From an uncultured Oscillospiraceae bacterium (GTDB lineage Bacteria; Bacillota; Clostridia; Oscillospirales; Oscillospiraceae): 64,000 nucleotides of DNA. Numbering within the stretch: the stretch's first letter is position 1; each line of letters opens with the position of its first letter. Shown here piece by piece: positions 1-64,000 of the stretch. The stretch covers positions 59,606 to 123,605 of the forward strand of contig CANQHN010000006.1 in NCBI GenBank assembly GCA_947623745.1, read 5' to 3'. The notes under the pieces were generated by a model. The model made no database searches. It had not been told where the DNA came from and saw only the letters and a list, made by a program, of their open reading frames with translations. Position numbers and translations under genes: made by a program.

Positions 1-432
1 GCCCGGGACCGGGGGCTGGAGATTGTGGACTACTTCGCCCGGGAGGAGCTGGCGGTGGCCAACTGCGTCCCCACCGCCGAAGGCTGCGTCCAGCTGGCCA
101 TGGAGCACCTGCCCATCACCGTCCACGGCGCCCGGGTGCTGGTGGTGGGCTACGGCCGGGTGGGAACGGTCACCGCCCAGCGCTTCCACGCCCTGGGCGC
201 CAAGGTCACCGTGGCCGCCCGGCGGTGCGAGCAGCTGGCCTGGGCCGGGGCCGCCGGCCTGGGAACTGAGCACATCGGCCAGCTGGCCGGCTGGCTGTGC
301 AGCTACGACCTGGTGGTCAACACCGTCCCCGCCCCGGTGCTGGGGGAGGCGGAGCTGGCTGACCTGCGGCCCGGCTGTCTGGTCATCGACCTGGCCTCCA
401 GCCCCGGCGGGGAGAGTATCCCGATTGGATAA
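1..432 (+). CDS. dpaA: Dipicolinate synthase subunit A, upstream part (interrupted)
   Basis: Open from base 1, so the true start lies outside the window. DpaA (SpoVFA) pairs with DpaB to convert the dihydrodipicolinate-pathway intermediate to dipicolinic acid in the mother cell. The frame shows the NAD(P)-binding fold of the family (VLVVGYGRVGT, then LVVNTVPAPVLG) and the late family segment LVIDLASSPGG. Native sequence stops at the glycine codon at 409-411; the next six residues (ESIPIG) and the stop at 430-432 come from inserted DNA. The missing C-terminus (VDREAAQHLGVQVI onward) is found in frame at 18879-19016. As it stands the product lacks about 46 C-terminal residues and is probably inactive unless the insert is excised. 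Identification is firm; the interruption is read directly from sequence. Confidence 0.9.
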   Translation, partial: ARDRGLEIVDYFAREELAVANCVPTAEGCVQLAMEHLPITVHGARVLVVGYGRVGTVTAQRFHALGAKVTVAARRCEQLAWAGAAGLGTEHIGQLAGWLCSYDLVVNTVPAPVLGEAELADLRPGCLVIDLASSPGGESIPIG

Positions 433-440
433 GGTCCCGG
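394..440. other. attL: left junction of the element
   Basis: The left half (394-409) is chromosomal dpaA sequence beginning GCCTCC; the right half (410-440) is element sequence carrying TTGGATAAGG at 425-434 followed by a CCCGG at 436-440. The shared core is CGGGG at 408-412. These arms are the partners of the arms at the right junction: see the attR entry for the pairing. The GG at 409-410 is the predicted crossover dinucleotide because it is the centre of symmetry of both reconstructed sites. Confidence 0.85.
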
Positions 441-510
441 CGGGACGCATATCCCCCGCCCTCCCCGAATAAGGACTGTTGAGACCCAAATCGGAAGGAG
501 GGCACCGCAA

Positions 511-2025
511 ATGGCCCGCCCAAAAATAGCGCTCTATCTGCGCCTTTCCCGGGACGACGAACGGCTCGGGGAGTCCTCCAGCATCGAGAGCCAGCGCGCC
601 TACCTGAACCAGTACGCGGCGGGAAAGGGCTGGACAGTGGCGACAGAATATGTGGATGACGGCTGGTCAGGCCTGACTTTTGACCGGCCGCAGTTCCAAA
701 GGATGCTGGCAGATATCGAGGCGGGGCAGATCGACACGGTGCTGACCAAGGACCTCTCCCGTCTGGGCCGCGACCAGATCTACACCGCCTACTACTACCA
801 AATTTATTTTCCCCAGCGGCAGGTGCGGTACATCGCCGTCTCCGAGGGGCTGGACACCGCCGGCACAGGGACGGCCAGCGCGCTGTTCCCCTTTTTGACC
901 GCCGCCAACGACTTCTACACGGCGGACGTCTCTCGCAAGGTGCGCGCGGCGCTGACCGCGCGGAAGCGGGAGGGAAAGTTTATCGGCGCCTCCCCTCCCC
1001 TGGGCTACCAAAAGGACCCGGACCGGCCGGGACATTTGATTGTAGAGGAGCCGGCAGCGGAGATCGTCCGTCATATCTTTACCCGATACCATCAGACCGG
1101 CAGCGTGACCGGAGTGGCGAAAGAGCTGACGGAACAGGGCGTCCCCACCCCGGCCCAGTATCGGGGCGGCGGAAACGGGGCCCGCTTCCCCGGAGTATGG
1201 AACGGAGCGTCCGTGCGCCGCATCCTGACCAACCCCACCTATGCCGGACACCTGACCCAAAACCGCAGAGAAAAGGTGAACTACAAGCTGAAGCAGTATC
1301 GAAATCTCCCACGGGACGCGTGGATCACGGTCCCAAATACCCATACGCCCATCATAGACCAGGCGCTGTACGACCAGGTCCAGACTCAGCTAGCCCTGCG
1401 CAGCTATCATACAAAGGCGGCCGGGGCCGGGCATCTGCTCACAGGACTGGCCTGCTGTGCGGACTGCGGCTCCCCTATGACTTACCTGCGGGAGAGCCCG
1501 ACACGTACCTATATGGTATGTCAGGGCTACCGAAAGGGCGGGCGGCTGAAGCTGTGCACCTCCCACTGCATCCGGGAGGACCGCGTGATCGAGGCGATCC
1601 GGGAGGAGCTGAAAAAGCTGGCCCAAAGCCTCGACACAGATCAGTTGGAGGCGGAATACGCCGGTGGAGAACAGCGATCGGAATATGACCACAGGGCCGC
1701 CCGTCTGGAGCGGGCCCTGGAGCGGCAGAAAGCGATGATGCAGCATCTCTACGAGGACCGCTCCTCAGAGCTGCTGACCGACGAGGAGTTCCGGGAGCTG
1801 TTCCAGGGGGCCCGGGAAAAGCGCGCCGCCATCGAGGGGCAGTTGCTCGCCCTGACGCAAGCGGACCAGCAAAACAGACAGCGGCAGGAGCTGAGGGATC
1901 AGATCCGGGAGCTGCTTTCCTTCCAAGTTTTGGACAGAAGCATTGTCACTACGCTTATTCACAAAATCCTCATCTGCGAGGACAAAAGGATCATTCTTCA
2001 ATTCCGATTTCAACAGCCCGAGTGA
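511..2025 (+). CDS. Large serine recombinase (site-specific DNA recombinase)
   Basis: 504 residues. The N-terminal resolvase domain (about 1-150) has YLRLSRDDE with the likely nucleophile Ser13, the IESQR motif and active-site arginines in SRLGRD (Arg84, Arg87). A recombinase domain follows (about 160-290), then a zinc-ribbon with CCADCG, Cys337 and the CTSHC pair (about 315-353), and a coiled-coil-rich C-terminus. This is the architecture of SpoIVCA, TndX and phage serine integrases, which integrate and excise elements by a double-strand break at a 2-bp core. The start follows a GGAGGG site at 496-501. It lies 78 bp after the truncated dpaA frame on the same strand, with no clear terminator between them, so it may be read from the dpaA promoter. 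No separate directionality factor was found. Confidence 0.95.
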   Translation: MARPKIALYLRLSRDDERLGESSSIESQRAYLNQYAAGKGWTVATEYVDDGWSGLTFDRPQFQRMLADIEAGQIDTVLTKDLSRLGRDQIYTAYYYQIYFPQRQVRYIAVSEGLDTAGTGTASALFPFLTAANDFYTADVSRKVRAALTARKREGKFIGASPPLGYQKDPDRPGHLIVEEPAAEIVRHIFTRYHQTGSVTGVAKELTEQGVPTPAQYRGGGNGARFPGVWNGASVRRILTNPTYAGHLTQNRREKVNYKLKQYRNLPRDAWITVPNTHTPIIDQALYDQVQTQLALRSYHTKAAGAGHLLTGLACCADCGSPMTYLRESPTRTYMVCQGYRKGGRLKLCTSHCIREDRVIEAIREELKKLAQSLDTDQLEAEYAGGEQRSEYDHRAARLERALERQKAMMQHLYEDRSSELLTDEEFRELFQGAREKRAAIEGQLLALTQADQQNRQRQELRDQIRELLSFQVLDRSIVTTLIHKILICEDKRIILQFRFQQPE

Positions 2026-2052
2026 ACACACGTTCATTCAGGCTTTTTTGGG

Positions 2053-2104
2053 CAAAAAAGCTCCCCCCGTGAAAGGCAGTTTTTCTGTCCTTCACAGGGG
2101 GAGC
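2053..2104 (-). terminator. Rho-independent terminator of the SLH protein gene
   Basis: On the minus strand a long stem (GCTCCCCC pairing with GGGGGAGC, then GTGAAGG with one bulge) ends in six T residues. It sits 50 bases after the stop of the SLH gene and also separates it from the convergent recombinase gene. Confidence 0.8.
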
Positions 2105-2154
2105 AATCAAGTTCTTGCGGCGGCTTTCAGTTTGCCGTCAGGCTGTTTGGAGGA

Positions 2155-5100
2155 TCACTCCGCGCTGCTCTCGGTGGTCTCAGTCTGGGCCCCGGCGGCG
2201 TGGGAGGCGGCCAGCGCCTGCTCCAGCGCGTTCCAGTCCCGGTTCTCCATGTGGCCGGTCCAGGTCTCATAGGTCCCGGTCTCCAGGTTGAGGCTCATCT
2301 CGTACAGGTGGGAGTTGGTGGCCTCCTGAACGTCGGCGTAGTACCAGGCGTTCTTGTTGGCGTTGTCCGGCCAGGTAATCATGTCAGCGTACATGCCTTC
2401 CGCGTGGGGCTTGCGGCCCAGGACGCTGTTGATGATGTGCATGGCCTCGGCGCGGGTGATGTTGTTGGCGGGGAGGAAGGTGCCGTCGGGGTAACCGCCG
2501 GCCAGACCGTGGACAGCGGCGGCGTTGATGAACGGCCGGGCCCAGGTGTCGGCCACGTCGGTGAACTGGTCCTCATAGACCTCGTCGGCGTAGTCGAAGA
2601 AGCTGACCGCCACAGTCATCAGCTCAGCGCGGGTGATGGGGGCGTTGGGACGGAAGGTGCCGTCGTTGTAGCCGCTGAGCACGCCCATCTTGCCCAGGGT
2701 GGAGACGGCGTTGTTGTACCAGGAGCTCTCGGCCACGTCAGAGTAGGCGTTCTCGGTGGTCCAGTAGGTGTCGCGGACGGCGTCGTCCAGCAGGTGGTAG
2801 AAGATGACAGCCGTCTCGGCTCTGGTCAGGTTCTTCTCGGGGTGTACCATGCCGTCGTTGTAGCCGCTGACGTAGGCGTAGTGGTCCGTGAAGTTCAGAC
2901 CGTTGGGCAGGGCCGCCAGCGGGGTCTCCTCATCCACGATCTCGGTCAGCGGGGTGTCCTCGTCGGGGATGTTCGTGGTGGGACGGCGGGGCGGATCGTA
3001 ATCGTCGTCATCGTCGTCATCGTCGTAGTCCGGCGTGGTGGGCGCAGGCGGCGTGGGAGGCGTGGGCGGAACAGCGTTGATGGTGAAGTCGCCATTTATA
3101 ACAGTTACATCGTAATTTCCGTTATCATTGTTGTAATTGGCGGTCAGGACGTCCGGATAACTGCCCACGCTATTTTCGTCAGTGTTGATCCTGGAATACG
3201 TCACGCCAAGGTCTTGCTCAACTCTCTCAGAAGTGAGAGGAGAGTCTTCCTCCTTGATCGTGATCGTGCCACTGAACCGAGGATCATTGTTGCCGACATA
3301 CTTGCTGGCGTCGTTGACGGTGATGGTCACAGGACACGGTTTGATGACCAAATCATCGCCTACAAACGTTATCTTACACTGGCTGGAAATATCTTTTTCG
3401 TCCTCCAGTACAGTGAACCAGCCGTTGACACCATAGACACGATAGGTGCCCGCATTTGTGGCGTCATAGCTCATCTGACCATCAGGGGAGTAGAAGAATA
3501 CCTGCAGAGCGTCAGAATCATACTCGACGGCAATACCGTCGCCTGCTTCGACTTTTTCAACTGTTCCGGTATGGGGCATACCATCGTAGGTATATTCCCC
3601 GCCCTCAAGGTACACAGTGATTACCGTGCGGTCAGCCCAAACGGCGTAGAACGTCACATTGCCTTCGATTTGGTAGCTTCCGCCCACAGAGTATTCAACT
3701 TCTGCAGCATCCGGTTCGGTACTCCAGCCGATGAAGTACTTGTCAACGGGCGCGGTAAACCCACACTCAGGAAGCGAGTAACTATCACTGTAGTATACGC
3801 TTACAGAATCCATGTTGCCGGTGCCGCCGTTAGCGTCAAAGCGCACCGTGTAGGCATTGCGGTCATAGGTCAGGGTGATCGTCCAGTCTCCAGCGGGAAC
3901 GGGGCCACTCAGAGTCGCATTGTCGCGGTAGGTGTACCCAGTGATTTCGGGAGGCGTCACCGTGTATTCCTCGCCGTACGTGTACTTTTGCGTGGTCGCT
4001 TCCTTAATCACCTTGCCCTGATCATCCACGTACTTGACCGTCAGGGTGTAGTCGTTCACCTGCCAGACGGCGTAGAGGGTCACATCCATCTCCGTAAAGA
4101 CAGAGGCAGTTACTTCATCACCGACCGTATAGCTGGCTTCTTTGGCGCCCGGCTCCTTGGACCAGCCAAGGAACGTGTAGCCTTCGCGGGTGGGCTCCAG
4201 CCCGTCAACAGTGAAGCTGTGCGACATACCCTTGCCGGTGTAGGACTTCTCAGCGCTGGTAAAGGGCTCAAACTCGCCCTCGCCGGGGTCATAGGTCAGG
4301 GTGTAGGTGTATACGGAGTCCTCGGGCTCCTCAGGCTTGATGTAGGTGTTAACCACCGTCACAGTCTGATTTTCGTTCTCGATTACGCCGTCAAAGAACA
4401 CATAAGCGTTCGCTCCGGGGCCCTCGGGGATATAGTTTTTGGGGACGTTGATCTCCTTGACCACGACATGGTCGCCGGTCATCAGGTGGGCGCCGTTCTC
4501 CAGCTCGTCAACCGTGAAATCACCGTCTGCGATGATTGACTCTTCTTCCACCATCGTATCGTTGACGAAAACCTGAATAGTGAATTCGTCGTTCGCGGGA
4601 GCGCCCTCGCCATTGACGACCTTCGTCACGGTCAGGGTAGCTTCCTTCGGCTCAGTAGTCTCCCCCTGGGAACCGCCAGGCTTCGTGACGTTAACCGTGA
4701 CGGAATTCGACGCCTTCTGCTCAACGCCCCTGGCGGTCACATAGGCGGTGTTGGGATATGTGCCGGCCTCGGTGGCAACCACGCCGCTGATGGTCACAGT
4801 CTTGGTCTCGCCGGCCCTGACCAGGCCAATGTATTCCGTAAACTCGGTCTTGCCCGTCATCGCCTGTTGGAGGCCATCCGGCAGCTTGTCAGTGACCACC
4901 ACGTCGTGGGCGTCGGCCGTGCCGGTATTGGTCACCGTGATGGTGTACTTCACCGTCTCGCCCACATTGGCGGTCGACTTATCCACGGACTTCTCGATGG
5001 TCAGCTCAGGCAGCAGTTCCTCCCACTGGGCGGTGAGGGTCACGGGCTCGTCCGCAGGAACTTTCACTTTACCGCCGGGCTGATAGGTAGTTTCCCCATC

Positions 5101-6471
5101 GGACCACCCCAGGAACTTGTAGCCCTCTTTGGTGGGGGTCTTGTCGGGGATGGTCAACTCCCGATAGCGTCCGCCGCCCTCTTCCTCCACAGTACCGGGG
5201 ACAGAGTCCTGGTCAGCGCCGTTGCCATCAAACTCCAGGGCGAAAGTATGTTTCTTCACCTGGAAAGACACTTCTGCGGTGCCGGTAATATCAACATTTT
5301 GCTTAAAGCTCGGCAGGGAAGTATTATTGTACTTCGGCGTAACATCACCGTTATAGTTGACTACCGCCGTAACTTCTACATCCACATCGTTACCAACATC
5401 GCTGTCCTGCACTTGGTAATCAATCGTTCCGACCCAATTTCCGTAGTTATTCGGTTTAACAGGAACCTCATAAGACGTGCCGTCAATGGTAACTGTTACG
5501 GTTTTAACATTCTTGGTAAAGTCTTTAAAATCGGCGCTCTGATCCGGGGTCACAGTCACCGTCAAGGTCACAGTGTCCCCTGCTTCCACATTGTCTTTGG
5601 ACGGCGTAATGGTGACGCTCATTTCCGGCTTTTCCGCCACCACAACGTGGGTAACATCGGGAACTGAGGTACGATCATTTCTGTGATAACCGAAATGAAT
5701 AGCGTTGCTATTTTCTGTGGAGTCGATTCCGGGAGAACCCACGCTGCCGTCCATCATATAATACGCGTTGGTGATCACATAGCCAGCATTCGGTGTCACA
5801 TAGAAATCAATGCCGCGGGTTTCATTCGCCGTATTGTTGAAACCAGTGACAACAAAGGTAGGATTTCCATCTACGCGGGTTTCAGTAACATTTACAACAG
5901 TATGTGTCTGACGCACACTGGCATTTGTGAGCTTAAACGTGAACACCGCGTTGTCACCGTTGCCGTCGTTAACCGTAACTTCAAAACTTTGGGTGTGCTC
6001 CGTTTTATTGGTGGGATCTGTATAGGTATGGGTAATTTTCGCCACGCCCGGCGCAACGCCGACCACTGTGACCTTCGTCTCTCTGTCGGAAGAAACAATA
6101 GCCGCCACAGCGGAATTGCTGCTGGACCAATAATTGGGATCACCCAGGCCTCCCTGCAAAGTAACCGTTCCGCCAACGCTGATTGTTACCTTTTGTTGGT
6201 AAGTGATGGGCATGATCCCGTCGGACGCCATGGGCGCAAACCCATAGTCCTCCTCAGGCTCGTCGGCTTCGGCCTCCTCAAGATCGGGGATGACCTCTTC
6301 GGCTTCGATCTCCGCGGGGTCGGAGCTGTCCGCCGGCGCGACGTCATACACCAACTCCTCTTCCACAGGTGCGGCGAACGCGGTGATGTTGACCATGGGC
6401 AGGACCATGGTCAGCACCAGCAGGAGCGCCAGGAGCCGATGGAAACGATGTGCCTTTCTGTTCTTTGCCAT
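2155..6471 (-). CDS. Large SLH-domain surface protein with InlB-type and MucBP-like repeats
   Basis: 1438 residues from the ATG at 6471, chosen because it follows GGAAAGGAAG and opens a clear signal peptide (MAKNRKAHRFHRLL, hydrophobic core, AFAA). Approximate domains: Ig-like Big_2 (92-160); Listeria-Bacteroides/InlB-type repeats ending FLGW..YxV (413-485, 720-800, 867-940); DUF11-like repeat (TIEKSVDKS, 488-600); Cna/SpaA-like segment (607-700); MucBP-like segment (807-870); MBG-like domain (1040-1130); Pro/Asp-rich linker containing eight Asp in a row; three SLH repeats (about 1187-1350) for binding secondary wall polymer. Likely an S-layer-anchored adhesin. Transcription starts upstream of a c-di-GMP-I riboswitch. 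It is cargo of the dpaA element. Confidence 0.9.
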   Translation of the reverse strand: MAKNRKAHRFHRLLALLLVLTMVLPMVNITAFAAPVEEELVYDVAPADSSDPAEIEAEEVIPDLEEAEADEPEEDYGFAPMASDGIMPITYQQKVTISVGGTVTLQGGLGDPNYWSSSNSAVAAIVSSDRETKVTVVGVAPGVAKITHTYTDPTNKTEHTQSFEVTVNDGNGDNAVFTFKLTNASVRQTHTVVNVTETRVDGNPTFVVTGFNNTANETRGIDFYVTPNAGYVITNAYYMMDGSVGSPGIDSTENSNAIHFGYHRNDRTSVPDVTHVVVAEKPEMSVTITPSKDNVEAGDTVTLTVTVTPDQSADFKDFTKNVKTVTVTIDGTSYEVPVKPNNYGNWVGTIDYQVQDSDVGNDVDVEVTAVVNYNGDVTPKYNNTSLPSFKQNVDITGTAEVSFQVKKHTFALEFDGNGADQDSVPGTVEEEGGGRYRELTIPDKTPTKEGYKFLGWSDGETTYQPGGKVKVPADEPVTLTAQWEELLPELTIEKSVDKSTANVGETVKYTITVTNTGTADAHDVVVTDKLPDGLQQAMTGKTEFTEYIGLVRAGETKTVTISGVVATEAGTYPNTAYVTARGVEQKASNSVTVNVTKPGGSQGETTEPKEATLTVTKVVNGEGAPANDEFTIQVFVNDTMVEEESIIADGDFTVDELENGAHLMTGDHVVVKEINVPKNYIPEGPGANAYVFFDGVIENENQTVTVVNTYIKPEEPEDSVYTYTLTYDPGEGEFEPFTSAEKSYTGKGMSHSFTVDGLEPTREGYTFLGWSKEPGAKEASYTVGDEVTASVFTEMDVTLYAVWQVNDYTLTVKYVDDQGKVIKEATTQKYTYGEEYTVTPPEITGYTYRDNATLSGPVPAGDWTITLTYDRNAYTVRFDANGGTGNMDSVSVYYSDSYSLPECGFTAPVDKYFIGWSTEPDAAEVEYSVGGSYQIEGNVTFYAVWADRTVITVYLEGGEYTYDGMPHTGTVEKVEAGDGIAVEYDSDALQVFFYSPDGQMSYDATNAGTYRVYGVNGWFTVLEDEKDISSQCKITFVGDDLVIKPCPVTITVNDASKYVGNNDPRFSGTITIKEEDSPLTSERVEQDLGVTYSRINTDENSVGSYPDVLTANYNNDNGNYDVTVINGDFTINAVPPTPPTPPAPTTPDYDDDDDDDDYDPPRRPTTNIPDEDTPLTEIVDEETPLAALPNGLNFTDHYAYVSGYNDGMVHPEKNLTRAETAVIFYHLLDDAVRDTYWTTENAYSDVAESSWYNNAVSTLGKMGVLSGYNDGTFRPNAPITRAELMTVAVSFFDYADEVYEDQFTDVADTWARPFINAAAVHGLAGGYPDGTFLPANNITRAEAMHIINSVLGRKPHAEGMYADMITWPDNANKNAWYYADVQEATNSHLYEMSLNLETGTYETWTGHMENRDWNALEQALAASHAAGAQTETTESSAE

Positions 6472-6472
6472 T

Positions 6473-6509
6473 TTCGTTCTTCCTTTCCAACGTGAAATGT
6501 CGGAACGAA
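6473..6509 (-). promoter_or_regulatory. Candidate translational expression platform of the c-di-GMP riboswitch
   Basis: On the minus strand TTCGTTC (plus 6503-6509), right after the aptamer, is complementary to GAACGAA (plus 6473-6479), which lies between the Shine-Dalgarno sequence and the ATG. Pairing would enclose the ribosome binding site. No terminator-type T run follows the aptamer, so translational control is the simpler reading. Inference from base pairing only. Confidence 0.45.
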
Positions 6510-6511
6510 CG

Positions 6512-6598
6512 TGGCGGCCGGGCTGCCATAGCTTGCGCGGTAGGCCCCGTAGCTTTGCGCCCCGGGGTTTCCCCCGGTTTGCCGTTTCAGTTGCGTTC
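6512..6598 (-). ncRNA. c-di-GMP-I (GEMM) riboswitch aptamer
   Basis: In the 5' leader of the SLH gene. Read on the minus strand it has the family landmarks in order: GGCAAACC (plus 6576-6583), a GC stem closed by a GAAA tetraloop, GCGCAAAGCTACGGGGCCT (plus 6542-6560), then AGCTATGGCAGCC (plus 6521-6533). These match the conserved GGCAAACC...GAAA...ACGCAAAGCC...GGCCTA core of GEMM-I RNAs. In clostridia this class often controls surface adhesins, which fits the gene below it. A very stable hairpin of 11 pairs lies just upstream (6600-6624). Confidence 0.85.
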
Positions 6599-6599
6599 T

Positions 6600-6645
6600 C
6601 CCGCCAGGGCAGGGCCCTGGCGGGTGTCTTTTTGTACAAAAAGAC
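6600..6645. repeat. Two adjacent palindromes in the SLH leader
   Basis: 6600-6624 is a perfect 11-bp stem with a 3-base loop (CCCGCCAGGGC arms). 6626-6645 is a perfect 20-bp palindrome, GTCTTTTTGTACAAAAAGAC. Together on the plus strand they look like a hairpin with a T run, but no plus-strand gene ends nearby. On the minus strand they lie in the leader upstream of the riboswitch. Role unknown. Confidence 0.6.
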
Positions 6646-6764
6646 GTGATCTTCTGGTACCAGGATAGCAGATTTTTTTCGCTGTGCACGCAGATTTAGA
6701 AATCGGCAGGTTTGAGATAGAATTTGACATCCCGCCGCCGCTGCGCGCCTCTCTCCAAAATTAC

Positions 6765-6792
6765 ATTATACACCGTTCTCCCAGAAAATCAA
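6765..6792 (-). promoter_or_regulatory. Sigma-A type promoter of the SLH protein gene
   Basis: Minus strand: TTGATT (plus 6787-6792), 16-base spacer, TATAAT (plus 6765-6770). Predicted start near 6758 gives a leader of about 287 nt that contains the c-di-GMP riboswitch. Confidence 0.75.
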
Positions 6793-6879
6793 GGGCCGGC
6801 CAGGGCTTTTTTTGGTATTTTATGCACATTTGCGCTGCGGCCGCCGGGCGTCCCGCCTGTCCGCCTGTTTCCCGCCGCA

Positions 6880-6912
6880 TAAAAAGCGGCCAGCAGGCGC
6901 ACCTGCTGACCG
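6880..6912 (-). terminator. Rho-independent terminator of the arabinose operon
   Basis: Minus strand: CGGTCAGCAGG, 4-base loop, CCTGCTGGCCG, then CTTTTTA. It lies 78 bases after the stop of the last operon gene (6990). The rest of 6793-6989 shows no other feature. Confidence 0.85.
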
Positions 6913-6989
6913 AGAAAAACCATATTGTTTCATTGTCCGCTTGACGGGGCGCCGGCCAGGCCCCCGCGGCGGCTTTTTCATGCCGTTTT

Positions 6990-7667
6990 CTATTCAGAGG
7001 GCGGCTCGACCCCCGCGCACCTGCGCAGGAAGAAGGCGCAGATCCGGCCGCTGACCGGCAGGAACACCTGGGCCGCCGGCCCCACCAGGAACGCGCAGAC
7101 CACCGTTCCCACCCCCAGCACGCCGCCCATGGCCAGCCCGGCCAGGGCAAAGCACAGGTCCACGGCCACCCGCACGGGGCCGAAGGGCTTTCCGAGCTTC
7201 TCGCTGAGCACCACCGCCACTAGGTCGTTGGGCCCCGTACCGGCCTCCGACCGGATAACGATGGTCATGCCGAAGGCCAGGATGACGCAGCCCAGCGCCA
7301 GGATGGGCAGCCGCGCGGCCAGCGGCAGGCTGGCGTTCAGATAGGGGGCCAGCCAGACGGTGTAGACGTCGATGATGGGGCCGCCCAAGGCCATACACAG
7401 CACGGTGCCGATGCGCACCTTGGGCCGGTCCATGAAGAACAGCACCGCCATGATGAGCAGGGACACCAGCAGGTGGGTCCGCCCGTGGGTCATCCCCGCC
7501 CAGGCCGGCCAGGGCAGGGCCCGGAACAGGCCCTGGATCAGCACATTGAAGGGGTCGGAGCCCAGGTCCGACTGGAGGAACAGGGTCACGCCCAGGTGTG
7601 CGATGCACAGGCCGGCCAGCAGCAGCGCGATGCGGACGGCCTTTTCCCGGAGGACGCTCGTCTTCAT
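6990..7667 (-). CDS. YczE/YitT-family integral membrane protein
   Basis: 225 residues with five or six hydrophobic helices. The early segment QSDLGSDPFNVLIQGL and the later RIGTVLCMALGGPIID and SEAGTGPNDL are typical of the YczE/YyaS/YitT family, whose transported substrate or role is not established. It starts directly at the stop of the mutarotase gene (7668), so it is co-transcribed as the last gene of the arabinose operon. A sugar-related role is only suggested by position. Confidence 0.75.
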   Translation of the reverse strand: MKTSVLREKAVRIALLLAGLCIAHLGVTLFLQSDLGSDPFNVLIQGLFRALPWPAWAGMTHGRTHLLVSLLIMAVLFFMDRPKVRIGTVLCMALGGPIIDVYTVWLAPYLNASLPLAARLPILALGCVILAFGMTIVIRSEAGTGPNDLVAVVLSEKLGKPFGPVRVAVDLCFALAGLAMGGVLGVGTVVCAFLVGPAAQVFLPVSGRICAFFLRRCAGVEPPSE

Positions 7668-8729
7668 TCAGGCTCCTTCCCCGGCCCCGCAGGAGGGAAA
7701 GCGGTACACCGTGGTGTGGCGGAAGGTCTCCGCCGGCCGCAGGACGGGCGAGGGGAAATCCGGGTGGTGGGGGCTGTCCGGGAAGAGCTGGGTCTCCAGG
7801 CAGAAGCCCCAGCGGTTGGCGTAGGGCGCACCACCCTTGCCGGCGGGGCAGCCGTCCAGGTAGTTGCCCGTGTAGAACTGGACGCCGGGCGAGGTGGTGA
7901 GTACCTCCAGGGCAATCCCCGTTTCAGGGCTGTACGCCCGGGCGGCGGGGCGCAGGGTCCCGGCCTGGCCGTCCAGCACCCAGTTGTGGTCGTAGCCGCC
8001 GGCCATGGTCAGCTGGGGAAAGGCGTCGCCGATGTGGGCGCCGATGGCGGTGAGGCGGCGCAGGTCCATGGGGGTGCCCTCCACGGGGGCCAGCTCCCCG
8101 GTGGGGATGGAGCCGGCGTCGGTGGGGGTGTAGCGGTCCGCGAAGATCTGCACCTGCTGGTCCAACACCGGGCCGCTGCCGTGGCCGGACAGGTTGAAGT
8201 AGGCGTGGTTGGTGAGGTTGCACAGGGTGGGCCTGTCGCTGACGGCCTCGTAGCCAATGCTCAGGCCGTCCTCCTCCAGGCGGTAGGTCACCCGGACGGA
8301 CAGAGCGCCCGGGTAGCCCTCCTCCCCGTCGGGACTGACCAGGGAGAGGGTGAGGAAGTCGTCCCCCGCCTCCTCCGCCGTCCACACCCGCTTGTCAAAG
8401 CCCACTGTGCCGCCGTGGAGATGGTTGGGGCCGTTGTTGGCGGCCAGGGGGTAGTACACGCCGTCCAGCTCGAAGCCGGCGGCGCCGATTCGGTTGGCGT
8501 ACCGGCCCACCAGGGCCCCCAGGAATTTGTCGTTGGCGGGGTCCAGGTAGCTCTCCAGGCGGTCAAAGCCCAGCAGCACGTCCACTGTCTCCCCGCTCCG
8601 GTCCGGCGCCCGCAGGGCCCGGAGGGTGCCGCCGTAGGTGAGGATATCACAGGAGAGCTTCCCGGCGGCCAGGGTGTACTGGTCCACCTGGGTCCCGTCT
8701 GGCATGACGCCGAATGGGGTCTTTTTCAT
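7668..8729 (-). CDS. Aldose 1-epimerase (mutarotase), GalM family
   Basis: 353 residues, the usual length. Interconverts alpha and beta anomers of free sugars, here presumably L-arabinose entering the isomerase step. Family motifs seen: GRYANRI, NNGPNHLHGG, LTNHAYFNL with the catalytic His, GYDHNW and the late GFCLETQLFPDSPHH containing the catalytic Glu. Placed between araD and the YczE-like gene with 12 and 0 bases spacing. Confidence 0.93.
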   Translation of the reverse strand: MKKTPFGVMPDGTQVDQYTLAAGKLSCDILTYGGTLRALRAPDRSGETVDVLLGFDRLESYLDPANDKFLGALVGRYANRIGAAGFELDGVYYPLAANNGPNHLHGGTVGFDKRVWTAEEAGDDFLTLSLVSPDGEEGYPGALSVRVTYRLEEDGLSIGYEAVSDRPTLCNLTNHAYFNLSGHGSGPVLDQQVQIFADRYTPTDAGSIPTGELAPVEGTPMDLRRLTAIGAHIGDAFPQLTMAGGYDHNWVLDGQAGTLRPAARAYSPETGIALEVLTTSPGVQFYTGNYLDGCPAGKGGAPYANRWGFCLETQLFPDSPHHPDFPSPVLRPAETFRHTTVYRFPSCGAGEGA

Positions 8730-8741
8730 GCCGGCGCCCCC

Positions 8742-9443
8742 TCAGTGGCCGCCCTGTCCGTAGTAGGCGTTGGGGCCGTGCTTGCGCATGAAGTGCTTGT
8801 CCTGGATGCACTGAGGGGCGGGCGCGGCCTTGGGGTTGACCAGCTCGGTGTAGATGCTCATCTTGGCCACCTCCTCCAGCACCACGGAGTGGTACACCGC
8901 CTGGGCGGCGTCCTTGCCCCAGGTGAAGGGGCCGTGGTTCCGGCAGATGACGGCGGGGACGTGGATGGGGTCGATGCCCCGGCCCCGGAAGGTCTCCACG
9001 ATGACGTGGCCGGTGTTCATCTCGTAGTCCTCCTCGATCTCCTCAGGGGTCAGGTTCCGGGCACAGGGGATGGGCCCGTAGAAGTAGTCGGCGTGGGTGG
9101 TGCCGTAGGCGGGGATGTCCCGGCCGCCCTGGGCCCAGGCCACGGCGAAGGGGCTGTGGGTGTGGACCACGCCGCCGATCTGGGGGAAGGCGTTGTAGAG
9201 CACCAGATGGGTCTTGGTGTCGGAGGAGGGGTTCAGTTTGCCCTCCACCTTGTTGCCCTTCAGGTCCATGACCACCAGGTCCTCGGGCCGCAGCTCGTCG
9301 TAGTCCACCCCGGAGGGCTTGATGACGAACAGCCCCTTCTCCCGGTCGATGCCGGACACGTTGCCCCAGGTGTAGGTCACCAGGTTCCGGCGGGGCAGCT
9401 CCATATTGGCCTCGTAGACCTTCTGTTTCAGCTCTTCCAGCAT
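8742..9443 (-). CDS. araD: L-ribulose-5-phosphate 4-epimerase
   Basis: 233 residues from the ATG at 9443, preceded by AAAGGAG; an upstream in-frame extension is not coding. Converts L-ribulose 5-phosphate to D-xylulose 5-phosphate, the last step of arabinose catabolism. Class II aldolase/epimerase signs: TWGNVSGID, IKPSGVDYD, the zinc-binding HTHSPFAVAWA and the later CRNHGPFTWG. The C-terminal HFMRKHGPNAYYGQ is typical of AraD. It lies after araA, separated by a strong terminator hairpin. Confidence 0.95.
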   Translation of the reverse strand: MLEELKQKVYEANMELPRRNLVTYTWGNVSGIDREKGLFVIKPSGVDYDELRPEDLVVMDLKGNKVEGKLNPSSDTKTHLVLYNAFPQIGGVVHTHSPFAVAWAQGGRDIPAYGTTHADYFYGPIPCARNLTPEEIEEDYEMNTGHVIVETFRGRGIDPIHVPAVICRNHGPFTWGKDAAQAVYHSVVLEEVAKMSIYTELVNPKAAPAPQCIQDKHFMRKHGPNAYYGQGGH

Positions 9444-9473
9444 AATAAGCGCTCCTTTGCAGCTTTTTCGTTT

Positions 9474-9507
9474 AAAAAAGCGGGACGGGCCGTATCCCGT
9501 CCCGCTT
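9474..9507 (-). terminator. Strong terminator hairpin between araA and araD
   Basis: Minus strand: AAGCGGGACGGG, 6-base loop, CCCGTCCCGCTT followed by further T residues. It lies 10 bases after the araA stop and about 30 bases before araD. There is no room for a promoter after it, so it probably causes partial termination and lowers araD and distal gene expression. Confidence 0.85.
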
Positions 9508-9517
9508 GGGGGAATCG

Positions 9518-10987
9518 TTAAATGCCTTTCAGCTTCCAGGCCACGTCGTTGTAGAACAGCTCCTTCTCCAGAGCCTCCACGGTGGTGTCCTTGGTGATGT
9601 GGACGAACTCGATATCCATCATGTTGGCCCAGTCCTTCATCTGCTCGGCGGACACGTCGTAGCTGAGCACCGTGTGATGGGCGCCGCCGGCGGTGATCCA
9701 GCACTCCACACCGGTGGTGAGGGACGGCTCGGCCTGCCACATGACCCGGGCCACAGGCAGGTTGGGCATGGGCAGGATGGGCTTGACGCAGTGGATGTCC
9801 TGCACGATCAGGCGCAGACGGCCGCCCATGTCGATGAGGGAGGTCACGATGGCGTCGCCCTCCTTGCCCTCGAACACCAGGCGGGCGGGGTCCTTCTCAT
9901 TCATGCCTATCCCTAAGTGGTGGGTCTCGATGCGGGGCTTGCCGGCGGCCACGGAGGGGCACACCTCCAGCATGTGGGCGCCCAGGCTGTACTCCGCGCC
10001 GGGGACCAGGTTGTAGGTGTAGTCCTCCATGAAGGCGGAGGCGCCGTTGCCGTTCTCGCCCATGGCCTTCATGATGGCGGTCATGGCGGAGACCTTCCAG
10101 TCGCCCTCGCCGCCGTAGCCGTAGCCCTGAGCCATCAGGTGCTGGGAGGCCAGACCGGGCAGCTGCTCCATGCCGTACAGGTCCTGGAAGGTGTTGGAGA
10201 AAGCCTTGCAGCCCTCGGCGTCCATCATCTTCTTGATGGCGATCTCTTCCCGGGCCTGGTAGCGGATGGTGCCGATGTTGTCGGTGGCGATGTCGTAGTT
10301 GGCCTGGTAGACCTCCATCAGCGCGTCGATCTCGGCGTCAGTGACGGCGTTCATCTCTTTGACCAGGTCGCCCACGGCCCAGGTGTTCACCTGCCAGCCC
10401 AGCTTGGTCTGGATCTCCACCTTGTCGCCCTCGGTGACGGCCACTTCCCGCATGTTGTCGCCGAAGCGCATGACCTTCATTTCCTTGGACACGGCCACGC
10501 CGATGGCGGCCTTCATCCAGTCGCCCAGGCGCTTCTGGACGCCCTTGTCCGTCCAGTGGCCGGCGATGACCTTCCGGGGCATCCGCAGCCGGGCGGCGAT
10601 GAAACCGTGCTCCCGGTCGCCGTGGGCGGCCTGGTTCAGGTTCATGAAGTCCATGTCGATCTCCTCGTTGGGGATCTCTACGTTGTACTGGGTGGCCAGG
10701 TGGCAGTAGGGCTTCTGGAGGGCCGCCAGGCCGTTGATCCACATCTTGCTGGGGGAGAAGGTGTGGCACCAGGCCACGATACCGGCGCACTTGTCGTCGT
10801 AGTTGGCCTCCTTCACCACGTCGGTGATCTCCTTGTTGGTCTTGGCGGTGACCTTGTAGATCAGAGGATAGGGCAGCACCTTGGACAGCTCCGCGGCCAT
10901 CTCAGCGGCGCGGGCCGCCACCGTCTCCAGCACCTCAGGGCCGTACAGGAACTGACTGCCGACCACGAACCAGAATTCTTTTTGCAT
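9518..10987 (-). CDS. araA: L-arabinose isomerase
   Basis: 489 residues, the normal AraA length. Interconverts L-arabinose and L-ribulose with Mn2+. The start MQKEFWFVVGSQFLYG matches the family start; the ATG eight codons earlier overlaps the araB stop and is less likely. Active-site segments are visible: GEGDWKVSAM (Glu), FMEDYTYNL (Glu), AHMLEVCPS (His) and AGGAHHTVLS (His). Follows araB by 16 bases. Confidence 0.96.
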   Translation of the reverse strand: MQKEFWFVVGSQFLYGPEVLETVAARAAEMAAELSKVLPYPLIYKVTAKTNKEITDVVKEANYDDKCAGIVAWCHTFSPSKMWINGLAALQKPYCHLATQYNVEIPNEEIDMDFMNLNQAAHGDREHGFIAARLRMPRKVIAGHWTDKGVQKRLGDWMKAAIGVAVSKEMKVMRFGDNMREVAVTEGDKVEIQTKLGWQVNTWAVGDLVKEMNAVTDAEIDALMEVYQANYDIATDNIGTIRYQAREEIAIKKMMDAEGCKAFSNTFQDLYGMEQLPGLASQHLMAQGYGYGGEGDWKVSAMTAIMKAMGENGNGASAFMEDYTYNLVPGAEYSLGAHMLEVCPSVAAGKPRIETHHLGIGMNEKDPARLVFEGKEGDAIVTSLIDMGGRLRLIVQDIHCVKPILPMPNLPVARVMWQAEPSLTTGVECWITAGGAHHTVLSYDVSAEQMKDWANMMDIEFVHITKDTTVEALEKELFYNDVAWKLKGI

Positions 10988-11003
10988 TGTTTTCGACCTC
11001 GTT

Positions 11004-12596
11004 TCACTCATTCAGATGGTCTATGGCGGAGCGCTGGATCGCCAGGCCCTCCACATACTGTTTCATAAAGGCGTTGAACCCGTCCACATCGGCGCTGTCG
11101 GGCTCCAAGGTGGAGCCGGTCTGCCCGGCAAAGACGTTGCCGGCCAGGTAGTCCTCCAGGGACTGGCCCTCAGCCCTGTTCACCTGATAGGCGGCCAGCA
11201 GGGCCATGCCCCAGGGCCCGCCCTCCCCGGCGGTCTGCATGACGGACACCGGCGCGCCCGCGGCGGCGGCCATGATCCGCTGGCCCACCTCCGGGGTCTT
11301 GAAGAAGCCGCCGTGGCCCATCAGCCGGTCCACCACCACGTGCTCCTCCGCCAGGATGTCCAGGCCGATCTTCAGGGTGGCCAGGGCGGAGTACAGCTGC
11401 ACCCGCATGAAGTTGGCGAAGTCCAGCCTGGCCCCGGGGGTGCGCACCAGCAGGGGGCGGCCATCGGACAGGCCGGCCACCGGCTCGCCGGACAGGTAGT
11501 TGTAGAGCAGGATGTTCCCGCCGTCCTTCTCGCCCTCCAGGGCGGAGCGGAACATGGCGGTGTAGACGGCGTTCATGTCGGGCTTCTGGCCCAGGGCCTC
11601 CAGCAGGCCCTTGAAGATCCCCGCCCAGGCGTTGATCTCGTTGGTGCAGTTGTTGCAGTGGACCATGGCCACCGGCGCGCCGGTGGGGGTGGTCACCAGG
11701 TCGATCTCCTCGTGAACCTTGGACAGGGCCTTCTCCAGCACTACCATGGCGAACACGGAGGTGCCGGCGGACACGTTGCCGGTGCGCTTGCGCACTGCGT
11801 TGGTGGCGGCCATGCCGGTGCCCGCGTCCCCCTCGGGGGGCGCCAAGGGGCAACCGGGCTCCAGAGTCCCCGTGGGGTCCAGGAGCTTGGCGCCCTGGTC
11901 GGTGAGGCTGCCCGCATCCTGACCGGCGGAGAGCACCTTAGGCAGCAGGCCCTTCAGCTTCCAGGGGAAGTTCAGGGGGGCCACCCGGGCGTCGTACTTG
12001 GCCACCATGGTCTCGTCGTAGTCCCCGGCGGCGCTGTCGATGGGGAACATGCCCGAGGCATCCCCCACCCCCAGCACCTGCCGGCCGGTGAGCTTCCAGT
12101 GGACGTAGCCGGCCAGGGTGGTGAGGAACGCGATGTCCTTCACGTGGGGTTCCCCGTTCAAAACGGCCTGGTGCAGGTGGGCGATGGACCACCGCTGGGG
12201 AATGTTGAACCCCAGCAGGGAGGTCAGCTCGGCCGCCGCGGGGCCGGTGACGGTGTTGCGCCAGGTGCGGAAGGGCACCAGCAGGTTCCCGTCCCGGTCA
12301 AAGGCCAGGTAGCCGTGCATCATGGCGGACACGCCCATGGCCTTGAGCTTTTTCAGCTCCACGCCGTACTTGGCCCTCACGTCGGCGGCCAGATTGGCGT
12401 AGGCGTCCTGGAGCCCGGCCCACACGTCGTCCAGGGCGTAGGTCCACAGCTCGTTCTCGTATTGGTTCTCCCAGGCGTGATCCCCCGAGGCGATGGGGGC
12501 GTGGTCGGGGCCGATGAGCACCGCCTTGATGCGGGTGGAGCCGAACTCCACACCCAGCACAGCCTGGCCAGAGGTGATGATATCTCTGAGTTCCAT
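11004..12596 (-). CDS. araB: FGGY-family carbohydrate kinase, probable L-ribulokinase
   Basis: 530 residues. Two actin-like domains: N-terminal [16 protein letters not shown] phosphate-binding turn, MHGYLAFD, and a C-terminal [20 protein letters not shown] with [15 protein letters not shown]. Placement between transporter genes and araA indicates it phosphorylates L-ribulose. It belongs to a branch of FGGY kinases distinct from classical E. coli AraB, so the substrate is assigned by context. Confidence 0.85.
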
Positions 12597-12623
12597 ATTG
12601 CCTCCTCCTTCTTGCGGGAGCGT

Positions 12624-12929
12624 TCACTCCCGGCGGCCGCCGTCCTCCGCTTCGGAGCCATCCTCCTCTTCCCCATCGGGGACATCCTCGTCAAAGTCCT
12701 CCGGGGATTGGCCGGGGTAGAGGAAATCCCTGCGGTAGAGCTGCCGGACGGAGAAAAACAGCAGGGCGGCGCCCACCAGGGCAAAAGCGACTGCCGCCAG
12801 GAGGTAGAGCGGACTGGAGAGAGCGGCCTGCCGCAGGCCCCAGGCCAGGTAGAGCAGGTACGCCCCGCCCACAGCCCGGAGCACCACGATGATCTGGGGA
12901 TCGGTAGGGTGCTTTTTCTTCTGGTCCAT
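12624..12929 (-). CDS. Small two-helix membrane protein of unknown function
   Basis: 101 residues with a Lys-rich start, two hydrophobic segments (about 14-33 and 40-62) and a very acidic tail (EDFDEDVPDGEEEDGSEAED). Not recognised. It sits between the sugar permease and the kinase with short gaps (36 and 27 bases), so it is co-expressed with arabinose uptake. Confidence 0.7.
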   Translation of the reverse strand: MDQKKKHPTDPQIIVVLRAVGGAYLLYLAWGLRQAALSSPLYLLAAVAFALVGAALLFFSVRQLYRRDFLYPGQSPEDFDEDVPDGEEEDGSEAEDGGRRE

Positions 12930-12965
12930 CTCAGTACCTCCCGGCGGCAGCGGTCATGTCAAGTA

Positions 12966-14168
12966 TCAGCCCTTCTTGCGCTTGGACAGCAGGTCCACGG
13001 TGACAGCGCCCAGCAGGACGGCGCCCTTGACGATCTTCTGGACGTTGGTGTCGAAGCCGGCCAGGGACATGCCGTTGTTCAGCACGCCCATGATCAGAGC
13101 GCCGACCACAGCGCCGATGATGGTGCCGATGCCGCCGGAGGTGGCGGCGCCGCCGATGTAGCAGGAGGCGATGGCGTCCATCTCAAAGCCGTCGCCGGCC
13201 TTGGGGGTGGCGGAGGCGTTACGGGCGGAGAGGACGATGCCGGCCAGGCCGCACAGCAGGCCCATGTTGGCGTAGACCCAGAAGAACACCTTCTCGGTGT
13301 TGATACCGGACAGGCGGGCGGCCTTGGCGTTGCCGCCCATGGCGTAGATCTGGCGGCCGGCCACGGTCTGGGTGGTGAGGAAGTGGTAAATGCCGACCAC
13401 CACGGCCAGCAGGATCAGCAGCACGGGCACGCCGTTGTAGGCGCCCAGCTTGTAGAAGAAGAACATCACGATGCCGATGATGATGGCGTCCTTCACGATC
13501 AGCTGCCAGGTGGGGGCGATGGGCAGGCCGTGCTTCTTGGCGGTGGCGATGCTCCTCAGCTCGGACAGGACGATGAACACGCTGACGACGATGCCGATGA
13601 TCACGCTGATCATGTCCACACCGCCGACACGGATGGTGGGCAGGAAGCCGGTGCTGATCCAGGTGTAGTCAGCAGGCAGGGGGCCCTTGGTCTGGGAGGC
13701 CAGCACCACGTAGCAGATGCCGCGGCCCATCAGCATGGTAGCCAGGGTGACGATGAAGGGGGGGATGGCCAGCTTGGACACGAAGAAGCCGACGAACACG
13801 CCGAAAATCAGGCCCACGGCCAGGGAGGCGATCATCGCGATGGGGGTGCTCATGCCGAAGTCGACGATGAGGGTGCCGGCCACGGCGCCGCAGGTGGCAA
13901 CCACGGAGCCGACGCCCAGGTCCACGTTGCCGGTCAACACGCACAGCAGCATACCGACGGCCAGGATGATGACGTAGCCGTTCTGCATGATCAGGTTGTT
14001 GACGTTGATGGGGGTCAGGTTCTTGCCGCCGGTCATGACGGCGAAGATCACGTACACCGCGATCAGCGCCAGCACCATGCCGTACTGCTTCATGCTCAGG
14101 TTGACCTTCTTGACCGGAGCAGCAGCGGCGGGGGCGGAGGTGGGAACTTTCGTGGCATTGTTACTCAT
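12966..14168 (-). CDS. gguB: Sugar ABC transporter permease (GguB/XylH type)
   Basis: 400 residues, about ten membrane helices after a short Ala/Pro-rich N-terminus. Segments AVGMLLCVLTGNVDLGVGS and GGNAKAARLSGINTEKV are typical of monosaccharide permeases of the BPD_transp_2 family. Its ATG overlaps the stop of the ATPase gene by one base (TAATG), indicating coupled translation. Transports the pentose delivered by the ChvE-like binding protein. Confidence 0.92.
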   Translation of the reverse strand: MSNNATKVPTSAPAAAAPVKKVNLSMKQYGMVLALIAVYVIFAVMTGGKNLTPINVNNLIMQNGYVIILAVGMLLCVLTGNVDLGVGSVVATCGAVAGTLIVDFGMSTPIAMIASLAVGLIFGVFVGFFVSKLAIPPFIVTLATMLMGRGICYVVLASQTKGPLPADYTWISTGFLPTIRVGGVDMISVIIGIVVSVFIVLSELRSIATAKKHGLPIAPTWQLIVKDAIIIGIVMFFFYKLGAYNGVPVLLILLAVVVGIYHFLTTQTVAGRQIYAMGGNAKAARLSGINTEKVFFWVYANMGLLCGLAGIVLSARNASATPKAGDGFEMDAIASCYIGGAATSGGIGTIIGAVVGALIMGVLNNGMSLAGFDTNVQKIVKGAVLLGAVTVDLLSKRKKG

Positions 14169-15718
14169 TACGCATCTCCCTTTCTGTTGTGGGCCATGAT
14201 GCAGCCCATGATGGCTTCCTGGGTGATCTCGTCGCCGGACAGCTCGCCGGCGATCTCGCCCTCGTTCAGAACATAAGTGCGGTCGCAGGTGCCGATGATC
14301 TCGGGCATCTCGGAGGAGATGACAATCACGGCCTTGCCGGCCTTGGCCAGGTCATTGATGACGCAGTAGATCTCGTACTTGGCGCCCACGTCGATGCCGC
14401 GGGTGGGCTCGTCCAGGATCAGCACGTCGGGCTCGGTGAGCATCCACTTGGCCAGAACCACCTTCTGCTGGTTGCCGCCGGACAGGGAGCCCACAGGCTG
14501 CTCCACCGTGTTAGTCTTGACGTTGATCAGGTGGCGGTACTCCTCGGCCTTCACGGCCTCCTTCTGCTGGTCCACGACGCCCTTGTTGGAGAAGAAGCTG
14601 TGCAGGGCGGCCAGGGTCATGTTGAACTTGATGCTGTCGATGAGGACCAGGCCGTAGGTCTTGCGGTCCTCGGACACGTAGGCCAGCTTGTTGTCGATGG
14701 CCTTACGGACGCTGTTGAGGTTGACCTCCTTGCCGTTGATTTTCAGGCTGCCGGAGATCTTCTGGCCGTAGGAGTGGCCGAACAGGCTCATGGCCAGCTC
14801 GGTGCGGCCGGCGCCCATCAGGCCCGCCAGGCCCACCACTTCGCCGGCGCGGACCTGGATGTTGATGTTCTTCAGGATCTCGCGGTGGGCGTCGTCGGGA
14901 TGGAACACGTTCCAGTCCTTCAGCTCGAAAATCACGTCACCGATGGGGCAGTCCTCCCGCTTGGGGTAGCGGTTGGTGAGCTCGCGGCCCACCATGCCCT
15001 TGATGATGCGCTCCTCGGAGAAGTCGTCCACGCCCTTCTGGAGGGTCTCGATGGTGTGGCCGTCGCGGATGATGGTGATGCTGTCGGCCACATAGCTGAT
15101 CTCGTTGAGCTTGTGGGAGATGATGATGCAGGTCATGCCCTGCGCCTTGAGCTGGAGCATCAGCTCCAGCAGCTGGGCGCTCTCGCGGTCGTTCAGGGCG
15201 GCGGTGGGCTCGTCCAGGATGAGCAGGTCGGCCTTCTTGCCCAGGGCCTTGGCGATCTCAATGAGCTGCTGCTTGCCCACGCCCAGGGCGTTGACCGGGG
15301 TGTTGACGTTCTCGCCCTCCAGGCCCACGCGGTCCAGCAGGGTCTGGGCCTCCCGGCGGGTGGCGGTCCAGTCGATGACGCCGTTCTTCTTGCGCTCGTT
15401 GCCCAAAAAGACGTTCTCGGCGATGGACAGGAAGGGGCTCAGCGCCAGCTCCTGGTGGATGATGACGATACCCTTGGCCTCACTGTCGCGGATGCTGTGG
15501 AACTTGCAGACCTCGCCCCGGTAGACGATGTCGCCGGTGTACTCGCCGTAGGGGTACACGCCGGACAGCACGTTCATCAGGGTGGACTTGCCCGCGCCGT
15601 TCTCTCCGCAGATGGCCATGATCTCGCCCGGACGTACCTTCAGGTTGACGTCGTCCAGAGCCTTTACGCCGGAGAACTCCTTGGTAATGTGGTTCATCTC
15701 CAGGATATACTCAGACAT
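14168..15718 (-). CDS. gguA: Sugar ABC transporter ATP-binding protein (GguA type)
   Basis: 516 residues from the ATG at 15718 ([15 protein letters not shown]). Two ABC domains: the first has [24 protein letters not shown] and [11 protein letters not shown]; the second has a degenerate Walker A (GLMGAGRTE), [14 protein letters not shown] and [13 protein letters not shown]. This tandem arrangement is the rule for monosaccharide importers. It energises uptake with the permease at 12966-14168. Confidence 0.94.
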
Positions 15719-15777
15719 TCTTTCAACTCCTTTTCCCAAAGTAGGTTCCCGTGTTTGCCGCCCCAAGCCGCACAAAA

Positions 15778-15864
15778 GGCTGTGCGGACCTGTCCGCGCG
15801 GCCTTTTGACGCGGCCCGGGAATGCAGGCGGCGGGGGAGGGCGAGACGCCATCCCCCGCCGCCG
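15778..15864 (-). promoter_or_regulatory. Tandem hairpins after the sugar-binding protein gene
   Basis: Two stable inverted repeats lie between chvE and gguA: 15828-15864 (GGCGGCGGGGG paired with CCCCCGCCGCC) and about 15774-15809 (CAAAAGGC with GCCTTTTG, enclosing GCGGAC/GTCCGC). Neither has a good T run. Such hairpins after a binding-protein gene usually protect its mRNA or attenuate the distal genes. Confidence 0.6.
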
Positions 15865-15893
15865 CAGGTCACATGATATTGCTGGGGGTCCGA

Positions 15894-17051
15894 TCAGCCG
15901 GCCAGCTGCTCAGCGGTGTAGTAGCCGCCTTCCACGATGACTTCCTCGTAGTTGTTCACGTCAACAGCCACGGGAGTGCACAGGTAGGAGGGGACCACCA
16001 GGACGTTGTTGTTGTAGGTGGTGGTGTCGTTGATCTCGGGCTCGGAGCCGGTGAGCACGGCGTTGACCATGGTCACGCACTTCTCAGCCAGCAGGCGGGT
16101 GTCCTTGTAGATGGACATGGTCTGCTTGCCGGAGATGATGTTCTTGACCGCCATCAGCTCGGCGTCCTGGCCGGTGACCAGGGGCCAGTTGGCATCAGTG
16201 TAGCCAGCGCCCTCCAGAGCGGAGCGGATGCCGTAAGCGAAGCCGTCGAAAGCGGAGCAGGCGATGTCCAGATCCTCGTCAGCGTAGTAGCTGGCCAGGT
16301 AGTTCTCGCACCACTGCTGGGCGGTCTCCTGGGACCAGCGGAGGATACAGGTCTCATCGAAGGAGGTACGGCCGGTCTTGCAGACCAGGGTGCCGTCGTC
16401 CAGGTAGGGCTGGAGGACTTCCATGATGCCCTGATGCAGCAGGACGGCGTTGTTGTCGTCGGGGGAGCCCATGAAGAACTCGATGGTGTAGCTCTCGCCG
16501 TTGGCCTTGGCGTTGGCCAGGTCCTTGGCCTCAACGATGTAGTTGGCGATGGCGGTGCCCACGCCCTTGTTATCGAAGGAGGCGTAGTAGGAGACAGCGT
16601 CGGTGTCCATCAGCAGACGGTCATAGGCGATGATGGGAATGCCGGCGGCCTTGGCCTGGGCCTCAACACCGGTCAGAGCGCCGGAGTCAACAGCGGCGAT
16701 GACCAGGCAGTCGACCTGCTGAGCCACGAAGTTCTCGATCTGGGAGACCTGCATCTGCACGTCGTCCTCAGCGTACTGGAGCAGCACGTTGTAGCCCAGG
16801 TTCTCCAGCTGAGCCTTCATGTTGGCGCCGTCGTTGATCCAGCGCTCGGAGGACTGGGTGGGCATGGCGATGGCCACGGTCTTGCCGGAGCCGACCTGCT
16901 CAGAAGGCTCGGCAGGGGTGCTGGCCGCAGGAGCGGAAGCGGCGGGAGCGCTGGCAGCGGGGGTGGAGGCAGCGGGGGCGCTGCCGCCGCCGCAGGCGAC
17001 CAGGGACAGGCCCATAGCCAGTGCAAGAGCGGCTGCGAGGAACTTTTTCAT
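15894..17051 (-). CDS. chvE: Multiple-sugar/pentose-binding lipoprotein (ChvE type)
   Basis: 385 residues from MKKFLAAALALAMG; the ATG at 17051 has GGGGA upstream and gives a normal lipoprotein signal with lipobox LVAC. An Ala/Pro/Ser linker follows. The mature part is a periplasmic-binding-protein-like sugar domain with VAIAMPTQSSERW, CLVIAAVDSGAL, IIAYDRLLMDTDAVSYYASFD (17 to 20 residues excerpted in parts) and GQDAELMAVKNIISG, as in XylF and ChvE. First gene of the arabinose operon, transcribed from the promoter at 17123-17151. Confidence 0.92.
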   Translation of the reverse strand: MKKFLAAALALAMGLSLVACGGGSAPAASTPAASAPAASAPAASTPAEPSEQVGSGKTVAIAMPTQSSERWINDGANMKAQLENLGYNVLLQYAEDDVQMQVSQIENFVAQQVDCLVIAAVDSGALTGVEAQAKAAGIPIIAYDRLLMDTDAVSYYASFDNKGVGTAIANYIVEAKDLANAKANGESYTIEFFMGSPDDNNAVLLHQGIMEVLQPYLDDGTLVCKTGRTSFDETCILRWSQETAQQWCENYLASYYADEDLDIACSAFDGFAYGIRSALEGAGYTDANWPLVTGQDAELMAVKNIISGKQTMSIYKDTRLLAEKCVTMVNAVLTGSEPEINDTTTYNNNVLVVPSYLCTPVAVDVNNYEEVIVEGGYYTAEQLAG

Positions 17052-17122
17052 TTTGATATCCCCATTCATTTTAAATTTCCAACCGGCCCTCGTGCGAAAC
17101 GCCGGTCAGATTTGACGCTATA

Positions 17123-17151
17123 AAAATATCAAATTTTGACCGAAATGTCAA
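17123..17151 (-). promoter_or_regulatory. Sigma-A promoter of the arabinose operon
   Basis: Minus strand: TTGACA (plus 17146-17151), 17-base spacer, TATTTT (plus 17123-17128). The start near 17116 gives a short leader to chvE at 17051. A TTGTAC half-site lies immediately upstream. Confidence 0.8.
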
Positions 17152-17520
17152 GATGTTGTACGCTATTTGGCCAAAATCGTATGATTAAACAATACAACTC
17201 GATTGATTTTTTGCGCGATTTCCATAGAATTTTTTTGATATTTCTTTAAAAATATCAAAAATCCCCGTTTTTATTTGAATCAAGCAACTTTTCTTCGTTC
17301 TAAATTTGTACCGTTTTCCTTTTTTGAAAGCTGGAGCCGCCTGTAAATCTGCACAATTTCCAGCCCCCTGTCCGCCGGCCTTGGGGATAGTTTATAAATT
17401 TAATTATCTGCACTCCCCTCCCCTGCCCCTGATTTTCCCCGGTTTCGGCGGTACTGCCTGTTATTTATACTGTCCAGGTCATCCGCTTGTATAAAAATTT
17501 GTATTTTTCTGTGGAAGCTC

Positions 17521-17550
17521 TTGAAAAAGTTGTATGGTTTGTATTATAAT
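17521..17550 (+). promoter_or_regulatory. Sigma-A promoter of the araR-type repressor
   Basis: TTGAAA (17521-17526), 18-base spacer, TATAAT (17545-17550). TTGTAT and TTTGTAT half-sites sit inside the spacer, which suggests autoregulation by the repressor. Confidence 0.75.
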
Positions 17551-17587
17551 GGGGTCGAATCAAGCCGGCGAAATGGAAGTGATCGGT

Positions 17588-18658
17588 ATGCCGCCCAAGT
17601 ACCAGAAGATCGCCGATGAACTCCGCCTCCATATCCAGAGCGGAAAGTACATGAACGCCAGGACCCTGCCCACAGAGTTCGCCATCGCGGAGGAGTACCA
17701 GGTCAGCCGGCAGACCGTCCGGCAGGCCCTCTCCGTGCTGGCCAAGGGCGGGCTGATCGAAAAGCGCCAGGGCAGCGGCTCCTACATCCGCAGGCAGCCG
17801 GCCCAGGCTGCCCCTCCTGTCCCCAGCCGCAGCGTGGCCATCATCGTGACCTACATCTCGGACTACATCTTCCCCAGCATCCTCCGGGAGATGGAGACGG
17901 TGCTGTCCCGGAACAACTGCACCCCCACCCTGTACGCCACCCAAAACCAGGTCAGCAACGAGCGGAAGATCCTGACCGCCCTGCTGTCCTCCCCGGTGGA
18001 CGGCATCCTGGTGGAGGGCACCAAGACCGCCCTCCCCAACCCCAACCTGGACCTGTACGAGCAGCTGCTGGATAAAAAGGTCCCGCTGGTGTTCCTCCAC
18101 GGCAACTACGACAAGCTGGGCCAGGCCTTTTTCGTGCTGGACGACAACAACGCCGGCGGCCGGATGCTGGTGGAATACCTTTATAATAAGGGGCACCGGA
18201 ACATCGCCGGCATCTTCAAGAGCGACGATATCCAGGGCCTCCACCGCTACGCCGGCTACGCCGACGCCCTGCGGGACCTGGGGCTCCCCATGGAGGACTG
18301 GCACGTGCTGTGGTACAATACGGAGGAGTTCCGGGCCTCCGAGGGGCTGGAGTTCGCCCCCGGCGCCCTCCAGGCGCTGCGCGGCTGCACCGCCGTGGTG
18401 TGCTACAACGACCAGGTGGCCAGCCGGCTGGTCAAGCGCCTGTTGGCGAAGGGGGTCAAGATCCCCCAGGAGATGGCCGTGGTCAGCTTTGACGACAGCC
18501 AGTACAGCGACCTTTCCCCCCTGCGGATCACCTCCCTGTCCCACGGGGACAACAACGTGGGGCGGCTGTCCGCCGAGCTGCTGATCCGTCTGATGAACGG
18601 CGAGCCCTGCCGCTCGGAGCTGGCCCCCTGGGTGCTGGTGGAAAAGGAGAGCAGCTGA
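17588..18658 (+). CDS. araR: AraR-type transcriptional repressor (GntR head, LacI-type sensor)
   Basis: 356 residues from the ATG at 17588, preceded by GGAAGTG; earlier in-frame ATGs lack a good site. N-terminal winged helix of the GntR family (KYQKIADELRLHIQSGKY ... VSRQTVRQALSVLAKGG ... KRQGSGSYI), then a LacI/GalR-type effector domain from about residue 80 (VAIIVTYISDYIFPSILREME, NAGGRMLVEYLYNKGHRNIAG, VVCYNDQVASRLV, VVSFDDSQYSDL; excerpts). This is the AraR arrangement; L-arabinose is the expected inducer. Divergent from the arabinose operon it should control. Confidence 0.9.
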   Translation: MPPKYQKIADELRLHIQSGKYMNARTLPTEFAIAEEYQVSRQTVRQALSVLAKGGLIEKRQGSGSYIRRQPAQAAPPVPSRSVAIIVTYISDYIFPSILREMETVLSRNNCTPTLYATQNQVSNERKILTALLSSPVDGILVEGTKTALPNPNLDLYEQLLDKKVPLVFLHGNYDKLGQAFFVLDDNNAGGRMLVEYLYNKGHRNIAGIFKSDDIQGLHRYAGYADALRDLGLPMEDWHVLWYNTEEFRASEGLEFAPGALQALRGCTAVVCYNDQVASRLVKRLLAKGVKIPQEMAVVSFDDSQYSDLSPLRITSLSHGDNNVGRLSAELLIRLMNGEPCRSELAPWVLVEKESS

Positions 18659-18679
18659 CCCGCCGATTCAAAAAACGCC

Positions 18680-18769
18680 TCCGCCCGCCCGGCGGAGCCC
18701 AAAGAGAAAACGCCTGTGGATCCAGGAGAGGCCCGGCCGGCGCCGGCGCTCCAGAGCCACAGGCTTTTT
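18680..18769 (+). terminator. Terminator(s) after araR
   Basis: The main hairpin pairs GCCTGTGG (18712-18719) with CCACAGGC (18757-18764), followed by TTTTT. A shorter stem CTCCGCC/GGCGGAG lies at 18680-18698. They end transcription about 80 bases before the right att site, keeping araR transcripts out of the dpaA tail. Confidence 0.8.
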
Positions 18770-18845
18770 CATGCAGACCGCCGGCGGGAGCTGGACAAGT
18801 GATCTCTATTCCGAACGGGGCCGGGATATGCCCGCCCCGGCTCCT

Positions 18846-18892
18846 CCGGGCCCTTATCCAAATGAGATGTCCGCCGGGGTGGACCGGGAGGC
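18846..18892. other. attR: right junction of the element
   Basis: The left half is element sequence: CCGGG at 18846-18850, one base, then CCTTATCCAA at 18852-18861. The right half is dpaA with GGGAGGC ending at 18892. Circularising the element pairs CCGGG-N-CCTTATCCAA with TTGGATAAGG-N-CCCGG from attL, an inverted repeat of 15 of 16 positions centred on the GG at 18876-18877. The rebuilt attB pairs GCCTCC (394-399) with GGAGGC (18887-18892) around the same GG. Such sites are typical of large serine recombinases. Confidence 0.85.
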
Positions 18893-19016
18893 GGCACAGC
18901 ACCTGGGCGTCCAGGTGATCCACGCCCTGTCCCTGCCCGGGAAGGTGGCCCCCGCCACGGCCGGAGCGGCCATAAAGCTGACCATCTACCACATCCTCCG
19001 CGAGCGGGGCTTTTGA
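18877..19016 (+). CDS. dpaA: Dipicolinate synthase subunit A, C-terminal part (separated by the element)
   Basis: About 46 codons beginning GVDREAAQHLGVQVIHALSL and ending YHILRERGF. This is the conserved DpaA C-terminus (ALSLPGKVAPATAGAAIK), with no ribosome site or start codon of its own. Longer in-frame readings that begin at 18771 run through element DNA and are not native. Joined to base 409 it completes the gene, 22 bases before dpaB. Confidence 0.88.
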
Positions 19017-19038
19017 ACCGCCCCAGAAAGGAGTTTCC

Positions 19039-19620
19039 ATGGAATCAAAAACCATCGGCTTTGCGGTGTGCGGCTCCTTCTGCACCCATGCCAAGGCCAT
19101 CCAGGCCCTGGAGGCCGTCAGGGCCCGGTATCAGCGGGTCATCCCCATCGTGTCCGAGACGGTGGCCGCCACCGACACCCGGTTCGGCAACGCCCACGAC
19201 CTGATGCGGGAGATGGAGCGCATCTGCGACCACCGGGTGATCTCCACCGTGAAGGCCGCCGAGCCCATCGGCCCCCAGGGCCTGCTGGACCTGCTCATCA
19301 TCGCCCCCTGCACCGGCAACACCCTGGGCAAGCTGGCCCACGGCGTGGCTGACACCAGCGTCACCCTGGCCGCCAAGGCCCACCTGCGCAACAACCGCCC
19401 GATCCTGCTGGCCCCCTCCACCAACGACGGCCTGGGGGCCTCCGCCCAGAGCATCGGGACCCTGCTGGCCCGGAAATACATCTACTTTGTCCCCTTCCGC
19501 CAGGACGACCCGGTGGGGAAACCGGCCTCCGTGGTGGCGGACTTCACCCTGGTGGCCGATGCGGCGGCCGCCGCCCTGGAGGGCAGACAGCTCCAGCCGG
19601 TGCTGCTGGGCGCAGATTAA
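19039..19620 (+). CDS. dpaB: Dipicolinate synthase subunit B
   Basis: 193 residues, flavoprotein-like fold (FAVCGSFCTHAKAIQALEA, IIAPCTGNTLGKLAHGVAD, STNDGLGASAQSIGTL and YFVPFRQDDP are family motifs). Partner of DpaA in making the dipicolinic acid stored in the spore core. AAAGGAG precedes the ATG. The gene is intact, but with dpaA split its expression from the dpaA promoter would also be blocked by the element until excision. Confidence 0.95.
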   Translation: MESKTIGFAVCGSFCTHAKAIQALEAVRARYQRVIPIVSETVAATDTRFGNAHDLMREMERICDHRVISTVKAAEPIGPQGLLDLLIIAPCTGNTLGKLAHGVADTSVTLAAKAHLRNNRPILLAPSTNDGLGASAQSIGTLLARKYIYFVPFRQDDPVGKPASVVADFTLVADAAAAALEGRQLQPVLLGAD

Positions 19621-19655
19621 AAAATGCCGGTCCGAACCTCGGACCGGCATTTTTT
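19620..19655. terminator. Bidirectional terminator between dpaB and pheT
   Basis: ATGCCGGTCCGA, 4-base loop, CGGACCGGCAT with A run on one side and T run on the other; serves dpaB (plus) and pheT (minus). Confidence 0.92.
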
Positions 19656-19663
19656 CTGTTTTG

Positions 19664-22381
19664 TCAGCGCAGCACGGCGCCCAGCTCAGCATGCAGGGTG
19701 TCCAGGATGGACTTCACGTCGGCGTCGGCCTCCTCGGCGGTGAGGGAGCGCTCGTCGGAGCGCAGCACCAGGCTGAAGGCCACCGACTTCTTCCCCGGGG
19801 CGATGCCGGGGCCGCGGTAGATATCGAACAGGGCGACCTCCTTGAGCAGGCCCTTGGCCCCACGGCGGATGCAGGACTCCAACTCGCCCACGGTGACGGC
19901 CTCGCCGCACACCACGGCGATGTCCCGGGCGACGGCGGGGAACTTGGGCAGGGGGACATACTCCGGGTCGGCACCCTTGGCGTTCATCAGCTCGTCGAAG
20001 GACAGCTCGGCGCAGTACAGCTCGCCGTCCACCCCGTAGTTCTTCGCCACGCTGGGGTGGATCTGGCCCAGGAAGCCCAGGCAGTCGGTGCCGCTGAACA
20101 CGGCGGCCACACGGCCGGGGTGGTAGGGGGCCACGGCGCTGCCCCAGGTGCCGGCGGGCGCGGTCTCAAAGCGGACGTCCTCCGCCCGGATGCCCCGGAG
20201 CACCGTCTCCACCGCGCCCTTGAGGGCAAAGAAGTCCATGTCGTCGCCGTAGGCGCCCAGGGTGAGCACCTTGGCCTCGTTGGCCAGGCCCCGCTCCCCG
20301 CCGGGGAGATAGATGCGGCCCAGCTCGTAGAGCTTTACGTTCTTGTTGCGGTAGTTCCAGTTGCGGACCAGGATCTCCAGCATGGAGGGCAGGGTGGTGG
20401 TGCGCATGATGGAGGTGTCCTCCCCCAGGGGGTTGAGGATCTTGAAGGACTTGCGGGCGGGCTCGTCCGCCGGCCAGCCGATCTTGTCGTAGGCGGTGGG
20501 AGAGATGAAGGAGTAGGTGATGATCTCGTCGTACCCGCAGGTGCGGCACAGCGCCCCCAGCTTGTTCTCCAGCTTCTGCTTCTCAGAGTAGCCGCCCTGG
20601 GTGGTCTGGCCCACCATGAGGGTGGTGGGGATGTTGTTGTAGCCGTAGAACCGGGCCACCTCCTCGGCCAGGTCGGCCATGCGCTTCACGTCGCCCCGCC
20701 AGGAGGGCACCGTGACCTGGTCCCCCTCCACCTGGAAGTCCAGCTTGCGCAGGATGCGGACCATCTCGTCCGCGGGCACGTCGGTGCCCAGCAGGGCGTT
20801 GATCTTGTCCGGCTCCAGGGTGAGGACGGTGGGCTGGGGCACGTAGTTGAGGATGTCGATGACGCCGTCCACCACCTCGCCGGCCCCCAGCAGCTCCACC
20901 AGCTCGCAGGCACGGTTGACGGCGGGCAGGGTGTTGAGGATGTCCAGGCCCTTCTCGAACTTGGCGCTGGCCTCGGTGCGCATCCCCAGGGCCAGAGCGC
21001 CCTTGCGGATGCAGGTGCCGTCGAAGTTGGCGGACTCGAACACCACGTCGGCGGTGTCAGAGACGATCTCGGAGTTCAGTCCGCCCATGATGCCCGCCAG
21101 ACCCACGGCCCGGGTGTCGTCGGCGATGACCAGGTGGTTGGCGGTGAGCTTGTGGACCTTGCCGTCCAGGGTGGTGAGCTCCTCGCCCTCGGCGGCCCGG
21201 CGGACGATGATCTTGCCGCCCTTCACATAGCGGTAGTCGAAGGCGTGCATGGGCTGGCCGTACTCCAGCATGACGTAGTTGGTGATGTCCACGATGTTGT
21301 TGATGGGCCGCACCCCCATGGCGCGCAGCCGCTCCCGCATCCACTTGGGGGACGGGGCGATCTTCACGTTGCGCACCATCCGGGCGGTGTACCGGGGGCA
21401 CAGGTCGCCGGCGGGGGTCTCCACATCCAGCAGGTCGGTGAGCACGCCCTCCGCGCCGCCCCTCACCACCGGGTCGTGGAGGGCCAGGGGCCTGTCAAAT
21501 GTGGCCGCCGCCTCCCGGGCCAGGCCGATGACGGACAGGCAGTCGGGGCGGTTGGGGGTGATCTCAAACTCCACCACGTGGTCATCCAGGCCGGTGATGG
21601 CCTTGATGTCATCGCCGGGCGCGCAGTTTTCCTGGAGGACGAAGATGCCGTCAGCGATGCAGTGGGGGAACTCCCGCTGCTCGGCGCGGAGGTCGGCCAG
21701 GGTGCAGACGGTCCCGGACTTGGTGTTGAAGGCCACCAGGTCGCCGGCGTGGAGGTTCTGGCAGGGGGTGGTGACCACGGCGCCGCTGGGGCCGTCCTTC
21801 TCCGCGTAGGTGAGACAGCAGGTCCACCTGCCGTCCCCGGCGGACTTCACGTTCTCCACCTTCGCCGCCAGGACCGGGCCGTAGATCTTGTGGCCGGGCT
21901 GTACATCGGCGGGGACGGAGGGCTTGTCCGGGTCGATGGGGTGATAGTCGTTCAGCAGGGCGGCGGCGGTGATGACGGCGTAGGGGAAGTCCCGCTCGTC
22001 CAGCCCCAGCTCGGACAGGGAGCACAGCATCCCGTTGGACAGCACGCCCCGCAGCTTGCCCTTCTCGATCTTCTTCCCGCCGGGCAGGGTGGACTTGTGC
22101 AGGGCCACGGGCACCAGGTCGCCCTCATGGATGTTCCAGGCGCCGGTGACGATCTGCGCCGGCTCCCCCTGGCCCACGTCCAGCTGGCAGACCCACATGT
22201 GGTCGGAGTTGGGGTGGCGCTCCATGGACAGGATCCTGCCCACCACCACGTTGGAGATCTCCGCGCCCAGGTCGGTGGTGCCCTCCACCTTGGAGCCGGA
22301 GAGGGTCATCGCCTCGGCGAAGTCCCTGTCGCCGGCGTCGACCTGGACGAACTCGTTTAACCATTTTCGGGATAGATTCAT
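19664..22381 (-). CDS. pheT: Phenylalanine-tRNA ligase beta subunit (unusually long)
   Basis: 905 residues; most bacterial PheT proteins are about 790-820. It charges tRNA-Phe as an alpha2beta2 complex with PheS. Seen: N-terminal MNLSRKWLNEFV, EMAP/OB tRNA-binding domain (GRILSMERHPNSDHMWVCQL), B3/B4 region (TPNRPDCLSVIGLARE), B5, and the C-terminal FDX-ACB anticodon-binding domain. The excess is a second OB-like block at about 148-245: the first ends ELGLDERDFPYAV, the second ends DLRAEQREFPHCIADGIFV, which looks like a duplication. Last gene of the T-box operon. Confidence 0.95.
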   Translation of the reverse strand: MNLSRKWLNEFVQVDAGDRDFAEAMTLSGSKVEGTTDLGAEISNVVVGRILSMERHPNSDHMWVCQLDVGQGEPAQIVTGAWNIHEGDLVPVALHKSTLPGGKKIEKGKLRGVLSNGMLCSLSELGLDERDFPYAVITAAALLNDYHPIDPDKPSVPADVQPGHKIYGPVLAAKVENVKSAGDGRWTCCLTYAEKDGPSGAVVTTPCQNLHAGDLVAFNTKSGTVCTLADLRAEQREFPHCIADGIFVLQENCAPGDDIKAITGLDDHVVEFEITPNRPDCLSVIGLAREAAATFDRPLALHDPVVRGGAEGVLTDLLDVETPAGDLCPRYTARMVRNVKIAPSPKWMRERLRAMGVRPINNIVDITNYVMLEYGQPMHAFDYRYVKGGKIIVRRAAEGEELTTLDGKVHKLTANHLVIADDTRAVGLAGIMGGLNSEIVSDTADVVFESANFDGTCIRKGALALGMRTEASAKFEKGLDILNTLPAVNRACELVELLGAGEVVDGVIDILNYVPQPTVLTLEPDKINALLGTDVPADEMVRILRKLDFQVEGDQVTVPSWRGDVKRMADLAEEVARFYGYNNIPTTLMVGQTTQGGYSEKQKLENKLGALCRTCGYDEIITYSFISPTAYDKIGWPADEPARKSFKILNPLGEDTSIMRTTTLPSMLEILVRNWNYRNKNVKLYELGRIYLPGGERGLANEAKVLTLGAYGDDMDFFALKGAVETVLRGIRAEDVRFETAPAGTWGSAVAPYHPGRVAAVFSGTDCLGFLGQIHPSVAKNYGVDGELYCAELSFDELMNAKGADPEYVPLPKFPAVARDIAVVCGEAVTVGELESCIRRGAKGLLKEVALFDIYRGPGIAPGKKSVAFSLVLRSDERSLTAEEADADVKSILDTLHAELGAVLR

Positions 22382-22401
22382 CTATAAAAACTCCTTCCGT
22401 T

Positions 22402-22525
22402 TTAGAGTGAAGAGTGAGGAGTGAAGAGTGCAGATGGCGTTTCGCCAACAGCGCAGCGATTCAGCCGTCCGGCCCCACTGGACACAGTCTCTTCAATCTT
22501 CAATTTTCAATCTCCACTCTGAATT
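22402..22525. repeat. MITE-like imperfect palindrome between pheS and pheT
   Basis: The left end (AGAGTGAAGAGTGAGGAG, 22404-22421) and the inverse of the right end (AGAGTGGAGATTGAAAAT) are related inverted repeats built from NTGA-type units, enclosing about 60 bp of GC-rich sequence. It fills the pheS-pheT gap and has no gene. The A/T-for-G changes are compatible with G-U pairing in RNA. Mobility is not shown. Confidence 0.55.
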
Positions 22526-23549
22526 AGAACTGCTCCAGGAACCGCACGTCGTTCTCGAAGATCAGCCGCAGGTCGGCGATCTTGAACCGGCGCATGGCGG
22601 TGCGCTCCAGGCCGATGCCGAAGGCCCAGCCGGACCACACGTCCGGGTCGATGCCGGCCATCTCCAGCACCCGGGGGTGGATCATCCCCGCGCCCAGCAG
22701 CTCGATCCAGCCCTCGCCCTTGCAGGTGGGGCAGCCCACGCCGCCGCACTTGTGGCACTGCACGTCCATCTCGCAGGACGGCTCAGTGAAGGGGAAGTGG
22801 TGGGGGCGGAACCGGGTCCTGGTACCCTCGCCGTAGAGCTTCTGCACCACGGTGTTCAGGGTGCCCTTCAGGTCGGCCATGGTGACCCCCTTGTCGATGA
22901 CCATGCCCTCCACCTGGTGGAACATGGGGGAGTGGGTGGCGTCCACCTCGTCCTTCCGGTAGACCCGGCCGGGGGCGATGATGCGGATGGGCAGAGGCAT
23001 GGAGTCCATGGCCCGCACCTGCATGGGGGAGGTCTGGGAACGGAGCATCACCCGGCTGTCCTCGTCAAAGTAGAAGGTGTCGGACCAGTCCCGGCTGGGG
23101 TGGCCCTCCTCGGCGTTGAGCCGGTCGAAGTTCAGCTCGGCCAGCTCCACCTCGGGGCCGTCCAGCACGGTGAATCCCATGCCGATGAAGATCTCCTTGA
23201 TCTCGTCCAGGGCCACATACATGGGGTGCTGGTGGCCCAGCTTCACGGCCCGGCCGGGGATGGTCACGTCCACGGCCTCGGCCTTCAGCCTGGCCTCCAG
23301 GGCGGCGGCGGCCAGGCGCCTGCCCCCCTCCTCGATGGCGCTCTCCAGGGCGGCGCGGACCTCGTTGGCCAGCTGGCCCATGGCGGGGCGCTCCTCGGGG
23401 GACAGCCTGCCCATCTGCTTGAGGACGACGGTGAGCTCCCCCTTCTTGCCCAGGTACTTCACCCGCAGCTCGTCCAGGGCGGCGGGGGTCTGCGCCCCCT
23501 CAAAGGCCGCCAGGGCCTGGGCGCGGATGTTGGCTAACTGTTCTCTCAT
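22524..23549 (-). CDS. pheS: Phenylalanine-tRNA ligase alpha subunit
   Basis: 341 residues. Class II synthetase catalytic core: HPMYVALDEIKEIF, motif 2 (GRVYRKDEVDATHSPMFHQ) and motif 3 (GWAFGIGLERTAMRRF); N-terminal coiled coil for tRNA. A Cys-rich insert CHKCGGVGCPTCKGEGW is typical of this lineage. AAAGGAG precedes the ATG. Second gene of the T-box operon. Confidence 0.97.
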   Translation of the reverse strand: MREQLANIRAQALAAFEGAQTPAALDELRVKYLGKKGELTVVLKQMGRLSPEERPAMGQLANEVRAALESAIEEGGRRLAAAALEARLKAEAVDVTIPGRAVKLGHQHPMYVALDEIKEIFIGMGFTVLDGPEVELAELNFDRLNAEEGHPSRDWSDTFYFDEDSRVMLRSQTSPMQVRAMDSMPLPIRIIAPGRVYRKDEVDATHSPMFHQVEGMVIDKGVTMADLKGTLNTVVQKLYGEGTRTRFRPHHFPFTEPSCEMDVQCHKCGGVGCPTCKGEGWIELLGAGMIHPRVLEMAGIDPDVWSGWAFGIGLERTAMRRFKIADLRLIFENDVRFLEQF

Positions 23550-23594
23550 GTGTAAAACTCCTTTTGTGGAATGGATTTTATCGGATAAATGGAA

Positions 23595-24200
23595 TCAGTC
23601 CTCGTCCGGCTGCTGGCCGTCGTGCGCCTGCCACTTGCACTCGGTCACATCCATGCCGGTAAAAACCGCCCGGAACGAGGAGTCCTCCGGGCTGCAGGCG
23701 TAGACACCGAAAGCGATCTCATCGACCGCGTCCCACATGTGGCACACCCGCATCTGGGAAAAGTGGACGCCGTCCTCGGAGCACTCGATGCAGAAGTCGT
23801 CCTCTCTGCGGCTCAGCCGGTACCACATGCTCTTGATGGAGGCTGGGATCGCGGTGGTCGCCCAGTCGGAATACCCGTGGTTGGTGACCACGCTGCCCAG
23901 GTGCTGGTACTCCTCGTTTTCATACTCGATGGAGCCCTTCAGCCAGTTCTCGCTGTTCAGGTACAGGACCACGCCGCACTGGTCGAAGCGGTGCTTGCTG
24001 TCAAACTCCGTCTTTACCACGAACGAGAAAAACTTCTCCCTGGTCCGCATCTGCAGCACCGGGGCATTGTCATTCCGGAAGTGGTAGTAGGTCCGCTGCC
24101 ACAGATCGGTGCGGGGCCTTGTCACGATCTCGATCCGGTCGTCCGCCAGGGTATAGGACAGCGGCTCTCTCGTCCACTCCAGTTTCGCTGCGTCAAACAT
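23595..24200 (-). CDS. DUF1349 family protein
   Basis: 201 residues from the ATG at 24200, which follows GGGAGG; the longer reading runs into the T-box leader. The fold predicted for the family is a concanavalin-like beta sandwich (WQRTYYHFRNDNAPVL, FDQCGVVLYLNSENWLKGSI, VDEIAFGVYACSPE are characteristic). No enzymatic role is established. It lies directly after the Phe T-box and 45 bases before pheS, so it responds to tRNA-Phe charging. Confidence 0.85.
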   Translation of the reverse strand: MFDAAKLEWTREPLSYTLADDRIEIVTRPRTDLWQRTYYHFRNDNAPVLQMRTREKFFSFVVKTEFDSKHRFDQCGVVLYLNSENWLKGSIEYENEEYQHLGSVVTNHGYSDWATTAIPASIKSMWYRLSRREDDFCIECSEDGVHFSQMRVCHMWDAVDEIAFGVYACSPEDSSFRAVFTGMDVTECKWQAHDGQQPDED

Positions 24201-24256
24201 GATCGTTCCTCCCTCAAAAATCTCAAAATCGGGCTGCTGTCTGGCTGAAACGGGCA

Positions 24257-24535
24257 AAATAAAAGCCCTCCGCCCCAAAGCCGGGACGAAAGGCCACCCT
24301 TCCGCGGTACCACCCGCATTTGCGCACAGCGCGCACACTCAAAGCCCCATAACGGCGGGCGGCCGTCTCCGTCTCCGGAGCCGCTCCCGGGCGAACAAAC
24401 GGCACGCCTTGGGGCGGCTTTCAGCCGCTGACCGCCCCTCTCTGCCAAACGCAAACCCGCTATTTTCCCGTTCCTCGCATTTCAGACGATTTTTTGATTC
24501 TCTGCCCGCCGCCGGCGGGCGGAGGATCATTTGCT
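24257..24535 (-). ncRNA. T-box leader, probably tRNA-Phe responsive
   Basis: Minus strand: the T-box sequence GGTGGTACCGCGG (plus 24302-24314) followed by GCCTTTCGTCCC, 6-base loop, GGGGCGGAGGGC (plus 24265-24294) and TTTTATTTT, the factor-independent terminator. Upstream lies a Stem I with AGAGAGGGGCGG and GCCGCCCC AAGGCG features. A UUC triplet (plus 24393-24395) sits where the specifier is expected, and UUC is a Phe codon; pheS and pheT below fit this. Uncharged tRNA-Phe would favour antitermination. Confidence 0.93.
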
Positions 24536-24541
24536 CTGCGC

Positions 24542-24570
24542 ATTGTAACATAAAAAAAGTTGAAATGCAA
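24542..24570 (-). promoter_or_regulatory. Promoter of the T-box-pheST operon
   Basis: Minus strand: TTGCAT (plus 24565-24570), 17 bases, TACAAT (plus 24542-24547). It overlaps the divergent promoter of nnr by one base. Confidence 0.75.
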
Positions 24571-24588
24571 GGACAATTTCATTATAAT
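24560..24588 (+). promoter_or_regulatory. Promoter of the nnr-alr operon
   Basis: TTGAAA (24560-24565), 17 bases, TATAAT (24583-24588). Start near 24595, 23 bases before the nnr ATG, whose site is AAAGGAGG. Confidence 0.8.
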
Positions 24589-24617
24589 GAGGGGGATATT
24601 GAAAGGAGGCCCCGCCT

Positions 24618-26339
24618 ATGCTTCCCCTCGCCACATCCGCCCAGATGAAGGAGCTGGACCGCGCCGCCATTCAGGACCGGGGCGTGCCCTCTCTGGACCT
24701 GATGGAGCGCGCCGCCCAGGCCGTGGCCGACGCCGTGGCCCGGCTGGTGGCCCCGCCGGAGCACGGCCCCGTCGCCAGCTTCACCTCGGTGGTCTTTGCC
24801 TCCTCCGACGGCAGGGAGCCCACCGAGGAGGAGCGGCGGGAGATGGACGAGCTGCGGGCCATCGTGGAGTCCAAAAACACCGACCCCGCCCCCCGGGTGG
24901 CCGTGTTCTGCGGCCCGGGCAACAACGGCGGGGACGGCATCGCCGCCGCCCGGCTGCTGCTGGGCATGGGCTACCACGTCCGGGCCTTCCTCATCGGGGA
25001 CCGGGAGAAGATGACCCTTGACGCCAAAGAGATGAACACCCGGCTGGAGGCCCTGGGCCGCCGGCTGGAGGCCTTCACCGTGGACCTGGAGCACCCGGAG
25101 GAGTGCAACCGGCGGCAGCTGGCCTGGCTGTCCACCTGCGACTGCGTGGTGGACGCCCTGTTCGGCATTGGCCTGTCCCGGCCCGTGTCCGGGGAGTTTT
25201 TGAACGCTGTGCGGTACATCAACCGGGCCCTGGTCCCCGGGTGCTCCGTGGTGGCCTGCGACATCCCGTCGGGGGTCCACACCGACACCGGCGCGGTGCT
25301 GGGGGAGGCGGTAAACGCCACGGTCACCGTCACCTTCACCTGCGGCAAGCCGGGCCTCTATCTCGGCGAGGGCGCCGCCCACGCGGGAGAGGTCCGGGTG
25401 GCGGACATCGGCATCCCCCACGACCTGTACCATCAAAACATCCTCCGGGCCCCGGAGCGGGTGGAGGCCGTCCAGGCGGGCGAGTTCCGGCTCCCCCGCC
25501 GCCCCCGGGCCGCCCACAAGGGGGACTTCGGCAGGGTGTTCATTTTGGCGGGCAGCGTGGGCTACACCGGCGCCCCGGTTTTGGCGGCCAGTGCCGCCGT
25601 TCGGACCGGCGCGGGGCTGGTGTACCTGGGCGTACCCAGGGACATCTACCCCATCGTGGCCGTGAAGTGTACCGAGGCCATGCCCTTCCCCCTGCCCGGT
25701 GATTACAACGCCATTCTGGAGAAAGCGAAAAGCTGCGACGTGGCCCTCATCGGCCCCGGCCTGGGCCGGGCCCCGGAGACGGAGCAGCTGATTTTGAATC
25801 TCCTGCGGGATCTGGAGATCCCTGTGGTGCTGGACGCCGACGGCATAAACGCCGTCTCCGGGCATATAGATAGCTTGGATTCCCGCTCCGCCCCCACGGT
25901 GCTCACCCCCCACGACGGGGAGTTCCGGCGGCTGACGGGGTGCGCTCTGCCCATCCCGGACCGGCTGGCCGCCGCCCGTGACTTCGCCAAGGATCATAAT
26001 TGCGTGCTGGTCCTTAAGGGCCACGGGACGGTGACTGCGTCGCCGGACGGCCTGTGCCGGGTCAACACCACCGGCAACCCCGGCATGGCCAAGGGGGGCT
26101 CTGGGGACGTGCTGGCCGGGATCCTCGCCGCCCTGCTGGCCCAGAAGCCCCTGAACGGCCCCCACACCGGCCCGGCGGAGCTGGCCGCCGCCGGGGTGTG
26201 CTACCACGGCATGGCCGGGGACCGGGCGGCGGAGCGGCTGGGGGAGTACGGCATGACCCCGTCCGACCTGCTCTCCAGGCTGCCGGAGGTGCTCCGGGAG
26301 CACGAGGAGCGGGAACAATCTGCAGAAATCGGAGGATAG
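24618..26339 (+). CDS. nnr: Bifunctional NAD(P)H-hydrate epimerase/dehydratase
   Basis: 573 residues. N-terminal YjeF epimerase domain (about 1-235; FCGPGNNGGDGIAAARLL, VVDALFGIGLSRPVSGEF, DIPSGVHTDTG) joined to a C-terminal ADP-dependent dehydratase domain (GDFGRVFILAGSVGYTGAP, DADGINAVSG, LTPHDGEFRRL, GNPGMAKGGSGDVLAGIL). Repairs hydrated NAD(P)H. First gene of the operon with the lipoprotein and alr, an order like that of Bacillus. Confidence 0.95.
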   Translation: MLPLATSAQMKELDRAAIQDRGVPSLDLMERAAQAVADAVARLVAPPEHGPVASFTSVVFASSDGREPTEEERREMDELRAIVESKNTDPAPRVAVFCGPGNNGGDGIAAARLLLGMGYHVRAFLIGDREKMTLDAKEMNTRLEALGRRLEAFTVDLEHPEECNRRQLAWLSTCDCVVDALFGIGLSRPVSGEFLNAVRYINRALVPGCSVVACDIPSGVHTDTGAVLGEAVNATVTVTFTCGKPGLYLGEGAAHAGEVRVADIGIPHDLYHQNILRAPERVEAVQAGEFRLPRRPRAAHKGDFGRVFILAGSVGYTGAPVLAASAAVRTGAGLVYLGVPRDIYPIVAVKCTEAMPFPLPGDYNAILEKAKSCDVALIGPGLGRAPETEQLILNLLRDLEIPVVLDADGINAVSGHIDSLDSRSAPTVLTPHDGEFRRLTGCALPIPDRLAAARDFAKDHNCVLVLKGHGTVTASPDGLCRVNTTGNPGMAKGGSGDVLAGILAALLAQKPLNGPHTGPAELAAAGVCYHGMAGDRAAERLGEYGMTPSDLLSRLPEVLREHEEREQSAEIGG

Positions 26340-26342
26340 AGC

Positions 26343-26957
26343 GTGCGCAGGCTGGTGCTGTGCGTACTGATGATACCCCTCCTGGCCGCCTGCGGCGGCG
26401 GAGGCAGAAACCAGGCCGAGGAGCTGGCCCTGACGGCCCGGACGGAGTACCTGGCCGCCCCGGAGATCACCGGGAGCGCCGCCGTCACCGCCGACTACGG
26501 GGTGCGGGTGTACCGCTACGGGATCGATTTCACCTCTACCGGGGAGGAGACCGTCCTCACTCTTACCTCCCCCGACACGGTGGCGGGGCTCACCGCCCGG
26601 CTGGGGACAGAGGAGGGGAGCCTACTGGAGTACGACGGCGCGGTGCTGGAGACCGGCCCCCTGGACGGAGACGGCCTGACCCCCGTGTCCGCCATCCCCG
26701 CCATCCTGGACGATTTGCGGGAGGGCTATCTGGACACCTGCGCCCTGGAGGCCCAGGGCGAAAACCAGGTCCTGCGCCTGACGGTGCGGGACCCGGAGGC
26801 CGAGCCGGGCAAAGGCCCGGAGACGGCCCTGTGGCTGGACCCCACCACCCGAAACCTGCTCCGGGCGGAGCTGAGCCGGGACGGGTTCTGCGTCATCCAG
26901 TGTGAATTCTCCGCGTTTTCCAAGGGCGGCACGGCCGACCCCACACAAGAGAAATAA
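26343..26957 (+). CDS. LolA/GerS/YdcC-like lipoprotein
   Basis: 204 residues with GTG start three bases after nnr. Signal peptide and lipobox LLAAC-GG. The rest has the strand pattern of LolA-fold lipoproteins (VYRYGIDFTSTGEETVLTL, LRLTVRD, ALWLDPTTRNLLRAEL). In Bacillus ydcC and in Clostridioides difficile gerS lie immediately upstream of alr; GerS is needed for spore cortex processing and germination. Same position here suggests a GerS-like role, which is inference. Confidence 0.7.
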   Translation: MRRLVLCVLMIPLLAACGGGGRNQAEELALTARTEYLAAPEITGSAAVTADYGVRVYRYGIDFTSTGEETVLTLTSPDTVAGLTARLGTEEGSLLEYDGAVLETGPLDGDGLTPVSAIPAILDDLREGYLDTCALEAQGENQVLRLTVRDPEAEPGKGPETALWLDPTTRNLLRAELSRDGFCVIQCEFSAFSKGGTADPTQEK

Positions 26958-26971
26958 AAAGGTGATTTGAA

Positions 26972-28114
26972 ATGATGGACACCACACAAATGAGGACCTG
27001 GGCCGAAATCTCCCTGGACAATCTGGCCCATAACTACCGCACCCTGCGGGCCCTGACCCCCCGGGGCTGCAAATTCCTTGGGCTGGTGAAGGCCAACGCC
27101 TACGGCCATGGGGCCGTGCCGGTGGCAAAAAAGCTGGAGGAGCTGGGGGCCGACATGCTGGCGGTGGCCTGCCTGGACGAGGCCGCCCAGCTGCGGGACG
27201 CCGGCGTCTCCCTGCCCATCCTGTGCCTGGGGCAGACGCCCCCGGAGCTGGCCGCCGGCCTGCTGGAGTACGATGTGACCCAGGCCGTCCCCGACCTGGA
27301 GACGGGAGAGGCCCTGTCCGCCGCCGCCCAGGCCGCCGGGAAAACGCTCACCATCCACGTCAAGCTGGACACCGGCATGACCCGGCTGGGGTTCCAGTGG
27401 CGGGAGGGAAATGAGGCCGCCGCGGCCGACCAGATCGCCCGGCTGTGCGCCCTGCCCGGCCTGGAGGCGGAGGGGATGTTCACTCACTTCGCCGACGCCG
27501 ACGGCAGCGAGGAGTACACCATGCTCCAGTTCACCCGCTTCCTGGACGCAAAACAGGCCCTGGAAAATCGGGGCATCCGCTTCAAAATTTCCCATTGCGC
27601 GGCAAGCGCCGCTGTGTTAAGCTATCCCTGTACCCATATGGACATGATCCGCCCCGGCATCGTGCTCTACGGCTACTACCCCGCCCCGGAGCTGGAGGGC
27701 CTGGACGGCCCCGGCCTGCTCCCCGTCATGGAGGTGAAGAGCCGGGTGTACGCCGTGCGGGACGTCCCCGCCGGCACCTGCGTCAGCTACGGCCGCACCC
27801 ACACGCTGGAGCGGGACAGCCGCCTGGCGGTGCTGCCCATCGGCTACGGGGACGGCTTCCCCCGCCTGCTGTCCAACCGGGGGCAGGTGCTGCTCTACGG
27901 CCGGCGCTGCCCCATTGTGGGCCGGGTGTGCATGGACATGTGCATGGTGGACGTCACCGATCTGCCCCAGGTCCGGCCCGGAGACGTGGCCATTATCTAC
28001 GGCCAGGACGGCCTGCTGGACGAGGACGCGGCCATCGCCGGCACCATCCCATACGAGCTGCTGTGCGACGTGGGCAGGCGCGTCCCCCACGTCTATCTGG
28101 ACAGCGGGAAGTGA
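26972..28114 (+). CDS. alr: Alanine racemase
   Basis: 380 residues, PLP enzyme making D-alanine for peptidoglycan. VKANAYGHGAV carries the PLP lysine; SYGRTHTLE carries the second catalytic tyrosine; HFADAD and CMDMCMVDV are conserved. AAGGTGA precedes the ATG. Third gene of the operon. Confidence 0.97.
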   Translation: MMDTTQMRTWAEISLDNLAHNYRTLRALTPRGCKFLGLVKANAYGHGAVPVAKKLEELGADMLAVACLDEAAQLRDAGVSLPILCLGQTPPELAAGLLEYDVTQAVPDLETGEALSAAAQAAGKTLTIHVKLDTGMTRLGFQWREGNEAAAADQIARLCALPGLEAEGMFTHFADADGSEEYTMLQFTRFLDAKQALENRGIRFKISHCAASAAVLSYPCTHMDMIRPGIVLYGYYPAPELEGLDGPGLLPVMEVKSRVYAVRDVPAGTCVSYGRTHTLERDSRLAVLPIGYGDGFPRLLSNRGQVLLYGRRCPIVGRVCMDMCMVDVTDLPQVRPGDVAIIYGQDGLLDEDAAIAGTIPYELLCDVGRRVPHVYLDSGK

Positions 28115-28141
28115 CGTCCTCCCCCGCCTCCGCATAGGATG

Positions 28142-28196
28142 GGCTGGGGCAGCGGGCAGACCCCGTTGCGCCGGGAACGGGGGACCCAGCTTTTTC
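28142..28196 (+). terminator. Terminator after alr
   Basis: GCTGGG pairs with CCCAGC (28185-28190) and CCCCGTT with AACGGGG inside, followed by TTTTTCTTT. Confidence 0.75.
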
Positions 28197-28209
28197 TTTC
28201 CCCAAGTGG

Positions 28210-28286
28210 TATAATCCCCGCCGCCCCGTGGGAGAATCATAGTATCGCGTTACATAAGCCCCCTGCGGGCCGTAACGCCCTACTAT
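28210..28286 (+). promoter_or_regulatory. Promoter element and leader hairpin ahead of mazF
   Basis: TATAAT at 28210-28215 has no good -35 box. Downstream, ATAGTA (28239-28244) pairs with TACTAT (28281-28286) and GCGTTAC (28247-28253) with GTAACGC (28272-28278), an imperfect long hairpin in the leader of the toxin-like gene. It could be an operator or an RNA control element. Confidence 0.5.
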
Positions 28287-28310
28287 CTTCCGGCGGAGTG
28301 TGAATCAATC

Positions 28311-28676
28311 GTGGATAACAGCGTAAAACGAGGCGACATTTTCTACGCCGATCTCAGCCCCGTGGTGGGCAGCGAGCAGGGCGGGGTGCGCCCGGTGCTC
28401 ATCGTGCAGAACGACACCGGCAATCGGCACAGCCCCACCGTCATCGCCGCAGCCATCACGTCCCAGACCGGCAAGGCCCGCCTCCCCACCCACATCTCCC
28501 TGGCCGCCATGAGCTACGGCCTGCCCAAGGATTCGGTGATCCTCCTGGAGCAGATCCGCACCCTCGACAAGCGCCGTCTGCGGGAGCACATGGGCCGGGT
28601 GGACGAGGCCGTGATGAAGCGGGTGGACAATGCCATCGCCGTCAGCTTTGGCCTGCACCCGGAGACTATGGTGTAA
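28311..28676 (+). CDS. MazF/PemK (EndoA)-family endoribonuclease
   Basis: 121 residues, GTG start. [32 protein letters not shown] and [19 protein letters not shown] match NdoA/MazF, which cleaves mRNA at specific sites. In Bacillus an antitoxin gene (ndoAI) lies between alr and ndoA; the 196-bp gap here cannot hold it and no small RHH-type frame is seen, so it is antitoxin-less locally. Confidence 0.92.
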
Positions 28677-28737
28677 AGCAGCCCTCCGGGGCACGGGACC
28701 GCCCAGGCGGTCCTACATACGCGAGAAGGAGTTACTT

Positions 28738-29262
28738 ATGAAAAAGTGGAACAAGTTGTGGACCATCCGTCTGTGTGCTCTGGTGCTGGCCGCCGCCTGT
28801 CTGTGCGGCGTCGTCCTCGCCGCCGGCGGCGGGCGGGACGACCCGCTGGTCACCCTGAGCTACCTGACCACCACCGTCACCCCCGACATCCTCGACCAGG
28901 TGGAGCGCAAGGCGGACGAGCGGCAGGCCGACCTGGAGAAGCGCTTCGACCAGGCCCTTTCCCAGTACGCCGGCAGCGCCGGCACAGGCTCCGGCAGCGC
29001 CTCCTACACCGTGGTCACGTTGAGCGCCGGACAGCAGCTCTACCTGGGCGCGGGCTGTGAGATCCTCCCCCGCATCGGCGGCGTCACCGTGTCCGCCGGC
29101 TCCTCCCCCGCCCTGGTGGATGTTAGCTCCGGCTCCACCGTCAGCTCCGGCGTGGCCCTGACGGCCAACCACCTGTATATGGCCACCATCGCCGACCGGA
29201 CCATCACCCCCTCCGGCTCCTCCGCCACCGTCCTGGTACGCGGGGAGTACGTCCTGGGCTGA
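28738..29262 (+). CDS. Secreted protein of unknown function
   Basis: 174 residues from the ATG at 28738 after GAAGGAG. Signal peptide (LCALVLAAACLCGVVLAAG), an amphipathic helix (about 50-75) and a Gly/Ser-rich segment leading to a beta-rich C-terminal half (YTVVTLSAGQQLYLGAGCEI). Not recognised. It follows mazF by 61 bases. Confidence 0.75.
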   Translation: MKKWNKLWTIRLCALVLAAACLCGVVLAAGGGRDDPLVTLSYLTTTVTPDILDQVERKADERQADLEKRFDQALSQYAGSAGTGSGSASYTVVTLSAGQQLYLGAGCEILPRIGGVTVSAGSSPALVDVSSGSTVSSGVALTANHLYMATIADRTITPSGSSATVLVRGEYVLG

Positions 29263-29273
29263 AGCAAGAATGA

Positions 29274-29310
29274 GGCAGGCCCCGCGGATACATCCGCGGG
29301 GCCTGCTTTT
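29274..29310. terminator. Terminator between the secreted protein and uvrA2
   Basis: AGGCAGGCCCCGCGGAT paired with ATCCGCGGGGCCTGCTTTTCC; perfect long stem between two convergent genes. Confidence 0.85.
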
Positions 29311-29326
29311 CCTGTTTTCTAATTCT

Positions 29327-31615
29327 TCATCGGGCAAAGCGCTTCAAAAACTTGCCTGTCTCCGAAACGGGGCAGTCCATCAGCTCCACGGGGGTGCCGG
29401 TGAACAGGATCTGGCCGCCCTCCCTGCCCCCGCCAGGCCCCATGTCGATGACCCAGTCGGCGGCGGCGATGAGCTCCAGGCGGTGCTCCACCACCACCAC
29501 GGTGTTGCCCTGGTCCACCAGGCGGCGCAGCAGGGCAAGCAGCTGGAACACGTCCCGCTGATGCAGGCCGGCGCAGGGCTCGTCCAGGACGTAGATCTGG
29601 CCGGTCTTGTTCAGCTCGCTGGCCAGCTTGAGGCGCTGGACCTCCCCGCCGGACAGGGTGCTGGTGGGCTGGCCCAGGGTCATGTAGCCCAGGCCCACGT
29701 CCTCCAGCGTCTTGAGCGGGCCGGTGATCTTCTCCTCCTCGGCGAAGAACTCCAGGGCCTGGCTGACGGTGAGGGCCATGACCTGCTCGATGTTCTTCCC
29801 CTGATAGGTGTAGCTCAGCGCGGTGGGGTTGTAGCGGCGGCCGCCGCACTCCTCGCACAGGATGGCCACCGGGTCGGCGAAGGCCACGTCGGGCAGGATC
29901 TCCCCCTTGCCCTTGCACACCGGGCAGGCCCCCTTGGAGTTGAAGCTGAACCACTGGGCGCTGACCTTGTTGGCCTTGGCGAAGAGCCTGCGGATCTCGT
30001 CCATGACCCCGGTGTAGGTGGCGGGGGTGGAGCGGTTGGAGGTGCCGATGGGCCGCTGGTCGATGACCACGGCGTCGGCGTGCCGGGCGGTGAACTCGTG
30101 GCACACCAGGGTGCTCTTCCCCGAGCCCGCCACGCCGGTGACGGCGGTCAGGATGCCCTTGGGGATGGCGACGCTCACGTCCTTCAAATTGTGGAGCTTG
30201 GCGTGCTCGATGGCGTACCCCTCGCTCCAGGGCAGCGGGGCCTGGTTGACGGCCACCAGGTCCTTCATGGCGGCGGCGGTCAGGGTGCCGGCCCTCCGCA
30301 GGCCCTCCAGGTTCCCCTGGTAGACCACCTCTCCCCCGTTCTGGCCGGCCAGGGGCCCCAGCTCAATGATGTAGTCGGCCAGCTCGATCATCTGCCGGCT
30401 GTGCTCCACCACCAGGACGGTGTTGTGCTTGTCCCGCAGGTCCAGCAGCAGGGAGCCGATGCGCTGGGCGTCCGCCGGGTGCAGGCCGGCGGTGGGTTCG
30501 TCGAAGATGTAGGTGATGTTGCTCAGGCTGCTGCCCAGGTGGCGGACCATTTTCAGCCGCTGGCTCTCGCCGCCGGACAGGGTGTCGGTGCGGCGGGACA
30601 GGCTCAGGTAGCCCAGGCCCACCTGGACCATGTGCCGCAGGTAGCCGGCGATCTGCCCGGCGATGGCGCTGCCCAGGGGGTCCTTGATGTCCTCCAGCAC
30701 CTCCAGCAGGTCGCTGACCTGCATATCGCAGTAGTCGGCGATGTTATAGCCGTTGATTCTGGACTCCAGGGCCTTGGGATTCAGGCCGCTGCCGCCGCAG
30801 GTGGGGCAGGGGCGGCGGCAGACGAACTGCATCACCTCGTCCTGGATGGACTTCTTCAAGGCGGAGATGTCCCGGTTCAGGTACAGCCGCTGGAACCGTG
30901 GGACCACGCCCTCATAGGGGACCTGGGACACCTGGCCGGTGTTGTGCCGGAGAAAGCCCAGCTTCAGGGGCTTGTCCGGGCCGAAGCGGAGGATCTTCCA
31001 CTCCTCCGGGGTGAAGTCCCGCAGCTTTTTGTCCGGGTCCAGCAGGGGGCAGCAGCGGTAGTAGAACTCCTGCCAGCTCCCCCCGGAGAACTGGCTGAAC
31101 CGCAGGCCCTTCCCGTTGAGGGTCTCGTCCAGGTCGAACATCTTCTCCTCGTCCAGCCACACCCGGTAGCCCAGGCCGGTGCAGTCCGGGCACATGCCGT
31201 GGGGGTGGTTGAAGGAGTAGGCCATGGAGCCGCCGGCGCTGGGCTGCCCGATCCGGGAGAACAGCAGCCGCACCAGGGGGGCCACATCCACCGCGGTGCC
31301 CACGGTGGAGCGGGAGTTGGCGCCGATGGCCTTCTGGTCCACCACCACGCAGGGGGTCAGGTTGCGGATGGAGTCCACCGCCGGCCGCTCATGCCGGGGC
31401 AGGCGCATCCGCACGAAGGCCGGGTAGGTGGCGTTCCACTCCCGGCCGCTCTCTGCGGCCACCGTGTCAAAGGCCAGGGAGCTCTTCCCCGAGCCCGACA
31501 CCCCGGCGAACACCACCAGCTGCTCCTTGGGGATATCCACGTCAAGATGCTTCAGGTTGTTGACCGCGGCGCCCACGATCTCGATTTTTTCCCGCTCAAT
31601 GGTCTGTTCCTTCAT
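29327..31615 (-). CDS. UvrA-like ABC protein (UvrA2/drug-resistance type)
   Basis: 762 residues, shorter than UvrA (about 940). Two ABC ATPase halves: Walker A GVSGSGKS and GVAGSGKS, signatures LSGGESQRLK and LSGGEVQRLK, plus zinc-binding CPDC, CPTCGG and CPVC/CEEC motifs. The UvrB-binding region of true UvrA is reduced, as in UvrA2 proteins linked to DNA damage or drug tolerance. Single gene; function beyond DNA-binding ATPase is not established. Confidence 0.9.
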   Translation of the reverse strand: MKEQTIEREKIEIVGAAVNNLKHLDVDIPKEQLVVFAGVSGSGKSSLAFDTVAAESGREWNATYPAFVRMRLPRHERPAVDSIRNLTPCVVVDQKAIGANSRSTVGTAVDVAPLVRLLFSRIGQPSAGGSMAYSFNHPHGMCPDCTGLGYRVWLDEEKMFDLDETLNGKGLRFSQFSGGSWQEFYYRCCPLLDPDKKLRDFTPEEWKILRFGPDKPLKLGFLRHNTGQVSQVPYEGVVPRFQRLYLNRDISALKKSIQDEVMQFVCRRPCPTCGGSGLNPKALESRINGYNIADYCDMQVSDLLEVLEDIKDPLGSAIAGQIAGYLRHMVQVGLGYLSLSRRTDTLSGGESQRLKMVRHLGSSLSNITYIFDEPTAGLHPADAQRIGSLLLDLRDKHNTVLVVEHSRQMIELADYIIELGPLAGQNGGEVVYQGNLEGLRRAGTLTAAAMKDLVAVNQAPLPWSEGYAIEHAKLHNLKDVSVAIPKGILTAVTGVAGSGKSTLVCHEFTARHADAVVIDQRPIGTSNRSTPATYTGVMDEIRRLFAKANKVSAQWFSFNSKGACPVCKGKGEILPDVAFADPVAILCEECGGRRYNPTALSYTYQGKNIEQVMALTVSQALEFFAEEEKITGPLKTLEDVGLGYMTLGQPTSTLSGGEVQRLKLASELNKTGQIYVLDEPCAGLHQRDVFQLLALLRRLVDQGNTVVVVEHRLELIAAADWVIDMGPGGGREGGQILFTGTPVELMDCPVSETGKFLKRFAR

Positions 31616-31660
31616 AACATTTCCTCACTTTGCGCGCTGCCGCGCTGAAATAAACGATGG

Positions 31661-31694
31661 AAAGGCGGGGACGCGCTCACGCGCGCCCCCGCTT
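31661..31694 (-). terminator. Probable terminator after tupC
   Basis: Minus strand: AAGCGGGG, GCGCGC, loop GTGA, GCGCGT, CCCCGCCTT. The T run is weak, but the stem is strong and placed between tupC and uvrA2. Confidence 0.55.
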
Positions 31695-31724
31695 CTGTGT
31701 CTCTCGTCTCCGGGCCGCGGCGGC

Positions 31725-32393
31725 TCACGCCCCGTAGAACTCCAAAAACTGGCGCAGCTGCGCCGTCTCCGGGTCGGTGAGCAGCTTGGCCGCCGGCCCC
31801 TGCTCCGCCGCCTGCCCCCTGTACAGGAACAGGGCGCTGTCCGCCACCCGGCGGGCCTGGCCCAGGGAGTGGGTCACCCACAGCACGGCGCAGCCCGTCC
31901 GGGCGCGGTACTGGGTCACCAGCTCCTCGGCCAGAGCGGTGGACTGGATGTCCATGGCGGCGGTGGGCTCGTCCAGCACCAGCAGGCCGTAGTCCCGCAT
32001 CAGCAGCCGGGCCAGGGCCATCCGGGCGGTCTCACCGCCGGAGAGGCGGTGTGCCTGCCGGTCGGCCAGGTGGCCGATCTCCAGCCGCTCCAGCAGCTCC
32101 TCGGCCCGGCGGCGGCTGTCCGCTCCCCCGTCCGCGTTGAGCAGCAGATTGCGCCGCACCGTCATGCGGAATGGGTAGCTGTGCTGGGGCATATAGCCCA
32201 CCCGGCACGGGCCGTCCAGGACGGCCCCGCCCCCGTCGGGGGGCAGCGCGCCGGACACGATTTTGGCCAGGGTGGACTTACCGCCGCCGTTGGCGCCGAT
32301 CACGGCGCAGACCTGCCCGGCGGGCAGCTCCATGCCCGGGAAGTCCAGGACCGTCTTTCCCTGGTAGGTCTTGGTAAAGGGGAGCAGTCTCAT
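31725..32393 (-). CDS. tupC: Tungstate ABC transporter ATP-binding protein
   Basis: 222 residues. Walker A GANGGGKST, signature LSGGETARMALA, Walker B LLVLDEPTAAM. Starts within the end of the permease gene (4-base overlap). Substrate assigned from the TupA-like protein and the neighbouring tungsten-enzyme genes. Confidence 0.88.
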   Translation of the reverse strand: MRLLPFTKTYQGKTVLDFPGMELPAGQVCAVIGANGGGKSTLAKIVSGALPPDGGGAVLDGPCRVGYMPQHSYPFRMTVRRNLLLNADGGADSRRRAEELLERLEIGHLADRQAHRLSGGETARMALARLLMRDYGLLVLDEPTAAMDIQSTALAEELVTQYRARTGCAVLWVTHSLGQARRVADSALFLYRGQAAEQGPAAKLLTDPETAQLRQFLEFYGA

Positions 32394-33076
32394 CCGCTCA
32401 GCCTCCCCTGCATCAGGGACACGGCCAGGTTGAGCACCAGCGACATGGCCAGCAGGATGATGCCCAGGGCCACGCCCAGGGTGAAGTTGCCCATGTTGGT
32501 ATAGTTCATGATGGCGGTGGTCATCACGTTGGTCTTATAGGCGATGGCGCCCCCCACCATGGACACCGCCCCCACCTCCGCGATGGCCCGGGAGAACCCG
32601 AACAGGTAGGTGGAGAAGATCTGGTAGCGGCACTCGTTCATCAGCAGGAGGAAGGCCCGCCGGCGGGGCAGGCCCAGACCCTGGGCGGTCTCCCGCACGG
32701 TGGGGGCGATGCGCTGGGCGTAGGTCTCCATATTGCCGATGATGAGGGGGGTGATGAGCAGCACCTGGGCGATGACCATCAGCCGGACGGTGTACATCAA
32801 TCGCAGGTGCCGGAAGGGCCCCACCCCAGAGAAGAGCATGTAGCAGATCAGGCCGCACACCACCGGGGGCAGGCCCATCAGGGTGCGGTTGAGCACCACC
32901 AGCGCCTGCCTGCCCCGGAAGGAGCAGAAGGCCAGCAGCGTCCCCAGGGGCACCCCCAGGACCAGGGCAAGAATGGAGCTGGACAGACTCATCCGCAGCG
33001 TCACCTCGATGATGTCCGCCAGCAGGTGGTCGCCGGACAGCACCAGCTCCACCGCCTGTCGCAGGGCTGTAACCAT
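32390..33076 (-). CDS. tupB: Tungstate ABC transporter permease
   Basis: 228 residues, about five or six helices, with the inner-membrane-component motif near EVGAVSMVGGAI. N-terminal VELVLSGDHLLADIIEVTLR and VPLGTLLAF are typical of TupB. Lies between tupA and tupC. Confidence 0.9.
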   Translation of the reverse strand: MVTALRQAVELVLSGDHLLADIIEVTLRMSLSSSILALVLGVPLGTLLAFCSFRGRQALVVLNRTLMGLPPVVCGLICYMLFSGVGPFRHLRLMYTVRLMVIAQVLLITPLIIGNMETYAQRIAPTVRETAQGLGLPRRRAFLLLMNECRYQIFSTYLFGFSRAIAEVGAVSMVGGAIAYKTNVMTTAIMNYTNMGNFTLGVALGIILLAMSLVLNLAVSLMQGRLSG

Positions 33077-33102
33077 AGGCCCTCCAGAAGTTCAGATTCT
33101 GC

Positions 33103-34161
33103 TCAGATCACGCCGTTGTTAGCGCGGAAGGTCAGGAAGGTGGCCTTATCGGACAGGATATAGGCCCCCATCTCCTCGGCCATAGTCAGGCAGACGCCCA
33201 TACCGGCGTTGGAGTAGTTGTACCAGTCGGTGTAATCCCCAACGCTCTCGGCGTCGGCGGTGATGCCCAGGTCCTCCGGCCACAGGGAGATCTCCTTGGT
33301 GTGGGTGCCGGAGTTGTCGCCCCGGGAGACGAAGGGGTACTTGCCCTCGGCGATGGCGGCGAAGGCGGCCTTCACGTCGGCGGCGTCCTTCACCCCGGCG
33401 GGGTCGGCGGAGGGGCCGCACAGGACGAAGTAGTTGTACATGAAGGTCAGGCGCTCGGTGTCAAAGCCGTCCAGCACATAGCTGAAGCCGTCCGCCACGA
33501 AGGCCTCCTCCTGGGACTTGGAGTGGACCAGCAGCAGGTCGGCGTTGCCGGCCTGGGCGGCGGCGATGGCCTTGCCGGTACCGGCGGAGGCCACCTCCAC
33601 GGTGTAGCCGTAGGCGTCCTCAAAGATGGGCAGCAGGTAGCCCAGCAGGCCGGAGTCGTTGACGGAGGTGGTGGTGGACATGCGGATCGTCTTGGTCTCC
33701 TCGGTGGCCTGGGGGATCTCGGCGGTGGAGACGGGGGCGTCGTCCTTCCAGTAGAACAGGTACTCGCCGTAGTCGGCGTAGCCGTAGTTGGTGGCGGCCT
33801 GCTTGCCCTCCTCGCTGAGCATCCAGTTGATCAGCGCGGCAGCGCCCTCGGTGTTCACGTACACGTCGCTCACGGCGTTGCCGTCGGCGTCCACGAAGGG
33901 GGCGTCGGGGTTGACGGCCAGCAGGGAGTAGTTGTTGATCATGCTGTCGTCCTGCTCATACAGGATGGTCAGGTCGACGGCGGCCGGCTCCTCGGGGGCC
34001 GGGGTGCTGGCCTCAGGGGCCGGAGCGCTGGCCGCGGGGGCGCTCTGGCTGGCGCTGGGCGCGGAGCTGGCGGCCGGCTGGGACTGGGTGCCGGAGCAGG
34101 CGGCCATGGCCATCACCATGGACACAGCCAGCAGCAGGGACAGAGATTTGCGGAACTTCAT
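33103..34161 (-). CDS. tupA: Tungstate-binding lipoprotein, circularly permuted TupA
   Basis: 352 residues from MKFRKSLSLLLAVSM (ATG at 34161). Lipobox AMAAC, then an Ala/Pro/Ser linker. The domain order is unusual: the segment MINNYSLLAVNP ... INWMLSEEGKQAATNYG ... GEYLFYW, which closes ordinary TupA, comes first (about 60-135). The normal beginning, MSTTTSVNDSGLLGYLLPIF, comes after it, and the protein stops at KATFLTFRANNGVI, where ordinary TupA would continue into the displaced segment. The oxyanion-binding STTTS and FVSRGDNSGTH remain. Probably functional as a permuted protein. Confidence 0.88.
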   Translation of the reverse strand: MKFRKSLSLLLAVSMVMAMAACSGTQSQPAASSAPSASQSAPAASAPAPEASTPAPEEPAAVDLTILYEQDDSMINNYSLLAVNPDAPFVDADGNAVSDVYVNTEGAAALINWMLSEEGKQAATNYGYADYGEYLFYWKDDAPVSTAEIPQATEETKTIRMSTTTSVNDSGLLGYLLPIFEDAYGYTVEVASAGTGKAIAAAQAGNADLLLVHSKSQEEAFVADGFSYVLDGFDTERLTFMYNYFVLCGPSADPAGVKDAADVKAAFAAIAEGKYPFVSRGDNSGTHTKEISLWPEDLGITADAESVGDYTDWYNYSNAGMGVCLTMAEEMGAYILSDKATFLTFRANNGVI

Positions 34162-34462
34162 TTGAAATGCCTCCTCTTTTTTCTTCCGGCGCCCGCCCGG
34201 CCATACGCCGCGCGCGGTTGGGAACGCAGCCTGCAAAAAAGCAGACTGCCACCCGGACACTCCCATACCGGGTGTGTTCAGAAGAGGCTCGTCCACCGCT
34301 GTCTAAACCGATATTCTTTTTGTCGCGGGTCTCCGCGGGCCAGAGGCCGGTCCGCCGGGGCTCGTCCACCCCGCAGGACCGGGAGACCGGATACTGCCGC
34401 GGCTTTTCAAAAGCCTGGGCCGCCGGATCATTTTTCAGGCAGGGGCCTTCCCGCTGCCTAAC
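34162..34462 (-). ncRNA. Structured leader of tupABC with a repeated 12-base motif
   Basis: About 300 nt from the predicted start to the tupA ATG. Minus-strand GGTGGACGAGCC occurs twice (plus 34359-34370 and 34286-34297), each beside stems. CACCCGG/CCGGGTG and GCAGTCTGC-TTTTTT-GCAGGCTGC near the tupA end could act as a terminator or its alternative. It does not match the molybdenum-cofactor riboswitch as I remember it. Possibly a tungstate- or cofactor-sensing RNA; inference. Confidence 0.45.
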
Positions 34463-34468
34463 AGGGAG

Positions 34469-34498
34469 ATTATATATCACGGCCCGGGGGAAAGTCAA
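34469..34498 (-). promoter_or_regulatory. Promoter of tupABC
   Basis: Minus strand: TTGACT (plus 34493-34498), 18 bases, TATAAT (plus 34469-34474). Confidence 0.75.
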
Positions 34499-34568
34499 GC
34501 AGATCGCCGCTTAATTTGCCCCCACCGGCACTGTTTCCCCCTTTTTCCCGGAAAATCCGTCCAAAATG

Positions 34569-34598
34569 CGGCGCCCGCCGGGCGGGCCGGCGGGCGCG
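34569..34598 (-). terminator. Terminator after the AOR operon
   Basis: Minus strand: GCGCCCGCCGG and CCGGCGGGCGC separated by a short loop, then CGCATTTT; about 12 bases after the moeA-PBP stop. Confidence 0.7.
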
Positions 34599-34609
34599 TA
34601 TCCAAGATT

Positions 34610-36532
34610 TTATGTGTCCTGCGGCTCAAGACGCGCCCGGACAGCGCCGGGGCTGCCGATGAGGTAGCCGCCCAGCCGCTCCAGCCGCTTCCGGAATGCC
34701 TCCCCCCGCATGATCTCCAGCAGGCGGACCACCATGGGGGTGTCCCAGGCGGCGTCGGGGATGAGCAGGTCGTACTGTTCATTATATACGGGCAGGAAGT
34801 CCAGGCCGTACAGCCGGGCCGCCGACAGGATGCCCAGTCCCGCGCCGGCCTCACCGGCGGCGATCCGGGCCGCAACGGCGGTGTGGGTGAACTCCTCCCG
34901 GCCGTAGCCGTTGATCCTCCCGGTGTCGATCCCCTCCCGGCGGCACAGGTAGTCGATGAGGAAGCGGGTGCCGGAACCCCTCTGTCGATTTACATAATAT
35001 ACATCCTCCCTGACCAGGTCCGCCAGCCCCCCGATCCCCAGAGGGTTGCCCCCGGCCACCATCAGGCCCTGGACCCGGCCCACGCACTCCACCAGGCGCA
35101 CGCCGCCCCGGGGGAAGTGCTTTTTTATCACGTGGAGGTTGTACTGCCCGTCCTTCTCGTTGAGCAGGTGGACGCCGGCCACATGGGCCTCCCCCCGTTT
35201 CACCGCCATCACGCCTCCCATGCTGCCCACGTGGACCGAGCACATGGACAGGGAGCGGTCGGCGCTGTGGAGCAGGTCGGCCAGCTCGTCCAGCAGGGGG
35301 TCGTGGCTGCCAATGGCCACCAGGGTCCGGCGCAGCTCCTCCTCCGGCCGCAGCAGGCGCACAGGCACCTGGCCGCCGGCGGGACAGCCCTCCACCCCCT
35401 CCGGGATCTCTAAGATCCCGTTGGCCCGCATGAAGGAGGTGACCACGCTGCTGCCCCGGCCCAGGGGGGAGGCCACCAGCTTGTCCCCCACGTAGCCCAT
35501 CCGCACCCGGACGAACTCCCGGCGCTCCGGCACGGAGGCCACCGGGCGGACCAGGGTGGCCAGCCGCCGCCCGTCCCCGGCGGAGGCGCAGCGGCACAGC
35601 CGCTCCAGCACCGGCTTGAGCACCTGCTCCAGCACGGTGACGCCGGACACGGGGTAGCCCGGCACCCCCAGGATGGGCTTGGGCCCCACACAGCCCAGGA
35701 CAACGCCCCGGCCCGGCTTGATGGCCACGCCCCGGCAGAACACCTCGCCCACCTGGCCGATGGCCTGGACGGCCACGGCCTCCCGGCCGGCGAACAGGCC
35801 GGCGCTCAGAATGACCAGGTCGCACTCCCGGGCGGCCCGCTCCGCCGCGGCCCGGAGCTGCTCCAGCTCGTCCTCCGCCGCGGGGTAGAGCCTGGGCTGC
35901 GCCCCCCACTGCTCCAGCAGGGCGGAGAACACCGTGCAGTTGAGCAGCAGGCTGTCCCCCTGGGCGGCCCCCTCCGGCTGGACGGCCCCCCGCCCCCGGA
36001 TAGGGACGATCCCCGCAACCGGGCGGCGGACCACCTCCACCTCGGACACGCCGGCGGCCACCAGGGCGCCCATGGCCTCCGGCGTCACCACCGCGTCCGA
36101 GGTGAGCAGCATCTCCCCGGCGCACACGTCCTCCCCCACCTGGCGGATATGCTGCCAGGGGGAGGCCGGGGCGCTCAGGAGGATGCCGTCCTCCGTCCGC
36201 CGGAACCGCTCGGCCGTCACCACCGCGTCATAGGCGCCGGGAACGGGGTCGCCGGCCTCCAGCGGGGCGTACTGCCCCCGGGGCAGGAACACCGGCGCGT
36301 CTGGGCCGGCGTCCAGGGTGTCTTGGGCCCGCAGGGCAGCGCCGTCCGCGGTGCTGGCCGTATAGCAGGGGGCGCTGGCCAGGGCGTACACCGCCCGGGC
36401 GGTCACCCGGCCGCAGGCCCGCTGGACGGGGACGGTCTCCGTCTCCATCCCCATGCCGCGCTCCGCCAGCAGGGCCAGGTAGCCCTCCACCGCCTGCTCC
36501 AGCGGCGCGTCGGTCAGATATGGAACTGCCAT
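34610..36532 (-). CDS. MoeA fused to a periplasmic-binding-protein-like domain (copy 1)
   Basis: 640 residues. The MoeA part (about 1-405) inserts the metal into adenylylated molybdopterin: GRVTARAVYALASAPCY, DGAALRAQD, RPVAGIVPIRG, LSAGLFAGREAVAV, PILGVPGYPVSGV. The C-terminal PBP-like domain (about 410-635; LVAIGSHDPLLDELADLL, GSMGGVMAVKRGEAHVAGVH, NRQRGSGTRFLIDYL) resembles molybdate/tungstate-binding proteins but lacks a signal peptide, so it acts in the cytoplasm. Close in design to the protein at 40199-42106. After the MoaD/ThiS gene, beyond a hairpin. Confidence 0.92.
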   Translation of the reverse strand: MAVPYLTDAPLEQAVEGYLALLAERGMGMETETVPVQRACGRVTARAVYALASAPCYTASTADGAALRAQDTLDAGPDAPVFLPRGQYAPLEAGDPVPGAYDAVVTAERFRRTEDGILLSAPASPWQHIRQVGEDVCAGEMLLTSDAVVTPEAMGALVAAGVSEVEVVRRPVAGIVPIRGRGAVQPEGAAQGDSLLLNCTVFSALLEQWGAQPRLYPAAEDELEQLRAAAERAARECDLVILSAGLFAGREAVAVQAIGQVGEVFCRGVAIKPGRGVVLGCVGPKPILGVPGYPVSGVTVLEQVLKPVLERLCRCASAGDGRRLATLVRPVASVPERREFVRVRMGYVGDKLVASPLGRGSSVVTSFMRANGILEIPEGVEGCPAGGQVPVRLLRPEEELRRTLVAIGSHDPLLDELADLLHSADRSLSMCSVHVGSMGGVMAVKRGEAHVAGVHLLNEKDGQYNLHVIKKHFPRGGVRLVECVGRVQGLMVAGGNPLGIGGLADLVREDVYYVNRQRGSGTRFLIDYLCRREGIDTGRINGYGREEFTHTAVAARIAAGEAGAGLGILSAARLYGLDFLPVYNEQYDLLIPDAAWDTPMVVRLLEIMRGEAFRKRLERLGGYLIGSPGAVRARLEPQDT

Positions 36533-36576
36533 GCGCTCTCCCCCCTCTCCCCGCGCCCGCGGGGCGGATAAGCGGA

Positions 36577-36616
36577 AAAGTGCCCCGCGGCAGAGTGCGG
36601 GGCACTTTTCCTCGTA
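36577..36616. terminator. Hairpin between the MoaD/ThiS-like gene and moeA-PBP
   Basis: GGAAAAGTGCCCCGC pairs with GCGGGGCACTTTTCC around an 8-base loop; the flanking A/T runs make it terminator-like in both directions. It may attenuate the distal moeA-PBP gene. Confidence 0.7.
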
Positions 36617-36647
36617 TTCCGGTCTCTCGCCCCCGGGCGGCGGCTGT

Positions 36648-36845
36648 TCAGCCGCCCCCCAGCAGGTGGATCACTTCCAAATTGTCGCCCTCCAGGAGCT
36701 CCTGGCTGTTGTAGTCCTCCGGCCAGATCAGGGTCTTGTTCACCTTCACCACCAGCTTGGGCCAGGTGAAGTGGTTCTCGTCCAGCACGTCCCGGACCGT
36801 CAGTCCCTCCCTCCAGTGGGAATAGGGCCGGTTGTTCAGCTGCAT
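36648..36845 (-). CDS. MoaD/ThiS-family small sulfur carrier protein
   Basis: 65 residues with ubiquitin-like pattern (LNNRPYSHWREGLTVRDVL, VVKVNKTL, EGDNLEVIHLLGGG) and the C-terminal Gly-Gly required for thiocarboxylation by a MoeB-type enzyme. Short for MoaD, close to ThiS, but next to a tungsten oxidoreductase, so a role in the pterin dithiolene is likely. Confidence 0.85.
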   Translation of the reverse strand: MQLNNRPYSHWREGLTVRDVLDENHFTWPKLVVKVNKTLIWPEDYNSQELLEGDNLEVIHLLGGG

Positions 36846-36894
36846 ACCTCGCTCCTTTCCCCGCCTCCAGGCGGAAACGGCGCCGCAAATCTGG

Positions 36895-39117
36895 TTACGG
36901 CTGCAGGTCCTGCAGCGGCTCCACCACTTCCAGCAGCTCGGGCAGGTCCATGCCCAGCTCCTTCAGGTGGGCCACGGTAGGTACGCCGTTGAGGGTCCAG
37001 CCGCGCTTGGGGTACACCGCGTCGATCAGGCTCTGATAGCGGTCCTCGCGGAACTTGCGGGTGGCGGCCATCTTCTCGGCCAGGCTCATGGCCTTCACCT
37101 GCTCCTCGGTGTAGCCCACCAGGTCCACCAGCTGCCCGTCGTAGCGCTCCTGGCGGGAGAGGTACTCCTCCTCGGTCACAGGGCCCACGGAGCGGTAGGG
37201 GACAGCGTCGTTCTTGCGCAGGCCCTTGCCCAGACGGATGTCAAAGATGCGCTGGAAGTTGTACACCCGCTCGGACTGGCGAATCATCTCGTCGTTGGTC
37301 AGCCGCACGCCGGTCACGCCGTAGTACAGGTCCAGATAGTTGGCCACGTGCTCGGGCACCTTGGCCGGCTCGTCCGTGGTGCTGTTGTCGGCGGGCACGA
37401 TGTCGTTCCAGGGCAGCTTGCACAGGCCCATCAGGCCGAACCAGGTGCGGAACATGGGGTAGTAGTACAGGGCCTCGGCCTTGTCCTCGAAGGTGGGGAT
37501 CTGATTGTTGACCTGATCCATGAAGATCAGCCACGCCTCGTCGTGCTGGGGGCCCTTGTTGGTCAGGCCGTAGCCGCCCTGCTGGGCCAGGGACTCCTTG
37601 GAGCCGTACTCGGAGTACTCCAGGCCCTTCTGCTCCATGGCGATGTCGTTCATGAAGTCCATGTCGCCCCAGCCCTGGGCCGCAAAGTACTCCTTCTGCT
37701 TGTGGGAGCCCAGCGCGGCGATCTTTCCGAAGCCCTCGTAGCGGGCCATCTGGTGGAGCATCTCAAGGGAGGCCTCGGAGTTGCCCCACTCCAGCTTCAG
37801 GCCGCCGGTGCGCTCCTCGTTGAGGATGCCGTTCTCATAGCACTCCATCAGGAAGGCGGTCATAGTGCCGTAGGAGATGGTGTCGATGCCGTAGGTGTCG
37901 CAGTAGAAGTTCAGCTCCAGCACCGCCTGGGGATCGGTGATGCCGCAGTTGGGGCCCAGGCCGGCGGCGCTCTCATACTCGGGGCCGTCCACGCAGACCC
38001 GCTGTCCCTTGTAGGGGCCGGTCTTGAGCAGGAAGTGGTCGGCGGTCTTGGCGCAGGCCATGGAGCAGCCGTACCAGCAGCCGTCCGCGCCGCCCTGGGT
38101 GAGCCAGTCCTTGCGGAATACCTCGGCGGTCATGTTGTCGATTCCCGGCGCGTCGCCGAACTTGTAGTTGCGGGTGGGCACGATGTCGTAGTCGGCCAGG
38201 GTGCGCAGGGAGTAGGCGGTGCCGGTGCTGCGCATGAAGTTCTGCTTCTCGTCCAGGTTGGCCACCTCGCGGTGGAATTTCAGGCCCACTTTATTCAGGA
38301 TGCCGAAGTCGTAGGCGTCGTTCAGGTTGGCCTTCACGCCCTGCCACTTGCACACCAGGGCCTTGATGCCCTTGTCCCGGAACACCCGGCCGATGCCGCC
38401 GCGGCCGGCCTGCTTCAGCCGCACCACGTTGCGGCGGGGGTCGTAGAAGGTGAAGTTGAGCATGGACAGGTTGGCGTGCTCCGCCGCGGAGCCGGTGCAG
38501 ACCACGGCCACGTTCTTGCGGTCGTTCTCGTCGTCGGCGTACATGGCGGTGAGCTCCTCGCCCATCAGGTGGGAGTCCAGGTGCTCCAGAGGGGCCTCCT
38601 CGATGGAGATGGTGCCCTTGTTGCCGTCGATGACCACGATGACGTCCTTATCGGACTTGCCCCGCAGCTCGATGGCGTCGAACCCGGCGAACTTCAGGTA
38701 GGGGCCGAAGAAGCCGCCCACGTTGGAGTCGATGGGGATATCGGTCATGGGGGAGATGGTGCACACCAGCATCTTGCCGGTGCCGCCGTACTGGGTGATG
38801 CCAGCGATGGGGCCGGCGGACATGACGATCTCGTTCTCCGGGGAGTCCCAGCGGGTCTCGGGGGTGGTGGCGTCCCACAGGTAGCGCAGGCAGTAGCCCT
38901 TGCCGCCGACGAACTTCTCCTTCACCTCGGCGGGGATGTCGGAGATCTTCACGGACTTGTCCGTCACGTCCACGGTCAGGAGCTTATCGGTATAGCCGTG
39001 CTTGAGGGGGGTGCGCTCGTACTCCACCTTGTTCAGGAGCACGTGGGCCTTCTTCATTTTCTCCAGCTCCGCGGCGTCGGGACCGGCGTAGCGGGGCACA
39101 TCACACATTTTGATCAT
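36895..39117 (-). CDS. aor: Tungsten-containing aldehyde:ferredoxin oxidoreductase
   Basis: 740 residues, somewhat longer than the roughly 600-residue archetype. Oxidises aldehydes to acids (or the reverse) with ferredoxin, using a bis-pterin tungsten cofactor and one [4Fe-4S] cluster. N-terminal domain (FVGGKGYCLRYLW, NEIVMSAGPIAGI, GTGKMLVCTISP), cluster cysteines GCWYGCSMACAK and the fourth Cys in LMGLCKLPWND; pterin contact DGPEYESAAGLGPNCGI. Start after AAGGAGG. Co-transcribed with the ferredoxin upstream and the MoaD/ThiS gene downstream. Aldehyde specificity cannot be read. Confidence 0.93.
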   Translation of the reverse strand: MIKMCDVPRYAGPDAAELEKMKKAHVLLNKVEYERTPLKHGYTDKLLTVDVTDKSVKISDIPAEVKEKFVGGKGYCLRYLWDATTPETRWDSPENEIVMSAGPIAGITQYGGTGKMLVCTISPMTDIPIDSNVGGFFGPYLKFAGFDAIELRGKSDKDVIVVIDGNKGTISIEEAPLEHLDSHLMGEELTAMYADDENDRKNVAVVCTGSAAEHANLSMLNFTFYDPRRNVVRLKQAGRGGIGRVFRDKGIKALVCKWQGVKANLNDAYDFGILNKVGLKFHREVANLDEKQNFMRSTGTAYSLRTLADYDIVPTRNYKFGDAPGIDNMTAEVFRKDWLTQGGADGCWYGCSMACAKTADHFLLKTGPYKGQRVCVDGPEYESAAGLGPNCGITDPQAVLELNFYCDTYGIDTISYGTMTAFLMECYENGILNEERTGGLKLEWGNSEASLEMLHQMARYEGFGKIAALGSHKQKEYFAAQGWGDMDFMNDIAMEQKGLEYSEYGSKESLAQQGGYGLTNKGPQHDEAWLIFMDQVNNQIPTFEDKAEALYYYPMFRTWFGLMGLCKLPWNDIVPADNSTTDEPAKVPEHVANYLDLYYGVTGVRLTNDEMIRQSERVYNFQRIFDIRLGKGLRKNDAVPYRSVGPVTEEEYLSRQERYDGQLVDLVGYTEEQVKAMSLAEKMAATRKFREDRYQSLIDAVYPKRGWTLNGVPTVAHLKELGMDLPELLEVVEPLQDLQP

Positions 39118-39133
39118 TGATACGTCCTCCTTC

Positions 39134-39520
39134 TCAGTCCGTGACCAGCCGGATAGCGCCGGTGGGGCAGGCCTTCACGCAGATGCCGCAGGCGGTGCAC
39201 TTGGAGGGCTCCTCCCGGTCGTCGCTCTGCACCATCACCTGCTCCGGGCAGAACCCAACGCACATCAGGCAGCCGGCGCACTCCTTTTTGTTGATCATGT
39301 AGACCCCGGTCTTTGCCTGGGTGATCACGCAGGTGTTGCACACCTCGGCGCACTTGCCGCACTGGTTGCAGATATGGATCGCGTGGGTGCCGTCCTCCCG
39401 GTCCTCCACACGCAGGCAAGCAAGCGCGGGGTCTTCCACCTTAAAAAATGCCTTGGAACAGGCCAGCTCGCACTGGTGGCAGCCGATGCACAGCGACTCG
39501 TCCTTCTCTAAACGCCTCAC
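39134..39520 (-). CDS. Four-cluster ferredoxin-type electron carrier
   Basis: 128 residues with four cysteine sets: CIGCHQCELAC, CNQCGKCAEVC, CAGCLMCVGFC and CTACGICVKAC, enough for four [4Fe-4S] clusters (AorB/HydN-like). It is the partner or electron acceptor of the AOR 16 bases downstream. Confidence 0.92.
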   Translation of the reverse strand: MRRLEKDESLCIGCHQCELACSKAFFKVEDPALACLRVEDREDGTHAIHICNQCGKCAEVCNTCVITQAKTGVYMINKKECAGCLMCVGFCPEQVMVQSDDREEPSKCTACGICVKACPTGAIRLVTD

Positions 39521-39645
39521 GTTATTTCCCTCCTGGTCTGTTTTTTGATCTGATCCTTTCCAACCGTCCCTCCGCGGCGCGCCGGAAATCCGGCGTGCCC
39601 GCCCTGTCTGCCCGCACAGGGTCCCGCGGATACCGTTGTCAGTTC

Positions 39646-39674
39646 AGTATATCAAATCTGTCTTATGAATGCAA
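39646..39674 (-). promoter_or_regulatory. Promoter of the ferredoxin-AOR operon
   Basis: Minus strand: TTGCAT (plus 39669-39674), 17 bases, TATACT (plus 39646-39651). Confidence 0.75.
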
Positions 39675-39707
39675 TGCGTTTGTGAAAATAATTGTGCCGA
39701 TTTCCGG

Positions 39708-40193
39708 CTAAAAGCCCGCTTTTTCCCGGGTCTTTCCGTCTGAGCACCAGGCCTGGGAAACAGAGGACACCCTGTCCCCCACGGCCGCCTCGCCGGTGCC
39801 GGTCACGCAGGCGTAGCAGATGCCGCCGGACAGCCGGCACTTCTTCCCCTGCCGCAGCAGGGGGCACTCGGGGAAGCACCGCTTGCCGCTGTCGGTGACC
39901 TGTAGCCGCGCCGTGCCGGCGGACAGCTCTCTGCCCTCCCCCAGCTCCATCCGGGCCAGGCCCTCCACCAGCAGGTTCTCCTTGTACCGGGCAAAGCACA
40001 GCCCCTTCTCCTCCTGGACATCCATCCAGGCGCGGACCTCCGCGTCCATCAGGGAGACCTGCCGGGGCCCGCCGTCGGCGAACCGGTCCCCCTCGATCCC
40101 CTTCCCCTCCAGGAAGCGGACCCTCTCCCGGCGCTGGCCGGGCTGTCCCTTCTGGGTAAACACCGCTAGGGCGCGGATCACTCCAGTCTCCAC
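39708..40193 (-). CDS. MOSC-domain protein
   Basis: 161 residues from the GTG at 40193, which has GGTGGAG at good spacing; a GTG at 40202 overlapping the upstream stop is possible. MOSC features: LEGKGIEGDRFADGGPRQVSLMD and ENLLVEGL. A Cys-rich stretch (RCFPECP, KKCRLSGGICYAC) resembles clostridial MOSC proteins and may bind iron-sulfur or carry sulfur to the cofactor. Last gene of the cofactor operon. Confidence 0.88.
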   Translation of the reverse strand: METGVIRALAVFTQKGQPGQRRERVRFLEGKGIEGDRFADGGPRQVSLMDAEVRAWMDVQEEKGLCFARYKENLLVEGLARMELGEGRELSAGTARLQVTDSGKRCFPECPLLRQGKKCRLSGGICYACVTGTGEAAVGDRVSSVSQAWCSDGKTREKAGF

Positions 40194-40198
40194 CGCAA

Positions 40199-42106
40199 TC
40201 ACTCCACCATCACGATTTTTCCGGTGTTCCGGCACCGGTAGCCGCCCAGGGCCTCCACCCTGGTCTGGAACTGCTCCGAGCGCAGGGACCCCAGGAACTT
40301 CTGCACGTGGGGCAGGTCCAGGAAGCGGGCCGGGATGGCAAAGTCGTACTCCTCCGGCCCCACAGGCAGGAAGTCCAGGTCCATGGCCCGGGCTGCGGAC
40401 TCGATGCCCATGCCGGCGTCGGCCCCGTCGCTGCCCACCAGCGCGGCCACGGCCATGTGGGTGGCTGCCTCCCGGTCGTAGCCGTCGATCTCCTCCGGGG
40501 AGATGCCGGCCTGCTTGAGCTTGTAGTCCAGCAGCACCCGGGTCCCGGCCCCCCGCTGGCGGTTCACGTACCGGCAGCGCTTCAAATCCTCGATCCCGCG
40601 GATCCCCAGGGGGTTGCCCTTCTTCACCAGAATACCCTGGATGCGGTCCACCCCCTTCACCAGGGCCACCGGCTCCCGGAACAGGCGCCGGATGGTGGAG
40701 ACGTTGTACTCGCCGGTCTCCTCGTCCAGCAGGTGGGTGGGGGCCACGTGGGCCTCCCCCCGCCCCAGGGCCATCAGGCCCCCCATGCTCCCCACGTGGG
40801 TGCTGGACAGGTACACCCCCGGGTAGCGGCTGGGCATCAGGTCGGCCAGCACATCCAGGATCAGGTCGTGGCTGCCGATGACCACCACCGTGTTTTGAAT
40901 CTCCTCCATGGTGCGGTACAGCTCCACAGGCACCGTCTCGCCGGCCTCCACGCCCTCGCTGTTCTGCTCGATGACGCAGAAGCCGTCCGCCCGCACCAGG
41001 CTCATGGCCGCGCCGGCCCCCCGGGCCAGGGGCGAGGCCACCAGCTTGCCGTCCACCTGGCCCACCTTGACCCGCACATACTCCCGGTGCTTCAGGGAGG
41101 ACACCATCCGCCGGGTCACCACCGCGTCCGCCCGCAGGCCGGTTTGGGACACCTCCCCTGCCAGGGTGTGCAGCAGGGGGGCCACAAAGTTTTCAAAGCC
41201 GATGTAGGCCGACACCGGGTAGCCCGGAAGGCCGATCACCGGCACCCGCCCAATCCGGGCCAGGATCACCGGCTTGCCCGGCTTGACGGCCACGCCGTGG
41301 ATAAACACCTCCCCCAGCTCCCGGAGCACGTGGACCGTGTAGTCCTCCGTCCCGGCGCTGGAGCCGGCGTTGACGATCACCATGTCGAACTCACCGGCCG
41401 CCTTGGCTACCTTCTCTTTGAGCAGCTCGTAGTCGTCCGGGATCACCGGGAAACGGGTGGGGACGCCGCCGCTCTCGGTGACCATCCCCTGGAACATGCG
41501 GCTGTTGGACTCGATGATGTCGCCGGGCTTGGGGTCCTCAGTGGGCTCGATGATCTCGGTGCCGGTGGGGAAAATGGCCACCCGGGGCCGCTTCACCACC
41601 TCCAGCTCCAGGATGCCGCCGGACAGCAGCACTCCAATGTCGATGGGCCGGATCTTGTGGCGGCCGGGCAGCAGCATCTCCCCGGCCACGATGTCCTCCC
41701 CGATGGGGCGCACGTGCTGCCAGGGGGCCGCCGGGGCGACGATGCGCACCGTCCCGTCCTCCCGCTCCAGGATGTCCTCCGCCATGATCACCGCGTCGTA
41801 GGGGGCGCGGACCGGGTCGCCGGTGTCCACCACGATGAAGTCCTCCCCCGGCCGCAGGTCCACCGGCGTCTGCTCGCCGGCCCCCAGGGTGTGGGCGGCC
41901 ACCACCGCGATGCCGTCCATGGCCGCGGCGTTGAACATGGGGGAGCAGTACTTGGCGTACACCGCCTGCTTCGTGACCCGGTGCAGGCTCTCCGTCACGG
42001 GGACGGTCTCATACTCCACCCGCAGATAGGGCTCCATGGCCCGCAGGTAGCGCTCCCGGGCCTCGTCCACCGGGGTGTTGTTCAGGTAAAGATTTCGTTT
42101 CTTCAT
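40199..42106 (-). CDS. MoeA fused to a periplasmic-binding-protein-like domain (copy 2)
   Basis: 635 residues. MoeA half (FNAAAMDGIAVVAAHTLG, RPRVAIFPTGTEII, VNAGSSAGTEDYTV, PVIGLPGYPVSAYIGFEN) and PBP-like half (VVVIGSHDLILDVLADLM, GSMGGLMALGRGEAHVAPTH, NRQRGAGTRVLLDYK). Paralogue of the 34610-36532 protein. Tandem with a stand-alone MoeA, so the cell has three MoeA versions here, possibly dividing molybdate and tungstate insertion. Confidence 0.93.
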   Translation of the reverse strand: MKKRNLYLNNTPVDEARERYLRAMEPYLRVEYETVPVTESLHRVTKQAVYAKYCSPMFNAAAMDGIAVVAAHTLGAGEQTPVDLRPGEDFIVVDTGDPVRAPYDAVIMAEDILEREDGTVRIVAPAAPWQHVRPIGEDIVAGEMLLPGRHKIRPIDIGVLLSGGILELEVVKRPRVAIFPTGTEIIEPTEDPKPGDIIESNSRMFQGMVTESGGVPTRFPVIPDDYELLKEKVAKAAGEFDMVIVNAGSSAGTEDYTVHVLRELGEVFIHGVAVKPGKPVILARIGRVPVIGLPGYPVSAYIGFENFVAPLLHTLAGEVSQTGLRADAVVTRRMVSSLKHREYVRVKVGQVDGKLVASPLARGAGAAMSLVRADGFCVIEQNSEGVEAGETVPVELYRTMEEIQNTVVVIGSHDLILDVLADLMPSRYPGVYLSSTHVGSMGGLMALGRGEAHVAPTHLLDEETGEYNVSTIRRLFREPVALVKGVDRIQGILVKKGNPLGIRGIEDLKRCRYVNRQRGAGTRVLLDYKLKQAGISPEEIDGYDREAATHMAVAALVGSDGADAGMGIESAARAMDLDFLPVGPEEYDFAIPARFLDLPHVQKFLGSLRSEQFQTRVEALGGYRCRNTGKIVMVE

Positions 42107-42120
42107 GGCAATCCCTCCTC

Positions 42121-43353
42121 TCAGGTCAGCGGGTAGACGGCCACCGCCGCCCCCTGCCGCAGCCCCTCACAGTTGCGGTCGATGCGGATATAGCCGTCCG
42201 CCCGGGCCAGGGGGGTGATGAGCCCGGATCTCCCCAGAATGGGCCGGGCGGTCAGTCCCCCCTCCCCCTCTGTCAGCTCCACCGGGCAGAAGGTGGTCCG
42301 CCCGGCGGCGCCGGGCAGGTTGGTCTCTAAAACGGCGCTAGCCAGCGGGCGCTCCCGCTCCCCGGTGCGCTCTCTCCACAGCCAGCCGAAGAGCTGCTGG
42401 AACACGATCAGCGCCGCCGCCGGGTGGCCCGGAAGGCCCGCCAGGAGGGTACGCGTGTCCCGGTCCCAGGCCAGGATAGTGGGCTTGCCGGGCTTGACCG
42501 CCAGGCCGTGGACGAACACGCCGGGCCGGGCCAGCCCGTCAAAAATGCGGCTGGTCATGTCCTTCTTCCCCTTGGAGCTCCCCCCGGACAGCAGCACGAT
42601 GTTGGCCCGCTCCATCCCCTCCCGGACGCAGGCGCGCAGCCGGCCCTCCTCGTCGGGCAGGGTGCAGGTCCCCTCCAGGGCGAAGCCCAGAGATTTTGCG
42701 GCGGCGGACAGGGCGTGGGTGTTGATGTCGTAGACCTGGCCCGGCAGCAGGGGCAGGCCCGGCCGGACCAGCTCGTCCCCGGTGGAGACGATCCGCACCA
42801 CCGGCGGTCTCACCACCGGGACGCAGGCCGCCCCGGCGGCGGCCAGCGCGCCGATCCGGGCGGCGGTCAGCCGCTCTCCCCGCTCCAGCAGGACCCGGCC
42901 CGCCGCGATGTCCTCGCCGGGCTGCACCACATTCTGTCCGGCGGCCACCGAGGCGCCCACCGCCATGGTTCGCTCATCCAGCGCCTCGCAGTACTCCACC
43001 ATCACCACCGCGTCCGCCCCCTCTGGGAGCATCCCACCGGTGGGCACGTAGGCGCACTTCCCCGGCGTCAGGCGGCACTTGGCCGGATGCCCGATGGAAA
43101 CCTCCTCCAGCACGTCCAGAAAGACCGGGATGCTCTCCGTGGCCCCGTGGGTCTCCGAGGCCCGGACGGCGTAGCCGTCCACCGTGGAGCGGGGGAAGGC
43201 GGGGATGTCCTCCGGGGCCGTCACGGCCCGGGCGGTGACACGCCCGGCGCACTGGTCCAGGGGTAGCAGCTCCTCCCCGAAGGGCAGGGCCGCCGCGCAG
43301 TCCAGCAGCATCCCCCGGGCGTCCTCCAGGGTGTGTACTTGCAGCAGTTCCAT
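42121..43353 (-). CDS. moeA: Molybdopterin molybdenumtransferase
   Basis: 410 residues, the normal MoeA length without extra domain. STVDGYAVRASET, VPTGGMLPEGADAVVMVEY, QPGEDIAAGRVLL, VRIVSTGDELV, LLSGGSSKGKKDMTS and LLAGLPGHPAAALIVFQQL are family motifs. Sits 24 bases after the rhodanese gene. Confidence 0.95.
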   Translation of the reverse strand: MELLQVHTLEDARGMLLDCAAALPFGEELLPLDQCAGRVTARAVTAPEDIPAFPRSTVDGYAVRASETHGATESIPVFLDVLEEVSIGHPAKCRLTPGKCAYVPTGGMLPEGADAVVMVEYCEALDERTMAVGASVAAGQNVVQPGEDIAAGRVLLERGERLTAARIGALAAAGAACVPVVRPPVVRIVSTGDELVRPGLPLLPGQVYDINTHALSAAAKSLGFALEGTCTLPDEEGRLRACVREGMERANIVLLSGGSSKGKKDMTSRIFDGLARPGVFVHGLAVKPGKPTILAWDRDTRTLLAGLPGHPAAALIVFQQLFGWLWRERTGERERPLASAVLETNLPGAAGRTTFCPVELTEGEGGLTARPILGRSGLITPLARADGYIRIDRNCEGLRQGAAVAVYPLT

Positions 43354-43377
43354 AAAATTCTCCTTTGCGGGCCGCCC

Positions 43378-43686
43378 TCAGCCGTCCGGGCAGTCCTTTC
43401 TGAACTTCTCCCGCAGATATTCCCGGTAGCCCCCCAGCAGGTTCCAGGCGCGGCAGCCCGCGTCCTCCAGGAGCTCCACGTACTGGGCGCTGTTCTCCCC
43501 CGCCTGGCAGAACACATAGATGTCCCTGTCCCGGGGGAGCTGGTAGAGCCTGCGGATGTCACTCAGGGGGATATTCACCGCCCCGGGGATGGTGTGCAGC
43601 TCATAGAGCCACTTATCCCGCATGTCGATCAAAATGTCGTCCGGCCCCCGGCGGGCCAGGTACTCGCAGATATCGATCTCCCGCAT
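43378..43686 (-). CDS. Rhodanese-like sulfurtransferase domain protein
   Basis: 102 residues. ILIDMRDKWLYELHTIPGAVNIPL and active-site loop FCQAGENS with the catalytic Cys. Probably supplies or relays sulfur for the MoeB/MoaD system encoded next to it. Confidence 0.9.
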   Translation of the reverse strand: MREIDICEYLARRGPDDILIDMRDKWLYELHTIPGAVNIPLSDIRRLYQLPRDRDIYVFCQAGENSAQYVELLEDAGCRAWNLLGGYREYLREKFRKDCPDG

Positions 43687-43720
43687 ACGATCGGTCCCCC
43701 CGTCCGTTTATTCCCCGGCG

Positions 43721-44533
43721 TCAGCAGCAGCCCGCCGGCTGATACTCCTCCCGGTTGTCCCGGAGGCTCAAAATCGTGGGGTGGGTCCCGCACACCCCGC
43801 AGTGGGGGTTGTTCCGGGGCACGTCGGTAAAGCTCACGCGCATGGCCAGCGCGTCAAAGTGGAGGATACGCCCCACCAGCAGCTCCCCCGCGCCCAGCAG
43901 GTACTTGACGGCCTCGGCGGCCTGGATGCTCCCCAGCACCCCCACGGCGGCCCCCAGCACCCCGGCCTGGGAGCAGGTGACGCTCTGCTCCGCCGGGGGC
44001 ACCCGCTCCATCAGGCAGCGCAGGCACGGCCCTTTGTGGGGCAGGTAAGTCATGGCCTGCCCCTCGAACCGGACCACCCCGGCGTGGGAGTAGGGCTTCT
44101 CCGAGAGCACGCAGGCGTCGTTGACCAGGAACTTGGACTCAAACCGGTCCGTGGCGTCGATGACGAACTCATAGGGGGCCATCAGGTCCTGGATGTTGTC
44201 CACCGTGACGCGCTCTGCATACGTGCGCACCTCCACGTCCGGGTTCAGCTCCCGGATGGACCGGGCCGCGGAGAGGACCTTGTCGGTCCCCACGCTGTCC
44301 GTGCGGTGGATGATCTGCCGCTGGAGGTTGGAGCGGTCCACTTGGTCGTAGTCGGCCACGCCCAGGGTGCCCACCCCGGCGGCGGCCAGGTAAAGCAGCG
44401 CGGCGGAGCCCAGCCCCCCTGCGCCGATGACCAGCACACTGGACTCCAGCAGCCGCTTCTGTCCGGACACGCCGATCTCCGAGAGCACAAAGTGCCGGGA
44501 GTAGCGCTCCAGCTGTTCCTCTGAAAATTTCAT
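43721..44533 (-). CDS. moeB: MoeB/ThiF-family adenylyltransferase
   Basis: 270 residues. ATP-binding VLVIGAGGLGSAALLYLAAA, substrate loop RSNLQRQIIHRTDSVG, catalytic DATDRFESK, and zinc cysteines CLRC and CGVC. Activates the C-terminal glycine of a MoaD/ThiS-type carrier. It is the first cofactor gene of the operon, 28 bases after fkbH. Confidence 0.92.
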   Translation of the reverse strand: MKFSEEQLERYSRHFVLSEIGVSGQKRLLESSVLVIGAGGLGSAALLYLAAAGVGTLGVADYDQVDRSNLQRQIIHRTDSVGTDKVLSAARSIRELNPDVEVRTYAERVTVDNIQDLMAPYEFVIDATDRFESKFLVNDACVLSEKPYSHAGVVRFEGQAMTYLPHKGPCLRCLMERVPPAEQSVTCSQAGVLGAAVGVLGSIQAAEAVKYLLGAGELLVGRILHFDALAMRVSFTDVPRNNPHCGVCGTHPTILSLRDNREEYQPAGCC

Positions 44534-44561
44534 CGTCCGATCCTCCCCGAATGCCGGCCGG

Positions 44562-45596
44562 TCAGCACGTCACGTCCAGATAGTCCGCGAAGGGCATCGG
44601 CTCCTCCTGGGCGTAGCGCAGCAGGAGCCTGTCCCCGTCCTCCTCGACCTCCTCGAAGCCGGCCAGCTTGTAGGTGATATACATGATGCGGTTGTACTCG
44701 GTCTCCAGGTACTCCGCCAGCAGGGGCTTGCCCAGCCGGGCGGCCATCTGAGTGGCGTAGCACAGCAGGGCCGAGCCGGTGCCCCGGGACATGACCCGGC
44801 AGGACACGATCAGCAGCTTGAGCCGCAGGGCATCCTCGCCGTTCTCCAGCAGGAGCAGGCCCACCTTGCCGCTGTCGCCGTAGTCGTCGGTGAGGCCGCA
44901 GATGCGGAAGATGTAGCGGGGGTCCCGGGACAGCTCCAGCAGCTCGTCGTAGGAGTAGGTGTAGCCCGTGGAGTTGAGCTGGTGGGTGCGGATGGTCAGC
45001 TCCTCCACCCGCTGCAGGTCGGCCTCCGTCACGGGGCTGATGTCCAGCTTCATGTGCAGGGTCGCCAGGAAGTCGTCCGCGTCCCCCGTGAAGGCCTGCT
45101 CCGCGCTCTGCCGCGCCAAGTCCGCCCGGTACATGGCCCGGCGGTTGGCCGCGTCCTGGGTGATAAAGGGCACCTGGAACTCGGGCAGCGCCAGCATCCC
45201 CGCCAGGTCCGCGCCGTCATAGCTGTGCAGGCGGGGGAAGGCGCGGCGCACCTCGTCCCGCTCAAAGGCGGAGTCGTCCACCAGGGCGGCGGCCTCCGGC
45301 TTGATGTTCAGGGTGGAGAGGATCTCCCCCACCCCGGCGGATTTGGGGTTCCAGGAGATTTGGGGGCACAGGAAGTAGTCCTCCAGTCCGAACCCGGCCA
45401 GCCGCCGCAGGGCGGCGGCGCGGTCGTTCTTGCTGGCCACGGACTGCACAATCCCCCGTCGGTCCAACTCCAGCACCGCCTCCCGGGCGCCGGGGCGCAG
45501 GGCGGCCCCGCCCCCTTCAGACAGGGTCCCTTCCCACAGGGTGTTGTCCAGGTCCCAGATCACACACTTGACTCTGTCGCCGCTGGTGCCCATCAC
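44562..45596 (-). CDS. FkbH-type HAD-IIIC phosphatase with GNAT-like C-terminal domain
   Basis: 344 residues. HAD motif I VIWDLDNTLWEGTL, SKND motif II, LVDDSAFERDEV as motif III/IV; the C-terminal half (about 170-335) resembles an acyltransferase domain with LSRDPRYIFRICGLTD. FkbH proteins load 3-phosphoglycerate-derived glyceryl onto an acyl carrier protein. Its start overlaps the carrier gene by four bases, which strongly supports that function. Confidence 0.88.
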   Translation of the reverse strand: MMGTSGDRVKCVIWDLDNTLWEGTLSEGGGAALRPGAREAVLELDRRGIVQSVASKNDRAAALRRLAGFGLEDYFLCPQISWNPKSAGVGEILSTLNIKPEAAALVDDSAFERDEVRRAFPRLHSYDGADLAGMLALPEFQVPFITQDAANRRAMYRADLARQSAEQAFTGDADDFLATLHMKLDISPVTEADLQRVEELTIRTHQLNSTGYTYSYDELLELSRDPRYIFRICGLTDDYGDSGKVGLLLLENGEDALRLKLLIVSCRVMSRGTGSALLCYATQMAARLGKPLLAEYLETEYNRIMYITYKLAGFEEVEEDGDRLLLRYAQEEPMPFADYLDVTC

Positions 45597-45841
45597 TGGC
45601 CCTCCTGCCGGCCCAGGTGGCGGTCCACCAGGGCGGCGATGGCGTTGATGGAGTGGAAGTTCTCCACGGAGATCTCCTTCCGGGAGAGCTTCACCTGGAA
45701 CTGCTTCTCCACGAACATCACGATCTGCAGGGCGAACAGGGAGTTGATGTGCCTGCTCTTGAGCAGCTCGGTGTCATAAGTCAGGCCGTCGGCCTTCTTC
45801 TTGTCCACAAAGAATTGAAAGATCTGTTCCCGCGTGTCCAT
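45593..45841 (-). CDS. Acyl/peptidyl carrier protein
   Basis: 82 residues, four-helix carrier. The phosphopantetheine serine is in HINSLFALQIV (NSL instead of the usual DSL). Preceding the FkbH gene, and related in role to DltC. Probably modified by the Sfp-type transferase at 49252. Confidence 0.85.
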   Translation of the reverse strand: MDTREQIFQFFVDKKKADGLTYDTELLKSRHINSLFALQIVMFVEKQFQVKLSRKEISVENFHSINAIAALVDRHLGRQEGQ

Positions 45842-45873
45842 AGTGCGACCTCCATATCATCATTTTTCCAATT

Positions 45874-47736
45874 TCAGTAGAGCGTATCCGCGCCCAGCAG
45901 CCTCTCCAGGGTATCGGTCAGCTCCCCGGCGGCGGTGCCGCCGGCCACGTTGATCCGCTTGAGCAGGTACAGGCTCTGGGGCAGGCCCTTGACCAGCACG
46001 TTGACGCCGTAGTCCGTGGCCACCGTCACCCGGATGTGCAGGCTGTGCAGGGCCACTTCGGACAGGGTGTCGTGCAGGCCGTTGGGGTAGGTGTAGACGT
46101 CGCAGGTCACGCCCAGCGCCCGCTCCAGCTCCTCCCGGGCCCGCAGCAGGTCGGCGCTCAGCGCCGCCACATAGTCCTCGTCGGACTCGCGCTCCAGCTT
46201 CAGCGCGCCCGGGCGGCAGTCCTCCCCGTCGAAGGCAGGGACCTGGTGCATATCGTAGGAGTGGGTCTGGATGTCCAGCACCCCCCGCCGGACGTACTCC
46301 GCCGCGTCCTCCAGGGCGAAGTGGGGGGTGATGGGCAGCCCGGTGTCCTTATAGGTGTCCCGGCCGGCGGAGCAGCCGATCACGGCCACCGTGGCGCAGA
46401 ACCCCGTCTCCTCCAGCACCGGGACGGCCAGGTCCAGGTTGTTCTGGTAGCCGTCGTCGATGGAGATGAGGATGGGCTTCTCCGGCAGGGGTGTGCCGCG
46501 GGAGACGTAGTCGATGAGGTCCCGGTAGAACACCCCGTGATAGCCCTGCTCCCGCAGCGCCTCCAGCTGCTCCCGGAAATCCTCCGTCCACACCGTCACG
46601 TCGTCGGTCCCGGAGGGGTCATCGGTGAAGGAGTGGTACATCAGGATGGGCACGTGGGCGGTGTAGTCCTCCAGCGCCGTCTCCGGGCCGGCCAGGGCGG
46701 CGGGGATCCACTGCTCCACGTTGTCCGCCGTGGTCAGGTGCCCGAACCCCTCGGGACGGTAGACGTCCGGGTCGCCGAAGCAGTACCCCAGCACCATGTC
46801 CCCCACGTCGTTGCGGAAGTGGTTGGTGTCGTAGAAGTAGCGGATATCGCCGTTGACCGGGTTGTTCCCCCAGAAGTCATAGAAGTCGGTCAGCTCCGCC
46901 AGCCCCGTCCAGAACTGGACCAGCCGCCCGCTGTCGTAGCGGGCCAGCTCCTCCCGCTGGATGGGCACGCCGATCACCGTCAGGCGGACGCCGCTCTCCT
47001 CGCACATGGCGAGGATATCGGCCACGGCCTCCAGCGCCCCCTCCACGTAGGGCAGGTCGGAGTGCCACTGCTCCACCACATTGTTCTCCAGGGCCAGGTA
47101 CTCGGGCATGGCCCCGATGGGGGTGGCGTCCCGGAGCTGCTTGTTGTACACCCCGGTCCGGGCCACGTAGATGGCGGAGGGGTGGAGCAGGTAGCCCCGC
47201 TGGGTGTAGGCGGCCAGCTTGTCCCAGCTGTACCCGGGGTTGGCCAGCAGGTACTTGGCGTAGAACATCAGGGGGGAGGAGCCGTCCACCTTGCAGTGCA
47301 TATTGCCCTTGATGGGGTCGGCCTCGGTGTTGAACATATCGGCGTCCTGGGGGTCCACCGCCAGGACGATGTTTTTCACCGTGTAGTGCTCGATGAGGTA
47401 GCGGACCAGGTCCCGCTCATCCACCAGGTCGCCGCCGTACCAGGTCATGTTGTAAAAGCTGGCCCCGGTATAGCGGTCCAGGGTCTCCACGCCCAGGGAG
47501 GAGGACTTGGAGCTGCCCACCACGTAAGAGTCGTATTTCTCGTAATTCTTATCCAGGTAGGCGATCTTCGCCACCCTGGGGTTCATGGTCATGTCGTACT
47601 CGTACCAGTCCAGCAGCCGGTCGCCGAACACGCCGAAGGGGTCCACCAGCACGTTGCAGGCCATCAGCAGGGCGGTGCACCCCGCGATGGCGGCAAAAAA
47701 CAGGAGCAGCCACTTCTTCAAAGACAACGCGCTCAC
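45874..47736 (-). CDS. Fusion of a DltD/AlgX-like SGNH domain and a polysaccharide deacetylase
   Basis: 620 residues with an N-terminal membrane anchor (LLLFFAAIAGCTALLMAC). The first part (about 30-360) has SYVVGSSKSSSLG and YDTNHFRNDVG, matching the Ser and Asp-x-x-His of SGNH acyltransferases such as DltD and AlgX. The second (about 385-620) is a NodB deacetylase: ILISIDDGYQNN, DIQTHSYDMHQ (metal His pair) and VYTYPNG. Placed outside the membrane, it would accept groups delivered by the MBOAT protein and act on a wall polymer. Fusion is unusual to my knowledge. Confidence 0.85.
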   Translation of the reverse strand: MSALSLKKWLLLFFAAIAGCTALLMACNVLVDPFGVFGDRLLDWYEYDMTMNPRVAKIAYLDKNYEKYDSYVVGSSKSSSLGVETLDRYTGASFYNMTWYGGDLVDERDLVRYLIEHYTVKNIVLAVDPQDADMFNTEADPIKGNMHCKVDGSSPLMFYAKYLLANPGYSWDKLAAYTQRGYLLHPSAIYVARTGVYNKQLRDATPIGAMPEYLALENNVVEQWHSDLPYVEGALEAVADILAMCEESGVRLTVIGVPIQREELARYDSGRLVQFWTGLAELTDFYDFWGNNPVNGDIRYFYDTNHFRNDVGDMVLGYCFGDPDVYRPEGFGHLTTADNVEQWIPAALAGPETALEDYTAHVPILMYHSFTDDPSGTDDVTVWTEDFREQLEALREQGYHGVFYRDLIDYVSRGTPLPEKPILISIDDGYQNNLDLAVPVLEETGFCATVAVIGCSAGRDTYKDTGLPITPHFALEDAAEYVRRGVLDIQTHSYDMHQVPAFDGEDCRPGALKLERESDEDYVAALSADLLRAREELERALGVTCDVYTYPNGLHDTLSEVALHSLHIRVTVATDYGVNVLVKGLPQSLYLLKRINVAGGTAAGELTDTLERLLGADTLY

Positions 47737-47737
47737 C

Positions 47738-49162
47738 TCAGAAGTTGAAGTACAGGAAGGTGGATACCTGGGTCATGTTGAACAGGGACAGGGCCAGCAG
47801 CACCCCGCTGAACACCGCGTCCCTCCGGCTGAACCTCTCCCGCTCCATGACCCCGTTGGCGTTGGGCAGGCAGAAGCAGATGACCGCCGATGCCAGCAGC
47901 ACCAGGGTCAACACAAGGTGCCCCTCCACGAAGGCCGCCAGGGAGCCCAGCAGGGTGCGCACGTGGAGCAGGTTCCTCAGATCCAGCATTTTCTTGTAGA
48001 TCTGCACCGCCTGGGTCATGCCGGCGCAGTCAAACAGCACCCGGGTCAGGGTGCCCGCCGCAAAGGTGAGAAAGACGGCCAGCGGGACCGGCAGCGGCTT
48101 TTTGTCCCACAGGGCGCGCAGGTTGGACACGCACACCAGCGCTCCGTTGACCAGGCCCCAGATGATATAGTGCCAGGCCGCGCCGTGCCACAGGCCGGAC
48201 ACCAGGAAGGTGGCCAGCGTGGCGAGGATCAGCTTCCCCACCCCGTCTCCAAACCCGAAGAGGTTGGAGAAGATGGTCTCGTTGAAGAAGCGGGAGATGG
48301 TGATGTTCCACCGCCGCCAGAAGTCGGAGAAGTCCCGGGCCTTGTAGGGGGAGTCGAAGTTGATGGGCAGGGCGATGCCGAAGAAGCAGCCCAGCCCCCG
48401 GGCCATGTCGATATAGCCGGAGAAATCGAAGTAGTAGGCAAACACATAGCACAGCACCGCGATCCAGGTCTCTACAAAAGAGAAGTCCCCCACGTTCCCG
48501 CCGTAGAAGGAGGAGGCGTAGTTGATCATGATGTCGGCCAGCAGGATCTTTTTGGCGCAGCCGATGGAGAAGAGCATCACGCCCCGGGGGACCCACAGCC
48601 CGGCGTCGAAGCCCAGAAGCCGCTCCCCCTCAATGGCGGGGAACAACTCCTCGTGCCGCACCACCGGGCCCACGATGAGCTGGGGGAAGAAGGTCACAAA
48701 GACCGCGTAATCCAGAAAGGCGGGGAACCCGCACTCCCCCCGGTAGAAGCTGACCGTGCAGGCCAGGATCTGGAAGGTGAAGAAGGAGATGCCGATGGGC
48801 AGGACCACCTGGAGCATGGGGAAGTCCGTCCCCAGCAGCCAGTTCAGGTTGTGGAGCATGAAGTTGGTGTACTTGAAGTAGAACAGCAGGCCGATGTTCC
48901 ACCCCACCGCACATAGCAGCCACAGCCGGCGCAGCCACTTGCCGCCGGTGCGCCGGATGCACCACAGCAGCAGGTAGTTCAGCACCAGGGACGCGGCGAA
49001 CCAGGGCAGGAAATCCAGCTGCCCCAGGCCGTAGAACACCAGGGAGGCCGCCGTCAGCCACAGCTTGACCCACTGCACCCGCCCGGTGCGCCGCAGCAGG
49101 TGATAGCCCAACACAGCCGCCGGGAAGAACCCGAAAATAAAGGCGTAAGACGAAAAGATCAT
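47738..49162 (-). CDS. MBOAT-family membrane O-acyltransferase (DltB/AlgI type)
   Basis: 474 residues from the ATG at 49162 (MIFSSYAFIFGFFP), after GGAGCT. About ten helices; the conserved FDSPYKARDFSDFWRRWNIT (20-residue excerpt limit) region and catalytic SGLWHGAAWHYIIWG histidine. Moves an acyl group from a cytoplasmic carrier across the membrane. First gene of the operon that continues to the carrier, FkbH and the cofactor genes. Confidence 0.93.
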   Translation of the reverse strand: MIFSSYAFIFGFFPAAVLGYHLLRRTGRVQWVKLWLTAASLVFYGLGQLDFLPWFAASLVLNYLLLWCIRRTGGKWLRRLWLLCAVGWNIGLLFYFKYTNFMLHNLNWLLGTDFPMLQVVLPIGISFFTFQILACTVSFYRGECGFPAFLDYAVFVTFFPQLIVGPVVRHEELFPAIEGERLLGFDAGLWVPRGVMLFSIGCAKKILLADIMINYASSFYGGNVGDFSFVETWIAVLCYVFAYYFDFSGYIDMARGLGCFFGIALPINFDSPYKARDFSDFWRRWNITISRFFNETIFSNLFGFGDGVGKLILATLATFLVSGLWHGAAWHYIIWGLVNGALVCVSNLRALWDKKPLPVPLAVFLTFAAGTLTRVLFDCAGMTQAVQIYKKMLDLRNLLHVRTLLGSLAAFVEGHLVLTLVLLASAVICFCLPNANGVMERERFSRRDAVFSGVLLALSLFNMTQVSTFLYFNF

Positions 49163-49209
49163 AGAGACAGCTCCAAAATTGACAGTGTCTTTCTCAGGGG
49201 CCGCGTGGT

Positions 49210-49215
49210 ATAATA
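49210..49215 (+). promoter_or_regulatory. Extended -10 box ahead of the PPTase gene
   Basis: TGGTATAAT: a TGn-extended -10 with a weak -35. The start would lie near 49222, 30 bases before the ATG, with GGGGGGAGC as ribosome site. Confidence 0.5.
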
Positions 49216-49251
49216 TCCCCATCCTGTGCGCAGCACACAAGGGGGGAGCTT

Positions 49252-49938
49252 ATGCACATCTTCTGGTGCGATATCCGGGCCTGGCGGGAGGACCCGTCCG
49301 CGGCTCTGGACTTCTGCACAGGCGCCGGCATCAACCCGGGGGAGTTCCTCCGCCTGGAGGACCTGATCCCCCACGCGGCGGGGCGGTTCCTCCTAAAAGA
49401 GGGGTTCGCGGCCCTGTTCCCGGGCCAGAGCCCGCCGGCCCTGGCGTTCTCCTCGGAGGGGAAACCGCGGTTTCCCGGCGGCCTGCCCGCCTTCAGCATC
49501 TCCCACGCCGGGGACCTGGCCCTGTGCGCCTTCGGTTCCTCGGAGCTGGGGGCGGACATCGAGCGGGTCATTCCCGCGGAGGAGGAGCTGCTGGATATCC
49601 TCCGGCCGGAGGAGCTGGCCTGGCTGCGCCGCTCCAGGGACTGGGACCTGGCGTTTTTCCGCCTCTGGACGGCCAAGGAGAGCCTAGCGAAGGCAGGCGG
49701 CGGGGGGCTGGGCGCCGCGCTCCAGCTGGACAGCGTAATCACACCGGCGCTGGAGTGGAAAACCCGGGTCAACGGGTTTTTCCTCACCTCTGTGCCCCTC
49801 TGGGAGCCGGAGTACGCCGCGGCGGTCAGCATCCGCTCCCCGGAGCCCGCCGCCGCTGTGCGTCTGGAGCTGCCCGAAACCCGCCCATCGGGTCAAAAGC
49901 GGCCCGGAAACGACAAAACAGCCCCCGCCGGATGGTGA
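49252..49938 (+). CDS. 4'-phosphopantetheinyl transferase (Sfp type)
   Basis: 228 residues. Signature motifs FSISHAGDL, GADIERV and WTAKESLAKAG. It transfers phosphopantetheine from CoA to carrier proteins. Divergent from the MBOAT-carrier operon, so the 45593-45841 carrier is a likely target. The last 30 residues are not conserved in appearance and overlap the hairpin at 49921-49945. Confidence 0.9.
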   Translation: MHIFWCDIRAWREDPSAALDFCTGAGINPGEFLRLEDLIPHAAGRFLLKEGFAALFPGQSPPALAFSSEGKPRFPGGLPAFSISHAGDLALCAFGSSELGADIERVIPAEEELLDILRPEELAWLRRSRDWDLAFFRLWTAKESLAKAGGGGLGAALQLDSVITPALEWKTRVNGFFLTSVPLWEPEYAAAVSIRSPEPAAAVRLELPETRPSGQKRPGNDKTAPAGW

Positions 49939-49961
49939 AGGGGGCGCGGTTCCTTTTCCAC

Positions 49962-49990
49962 ATTATACAAATGGGCCGTGCAAATGTCAA
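49962..49990 (-). promoter_or_regulatory. Consensus promoter pointing into the 3' end of the PPTase gene
   Basis: Minus strand: TTGACA (plus 49985-49990), 17 bases, TATAAT (plus 49962-49967), a perfect sigma-A match. No minus-strand gene follows until 49162. A hairpin GCCCCC/GGGGGC with TGTTTTG on the minus strand (about 49918-49945) lies just after the start, so a very short RNA or an antisense transcript is possible. Confidence 0.65.
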
Positions 49991-50008
49991 GGAAAACGGG
50001 CCTGTCAG

Positions 50009-50042
50009 AAAGGGCGCCCCGGCAGCTGCCGGGGCGCCCTTT
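50009..50042. terminator. Perfect 34-bp palindromic terminator
   Basis: AAAGGGCGCCCCGGCAG and its exact complement, with T residues on both sides; terminates the minus-strand regulator operon (stop at 50059) and possibly the PPTase gene. Confidence 0.85.
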
Positions 50043-50058
50043 CCCCCCGTTTTCGGGG

Positions 50059-51519
50059 TCAAAATTCATAGAGATAAATCCCCTGGTCCTCCCAGTCCTC
50101 CAGGCTGCGGCTGCGGATCACCACCCGGCTGTCATCCAGCCAGGCCAGCACCGTCTCCTCCGCCTCCAGGGGGACCTCCCGGTCGAAGGCCAGGAAGGTA
50201 CCTCTCTCCAAATCGATGACCCCCAGCTGCTTCCACTTGAGCCTGGGCTTTCCGTCCATGTCCCGGACGAAGTACAGCAGCTTGGTCCCGCCCGGGCTGA
50301 CGATCAGGTCCCCGGCGGGGTCAAAGGTGAAGTGTTCGATCTCCACGGTCTCACGGTTGGTCAGGTCCATGATCCGGGTCCCGCCGTCCTCGTCCACCAG
50401 TACACAGTAGGGGATCTGATTGCCCATCAGCAGCACGCCGTGGGGCCGCTCGTCCAGCTCGGAGAACTGGGGCACGGCGTCCAGCGTTTTCCCCAACGTC
50501 CCTGCCTCCAAATCATAGGCCCAGCAGGTCACGGTGAAGGGCCCGGGGCCTGTCTCCGGCTCCTGGAACCGGAACAGCAGCAGGGTGCCGTCGTCCGCGA
50601 ACACGGCGCTGACGTTGTCCAGCCCGGTGAGCTCCTCCAGGGGCGTCACAGTTTTCGCCTCCACGTCCAGGAGGTAGTCCCGCTGGTCCTCCATCTGGCC
50701 GCAGGTGAGGACGGCGCGGCACAGGTCGTCCGACCACTCGGCGCTCCACATCCCCTCCAGTTCCTCCGCGCCGGTGCCCAGGAGGAAGTCCTCCGCCTCG
50801 CCGGTCTCCAGATCGTAAAGCATATACCAGGTGTGGTAGTCGGTCTGGGAGCCCGTGCCCAGCTCCAGCAGCAGCTTCCCCTCCGGGGCATCGTGCCCGC
50901 CCAGGATGTAGACGCTCTTCTCCGTCTCATCCGTCTCCCAGGTCATGCTCCGGCTCACCGACAGGGTGTGGACCCTGCCGTTCCAGCGGAACCAGCGGAA
51001 AAAGACGTCGAAGGTCTCCCCGTTGTGGACGGCGTGGATCTCGCTGCGGTTGATCTCCGGCTCCACCGGGACCGCCCGGCCGTCCTCCACGGTCCAGAAC
51101 TCCACCGGCACGACCTCGCCGGTCTCCGGGTCAAATTCCGTGCGGTAGATCAGGTTGTCGTCGGTGTACCGGCAGCTCCCGTCCAGCTGGATATACTGAG
51201 CCTTCACCAGCCCGCCGATCTCCCCGCCCGACACCTCGGGCCGGCCGGAGGCGGCCCCCTCCGGCGCGGGCACCTGCTCCGCCGCCCCGATGTGGAAAAA
51301 GGTGAGCACCGCCGCCCGGAGCTCCGGGTCGGCGGCCACCGCCGTGGCGGTGACGCACATCAGCGCCAGCGCCGCGGCCAGGGCAAAGGCGGCGGCCCGG
51401 GGCAGCCTCCGCCGGGCGCTCCGGCCCGGCTGGACCGCCAGGGCGGCGGCGATGCGCCCCTCCAGCTCCGGCGCGGGGACAAAGCCGTCCAGCGCGCCGC
51501 GAAACTCCTGTAATTTCAT
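50059..51519 (-). CDS. Single-pass membrane regulator with extracytoplasmic propeller-like domain (probable anti-sigma factor)
   Basis: 486 residues from the ATG at 51519, which overlaps the sigma gene stop (ATGA). Cytoplasmic N-terminus of about 38 residues, one membrane segment (AAAFALAAALALMCVTATAV), then a large beta-rich external region with repeated blades (e.g. VLTCGQMEDQRDYLLDVEAK, MDLTNRETVEIEHFTFDPAG). Coupling to an ECF sigma gene suggests it holds that sigma factor at the membrane. Not a recognised named family. Confidence 0.7.
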   Translation of the reverse strand: MKLQEFRGALDGFVPAPELEGRIAAALAVQPGRSARRRLPRAAAFALAAALALMCVTATAVAADPELRAAVLTFFHIGAAEQVPAPEGAASGRPEVSGGEIGGLVKAQYIQLDGSCRYTDDNLIYRTEFDPETGEVVPVEFWTVEDGRAVPVEPEINRSEIHAVHNGETFDVFFRWFRWNGRVHTLSVSRSMTWETDETEKSVYILGGHDAPEGKLLLELGTGSQTDYHTWYMLYDLETGEAEDFLLGTGAEELEGMWSAEWSDDLCRAVLTCGQMEDQRDYLLDVEAKTVTPLEELTGLDNVSAVFADDGTLLLFRFQEPETGPGPFTVTCWAYDLEAGTLGKTLDAVPQFSELDERPHGVLLMGNQIPYCVLVDEDGGTRIMDLTNRETVEIEHFTFDPAGDLIVSPGGTKLLYFVRDMDGKPRLKWKQLGVIDLERGTFLAFDREVPLEAEETVLAWLDDSRVVIRSRSLEDWEDQGIYLYEF

Positions 51520-51986
51520 ATAGTCCCCTCCAGCTCCAGTTTCAGCTTCTCCCGGCCCCGCTTGAGGCGCATCTTCACCGCGGACACCCCCAGGTGCAGG
51601 ATCTCCGCCGTCTCCTCCACCGAGTACCCCTCGTAGTAGTGCAGGTAGATGGGACCCTTGTACTTCTCGGGCAGGCGCACCACCGCGTCGGCCACCCCGA
51701 AGGTCTCCGGGTCGGGCATGGGGCAGTCCTCCTCCAGGGCGGTCACCCGCCTGCGCCAAGGGCCGCGCAGCTGGTCCCGGCACAGATTGGCCGCCACCCG
51801 CAGCAGCCAGCGCCGCTCATGCTCCCCGTTCGGGAAGTCGGGGCCGCCGCGCAGGAGGCGGAGGAACGCCTCCTGGGTCACGTCCTCCGCGTCGGCCCGC
51901 CGGCCCAGGTACACCATGCTCAGCCGGTAGACCGAGGGGCCATAGGCGCGGTAGGCCGCCTCGAACCACCGGTCCGTATCCGTCAT
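51516..51986 (-). CDS. ECF-type RNA polymerase sigma factor
   Basis: 156 residues from the ATG at 51986 (GGAGTGG upstream). Region 2: YRLSMVYLGRRADAEDVTQEAFLRLL; region 4: LPEKYKGPIYLHYYEGYSVEE and SAVKMRLKRGREKLK. Four-base overlap with the membrane regulator gene. Confidence 0.93.
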   Translation of the reverse strand: MTDTDRWFEAAYRAYGPSVYRLSMVYLGRRADAEDVTQEAFLRLLRGGPDFPNGEHERRWLLRVAANLCRDQLRGPWRRRVTALEEDCPMPDPETFGVADAVVRLPEKYKGPIYLHYYEGYSVEETAEILHLGVSAVKMRLKRGREKLKLELEGTI

Positions 51987-52007
51987 CGTCACCACTCCTC
52001 TCTGCCC

Positions 52008-52038
52008 ATAAAACGAATCACGCGGGGAAAAGGTCACA
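52008..52038 (-). promoter_or_regulatory. Candidate ECF-type autoregulatory promoter
   Basis: Minus strand: TGTGACC (plus 52032-52038), 16 bases, CGTTTTA (plus 52009-52015). The shape resembles ECF promoters (C-rich -35 with a CGT -10), so the sigma factor may transcribe its own operon. Confidence 0.45.
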
Positions 52039-52067
52039 TCCGCGCCGGATTTTTTTCGCCGCCGCGC

Positions 52068-52100
52068 AAAAAACCGCCGCCCGGCGTCCGGGCGGCGGTC
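52068..52100 (-). terminator. Terminator of the Pro/Glu-rich lipoprotein gene
   Basis: Minus strand: GACCGCCGCCCGG, loop, CCGGGCGGCGGT followed by TTTTTT. Confidence 0.88.
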
Positions 52101-52122
52101 CCTCTCTTGTTTCTGGCTCGAT

Positions 52123-52746
52123 TCAGCCCAGGCCGGGCTCCCAGCCGATGTCATGGCTGGGCGGCTGGGGCTCCTCCGCGGTCTCCCCCTCCTCGGGGAC
52201 CTCGCCGCTCTCGGGAGATTCGCTGTCCCCCAGCGGGAACTGCTCCCCCTCCGCAGGGAGCTGGAGCTCCCCGATCCCGCCGGGCCGCCAACTCAAATAG
52301 AACTCGGCGAAGTCCTCCGGCAGGGACGCGTCGTCCTCCTCCGCCAGCTGGGGGAGCTGCCTCAGCTCATAGGCCACCTGGTCCTCCAGGGTGGGAAAAG
52401 CCCCGGCCTCACTTTTGACCTGGGATGCGTCGTAGACCCGCTGGAACAGGGCCAGCAGGCGGGCCTCCCCGTCCTCGTCCAGGTCCTCCACGAACTCCGG
52501 CTCCTGGGGCGGTTCGGGCTCCTCCGGCTGCGGCGCCGCCTGCTCCTCCTGGGGGGAGGACTGGGCCGCAGGCTGCTCCGGCTCCTCCGGCGCGGCCGGC
52601 TCCGGCTCCCGCTCCGGGGCGGCGGAGACAGACGGGGCGTCCGGCATTTCCGGCGCCTGGGGCTCCTCCCCCTGATTTCCGCCGCAGCCCGTCAGGACGC
52701 ACAGCGCCATCAGGACAGCGAGCGCGCCGCAGAGTGTTTTTTTCAT
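52123..52746 (-). CDS. Lipoprotein with Pro/Glu-rich linker, unknown function
   Basis: 207 residues. Lipobox VLTGC after a typical signal; residues 25-85 are almost entirely Pro, Glu, Ala and Gln; a helical domain follows (ARLLALFQRVYDASQVK, VAYELRQLPQLAEEDD). Not recognised. Own terminator; upstream of the ECF unit but separated from it by that terminator. Confidence 0.75.
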   Translation of the reverse strand: MKKTLCGALAVLMALCVLTGCGGNQGEEPQAPEMPDAPSVSAAPEREPEPAAPEEPEQPAAQSSPQEEQAAPQPEEPEPPQEPEFVEDLDEDGEARLLALFQRVYDASQVKSEAGAFPTLEDQVAYELRQLPQLAEEDDASLPEDFAEFYLSWRPGGIGELQLPAEGEQFPLGDSESPESGEVPEEGETAEEPQPPSHDIGWEPGLG

Positions 52747-53038
52747 AGGACCGCCTTCCTGTTCTCTCTATGGATCGATCAAAAGACAAACTTGTCCAGA
52801 TTGCTCCAGACAAACACCACGGACAGGCCCAAGATGATTAGGAAAAGCAGCAAATCAGCAAAAGGCCGCGCCGCCGGCCTGGCAGGTGATATCGGGGAAA
52901 CGGCACACACATCCCGCCGGGACTGTCCAGCGACACTTTACTCCAATAAATCGTCTTTGTCAAGGCTGTGGAGGAAATTTCCGTTCCCCGCGTATTTTGC
53001 CCACTTTTTCGGACATACTACCGGCGAGGTGATGAAAC
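52747..53038. other. Intergenic region without a supported gene
   Basis: 292 bp between the lipoprotein and the small coat genes. It contains a CATACTA box at 53014-53020 of the kind used by late forespore/mother-cell sigma factors, but it lies too close to the next gene's ribosome site to assign. A short minus-strand hydrophobic frame (about 52785-52860) has no start or ribosome site. Confidence 0.5.
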
Positions 53039-53212
53039 ATGACTTCCAAAGAATTACTCTATGTGGAAGACGCACTGAGCCATGAGCAGTATTTCCAGAC
53101 TCAGTGCAGCCAGACCGCCAGCCAGATCCGCGACACGGAGCTCAAGAACTATGTCCAGCAGATCGCCCAGCAGCACCGGCAGCTGTTCCAGAGCTTCTAC
53201 AACCTGCTGTAA
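53039..53212 (+). CDS. Small CotF-like protein (57 residues)
   Basis: ATG at 53039 after GAGGTGATG; sequence ELLYVEDALSHEQYFQTQC ... YVQQIAQQHRQLFQSFYNLL, a helical hairpin pattern shared with the first half of CotF-type coat proteins. It precedes the 80-residue CotF-family gene by 13 bases, and such pairs are common in clostridia. Probably a spore coat component. Confidence 0.8.
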   Translation: MTSKELLYVEDALSHEQYFQTQCSQTASQIRDTELKNYVQQIAQQHRQLFQSFYNLL

Positions 53213-53225
53213 GGAGGGAACCGAC

Positions 53226-53468
53226 ATGGACGACAAGAATTTGATGGAGAACATTCTCCTGCTGGAGAAGGGCGTGTGCGACCTGTATATGCACGGCGCC
53301 ATTGAGTCCAGCACCGACAACGTGCACCAGGCCTTCAGCTCCGCCCTGAACACCTCCCTGCGCACCCAGGACACCATCTACGGCAAGATGTCCGCCAAGG
53401 GCTGGTACACCACCGAGCCCGTGGAGCAGAACAAGATCGACACTGTCCGGCAGAAGTACTGCTGCTGA
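53226..53468 (+). CDS. CotF-family spore coat protein
   Basis: 80 residues from the ATG at 53226 after AAGGAGG. LMENILLLEKGVCDLYMHGA and TSLRTQDTIYGKMSAKGWY are the CotF (coat F) signature. Ends in Cys-Cys. Expressed late in sporulation in known relatives. Confidence 0.88.
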   Translation: MDDKNLMENILLLEKGVCDLYMHGAIESSTDNVHQAFSSALNTSLRTQDTIYGKMSAKGWYTTEPVEQNKIDTVRQKYCC

Positions 53469-53477
53469 ACACCGGAA

Positions 53478-53513
53478 AAAAATCTCCGCCCTGCCGGGCG
53501 GAGATTTTTCTTA
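53478..53513. terminator. Bidirectional terminator between cotF and the amino-acid ABC genes
   Basis: AAAAATCTCCGCCC, 4-base loop, GGGCGGAGATTTTTC. Confidence 0.9.
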
Positions 53514-54233
53514 CAGGACCTTGGACAAAAACTCCTTGGTGCGCTCCTCCTTGGGATTGGCGAAGAAGGCGTGGGGCTCGTTCTGCTCCAGGATGTGGCC
53601 GCCGGCCATGAACAGGATCCGGCTGCCCACCTCCCGGGCGAAGCCCATCTCGTGGGTGACCACCACCATGGTCATGCCCTCGTCGGCCAGCTCCTTCATC
53701 ACGTCCAGCACCTCGCCCACCATCTCGGGGTCCAGGGCGGAGGTGGGCTCGTCGAAGAGCATGACCTTGGGCCGCATGGCCAGGGCCCGGACGATGGCGA
53801 TGCGCTGCTTCTGGCCGCCGGAGAGCTGGGCGGGGTAGGAGTCCGCCTTGTCCAGCAGGTCCACCCGCTTGAGCAGGGCGGTGGCCGTCTCGTCGGCCTC
53901 CTCCTGCTTCATCAGCTTGGTCTGCACCGGGGCCAGGGTGATGTTTTTCCGGATGGTCATGTTGGGGAACAGGTTGAAGTGCTGGAACACCATGCCCATC
54001 TGCCGGCGGATGGCGTTGATGTCCGCCTTGGGGTCGGTGATCTCCTGGCCCTGGAAGGTGATGGTGCCCTTGGTGGGCTCCTCCAGCAGGTTCAGACAGC
54101 GCAGGAAGGTGGACTTTCCGGAGCCGGAGGGGCCGATGACCACCACCTTTTCCCCCGGATAGATGTGCTCGGAGATATCGTCCAGCACCACGTGCTTTCC
54201 GAACGCCTTGGTCAGGTGTTTAACGTCGATCAC
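53511..54233 (-). CDS. Polar amino-acid ABC transporter ATP-binding protein
   Basis: 240 residues. Walker [10 protein letters not shown], signature [15 protein letters not shown], Walker [15 protein letters not shown]-loop VTHEMGFA: the GlnQ/HisP group. Overlaps the permease gene by 14 bases. Confidence 0.95.
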
Positions 54234-54915
54234 TTTCGCGCAGCCTCCCCTCGATCTTTTTGATGATAAAGGTGAGCAGATAGACGATGGCCAGATAGAA
54301 CAGGGCGGCCACCGTCATGGGGGCCAGATAGTTGGCCAGGTTCTGCCCGCTGCCCACGTTTTTGGCGGCGGCGGTCAGGTCATACATACCGATCATACTG
54401 ACGATGGACGTCTCTTTGATCAGCGCGATCAGCTCGTTGCCGATGGAGGGGATCACGTTTTTGATGGCCTGGGGGATGACGATGTACCACATGGTCATCC
54501 CGGCGGTCAGGCCCAGGGACCGGCCCGCCTCCGTCTGGCCGATGTCCACCGACAGGATGCCGCCGCGGATGTTCTCAGAGACATAGGCGCCGGAGTTGAT
54601 CCCGAAGGCGATGATGGCGGTGACCACCAGGGGGAACCCCCGGATGGCAAAGACCACAAAGGCCATAATGAACAGCTGCAGGGCCATGGGGGTGCCCCGC
54701 ACCACGGTGACATAGACCGCGCAGATGAACTTGGGCAGCTTGATCAGCGGATTCTTCGAGCTGGCCAGCCCTACCAGCGCCACGATGGTCCCCAGCACCA
54801 GCCCCAGCGCCGCCGCGCCGACTGAGATTGCGAAGGTCATGCGAAGGCCGGTCAGCATACTGTCCAGATATTTTGCGTTGGTAAAGATCAGGGTAAATTT
54901 TTCAAAAAAAGTCAT
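54220..54915 (-). CDS. Polar amino-acid ABC transporter permease
   Basis: 231 residues from the ATG at 54915. HisM/GlnP-type permease: [45 protein letters not shown] (parts), [19 protein letters not shown]. Works with the ATPase downstream and binding protein upstream. Confidence 0.95.
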
Positions 54916-54940
54916 GGTTCCACCGGCCTTTCTAAATGAC

Positions 54941-54975
54941 GCGGCGGGACGTGCCAATGCACTGTCCCGCCGCAG
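54941..54975 (-). promoter_or_regulatory. Hairpin after the amino-acid-binding protein gene
   Basis: GCGGCGGGAC pairs with GTCCCGCCGC, no T run; an intercistronic stabiliser or attenuator like those after the other binding-protein genes in this window. Confidence 0.7.
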
Positions 54976-54982
54976 CGTTCGC

Positions 54983-55903
54983 TTACTCCAGGCCCATGTG
55001 CTTCATCACCAGGTCGTTGACGCCGTCCTCGCCCAGGTCGGCCAGCACGCCGTTGATGGCCGCCAGCAGCTCGTCCTGGCCCTTGGTGACGCAGATGGCG
55101 TACTGCTCCTCAGTGGGGGAGGGAGCCTCGCCGTCGGCACCGGGGTAGTACAGAGCCGCGCACTCAAAGCCGGCGTTCTTCTCCACGATGTAGGAGGCGG
55201 GCAGATAGTCCACCACCACCACGTCCACCTGGCCCGCGCCCACGGCGTCCGCCGCCAGCTGGGCGCTGTCATAGCGGACCTCCTCCGCGCCGGTGTCCTT
55301 CAGCAGGCCGTCGAAGTCCTCTCCGGTGATCTCGCCGTCTACGTAGATGTCGCCGGTGGTGTCCGCCTGGACGCCGATCTTCTTCCCGGCCAGGGAATCC
55401 CAGAGGATGTAGCTCACGTCGCCGTTGGTGCCGTCGGGGGTCATGGTGCCCTCGGGGTAGATCACATACTGGACAGAGGTGAAGTAGGGATCGGAGAAGT
55501 CCACCAGCTCCTTCCGGCTGTCGGTGATGGTGATGCCGGCCGCGCCCACATCGGCCAGCTTGCCGGCGGAGACGGTGTCGATGATGGTGCCGAACTCCAC
55601 ATTGGTGTAGACCACCTTGCGGCCCAGCTTCTCGCCCACCATGTTCATCACGTCCACGTCCACGCCCACGATGTCGGTGCCGTCGTAGTACTCAAAGGGG
55701 GCAAAATAGGCGTTGGTGTACACCGAGATATCGGCGCCGCCGGTGGTGCTGCTCGCCTCAGGGGCGGGAGTGCTGGCCTCAGGGGCGGGGGCGGACACCT
55801 CGGGAGCGGGGGCGCTGCTGGCGGCGGGCGCGGAGCCGCCGCCGCAGGCGGCCAGGCTCAGGGCCATGGCCAGCGCCAGGGTCATAGCAAGAAACTTTTT
55901 CAT
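54983..55903 (-). CDS. Polar amino-acid-binding lipoprotein
   Basis: 306 residues. Lipobox SLAAC and Ala/Pro/Glu linker, then a SBP_bac_3 domain (FAPFEYYDGTDIVGVDVDVM, VGAAGITITDSRKELVDFSD, VVVVDYLPASYIV). First gene of the importer operon. Confidence 0.93.
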   Translation of the reverse strand: MKKFLAMTLALAMALSLAACGGGSAPAASSAPAPEVSAPAPEASTPAPEASSTTGGADISVYTNAYFAPFEYYDGTDIVGVDVDVMNMVGEKLGRKVVYTNVEFGTIIDTVSAGKLADVGAAGITITDSRKELVDFSDPYFTSVQYVIYPEGTMTPDGTNGDVSYILWDSLAGKKIGVQADTTGDIYVDGEITGEDFDGLLKDTGAEEVRYDSAQLAADAVGAGQVDVVVVDYLPASYIVEKNAGFECAALYYPGADGEAPSPTEEQYAICVTKGQDELLAAINGVLADLGEDGVNDLVMKHMGLE

Positions 55904-55966
55904 TCCATATACTCCTTTTCTTCCTGCCGACGGGATAAAATCCCAATTTCCGGCGGTGATAGTGCA

Positions 55967-55995
55967 AGTATAACCCAGGAGGGATGCAAGGTCAA
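55967..55995 (-). promoter_or_regulatory. Promoter of the amino-acid importer operon
   Basis: Minus strand: TTGACC (plus 55990-55995), 17 bases, TATACT (plus 55967-55972). Confidence 0.78.
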
Positions 55996-56126
55996 TAGAT
56001 ATTTATTCAGAAGGCGGAGGGTGAGAGAAACTTTTTTTCGTGCAAAATCTATCTTATCCGGAACATTTCCGCGGATTTTGCGTCATGGGAAAAGGGAAGG
56101 ATTTCTTAAATCTTTCCCCCGGGGAC

Positions 56127-56154
56127 TTGATTTTTCCGGAAAATGGGCTATCCT
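56127..56154 (+). promoter_or_regulatory. Promoter of the LtaS-like gene
   Basis: TTGATT (56127-56132), 16 bases, TATCCT (56149-56154); start about 28 bases before the ATG. Confidence 0.5.
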
Positions 56155-56188
56155 TGATGTGCCTACCTGCAAGATTTTGGAGGACACG

Positions 56189-58021
56189 ATGAAGAAACTC
56201 CTGTACGCCGACACCTTCCCCCGCCTGTTCCGGGACCTGCGGGAACAGCCGGAGAAGTGGCTCTCCCGCCTGGCCTTCCTGCTGGGCCCCTGGGCCGCCT
56301 TCTGGATCGTGGAGATCCTGAACGAAAACGACATTTTTTCCGACCTGTACCCCTGGCAGGTGCTGATGAACATGGTGTGGTACTACCTGCTCTTCGCCCT
56401 GTGCCGGCTGGTCCTGGGCAGCCGGCAGCGGGCCGGGACGGCGGGGATCATCCTGGCCTCCCTGGCCGGGCTGGTGAACCACTACGTGCTGCGCTTCCGG
56501 GGGCGCATCCTCTTCCCCGCCGACGTGCTGGCCTGGAAAACCGCGGCCAACGTGGCCGGGGGGTTCGACTTCTCCCCGGACGAGTATATGGAGCAGGCGG
56601 CCATCCTGCTGGTGGCCTACCTGTTCCTGGTCTGGACGGGCCCCAGGGAGAGGGGCTGGCGCCCCCTGCCCAGGCTGGTCTCCGCCGCCCTAGTGCTGGG
56701 CACGGCGGGGTACAGCTTCGCCTTTTTCTGCACCAATATGCTGCCCAGCCTGGGCATCTACACCCAGCAGTGGGTGACCCAGGCCAACGGGTTCCTGCTC
56801 AACTTTACCGTGGCCATGCGGTACAGCAGCATCGACAGGCCCGGGGATTACAGCCACGGCCGGGTGCTGGAGCTATCGGAGCAGTACCCCTCCCTCCCCG
56901 GGGACGAGAGCGCCGTCCGGCCCGTCAATATCATCGCGATCATGAACGAGTCCTTCGCCGACCTGACCCTCTATGAGGACCTGGGCCTGGAGGAGGACCC
57001 CACCCCCTTCCTCCACTCCCTGGAGGAGAACACCATCCAGGGCTGGATGTACTCCCCCGTCACCGGGGGCGGTACGGCGGCGGTGGAGTTCGAGTACCTC
57101 ACCGGCTTCTCCACCCTGTTCCAGCCGCCCCACACCGTGGCCTACCAGCTCTATATGGAGGAGGACATGCCCTCCCTGGCCCGGACGGCCCGGTTTGAGG
57201 GGTACCACGCCGCGGCCTTCCACCCCTACCTGTCCTCCGGCTGGAACCGGCCCATCGCATACAGCTGCCTGGATTTCCAGGACCAGCTCTACGAGGAGGA
57301 CGTGGAGGAGCCCTATATCATCCGCCAGTACGTCTCCGACCTGTCGGACTACCAGACCATAGAGCAGTACACAGACGCCCGGGCGGGTGAGCCCACCTTC
57401 TTTTTCAATGTCACCATGCAGAACCACTCCGGCTACGCCCAGGGCTGGAAGAACCTGGACCGGGCCCTGGAGATCCCCACCCGCCTGCGGGGGGCCGACT
57501 CCGCCTGCGAGCAGTATCTGGATCTGATCCGGGCCAGCGACGAGGCCCTGGCCGCCCTGATCTCCCACTACAGCCAGGTGGAGGAGCCCACCATGATCAT
57601 CTTCTTCGGCGACCACCAGCCGCCGCTGAAAAACGCCTTTTTCGAGCTGCTCTACGGCAAGCCGCTGGCTGAGCGTACCACGGAGGAGGTGCTCCAGCAG
57701 TACGCCGTCCCCTTCTTCCTCTGGACCAACTACGACATCCAGGAGCAGAAGGACGTGATCATCAGCCCCAACTATCTGGGGGTGCTCACCGCCCGGACCG
57801 CCGGGCTGCCCCTCACCGGGTACATGAACTTCCTGGCCCAGATGTACGAGGAGCTGCCCGTCATCACCCCCGTGGGGTTCATCGACAGGGACGGGAACTG
57901 CCTCGCCCGCAGCGAGCTGGACGAGGAGCAGCAGCGGTGGCTGGCGGACTACGAGGTGCTCAACTACTGCGGGCTCATCGACCTGTTTGACGAGGCGCGG
58001 GGGATGTTCTGCTTCGACTGA
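56189..58021 (+). CDS. LtaS/MdoB-like phosphoglycerol transferase family sulfatase
   Basis: 610 residues from the ATG at 56189 (GGAGGA upstream). Five membrane helices in the first 215 residues, then an extracellular alkaline-phosphatase-type domain: NIIAIMNESFADL (metal), VTGGGTAAVEFEYLTGF with the likely nucleophile Thr, FFFNVTMQNHSGY and IIFFGDHQPPL (metal). Such proteins polymerise or transfer glycerol phosphate on wall polymers. Acceptor unknown. The frame stays open far upstream but that part is antisense to the importer. Confidence 0.92.
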   Translation: MKKLLYADTFPRLFRDLREQPEKWLSRLAFLLGPWAAFWIVEILNENDIFSDLYPWQVLMNMVWYYLLFALCRLVLGSRQRAGTAGIILASLAGLVNHYVLRFRGRILFPADVLAWKTAANVAGGFDFSPDEYMEQAAILLVAYLFLVWTGPRERGWRPLPRLVSAALVLGTAGYSFAFFCTNMLPSLGIYTQQWVTQANGFLLNFTVAMRYSSIDRPGDYSHGRVLELSEQYPSLPGDESAVRPVNIIAIMNESFADLTLYEDLGLEEDPTPFLHSLEENTIQGWMYSPVTGGGTAAVEFEYLTGFSTLFQPPHTVAYQLYMEEDMPSLARTARFEGYHAAAFHPYLSSGWNRPIAYSCLDFQDQLYEEDVEEPYIIRQYVSDLSDYQTIEQYTDARAGEPTFFFNVTMQNHSGYAQGWKNLDRALEIPTRLRGADSACEQYLDLIRASDEALAALISHYSQVEEPTMIIFFGDHQPPLKNAFFELLYGKPLAERTTEEVLQQYAVPFFLWTNYDIQEQKDVIISPNYLGVLTARTAGLPLTGYMNFLAQMYEELPVITPVGFIDRDGNCLARSELDEEQQRWLADYEVLNYCGLIDLFDEARGMFCFD

Positions 58022-58072
58022 CGGATACGCCGCCTGTTTCGCGAAAAACTTTAGACTATTTTGACAGTTTCA

Positions 58073-58099
58073 CGCCGCCGGACGGCTCCGGCGGCGTGT
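58073..58099 (+). terminator. Terminator after the LtaS-like gene
   Basis: CGCCGCCGGA, loop CGGC, TCCGGCGGCG, then TGTTTCTCATTTT. Confidence 0.75.
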
Positions 58100-58250
58100 T
58101 TCTCATTTTCCCGCTCCCCCCGGCCCGCAGGGGGCGGATATAAATGATTTTTTGAATAAATTACTTCATTATCTTGCAGAACTTGCCCTTCGCCCCCCTC
58201 CTTTTGCGCTATTTTGACAAATCTACACGAATCCGGAAATCAAAAAAATC

Positions 58251-58279
58251 TTGACAATTGTGCAATCCATCTATATACT
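58251..58279 (+). promoter_or_regulatory. Promoter of the DUF4867-GH31-transporter operon
   Basis: TTGACA (58251-58256), 17 bases, TATACT (58274-58279). It sits in an AT-rich 370-bp gap (58022-58390), leaving a leader of about 100 nt in which no known riboswitch was recognised. Confidence 0.82.
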
Positions 58280-58390
58280 AGTGGACAAGAGATTTTTGGA
58301 ATTTTGGGAAATATTTAATTAATTTATTAAGCTAAAAAATTATGCTGCCCGGTCCCTCCCCGCTCCGGGACAGTATTTTTCAGAGGATGG

Positions 58391-59068
58391 ATGAACGATA
58401 TGACATTGGAACGGCTCAATCAAGTCAACGATGTGCCGGTGCTCTCCGTGGAGGACCCGGCTTTCGCCCCCTACGGACGGATCGTCACGGGCTACGACTT
58501 CTCCGCCCTGACCGCCTACATGATGGAGCACACCCCCATCCCCGAGTCGGGCAACATCTACCTCGCCTCCGACCCGGAGCTGGAGAAGCTGCCCCCGGCG
58601 GAGCAGGTCCAGCAGACGCTCTACGGCGGGATGCCTATCCAGATCGGCTACTGCAACGGCCGGAACACCACCTATAACGGCTTTGAGTATCACAAGGGCA
58701 GCGAGATCAACGTGGCCGTCACCGACTTCATGCTGGTGCTGGGTCACACCTGGCTCATCAGGGACAACACCTACCGGGTGGAGGACGCCCAGGTCTTTTT
58801 CGTCCCGGCGGGCACCGCCATCGAGATGTACCAGACCACCCTGCACCTGTCCCCCTGCCGGGTGTCCGACAAGGGGTTCAAGGGCATCGTGATTTTGCCC
58901 CGGGGCACCAACACCCCCCTGACCAACAAGCTCCCCTCCGGCGACCCGGAGAGCAGGCTGCTCCTTCAGACCAACAAGTGGGTCATCGCCCACCCTGAGC
59001 GGGAGCCCCTGATCCGCCAGGGCGCCGTCCCCGGCCTGCTGGGCGAGAACAAGGAGCTGCACTACTGA
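58391..59068 (+). CDS. DUF4867 family protein, SftI-like isomerase candidate
   Basis: 225 residues; ATG at 58391 (or 58400) after AGAGGATGG. Cupin-like fold suggested by EYHKGSEINVAVTDFMLVLG, FFVPAGTAIEMYQTTLHL and LLLQTNKWVIAHPE. DUF4867 includes SftI, the sulfoquinovose-sulfofructose isomerase of the Firmicutes transaldolase pathway, as I recall. Being next to a YihQ-like GH31 enzyme supports that role, but the transaldolase is not in this window. Confidence 0.75.
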   Translation: MNDMTLERLNQVNDVPVLSVEDPAFAPYGRIVTGYDFSALTAYMMEHTPIPESGNIYLASDPELEKLPPAEQVQQTLYGGMPIQIGYCNGRNTTYNGFEYHKGSEINVAVTDFMLVLGHTWLIRDNTYRVEDAQVFFVPAGTAIEMYQTTLHLSPCRVSDKGFKGIVILPRGTNTPLTNKLPSGDPESRLLLQTNKWVIAHPEREPLIRQGAVPGLLGENKELHY

Positions 59069-59107
59069 TCCCAGCGAAAATAACCTGAGAGGCTGATTCT
59101 TTCCCCT

Positions 59108-61120
59108 ATGAAAATCATTTGCAACGGCACAGACTTTGCCCTGAAAAACGGCGCTGATATCCTTCTGGAGAGCACAAAAGACAACGCGATGGTCTACGTC
59201 GGCCGCGGCGACGAGTCCGTCGATATGTACCGCGGAAACTTCTTCATTGACGACTACGTCACCCAGCGCCGTCCCCTGTACGTCACGGCGGCCAGAGAGA
59301 CAAGCGGCGGCTGGGAGCTGGACTTGGGGGGCGAGCTCGCCCTGACCGTCCAGCTGGACGGGGACTGCGCCCGGCTGTCCTTCCAGTCCAAGAACCCCGA
59401 TATCAACCGCTTCTGGCTGCGGGTGAACGCTGTTCCGGGCGAACACTGCTACGGCTGCGGCGAGCAGATGTCCTACTTCGACCTGCGGGGCCGCCACTTC
59501 CCCCTGTGGACCTCGGAGCCCGGCGTGGGCCGGGACAAGAGCACCGAGCTCACCTGGCGGTATGACCAGGACTGCCGGGGCGGCGGCGACTACTACAACA
59601 CCAACTTCCCCCAGCCCACCTTCGTGTCCAGCCGGCACTACTATTTACATATCGACTCCACCGCTTACGCGGATTTCGACTTCCGGCACGAGGACTTCCA
59701 CGAGCTCCAGGTGTGGGAGGTGCCCGGGAGCGTGCGCATCGAGGCGGCCCCTACCTTCGTGGAGCTGCTGGAGAGGCTCACCGGCTTCCTGGGCCGCCAG
59801 CCCGAGCTGCCCGAGTGGATCTACAACGGCCTGATCATCGGTGTGCAGGGGGGCAGCGAGCGGTCCTTCGGCATCGTGGACCGGTCCATCGAGAAGGGCA
59901 TCAAGGTCTCCGGCGTCTGGTGCCAGGACTGGGCCGGCGTGCGGTACACCTCCTTCGGCAAGCGCCTGAACTGGAACTGGCACTACAACGACCAGCTCTA
60001 CCCCGACCTGCCCGGGCAGATCGAAACGCTCCACGCCAAGGGGGTAAAATTCCTGGCCTACGCCACCTCCCACCTGGCCAGCGACGGCGACGTGTTCCGC
60101 CAGGCCGAGCAGGCCGGCGTCTTTGCCAAGCGGTCCGACGGGAGCACCTACCTGGTGGACTTCGGCGAGTTCGACTGCGGCATCGCCGACCTGACCGACC
60201 CCGGGGCATTCCAGTGGTACAAGGAGAATATCCTGAAAAAGAACCTGCTGGGCATCGGCGTGGACGGCTGGATGGCCGACTTCGGGGAGTACATCCCCAC
60301 CGACGACCTGGTGTTCGCCAGCGGGCAGTCCCCCATGATCGAGCACAACCGCTACCCCGCCCTGTGGGCCAGATGCAACTACGAAGCCCTGGAGGAGACG
60401 GGCAAGCTGGGCCAGGCGTTCTACTTCATGCGCGCCGGCGGCATCGGGAGCCAGAGGTACTGTACCCTCCTGTGGGCCGGGGACCAATCGGTGGACTTCA
60501 CCCGGCACGACGGGCTGTGCACCGTCATCTGCGCCGCCCTCAGCGCCGGCATGACCGGTTGCGGCCTGACCCACAGCGACATCGGCGGCTACACCTCCAT
60601 GTACGACAATGTGCGCACCAAGGAGCTGTTCCTGCGCTGGGCGGAGATGAACGCCTTCACCCCCGTCATGCGCACCCACGAGTGCAACCGGCCCGCCACC
60701 AACTTCCAGTACTACAACGACGAGGACTGCATGGCCAAACTGGCCCGGCTGGTGGACGTTTACACCGCCCTGGCCCCTCTGTGGAAGGAGCTGGGCGCGG
60801 AGAACGCCCAAAAGGGCACCCCGGTGCAGCGGCCCCTGTTCCTCCACAATGAGGACGACGAGCGGTGCTACACCGAGCAGTTCGAGTACCTGCTGGGGCC
60901 GGACATCCTGGTGGCCCCGGTGTGGCAGGGCGGCGTGAGCGAGTGGGAGGTCTACCTGCCCCAGGGCGACTGGGTCCACCTGTGGACCGGCGCCGCCTGC
61001 GGCAAGGGCACCCACACCGTCCCCGCCCCCCTGGGAGACACACCGGTGTTCTACAAAAAGAGCTCCAAGTGGGCCCCTCTGCTGGACCAGATCAGGGTGG
61101 ACTGCGGCGCGGCGCACTGA
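59108..61120 (+). CDS. GH31 glycosidase, sulfoquinovosidase (YihQ)-like
   Basis: 670 residues. GH31 catalytic barrel with GVDGWMADFGEYIPTD (nucleophile Asp) and THSDIGGYTSM (acid/base Asp). The segment WCQDWAGVRYTSFGKRLNWNW (quoted in part) resembles the region that holds the sulfonate-binding Arg and Trp of YihQ-type sulfoquinovosidases, which ordinary alpha-glucosidases lack. Such enzymes release sulfoquinovose from plant sulfolipid-derived glycosides. No signal peptide: intracellular. 39 bases after the DUF4867 gene. Confidence 0.85.
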   Translation: MKIICNGTDFALKNGADILLESTKDNAMVYVGRGDESVDMYRGNFFIDDYVTQRRPLYVTAARETSGGWELDLGGELALTVQLDGDCARLSFQSKNPDINRFWLRVNAVPGEHCYGCGEQMSYFDLRGRHFPLWTSEPGVGRDKSTELTWRYDQDCRGGGDYYNTNFPQPTFVSSRHYYLHIDSTAYADFDFRHEDFHELQVWEVPGSVRIEAAPTFVELLERLTGFLGRQPELPEWIYNGLIIGVQGGSERSFGIVDRSIEKGIKVSGVWCQDWAGVRYTSFGKRLNWNWHYNDQLYPDLPGQIETLHAKGVKFLAYATSHLASDGDVFRQAEQAGVFAKRSDGSTYLVDFGEFDCGIADLTDPGAFQWYKENILKKNLLGIGVDGWMADFGEYIPTDDLVFASGQSPMIEHNRYPALWARCNYEALEETGKLGQAFYFMRAGGIGSQRYCTLLWAGDQSVDFTRHDGLCTVICAALSAGMTGCGLTHSDIGGYTSMYDNVRTKELFLRWAEMNAFTPVMRTHECNRPATNFQYYNDEDCMAKLARLVDVYTALAPLWKELGAENAQKGTPVQRPLFLHNEDDERCYTEQFEYLLGPDILVAPVWQGGVSEWEVYLPQGDWVHLWTGAACGKGTHTVPAPLGDTPVFYKKSSKWAPLLDQIRVDCGAAH

Positions 61121-61248
61121 ACCCCAAAAATTTTCAAGGCACCTGAGCTTTCCCGTTCCATCGTCTGTTTGACCCGGCCTTGCTCCGAAGTCCGGATCAC
61201 GGAAATACATCCCAAAACACCCAATCACAAAAACAGGAGGTACACACA

Positions 61249-62310
61249 ATGAAACTGAGAAAGATCCTTGCCCTCGCTCTGGCTGCGGCCATGTCCCTGA
61301 CCCTGCTGGCCGGCTGCGGCGGCGGCAGCGCTCCCGCCGCCAGCGGCGGCGGCGACGCCAGCACCCCCTCCAACGGCGGCGAGACCATCAAGATCCTCTG
61401 CGGCTATCCCGCCGGCGGCACCGCCGACCTGGTGGCCCGGAAGTACGCCGAGGCCGCCAACCAGGTTCAGGACAAATACAATTTCATCGTTGAGAACGTC
61501 ATCGGCGGCGACGGCTTTGCCGCTGCTACCCAGTTCGCCGACGAGACGGACAAGGACCCCAACGCCAAGGATCTGCTGATCTACGGCTATGGCGTGATCT
61601 ACCGCCATGACCTGGGCAAGAACTTCGGCACTGAGCAGGTGGACTTCGACCGCGAGAAGATGGACCCCATCGGCATCGTGGACGACCGTACCCCCGTCAT
61701 GTACGCCCCCGCCGGCACCACCTTGGCCGACATCCTGGCCAAGGCCCAGAACGGCGGCATCAAGATGTCCGGCGGCAACCCCCTGTCTGAGTATCACCTG
61801 ATGCTGGGCTCCCTGTGCAACCTCATCGGCGGCAAGGTCCAGGTCATCCCCTACGACGGCGGCGCCAACCAGAAGAAGGCTCTGACCGACGGCGAGGTGG
61901 ACGTGTTCGTTGGCACCACCCAGGCTGCGCAGGACGAGGTCGAGGCCGGCACCCTGACCCCCATCCTGGCTTTCGCCGACAAGACCTTCGAGAACTTCAC
62001 TACTCCCGACGGCCCCATCTCCGTTCCCTGCATCGTGGGCGACGGCAAGGCCGCTGAGCTGCCCGCCGACATCGACTTCACCAGCTGCATCCTGGCCTCC
62101 GGCGGCGGCATCGCCACCCACCGGGGCGCTGACGAGGCCTTCATCGCCGACATGGAGCAGATCATGCGGGACGTCTGGGCTACTGACACCTTCTCCGGCT
62201 GGATCGAGTCCGTGCTGCTGAACCACCTGGAGATCTACGGCGATGAGTGCGAGGCCACCATGAACGCCAACGCCGAGCGCTGCGTGGCCGCCTATGAGAA
62301 CTTGAGCTGA
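61249..62310 (+). CDS. tctC: Tripartite tricarboxylate transporter binding lipoprotein (TctC)
   Basis: 353 residues from the ATG at 61249 (AGGAGGT). Lipobox LLAGC; mature part starts ILCGYPAGGTADLVARKYAE, the TctC pattern for binding carboxylate or sulfonate ligands. The ligand here is probably a sulfoquinovose-type compound by context. Preceded by 128 bp with no clear promoter. Confidence 0.85.
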   Translation: MKLRKILALALAAAMSLTLLAGCGGGSAPAASGGGDASTPSNGGETIKILCGYPAGGTADLVARKYAEAANQVQDKYNFIVENVIGGDGFAAATQFADETDKDPNAKDLLIYGYGVIYRHDLGKNFGTEQVDFDREKMDPIGIVDDRTPVMYAPAGTTLADILAKAQNGGIKMSGGNPLSEYHLMLGSLCNLIGGKVQVIPYDGGANQKKALTDGEVDVFVGTTQAAQDEVEAGTLTPILAFADKTFENFTTPDGPISVPCIVGDGKAAELPADIDFTSCILASGGGIATHRGADEAFIADMEQIMRDVWATDTFSGWIESVLLNHLEIYGDECEATMNANAERCVAAYENLS

Positions 62311-62346
62311 GTTTCGCCGTTCCCAGCCTGAACAACAACGACAGGA

Positions 62347-62374
62347 GCCGGCGGGCCCCAGCGGCCCGCCGGCC
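62347..62374 (+). promoter_or_regulatory. Hairpin between tctC and tctB
   Basis: GCCGGCGGGCC, short loop, GGCCCGCCGGC without T run; the same kind of intercistronic hairpin seen after the other binding-protein genes. Confidence 0.7.
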
Positions 62375-62429
62375 AACCCACAGGCCGCGTCCTGTTATAA
62401 TTTGAACGTGTTGAGAGGAAGGAAAGCCC

Positions 62430-62894
62430 ATGAAGTTCAAGATCAAGACCAATCTGGTCACGGGGATTGTGATGGGCCTGTTCAGCGCCATTCTGCTGGT
62501 CACGATGCCCACACAGATCCGGACCCCCGCCTATGATTCCGGCGCCCCCAGCCCCCGCATCATCCCCGGCATCTGCGCCGGCCTTATGCTCATCTTCTCC
62601 ATTGTTTTGATCATCCAGAGCGTGGTATTCAAGAAGGAAAAAATCGTGGAGTTCGACTGGCAGCAGGAGAAACCCGCCGTCCTGCTGATCCTGATGATGT
62701 GCATCTATGTGGCCCTCATCATCAACGTGGGCTACATCCTGGCCTCCATCATCACCTTCTGTGTCGTCCTGTTCTACGTGGGCGAGCGGAAACCCCACAT
62801 GTACATCTATACCATTGTGGCAGCCGTTGTGATCTACCTCCTGTTCAAGAAGGTCTTTCTCATCAATCTGCCCCAGGGCGTCATTCCGCTGTAA
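62430..62894 (+). CDS. tctB: Tripartite tricarboxylate transporter small subunit (TctB)
   Basis: 154 residues, four hydrophobic segments (GIVMGLFSAILLVTM, AGLMLIFSIVLIIQSVVF, VLLILMMCIYVALIINVGYI, TIVAAVVIYLLF). Between the binding protein and large permease genes, as is usual. Confidence 0.85.
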   Translation: MKFKIKTNLVTGIVMGLFSAILLVTMPTQIRTPAYDSGAPSPRIIPGICAGLMLIFSIVLIIQSVVFKKEKIVEFDWQQEKPAVLLILMMCIYVALIINVGYILASIITFCVVLFYVGERKPHMYIYTIVAAVVIYLLFKKVFLINLPQGVIPL

Positions 62895-62909
62895 GGGAGG
62901 GGGAGAAAA

Positions 62910-64000
62910 ATGTCTGATTTCGCTATGATCGCGCAGGCCATTCCCCAGGTATTCTCCCTGATGAACCTGGCCATGATCTTCATTGGCCTGCTCCTCGGCA
63001 TGGTGGTGGGCTGTATCCCCGGCCTGTCCGTCACCCTAGGCATCATCCTGATGCTCCCCCTGACCTACACCTTTGACGACCCCGCCTCCGCCATCATCCT
63101 GCTGCTGGCCGTGTATGTCGGCGGCATGTACGGCGGCTCCATCAGCGCCATCACCCTGAACACCCCCGGCACCAACTCCGCCATTGCCACCACCTTCGAC
63201 GGCTACCCCCTGGCCAAGAAGGGCAAGGTCAAGAAGGCGCTGGACACCTCCCTGTTCGCCTCCGTGTTCGGCGGCCTGTTCTCCGCCGTCCTGCTGCTGC
63301 TGTGCGCCTCCCTGATCACCAAGCTGGTGGCTGGCTTCACCACCGTGGAGTACTTCTCCATGGGCATCCTGGGCATCTCTCTGATTGCCGGCGTGTCCGG
63401 CAACTCCCTGCCCAAGTCCATCATCTCCGGTATGCTTGGCCTGCTGATGGCCTGCGTGGGCATGGACGCCGTCACCGGCGTCACCCGGATGGCCTTCGGC
63501 CTGGACGTGCTGAAGTACGGCATCGACATGCTGCCCGCCATGATCGCCCTCATCGCTCTGACCCAGGTGGTGCAGAAGCTGCGTGACTTCAAGCTCTCCG
63601 GCGGCAAGCTGGACGACGCCAACAAGATCGACCGCGAGGGCCTCACCTTCAAGGAGATGAAGCAGATCCTCCCCGCCACCCTGCGCTCCTCCGTGGTGGC
63701 CTCCGTCCTGGGCGCCATGCCCGGCGTGGGCGGCGGCGTAGCCCAGTTCCTGTGCTACAATGAGGCCCGCCGGACCTCCAAGCACCCCGAGGAGTTCGGC
63801 AAGGGCGCCCTGGAGGGCATCGCCGCCGCCGAGTCCTCCAACAACGCGGTGGTTGGCTCCGCCATGATTCCCATGCTGACCCTGGGCATCCCCGGCGACG
63901 GCGTCACCGCCCTGCTGATGTCCGCCTTCATCCTCCACGGCATCACCCCCGGCCCCACCATGTTCACCAAGCAGGGCGTCATGGCCTACACCGTCATTCT
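62910..64000 (+). CDS. tctA: Tripartite tricarboxylate transporter large permease (TctA), truncated by the window end
   Basis: ATG at 62910 after GGGAGGGGGAG; 363 codons in the window with no stop. MSDFAMIAQAIPQVFSLMNL, LGMVVGCIPGLSVTLGI, GGMYGGSISAITLNTPG and AMPGVGGGVAQFLCYNEARR are TctA motifs. It completes the three-part secondary transporter driven by ion gradient. Confidence 0.92.
   Translation, partial: MSDFAMIAQAIPQVFSLMNLAMIFIGLLLGMVVGCIPGLSVTLGIILMLPLTYTFDDPASAIILLLAVYVGGMYGGSISAITLNTPGTNSAIATTFDGYPLAKKGKVKKALDTSLFASVFGGLFSAVLLLLCASLITKLVAGFTTVEYFSMGILGISLIAGVSGNSLPKSIISGMLGLLMACVGMDAVTGVTRMAFGLDVLKYGIDMLPAMIALIALTQVVQKLRDFKLSGGKLDDANKIDREGLTFKEMKQILPATLRSSVVASVLGAMPGVGGGVAQFLCYNEARRTSKHPEEFGKGALEGIAAAESSNNAVVGSAMIPMLTLGIPGDGVTALLMSAFILHGITPGPTMFTKQGVMAYTVI

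What the first reader, a model, noticed from the sequence alone, without database searches (positions are those of the whole stretch)
409..18876. Unreported-looking sporulation-gene intervening element inside dpaA
Seen: dpaA is cut at a glycine codon and its last 46 codons appear 18.47 kb away, in frame after joining, right before dpaB. The inserted DNA opens with a large serine recombinase. Established: sigK (skin), spsM (SPbeta) and spoVFB (vfbin) are split by elements removed by serine recombinases in the mother cell. Inference: this is a new member targeting the partner gene dpaA in an Oscillospiraceae-type Clostridia. Because the mother cell is terminal, loss of the element there costs the lineage nothing.
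Basis: partly seen in the sequence, partly recalled or inferred. Interest (0 to 1): 0.93.

Follow-up and report, generated by a model that had tools for sequence, protein, structure and literature searches.

The report
Spore gene split by excisable DNA
In this relative of Flavonifractor the spore gene dpaA is cut in two by 18.5 kb of DNA carrying its own recombinase, and dozens of related genomes have the same gene cut at the same spot, at a second spot or at both, so these cells likely remove the extra DNA to rebuild the gene while making a spore.

Summary
dpaA is cut at window 409 and resumes at 18,876. Joining the halves gives a 287-aa DpaA without a stop, next to dpaB. The ends share a GGGG core and rebuild an attP whose 11-of-12 inverted arms lie 16 nt from the central GG. 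An intact large serine recombinase (511-2025) follows attL.

It is not a one-off. Of 314 dpaA-bearing genomes in a 400-genome family sample, I count 27 with dpaA split: 13 at site A (NAVP|TAEG), 7 at site B (PGG|VD, the window's site) and 7 at both, so in three pieces. Each site has its own recombinase lineage. Of 14 genomes with a close relative of the window recombinase, 13 have it in dpaA site B. Split dpaA keeps purifying selection (dN/dS 0.076 between two three-piece genes) and evolves no faster than intact dpaA. In the inserts annotated, much of the DNA is metabolic or even core genes. The window's genome also has a split sigK.

Most likely this is developmental excision in the mother cell, as for skin. 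Excision was not observed, and the window copy lacks the RDF-like small ORF of most site-B relatives. The papers searched do not report dpaA interruption.

The parts
1..409 (+). dpaA 5' part (codons to PGG; gene starts 315 nt before the window at G000:C6:59291, behind a SigK-like promoter)
409..412 (.). attL shared core GGGG; crossover dinucleotide inferred to be GG at 409-410
   Evidence: sequence
427..438 (+). attP half-arm GGATAAGGTCCC, 16 nt from the central GG
   Evidence: GGAT at the same offset in 7 of 13 site-B left junctions
511..2025 (+). large serine recombinase, 504 aa, intact; directly after the dpaA 5' part on the same strand
2155..6639 (-). large surface protein with DUF11, Listeria-Bacteroides repeats and SLH domains
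6990..7667 (-). DUF6198/YitT-like membrane protein
7668..8729 (-). aldose/galactose 1-epimerase (galM-like)
8742..9440 (-). araD, L-ribulose-5-phosphate 4-epimerase
9518..11011 (-). araA, L-arabinose isomerase; the only araA match in this genome at E<=1e-100
11004..12596 (-). sugar kinase of the XylB/ribulokinase type (araB-like)
12966..14168 (-). sugar ABC transporter permease (BPD_transp_2)
14168..15715 (-). sugar ABC transporter ATPase (GguA, above cut-off)
15894..17069 (-). sugar-binding protein (Peripla_BP_4)
17534..18658 (+). GntR-type regulator with LacI-type sensor domain
18848..18859 (+). attP half-arm GGGCCCTTATCC, 16 nt from the central GG
   Evidence: TTATCC also in 5 of the other 12 site-B right junctions with a read left junction
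18876..18879 (.). attR shared core GGGG
   Evidence: sequence
18877..19016 (+). dpaA 3' part (codons 243-287)
19039..19620 (+). dpaB, dipicolinate synthase subunit B

Best explanation
The 18,467 bp between window 409 and 18,876 split the dipicolinate synthase gene dpaA and carry a large serine recombinase that likely cuts them out precisely in the mother cell during sporulation, which would rejoin dpaA in frame and put dpaB back behind the dpaA promoter. Shown by the sequence: both halves, the joint, the att sites, an intact recombinase, the same arrangement at the same codon in other genera, a second site with its own recombinase lineage, and selection on split dpaA genes. Inferred: that the recombinase performs the excision, that this happens only in the mother cell, and its timing. 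Proposed order, untested: sigK, itself split by a ~2.4-kb element in this genome, is rejoined first. SigK then transcribes dpaA' from its SigK-like promoter and reads on into the recombinase gene 102 bp beyond the cut, and the recombinase removes the insert. The forespore keeps the insert, so the lineage loses nothing.
For: In-frame joint. Symmetric attP. Intact LSR. Same cut in 13 genomes read at both junctions. LSR-B specificity: 13 of 14 genomes with a match at E<=1e-115, among 400 (three candidates scored per genome), carry it in dpaA site B. No stops in the aligned codons of 28 split genes. dN/dS 0.076 between G189 and G312, both in three pieces, and 0.206 between G281 and G486. Relative rates: 349 residues unique to split against 387 unique to intact genes over 20 trios with shared intact partners; 8 more split genes had no usable outgroup. 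SigK-like site ahead of dpaA: score >=6.5 in 56 of 57 upstream regions, mean 7.11 against 5.76 shuffled, individually P<=0.05 in 27 of 57 including the window's genome; none found just before the 3' part and dpaB. The LSR directly follows dpaA' on the same strand in 7 of 13 site-B elements. A split sigK in the same genome. Precedents: PMC4191935, PMC5025042, PMC5595907, PMC6957869, PMC10747680 (passages, and the Discussion of PMC5595907).
Against: No excised product was seen; no reads or expression data were available. The window element has no RDF-like small ORF. SigE-like motifs ahead of LSR-B genes are not consistent. The window's dpaA against intact relatives gives dN/dS 0.45-0.72 in the closest 40 pairs, which alone shows weak constraint; intact pairs in that list range from 0.12 to 0.74. 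The SigK-like site is not significant on its own in 30 of 57 genomes. In 4 of 13 site-B elements the LSR lies on the other strand, and in 2 more it lies at the far end, so read-through cannot be general. The att arm GGAT is at the window's offset in only 7 of 13 left junctions. G249's dpaA is faster than its intact partner (31 against 14 unique residues).
Confidence: 0.8

Rival explanations
1. A site-specific island that happens to use conserved dpaA codons as its landing site and excises at random or under stress, without developmental timing; spores come from the fraction of cells that lost it.
For: LSRs favour conserved targets (recalled), and both sites are conserved protein motifs. No consistent sporulation promoter lies ahead of the LSR. 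The yin element was found excised at all time points (PMC10747680, passage).
Against: Both cuts are present in G189 and G312 while dpaA stays under strong selection. Sole-copy metabolic genes in the insert would make vegetative loss costly.
Confidence: 0.12
2. A dead gene: dpaA is permanently broken and decaying, and the host no longer makes DPA by this route.
For: No RDF-like ORF in the window element; no excision evidence; the window's own dN/dS is not low.
Against: No stops in the aligned codons of split genes, low dN/dS in the closest split pairs, no rate increase, 22 against 25 unique residues for the window's gene, intact recombinase and dpaB.
Confidence: 0.06
3. A natural two- or three-piece DpaA enzyme: the pieces are made separately and associate.
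For: The 3' part has an ATG-led frame (18771-19016).
Against: No SigK-like promoter found before the 3' part; the cuts read coincide with recombination cores; the 3' piece is only about 45 aa; dpaB would lose the operon promoter.
Confidence: 0.01
4. Assembly artefact joining unrelated contigs.
For: Many relatives are draft genomes or MAGs, and some splits fall on two contigs.
Against: Core and symmetric arms at the window's junctions. The same split occurs in independent genomes, including a one-contig genome (G259), a Clostridium viride DSM 6836 scaffold and Flavonifractor sp. An82.
Confidence: 0.01

Closest known systems
skin elements in sigK (B. subtilis, C. difficile)
   Same: Split mother-cell sporulation gene, LSR, att sites, in-frame reconstruction. 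In B. subtilis skin the RDF gene skr overlaps the 5' end of the LSR gene, as the small ORFs of most site-B relatives do (PMC6957869 passage).
   Different: Target is dpaA; the cargo is metabolic, not prophage-like. The sigK LSRs of this genus form a separate clade of the same broad LSR group.
vfbin in spoVFB (dpaB) of Bacillus weihenstephanensis
   Same: Same enzyme and operon, partner subunit; inserted in a sporulation gene (passages).
   Different: Different gene. The vfbin sequence was not compared here; the passages read mention no second site or second recombinase.
gin in gerE of Bacillus cereus
   Same: Non-prophage element with LSR and RDF (Discussion section read).
   Different: gin holds further recombinases and ImmR/ImmA-like candidates; the dpaA inserts annotated here hold arabinose, thiamine, DAP/lysine, carbamoyl-phosphate or core DNA-repair genes.
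yin in yabG of Clostridium botulinum
   Same: Element in a SigK-regulon gene, LSR directly after the 5' part in the same orientation (passages).
   Different: Prophage-like and called unique by its authors; dpaA inserts recur across genera and families.

Membership tests
sporulation-gene intervening elements (skin, SPbeta, vfbin, gin, yin) | Interrupts a mother-cell sporulation gene that reads in frame after precise removal | tested here: met
   spoVFA listed in the SigK regulon (PMC3416734 passage)
sporulation-gene intervening elements (skin, SPbeta, vfbin, gin, yin) | Encodes a site-specific recombinase of the large serine type | tested here: met
sporulation-gene intervening elements (skin, SPbeta, vfbin, gin, yin) | attL/attR with shared core and a symmetric attP | tested here: met
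sporulation-gene intervening elements (skin, SPbeta, vfbin, gin, yin) | Recombination directionality factor | tested here: inconclusive
   An RDF-like small ORF overlaps or abuts the LSR start in 10 of 13 site-B elements (8 by script, 2 by eye), two more are weak, and none is found in the window element; other RDF types cannot be excluded
sporulation-gene intervening elements (skin, SPbeta, vfbin, gin, yin) | Excision during sporulation in the mother cell | not testable with these tools
   Needs cultures or reads; indirect support
prophage or integrative conjugative element | Phage structural or conjugation genes | tested here: not met
   Pfam/NCBIfam on the window element's main proteins shows recombinase, surface, membrane, sugar-transport, arabinose and regulator genes; one 101-aa ORF had no match; PHROGs not run

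The most novel reading that the evidence does not exclude
dpaA is a developmentally assembled gene in a large bacterial family. Two dedicated recombinase lineages each cut it at one conserved codon, some species carry it in three pieces, and the DNA between the pieces has turned into ordinary chromosome, including sole-copy dapF or araA and core genes such as mutS2, uvrC and coaD. The mother cell would thus discard working parts of its own genome, as ciliates do in the somatic nucleus. In the window's species sigK is split too, giving a serial cascade: join sigK, SigK switches on dpaA' and its recombinase, join dpaA.
Probability: 0.45. Interest if true: 0.93.

Novelty: new variant of a known kind. 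Interest (0 to 1): 0.88.

Why it matters
[quoted passage not shown] Here one gene, needed for the spore's DPA, is split in about 9% of dpaA-bearing genomes of a family sample, at two fixed sites with two recombinase lineages, and in seven genomes at both. That makes an old question directly testable: are these elements passive parasites or maintained developmental switches? The recurrence, the selection on split genes, and the metabolic and core genes caught inside favour a maintained state. It also warns annotators and sporulation-prediction tools that a dpaA called broken or absent in such Clostridia may be an assembled gene. Two hosts with strain names are Clostridium viride DSM 6836 (three-piece dpaA) and Flavonifractor sp. 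An82.

Tried and rejected
A first in-script join was one base off and gave a false frame; corrected. SigE-like promoters ahead of LSR-B genes: no consistent signal. attP patterns of both sites in viral contigs: 0 matches each, and no dpaA in any of the 80 viral loci with LSR relatives, so no phage form was found there. LSR-A is less exclusive than LSR-B: its top 14 hits are all at dpaA site A, but below about 430 bits other locations mix in. Not counted as splits: G250 (adjacent frames, a frameshift), G135, G172 and G339 (a full-length copy plus another match), G320 (contig ends; its right side reads through site B), G025 (contig ends; reads through site A); G218, G424 and G443 gave only short weak matches. 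Search hits for six split genes carry stop codons (G078, G231, G384, G434, G451, G462); the codons kept after cutting at the junctions carry none. G092's LSR falls near the site-B clade but its dpaA is intact. The first tree made the sigK and dpaA-B clades sisters; with more rows they are separate clades of one broad group. A native arabinose locus beside dpaA was rejected: the relatives examined hold araA elsewhere, and G062 has dpaA next to dpaB. G359 and G298 have only weak small-ORF candidates. On checking, the promoter claim was restated (27 of 57 individually significant), and the odds of the novel case, which includes the cascade, were lowered from 0.5 to 0.45.
Full report
Observation. 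The window opens inside dpaA. The gene reads LVIDLASSPGG and leaves the DpaA sequence after window 409. It resumes at 18,876 with VDREAAQHLGVQVIHALSLPGKVAPATAGAAIKLTIYHILRERGF, and dpaB follows. Joined at the shared GGGG, the gene encodes 287 residues without a stop; 12 of 24 DNA alignments of the joint to relatives are gap-free. The rebuilt attP is 58 bp, with arms GGGCCCTTATCC and GGATAAGGTCCC each 16 nt from the central GG and 11 of 12 bases complementary; 4 of 200,000 shuffles of one arm do as well.

What lies in between. First comes the recombinase (511-2025: Resolvase, Recombinase, Zn-ribbon). Then come an SLH surface protein, a YitT-like protein, galM, araD, araA, an araB-like kinase, a GguA-type sugar ABC transporter and a GntR/LacI regulator. 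In this genome araA has one match at E<=1e-100, the one in the insert; 28 of 64 genus genomes have araA. In the three relatives examined it sits in an arabinose locus of similar gene order with a different transporter, and the intact dpaA of G062 is next to dpaB. So the insert holds an ordinary operon; no phage gene was recognised.

Census. The joined DpaA was searched in 64 genus genomes (61 with a match), in 400 family genomes (314 with a match) and in 245 class genomes (147 with a match). Family genomes with two or more matches were searched again. Two cut positions recur: site A at residues ~131/124 (NAVP|TAEG) and site B at ~244/238 (PGG|VD). In the family sample I count 13 genomes cut at A only (G078, G115, G123, G130, G144, G174, G199, G384, G403, G434, G446, G451, G469), 7 at B only (G000, G143, G203, G281, G298, G359, G462) and 7 at both (G147, G189, G231, G249, G259, G312, G486). 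That is 27 of 314. In G203 only the right side of site B and in G147 only the left side of site A lies on an assembled contig. The count is probably low, because one search scored at most six candidates per genome and single partial matches were not followed. All three pieces lie on one contig in G231, G249, G259 and G486. The genus search adds G020 and G021 at site A. Outside the family, G538, G593 and G681 (site A) and G566, G660 and G597 (site B) follow the same pattern; G538 and G597 are on two contigs.

Junctions. At site B both junctions were read in 13 genomes. The left side has GGGG in 12 of 13 (G359 differs) and the right side in 11 of 13 (G359 and G259 differ); all are consistent with a crossover at GG. 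The arm GGAT sits at the window's offset in 7 of 13 left junctions and TTATCC in 6 of those 13 right junctions. At site A the insert ends can carry a long inverted repeat, for example in G020 and G021: TGTCCCA-N-CGCTAACGC (TAATGC in G021) on one side and GCGTTAGCG on the other.

Recombinases. Site-A and site-B recombinases belong to different LSR lineages. In one search, 22 of 23 rows from site-A loci form one clade (the other is a second LSR of G384), and 12 of 13 site-B rows form one clade, G359 pairing with L032 beside it. LSR-B is nearly exclusive to dpaA: of 14 genomes with a match at E<=1e-115 among 400, 13 hold it at dpaA site B and one (G208, 42% identity) has an intact dpaA. In genome contigs (a capped scan; best 80 of 580 relatives kept), 9 of 9 loci at >=45% identity hold split dpaA and 0 of 71 at <=42% hold dpaA. 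LSR-A (G174) gives the same picture for its top 14 hits, less cleanly below.

Function is kept. The aligned codons of 28 split genes hold no stop. dN/dS is 0.076 between G189 and G312, whose dpaA is in three pieces in both (0.101, 0.067 and 0 per piece), 0.206 for G281-G486, and 0.087 for split G123 against intact G330. The window's gene against intact G062 gives 0.45; intact pairs among the closest 40 range from 0.12 to 0.74 (Nei-Gojobori on GC-rich codons, so the higher values are rough). In relative-rate trios, residues unique to the split gene sum to 349 and to the intact gene to 387 over 20 of 28 split genes; 8 had no usable outgroup, and many trios share an intact partner. The window's gene scores 22 against 25. 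Two trios deviate: G249 faster, G434 slower.

Regulation. A SigK-like site (AC-N16..18-[CG]ATA-N3-T[AG]; the consensus is recalled) scores at least 6.5 ahead of dpaA in 56 of 57 genomes, split or intact. The mean is 7.11 against 5.76 in shuffles, and 27 of 57 are individually at P<=0.05; for the window's genome 0 of 50 shuffles score as high. spoVFA is listed as SigK-controlled (PMC3416734 passage). No such site was found just before the 3' part and dpaB in the window. In 7 of 13 site-B elements the recombinase directly follows dpaA' on the same strand. Read-through would switch on the recombinase when DpaA is needed; this is inference.

sigK. In the window's genome two sigma-factor genes match the SigK model best, both below its cut-off. 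The one at C3 follows a SpoIIGA-like protein, read by eye, so I take it as sigE; the one at C13:65306-65926 (minus) I take as sigK. It stops matching at SRSYVS, and a tail RIEKKALCKLEQAMNEK lies at 62918, just after an LSR at 62970-64490, so the insert is about 2.4 kb. It holds an RDF-like small ORF. All 13 loci L033-L045 show sigK sequence beside the LSR. The SigK-to-dpaA cascade is my proposal.

RDF. A 35-46 aa ORF with a GPxLEELL-type motif overlaps or abuts the LSR start in 10 of 13 site-B elements (8 by script, G189 and G312 by eye), with weaker candidates in G298 and G359. In B. subtilis skin the RDF gene skr overlaps the LSR gene through a +1 frameshift (PMC6957869 passage). A profile of ten of these ORFs finds none in the window element but finds the one in the sigK insert (E 5e-4). 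So the window copy may depend on a factor in trans, use another RDF, or be stuck. This is the main caveat for this copy.

Cargo. Annotated inserts hold dapF and lysA (G249 site B; dapF is the only match in that 97%-complete genome); carAB, dapA, dapD and an amidohydrolase (G298); thiF, thiG, thiH and a TenI/ThiE-like gene (G281); and mgsA with an RlmI-like methyltransferase (G312). G249's site-A insert holds mutS2, uvrC, rsmD, coaD and mtaB, all above cut-off. G174 and G434 inserts carry CoA-transferase genes. G021's site-A insert instead looks like a mobile island, read by eye. The other site-A inserts were not annotated.

Known or new. Split sporulation genes named in the papers seen are sigK, spsM, spoVFB, spoVR, gerE, yabG and kamA (passages). 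Searches for dpaA/spoVFA and dipicolinate synthase with intervening, recombinase, prophage and skin terms (only the top rows were listed for the larger ones) showed no report of dpaA interruption. The library lacks most subscription papers and holds no bioRxiv preprints. I file it as a new variant of a known kind.

Noticed in passing
G000:C13:62918-65926 (L339), outside the window: sigK of the same genome is also split, by a ~2.4-kb element holding an LSR and an RDF-like small ORF.
   Followed up: yes
G403:C10:132372-132776 and 393808-394293 (L127, L128): The two dpaA parts are on the same strand but in the wrong order for simple excision on the linear contig, 261 kb apart; joining would put dpaA on a 261-kb circle, or the draft is misassembled.
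   Followed up: no
G568:C11 and C40 (L350, L351): A third dpaA cut near residue 189 in another family, on two contigs, with unlike flanking DNA.
   Followed up: partly
G020 (L064, L065) versus G021 (L062, L063): Closely related site-A recombinases, but the insert appears inverted relative to dpaA between the two genomes.
   Followed up: no
G249:C1:20500-36678 (L105): Core genes mutS2, uvrC, rsmD and coaD lie between two dpaA pieces, so excision would remove them from the mother cell.
   Followed up: partly
just upstream of dpaA, L061 ~3960-4165: The gene ahead of dpaA reads by eye like the end of an electron-transfer flavoprotein alpha subunit; a link of EtfA to DPA synthesis in C. perfringens is recalled, not looked up.
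   Followed up: no
window 2155-6639 (-): A 1494-aa SLH surface protein sits next to the recombinase; large secreted-looking proteins also occur in the inserts of G298 and G451.
   Followed up: no
family sample: 86 of 400 family genomes have no dpaA match; some may be missed splits or non-sporeformers.
   Followed up: no
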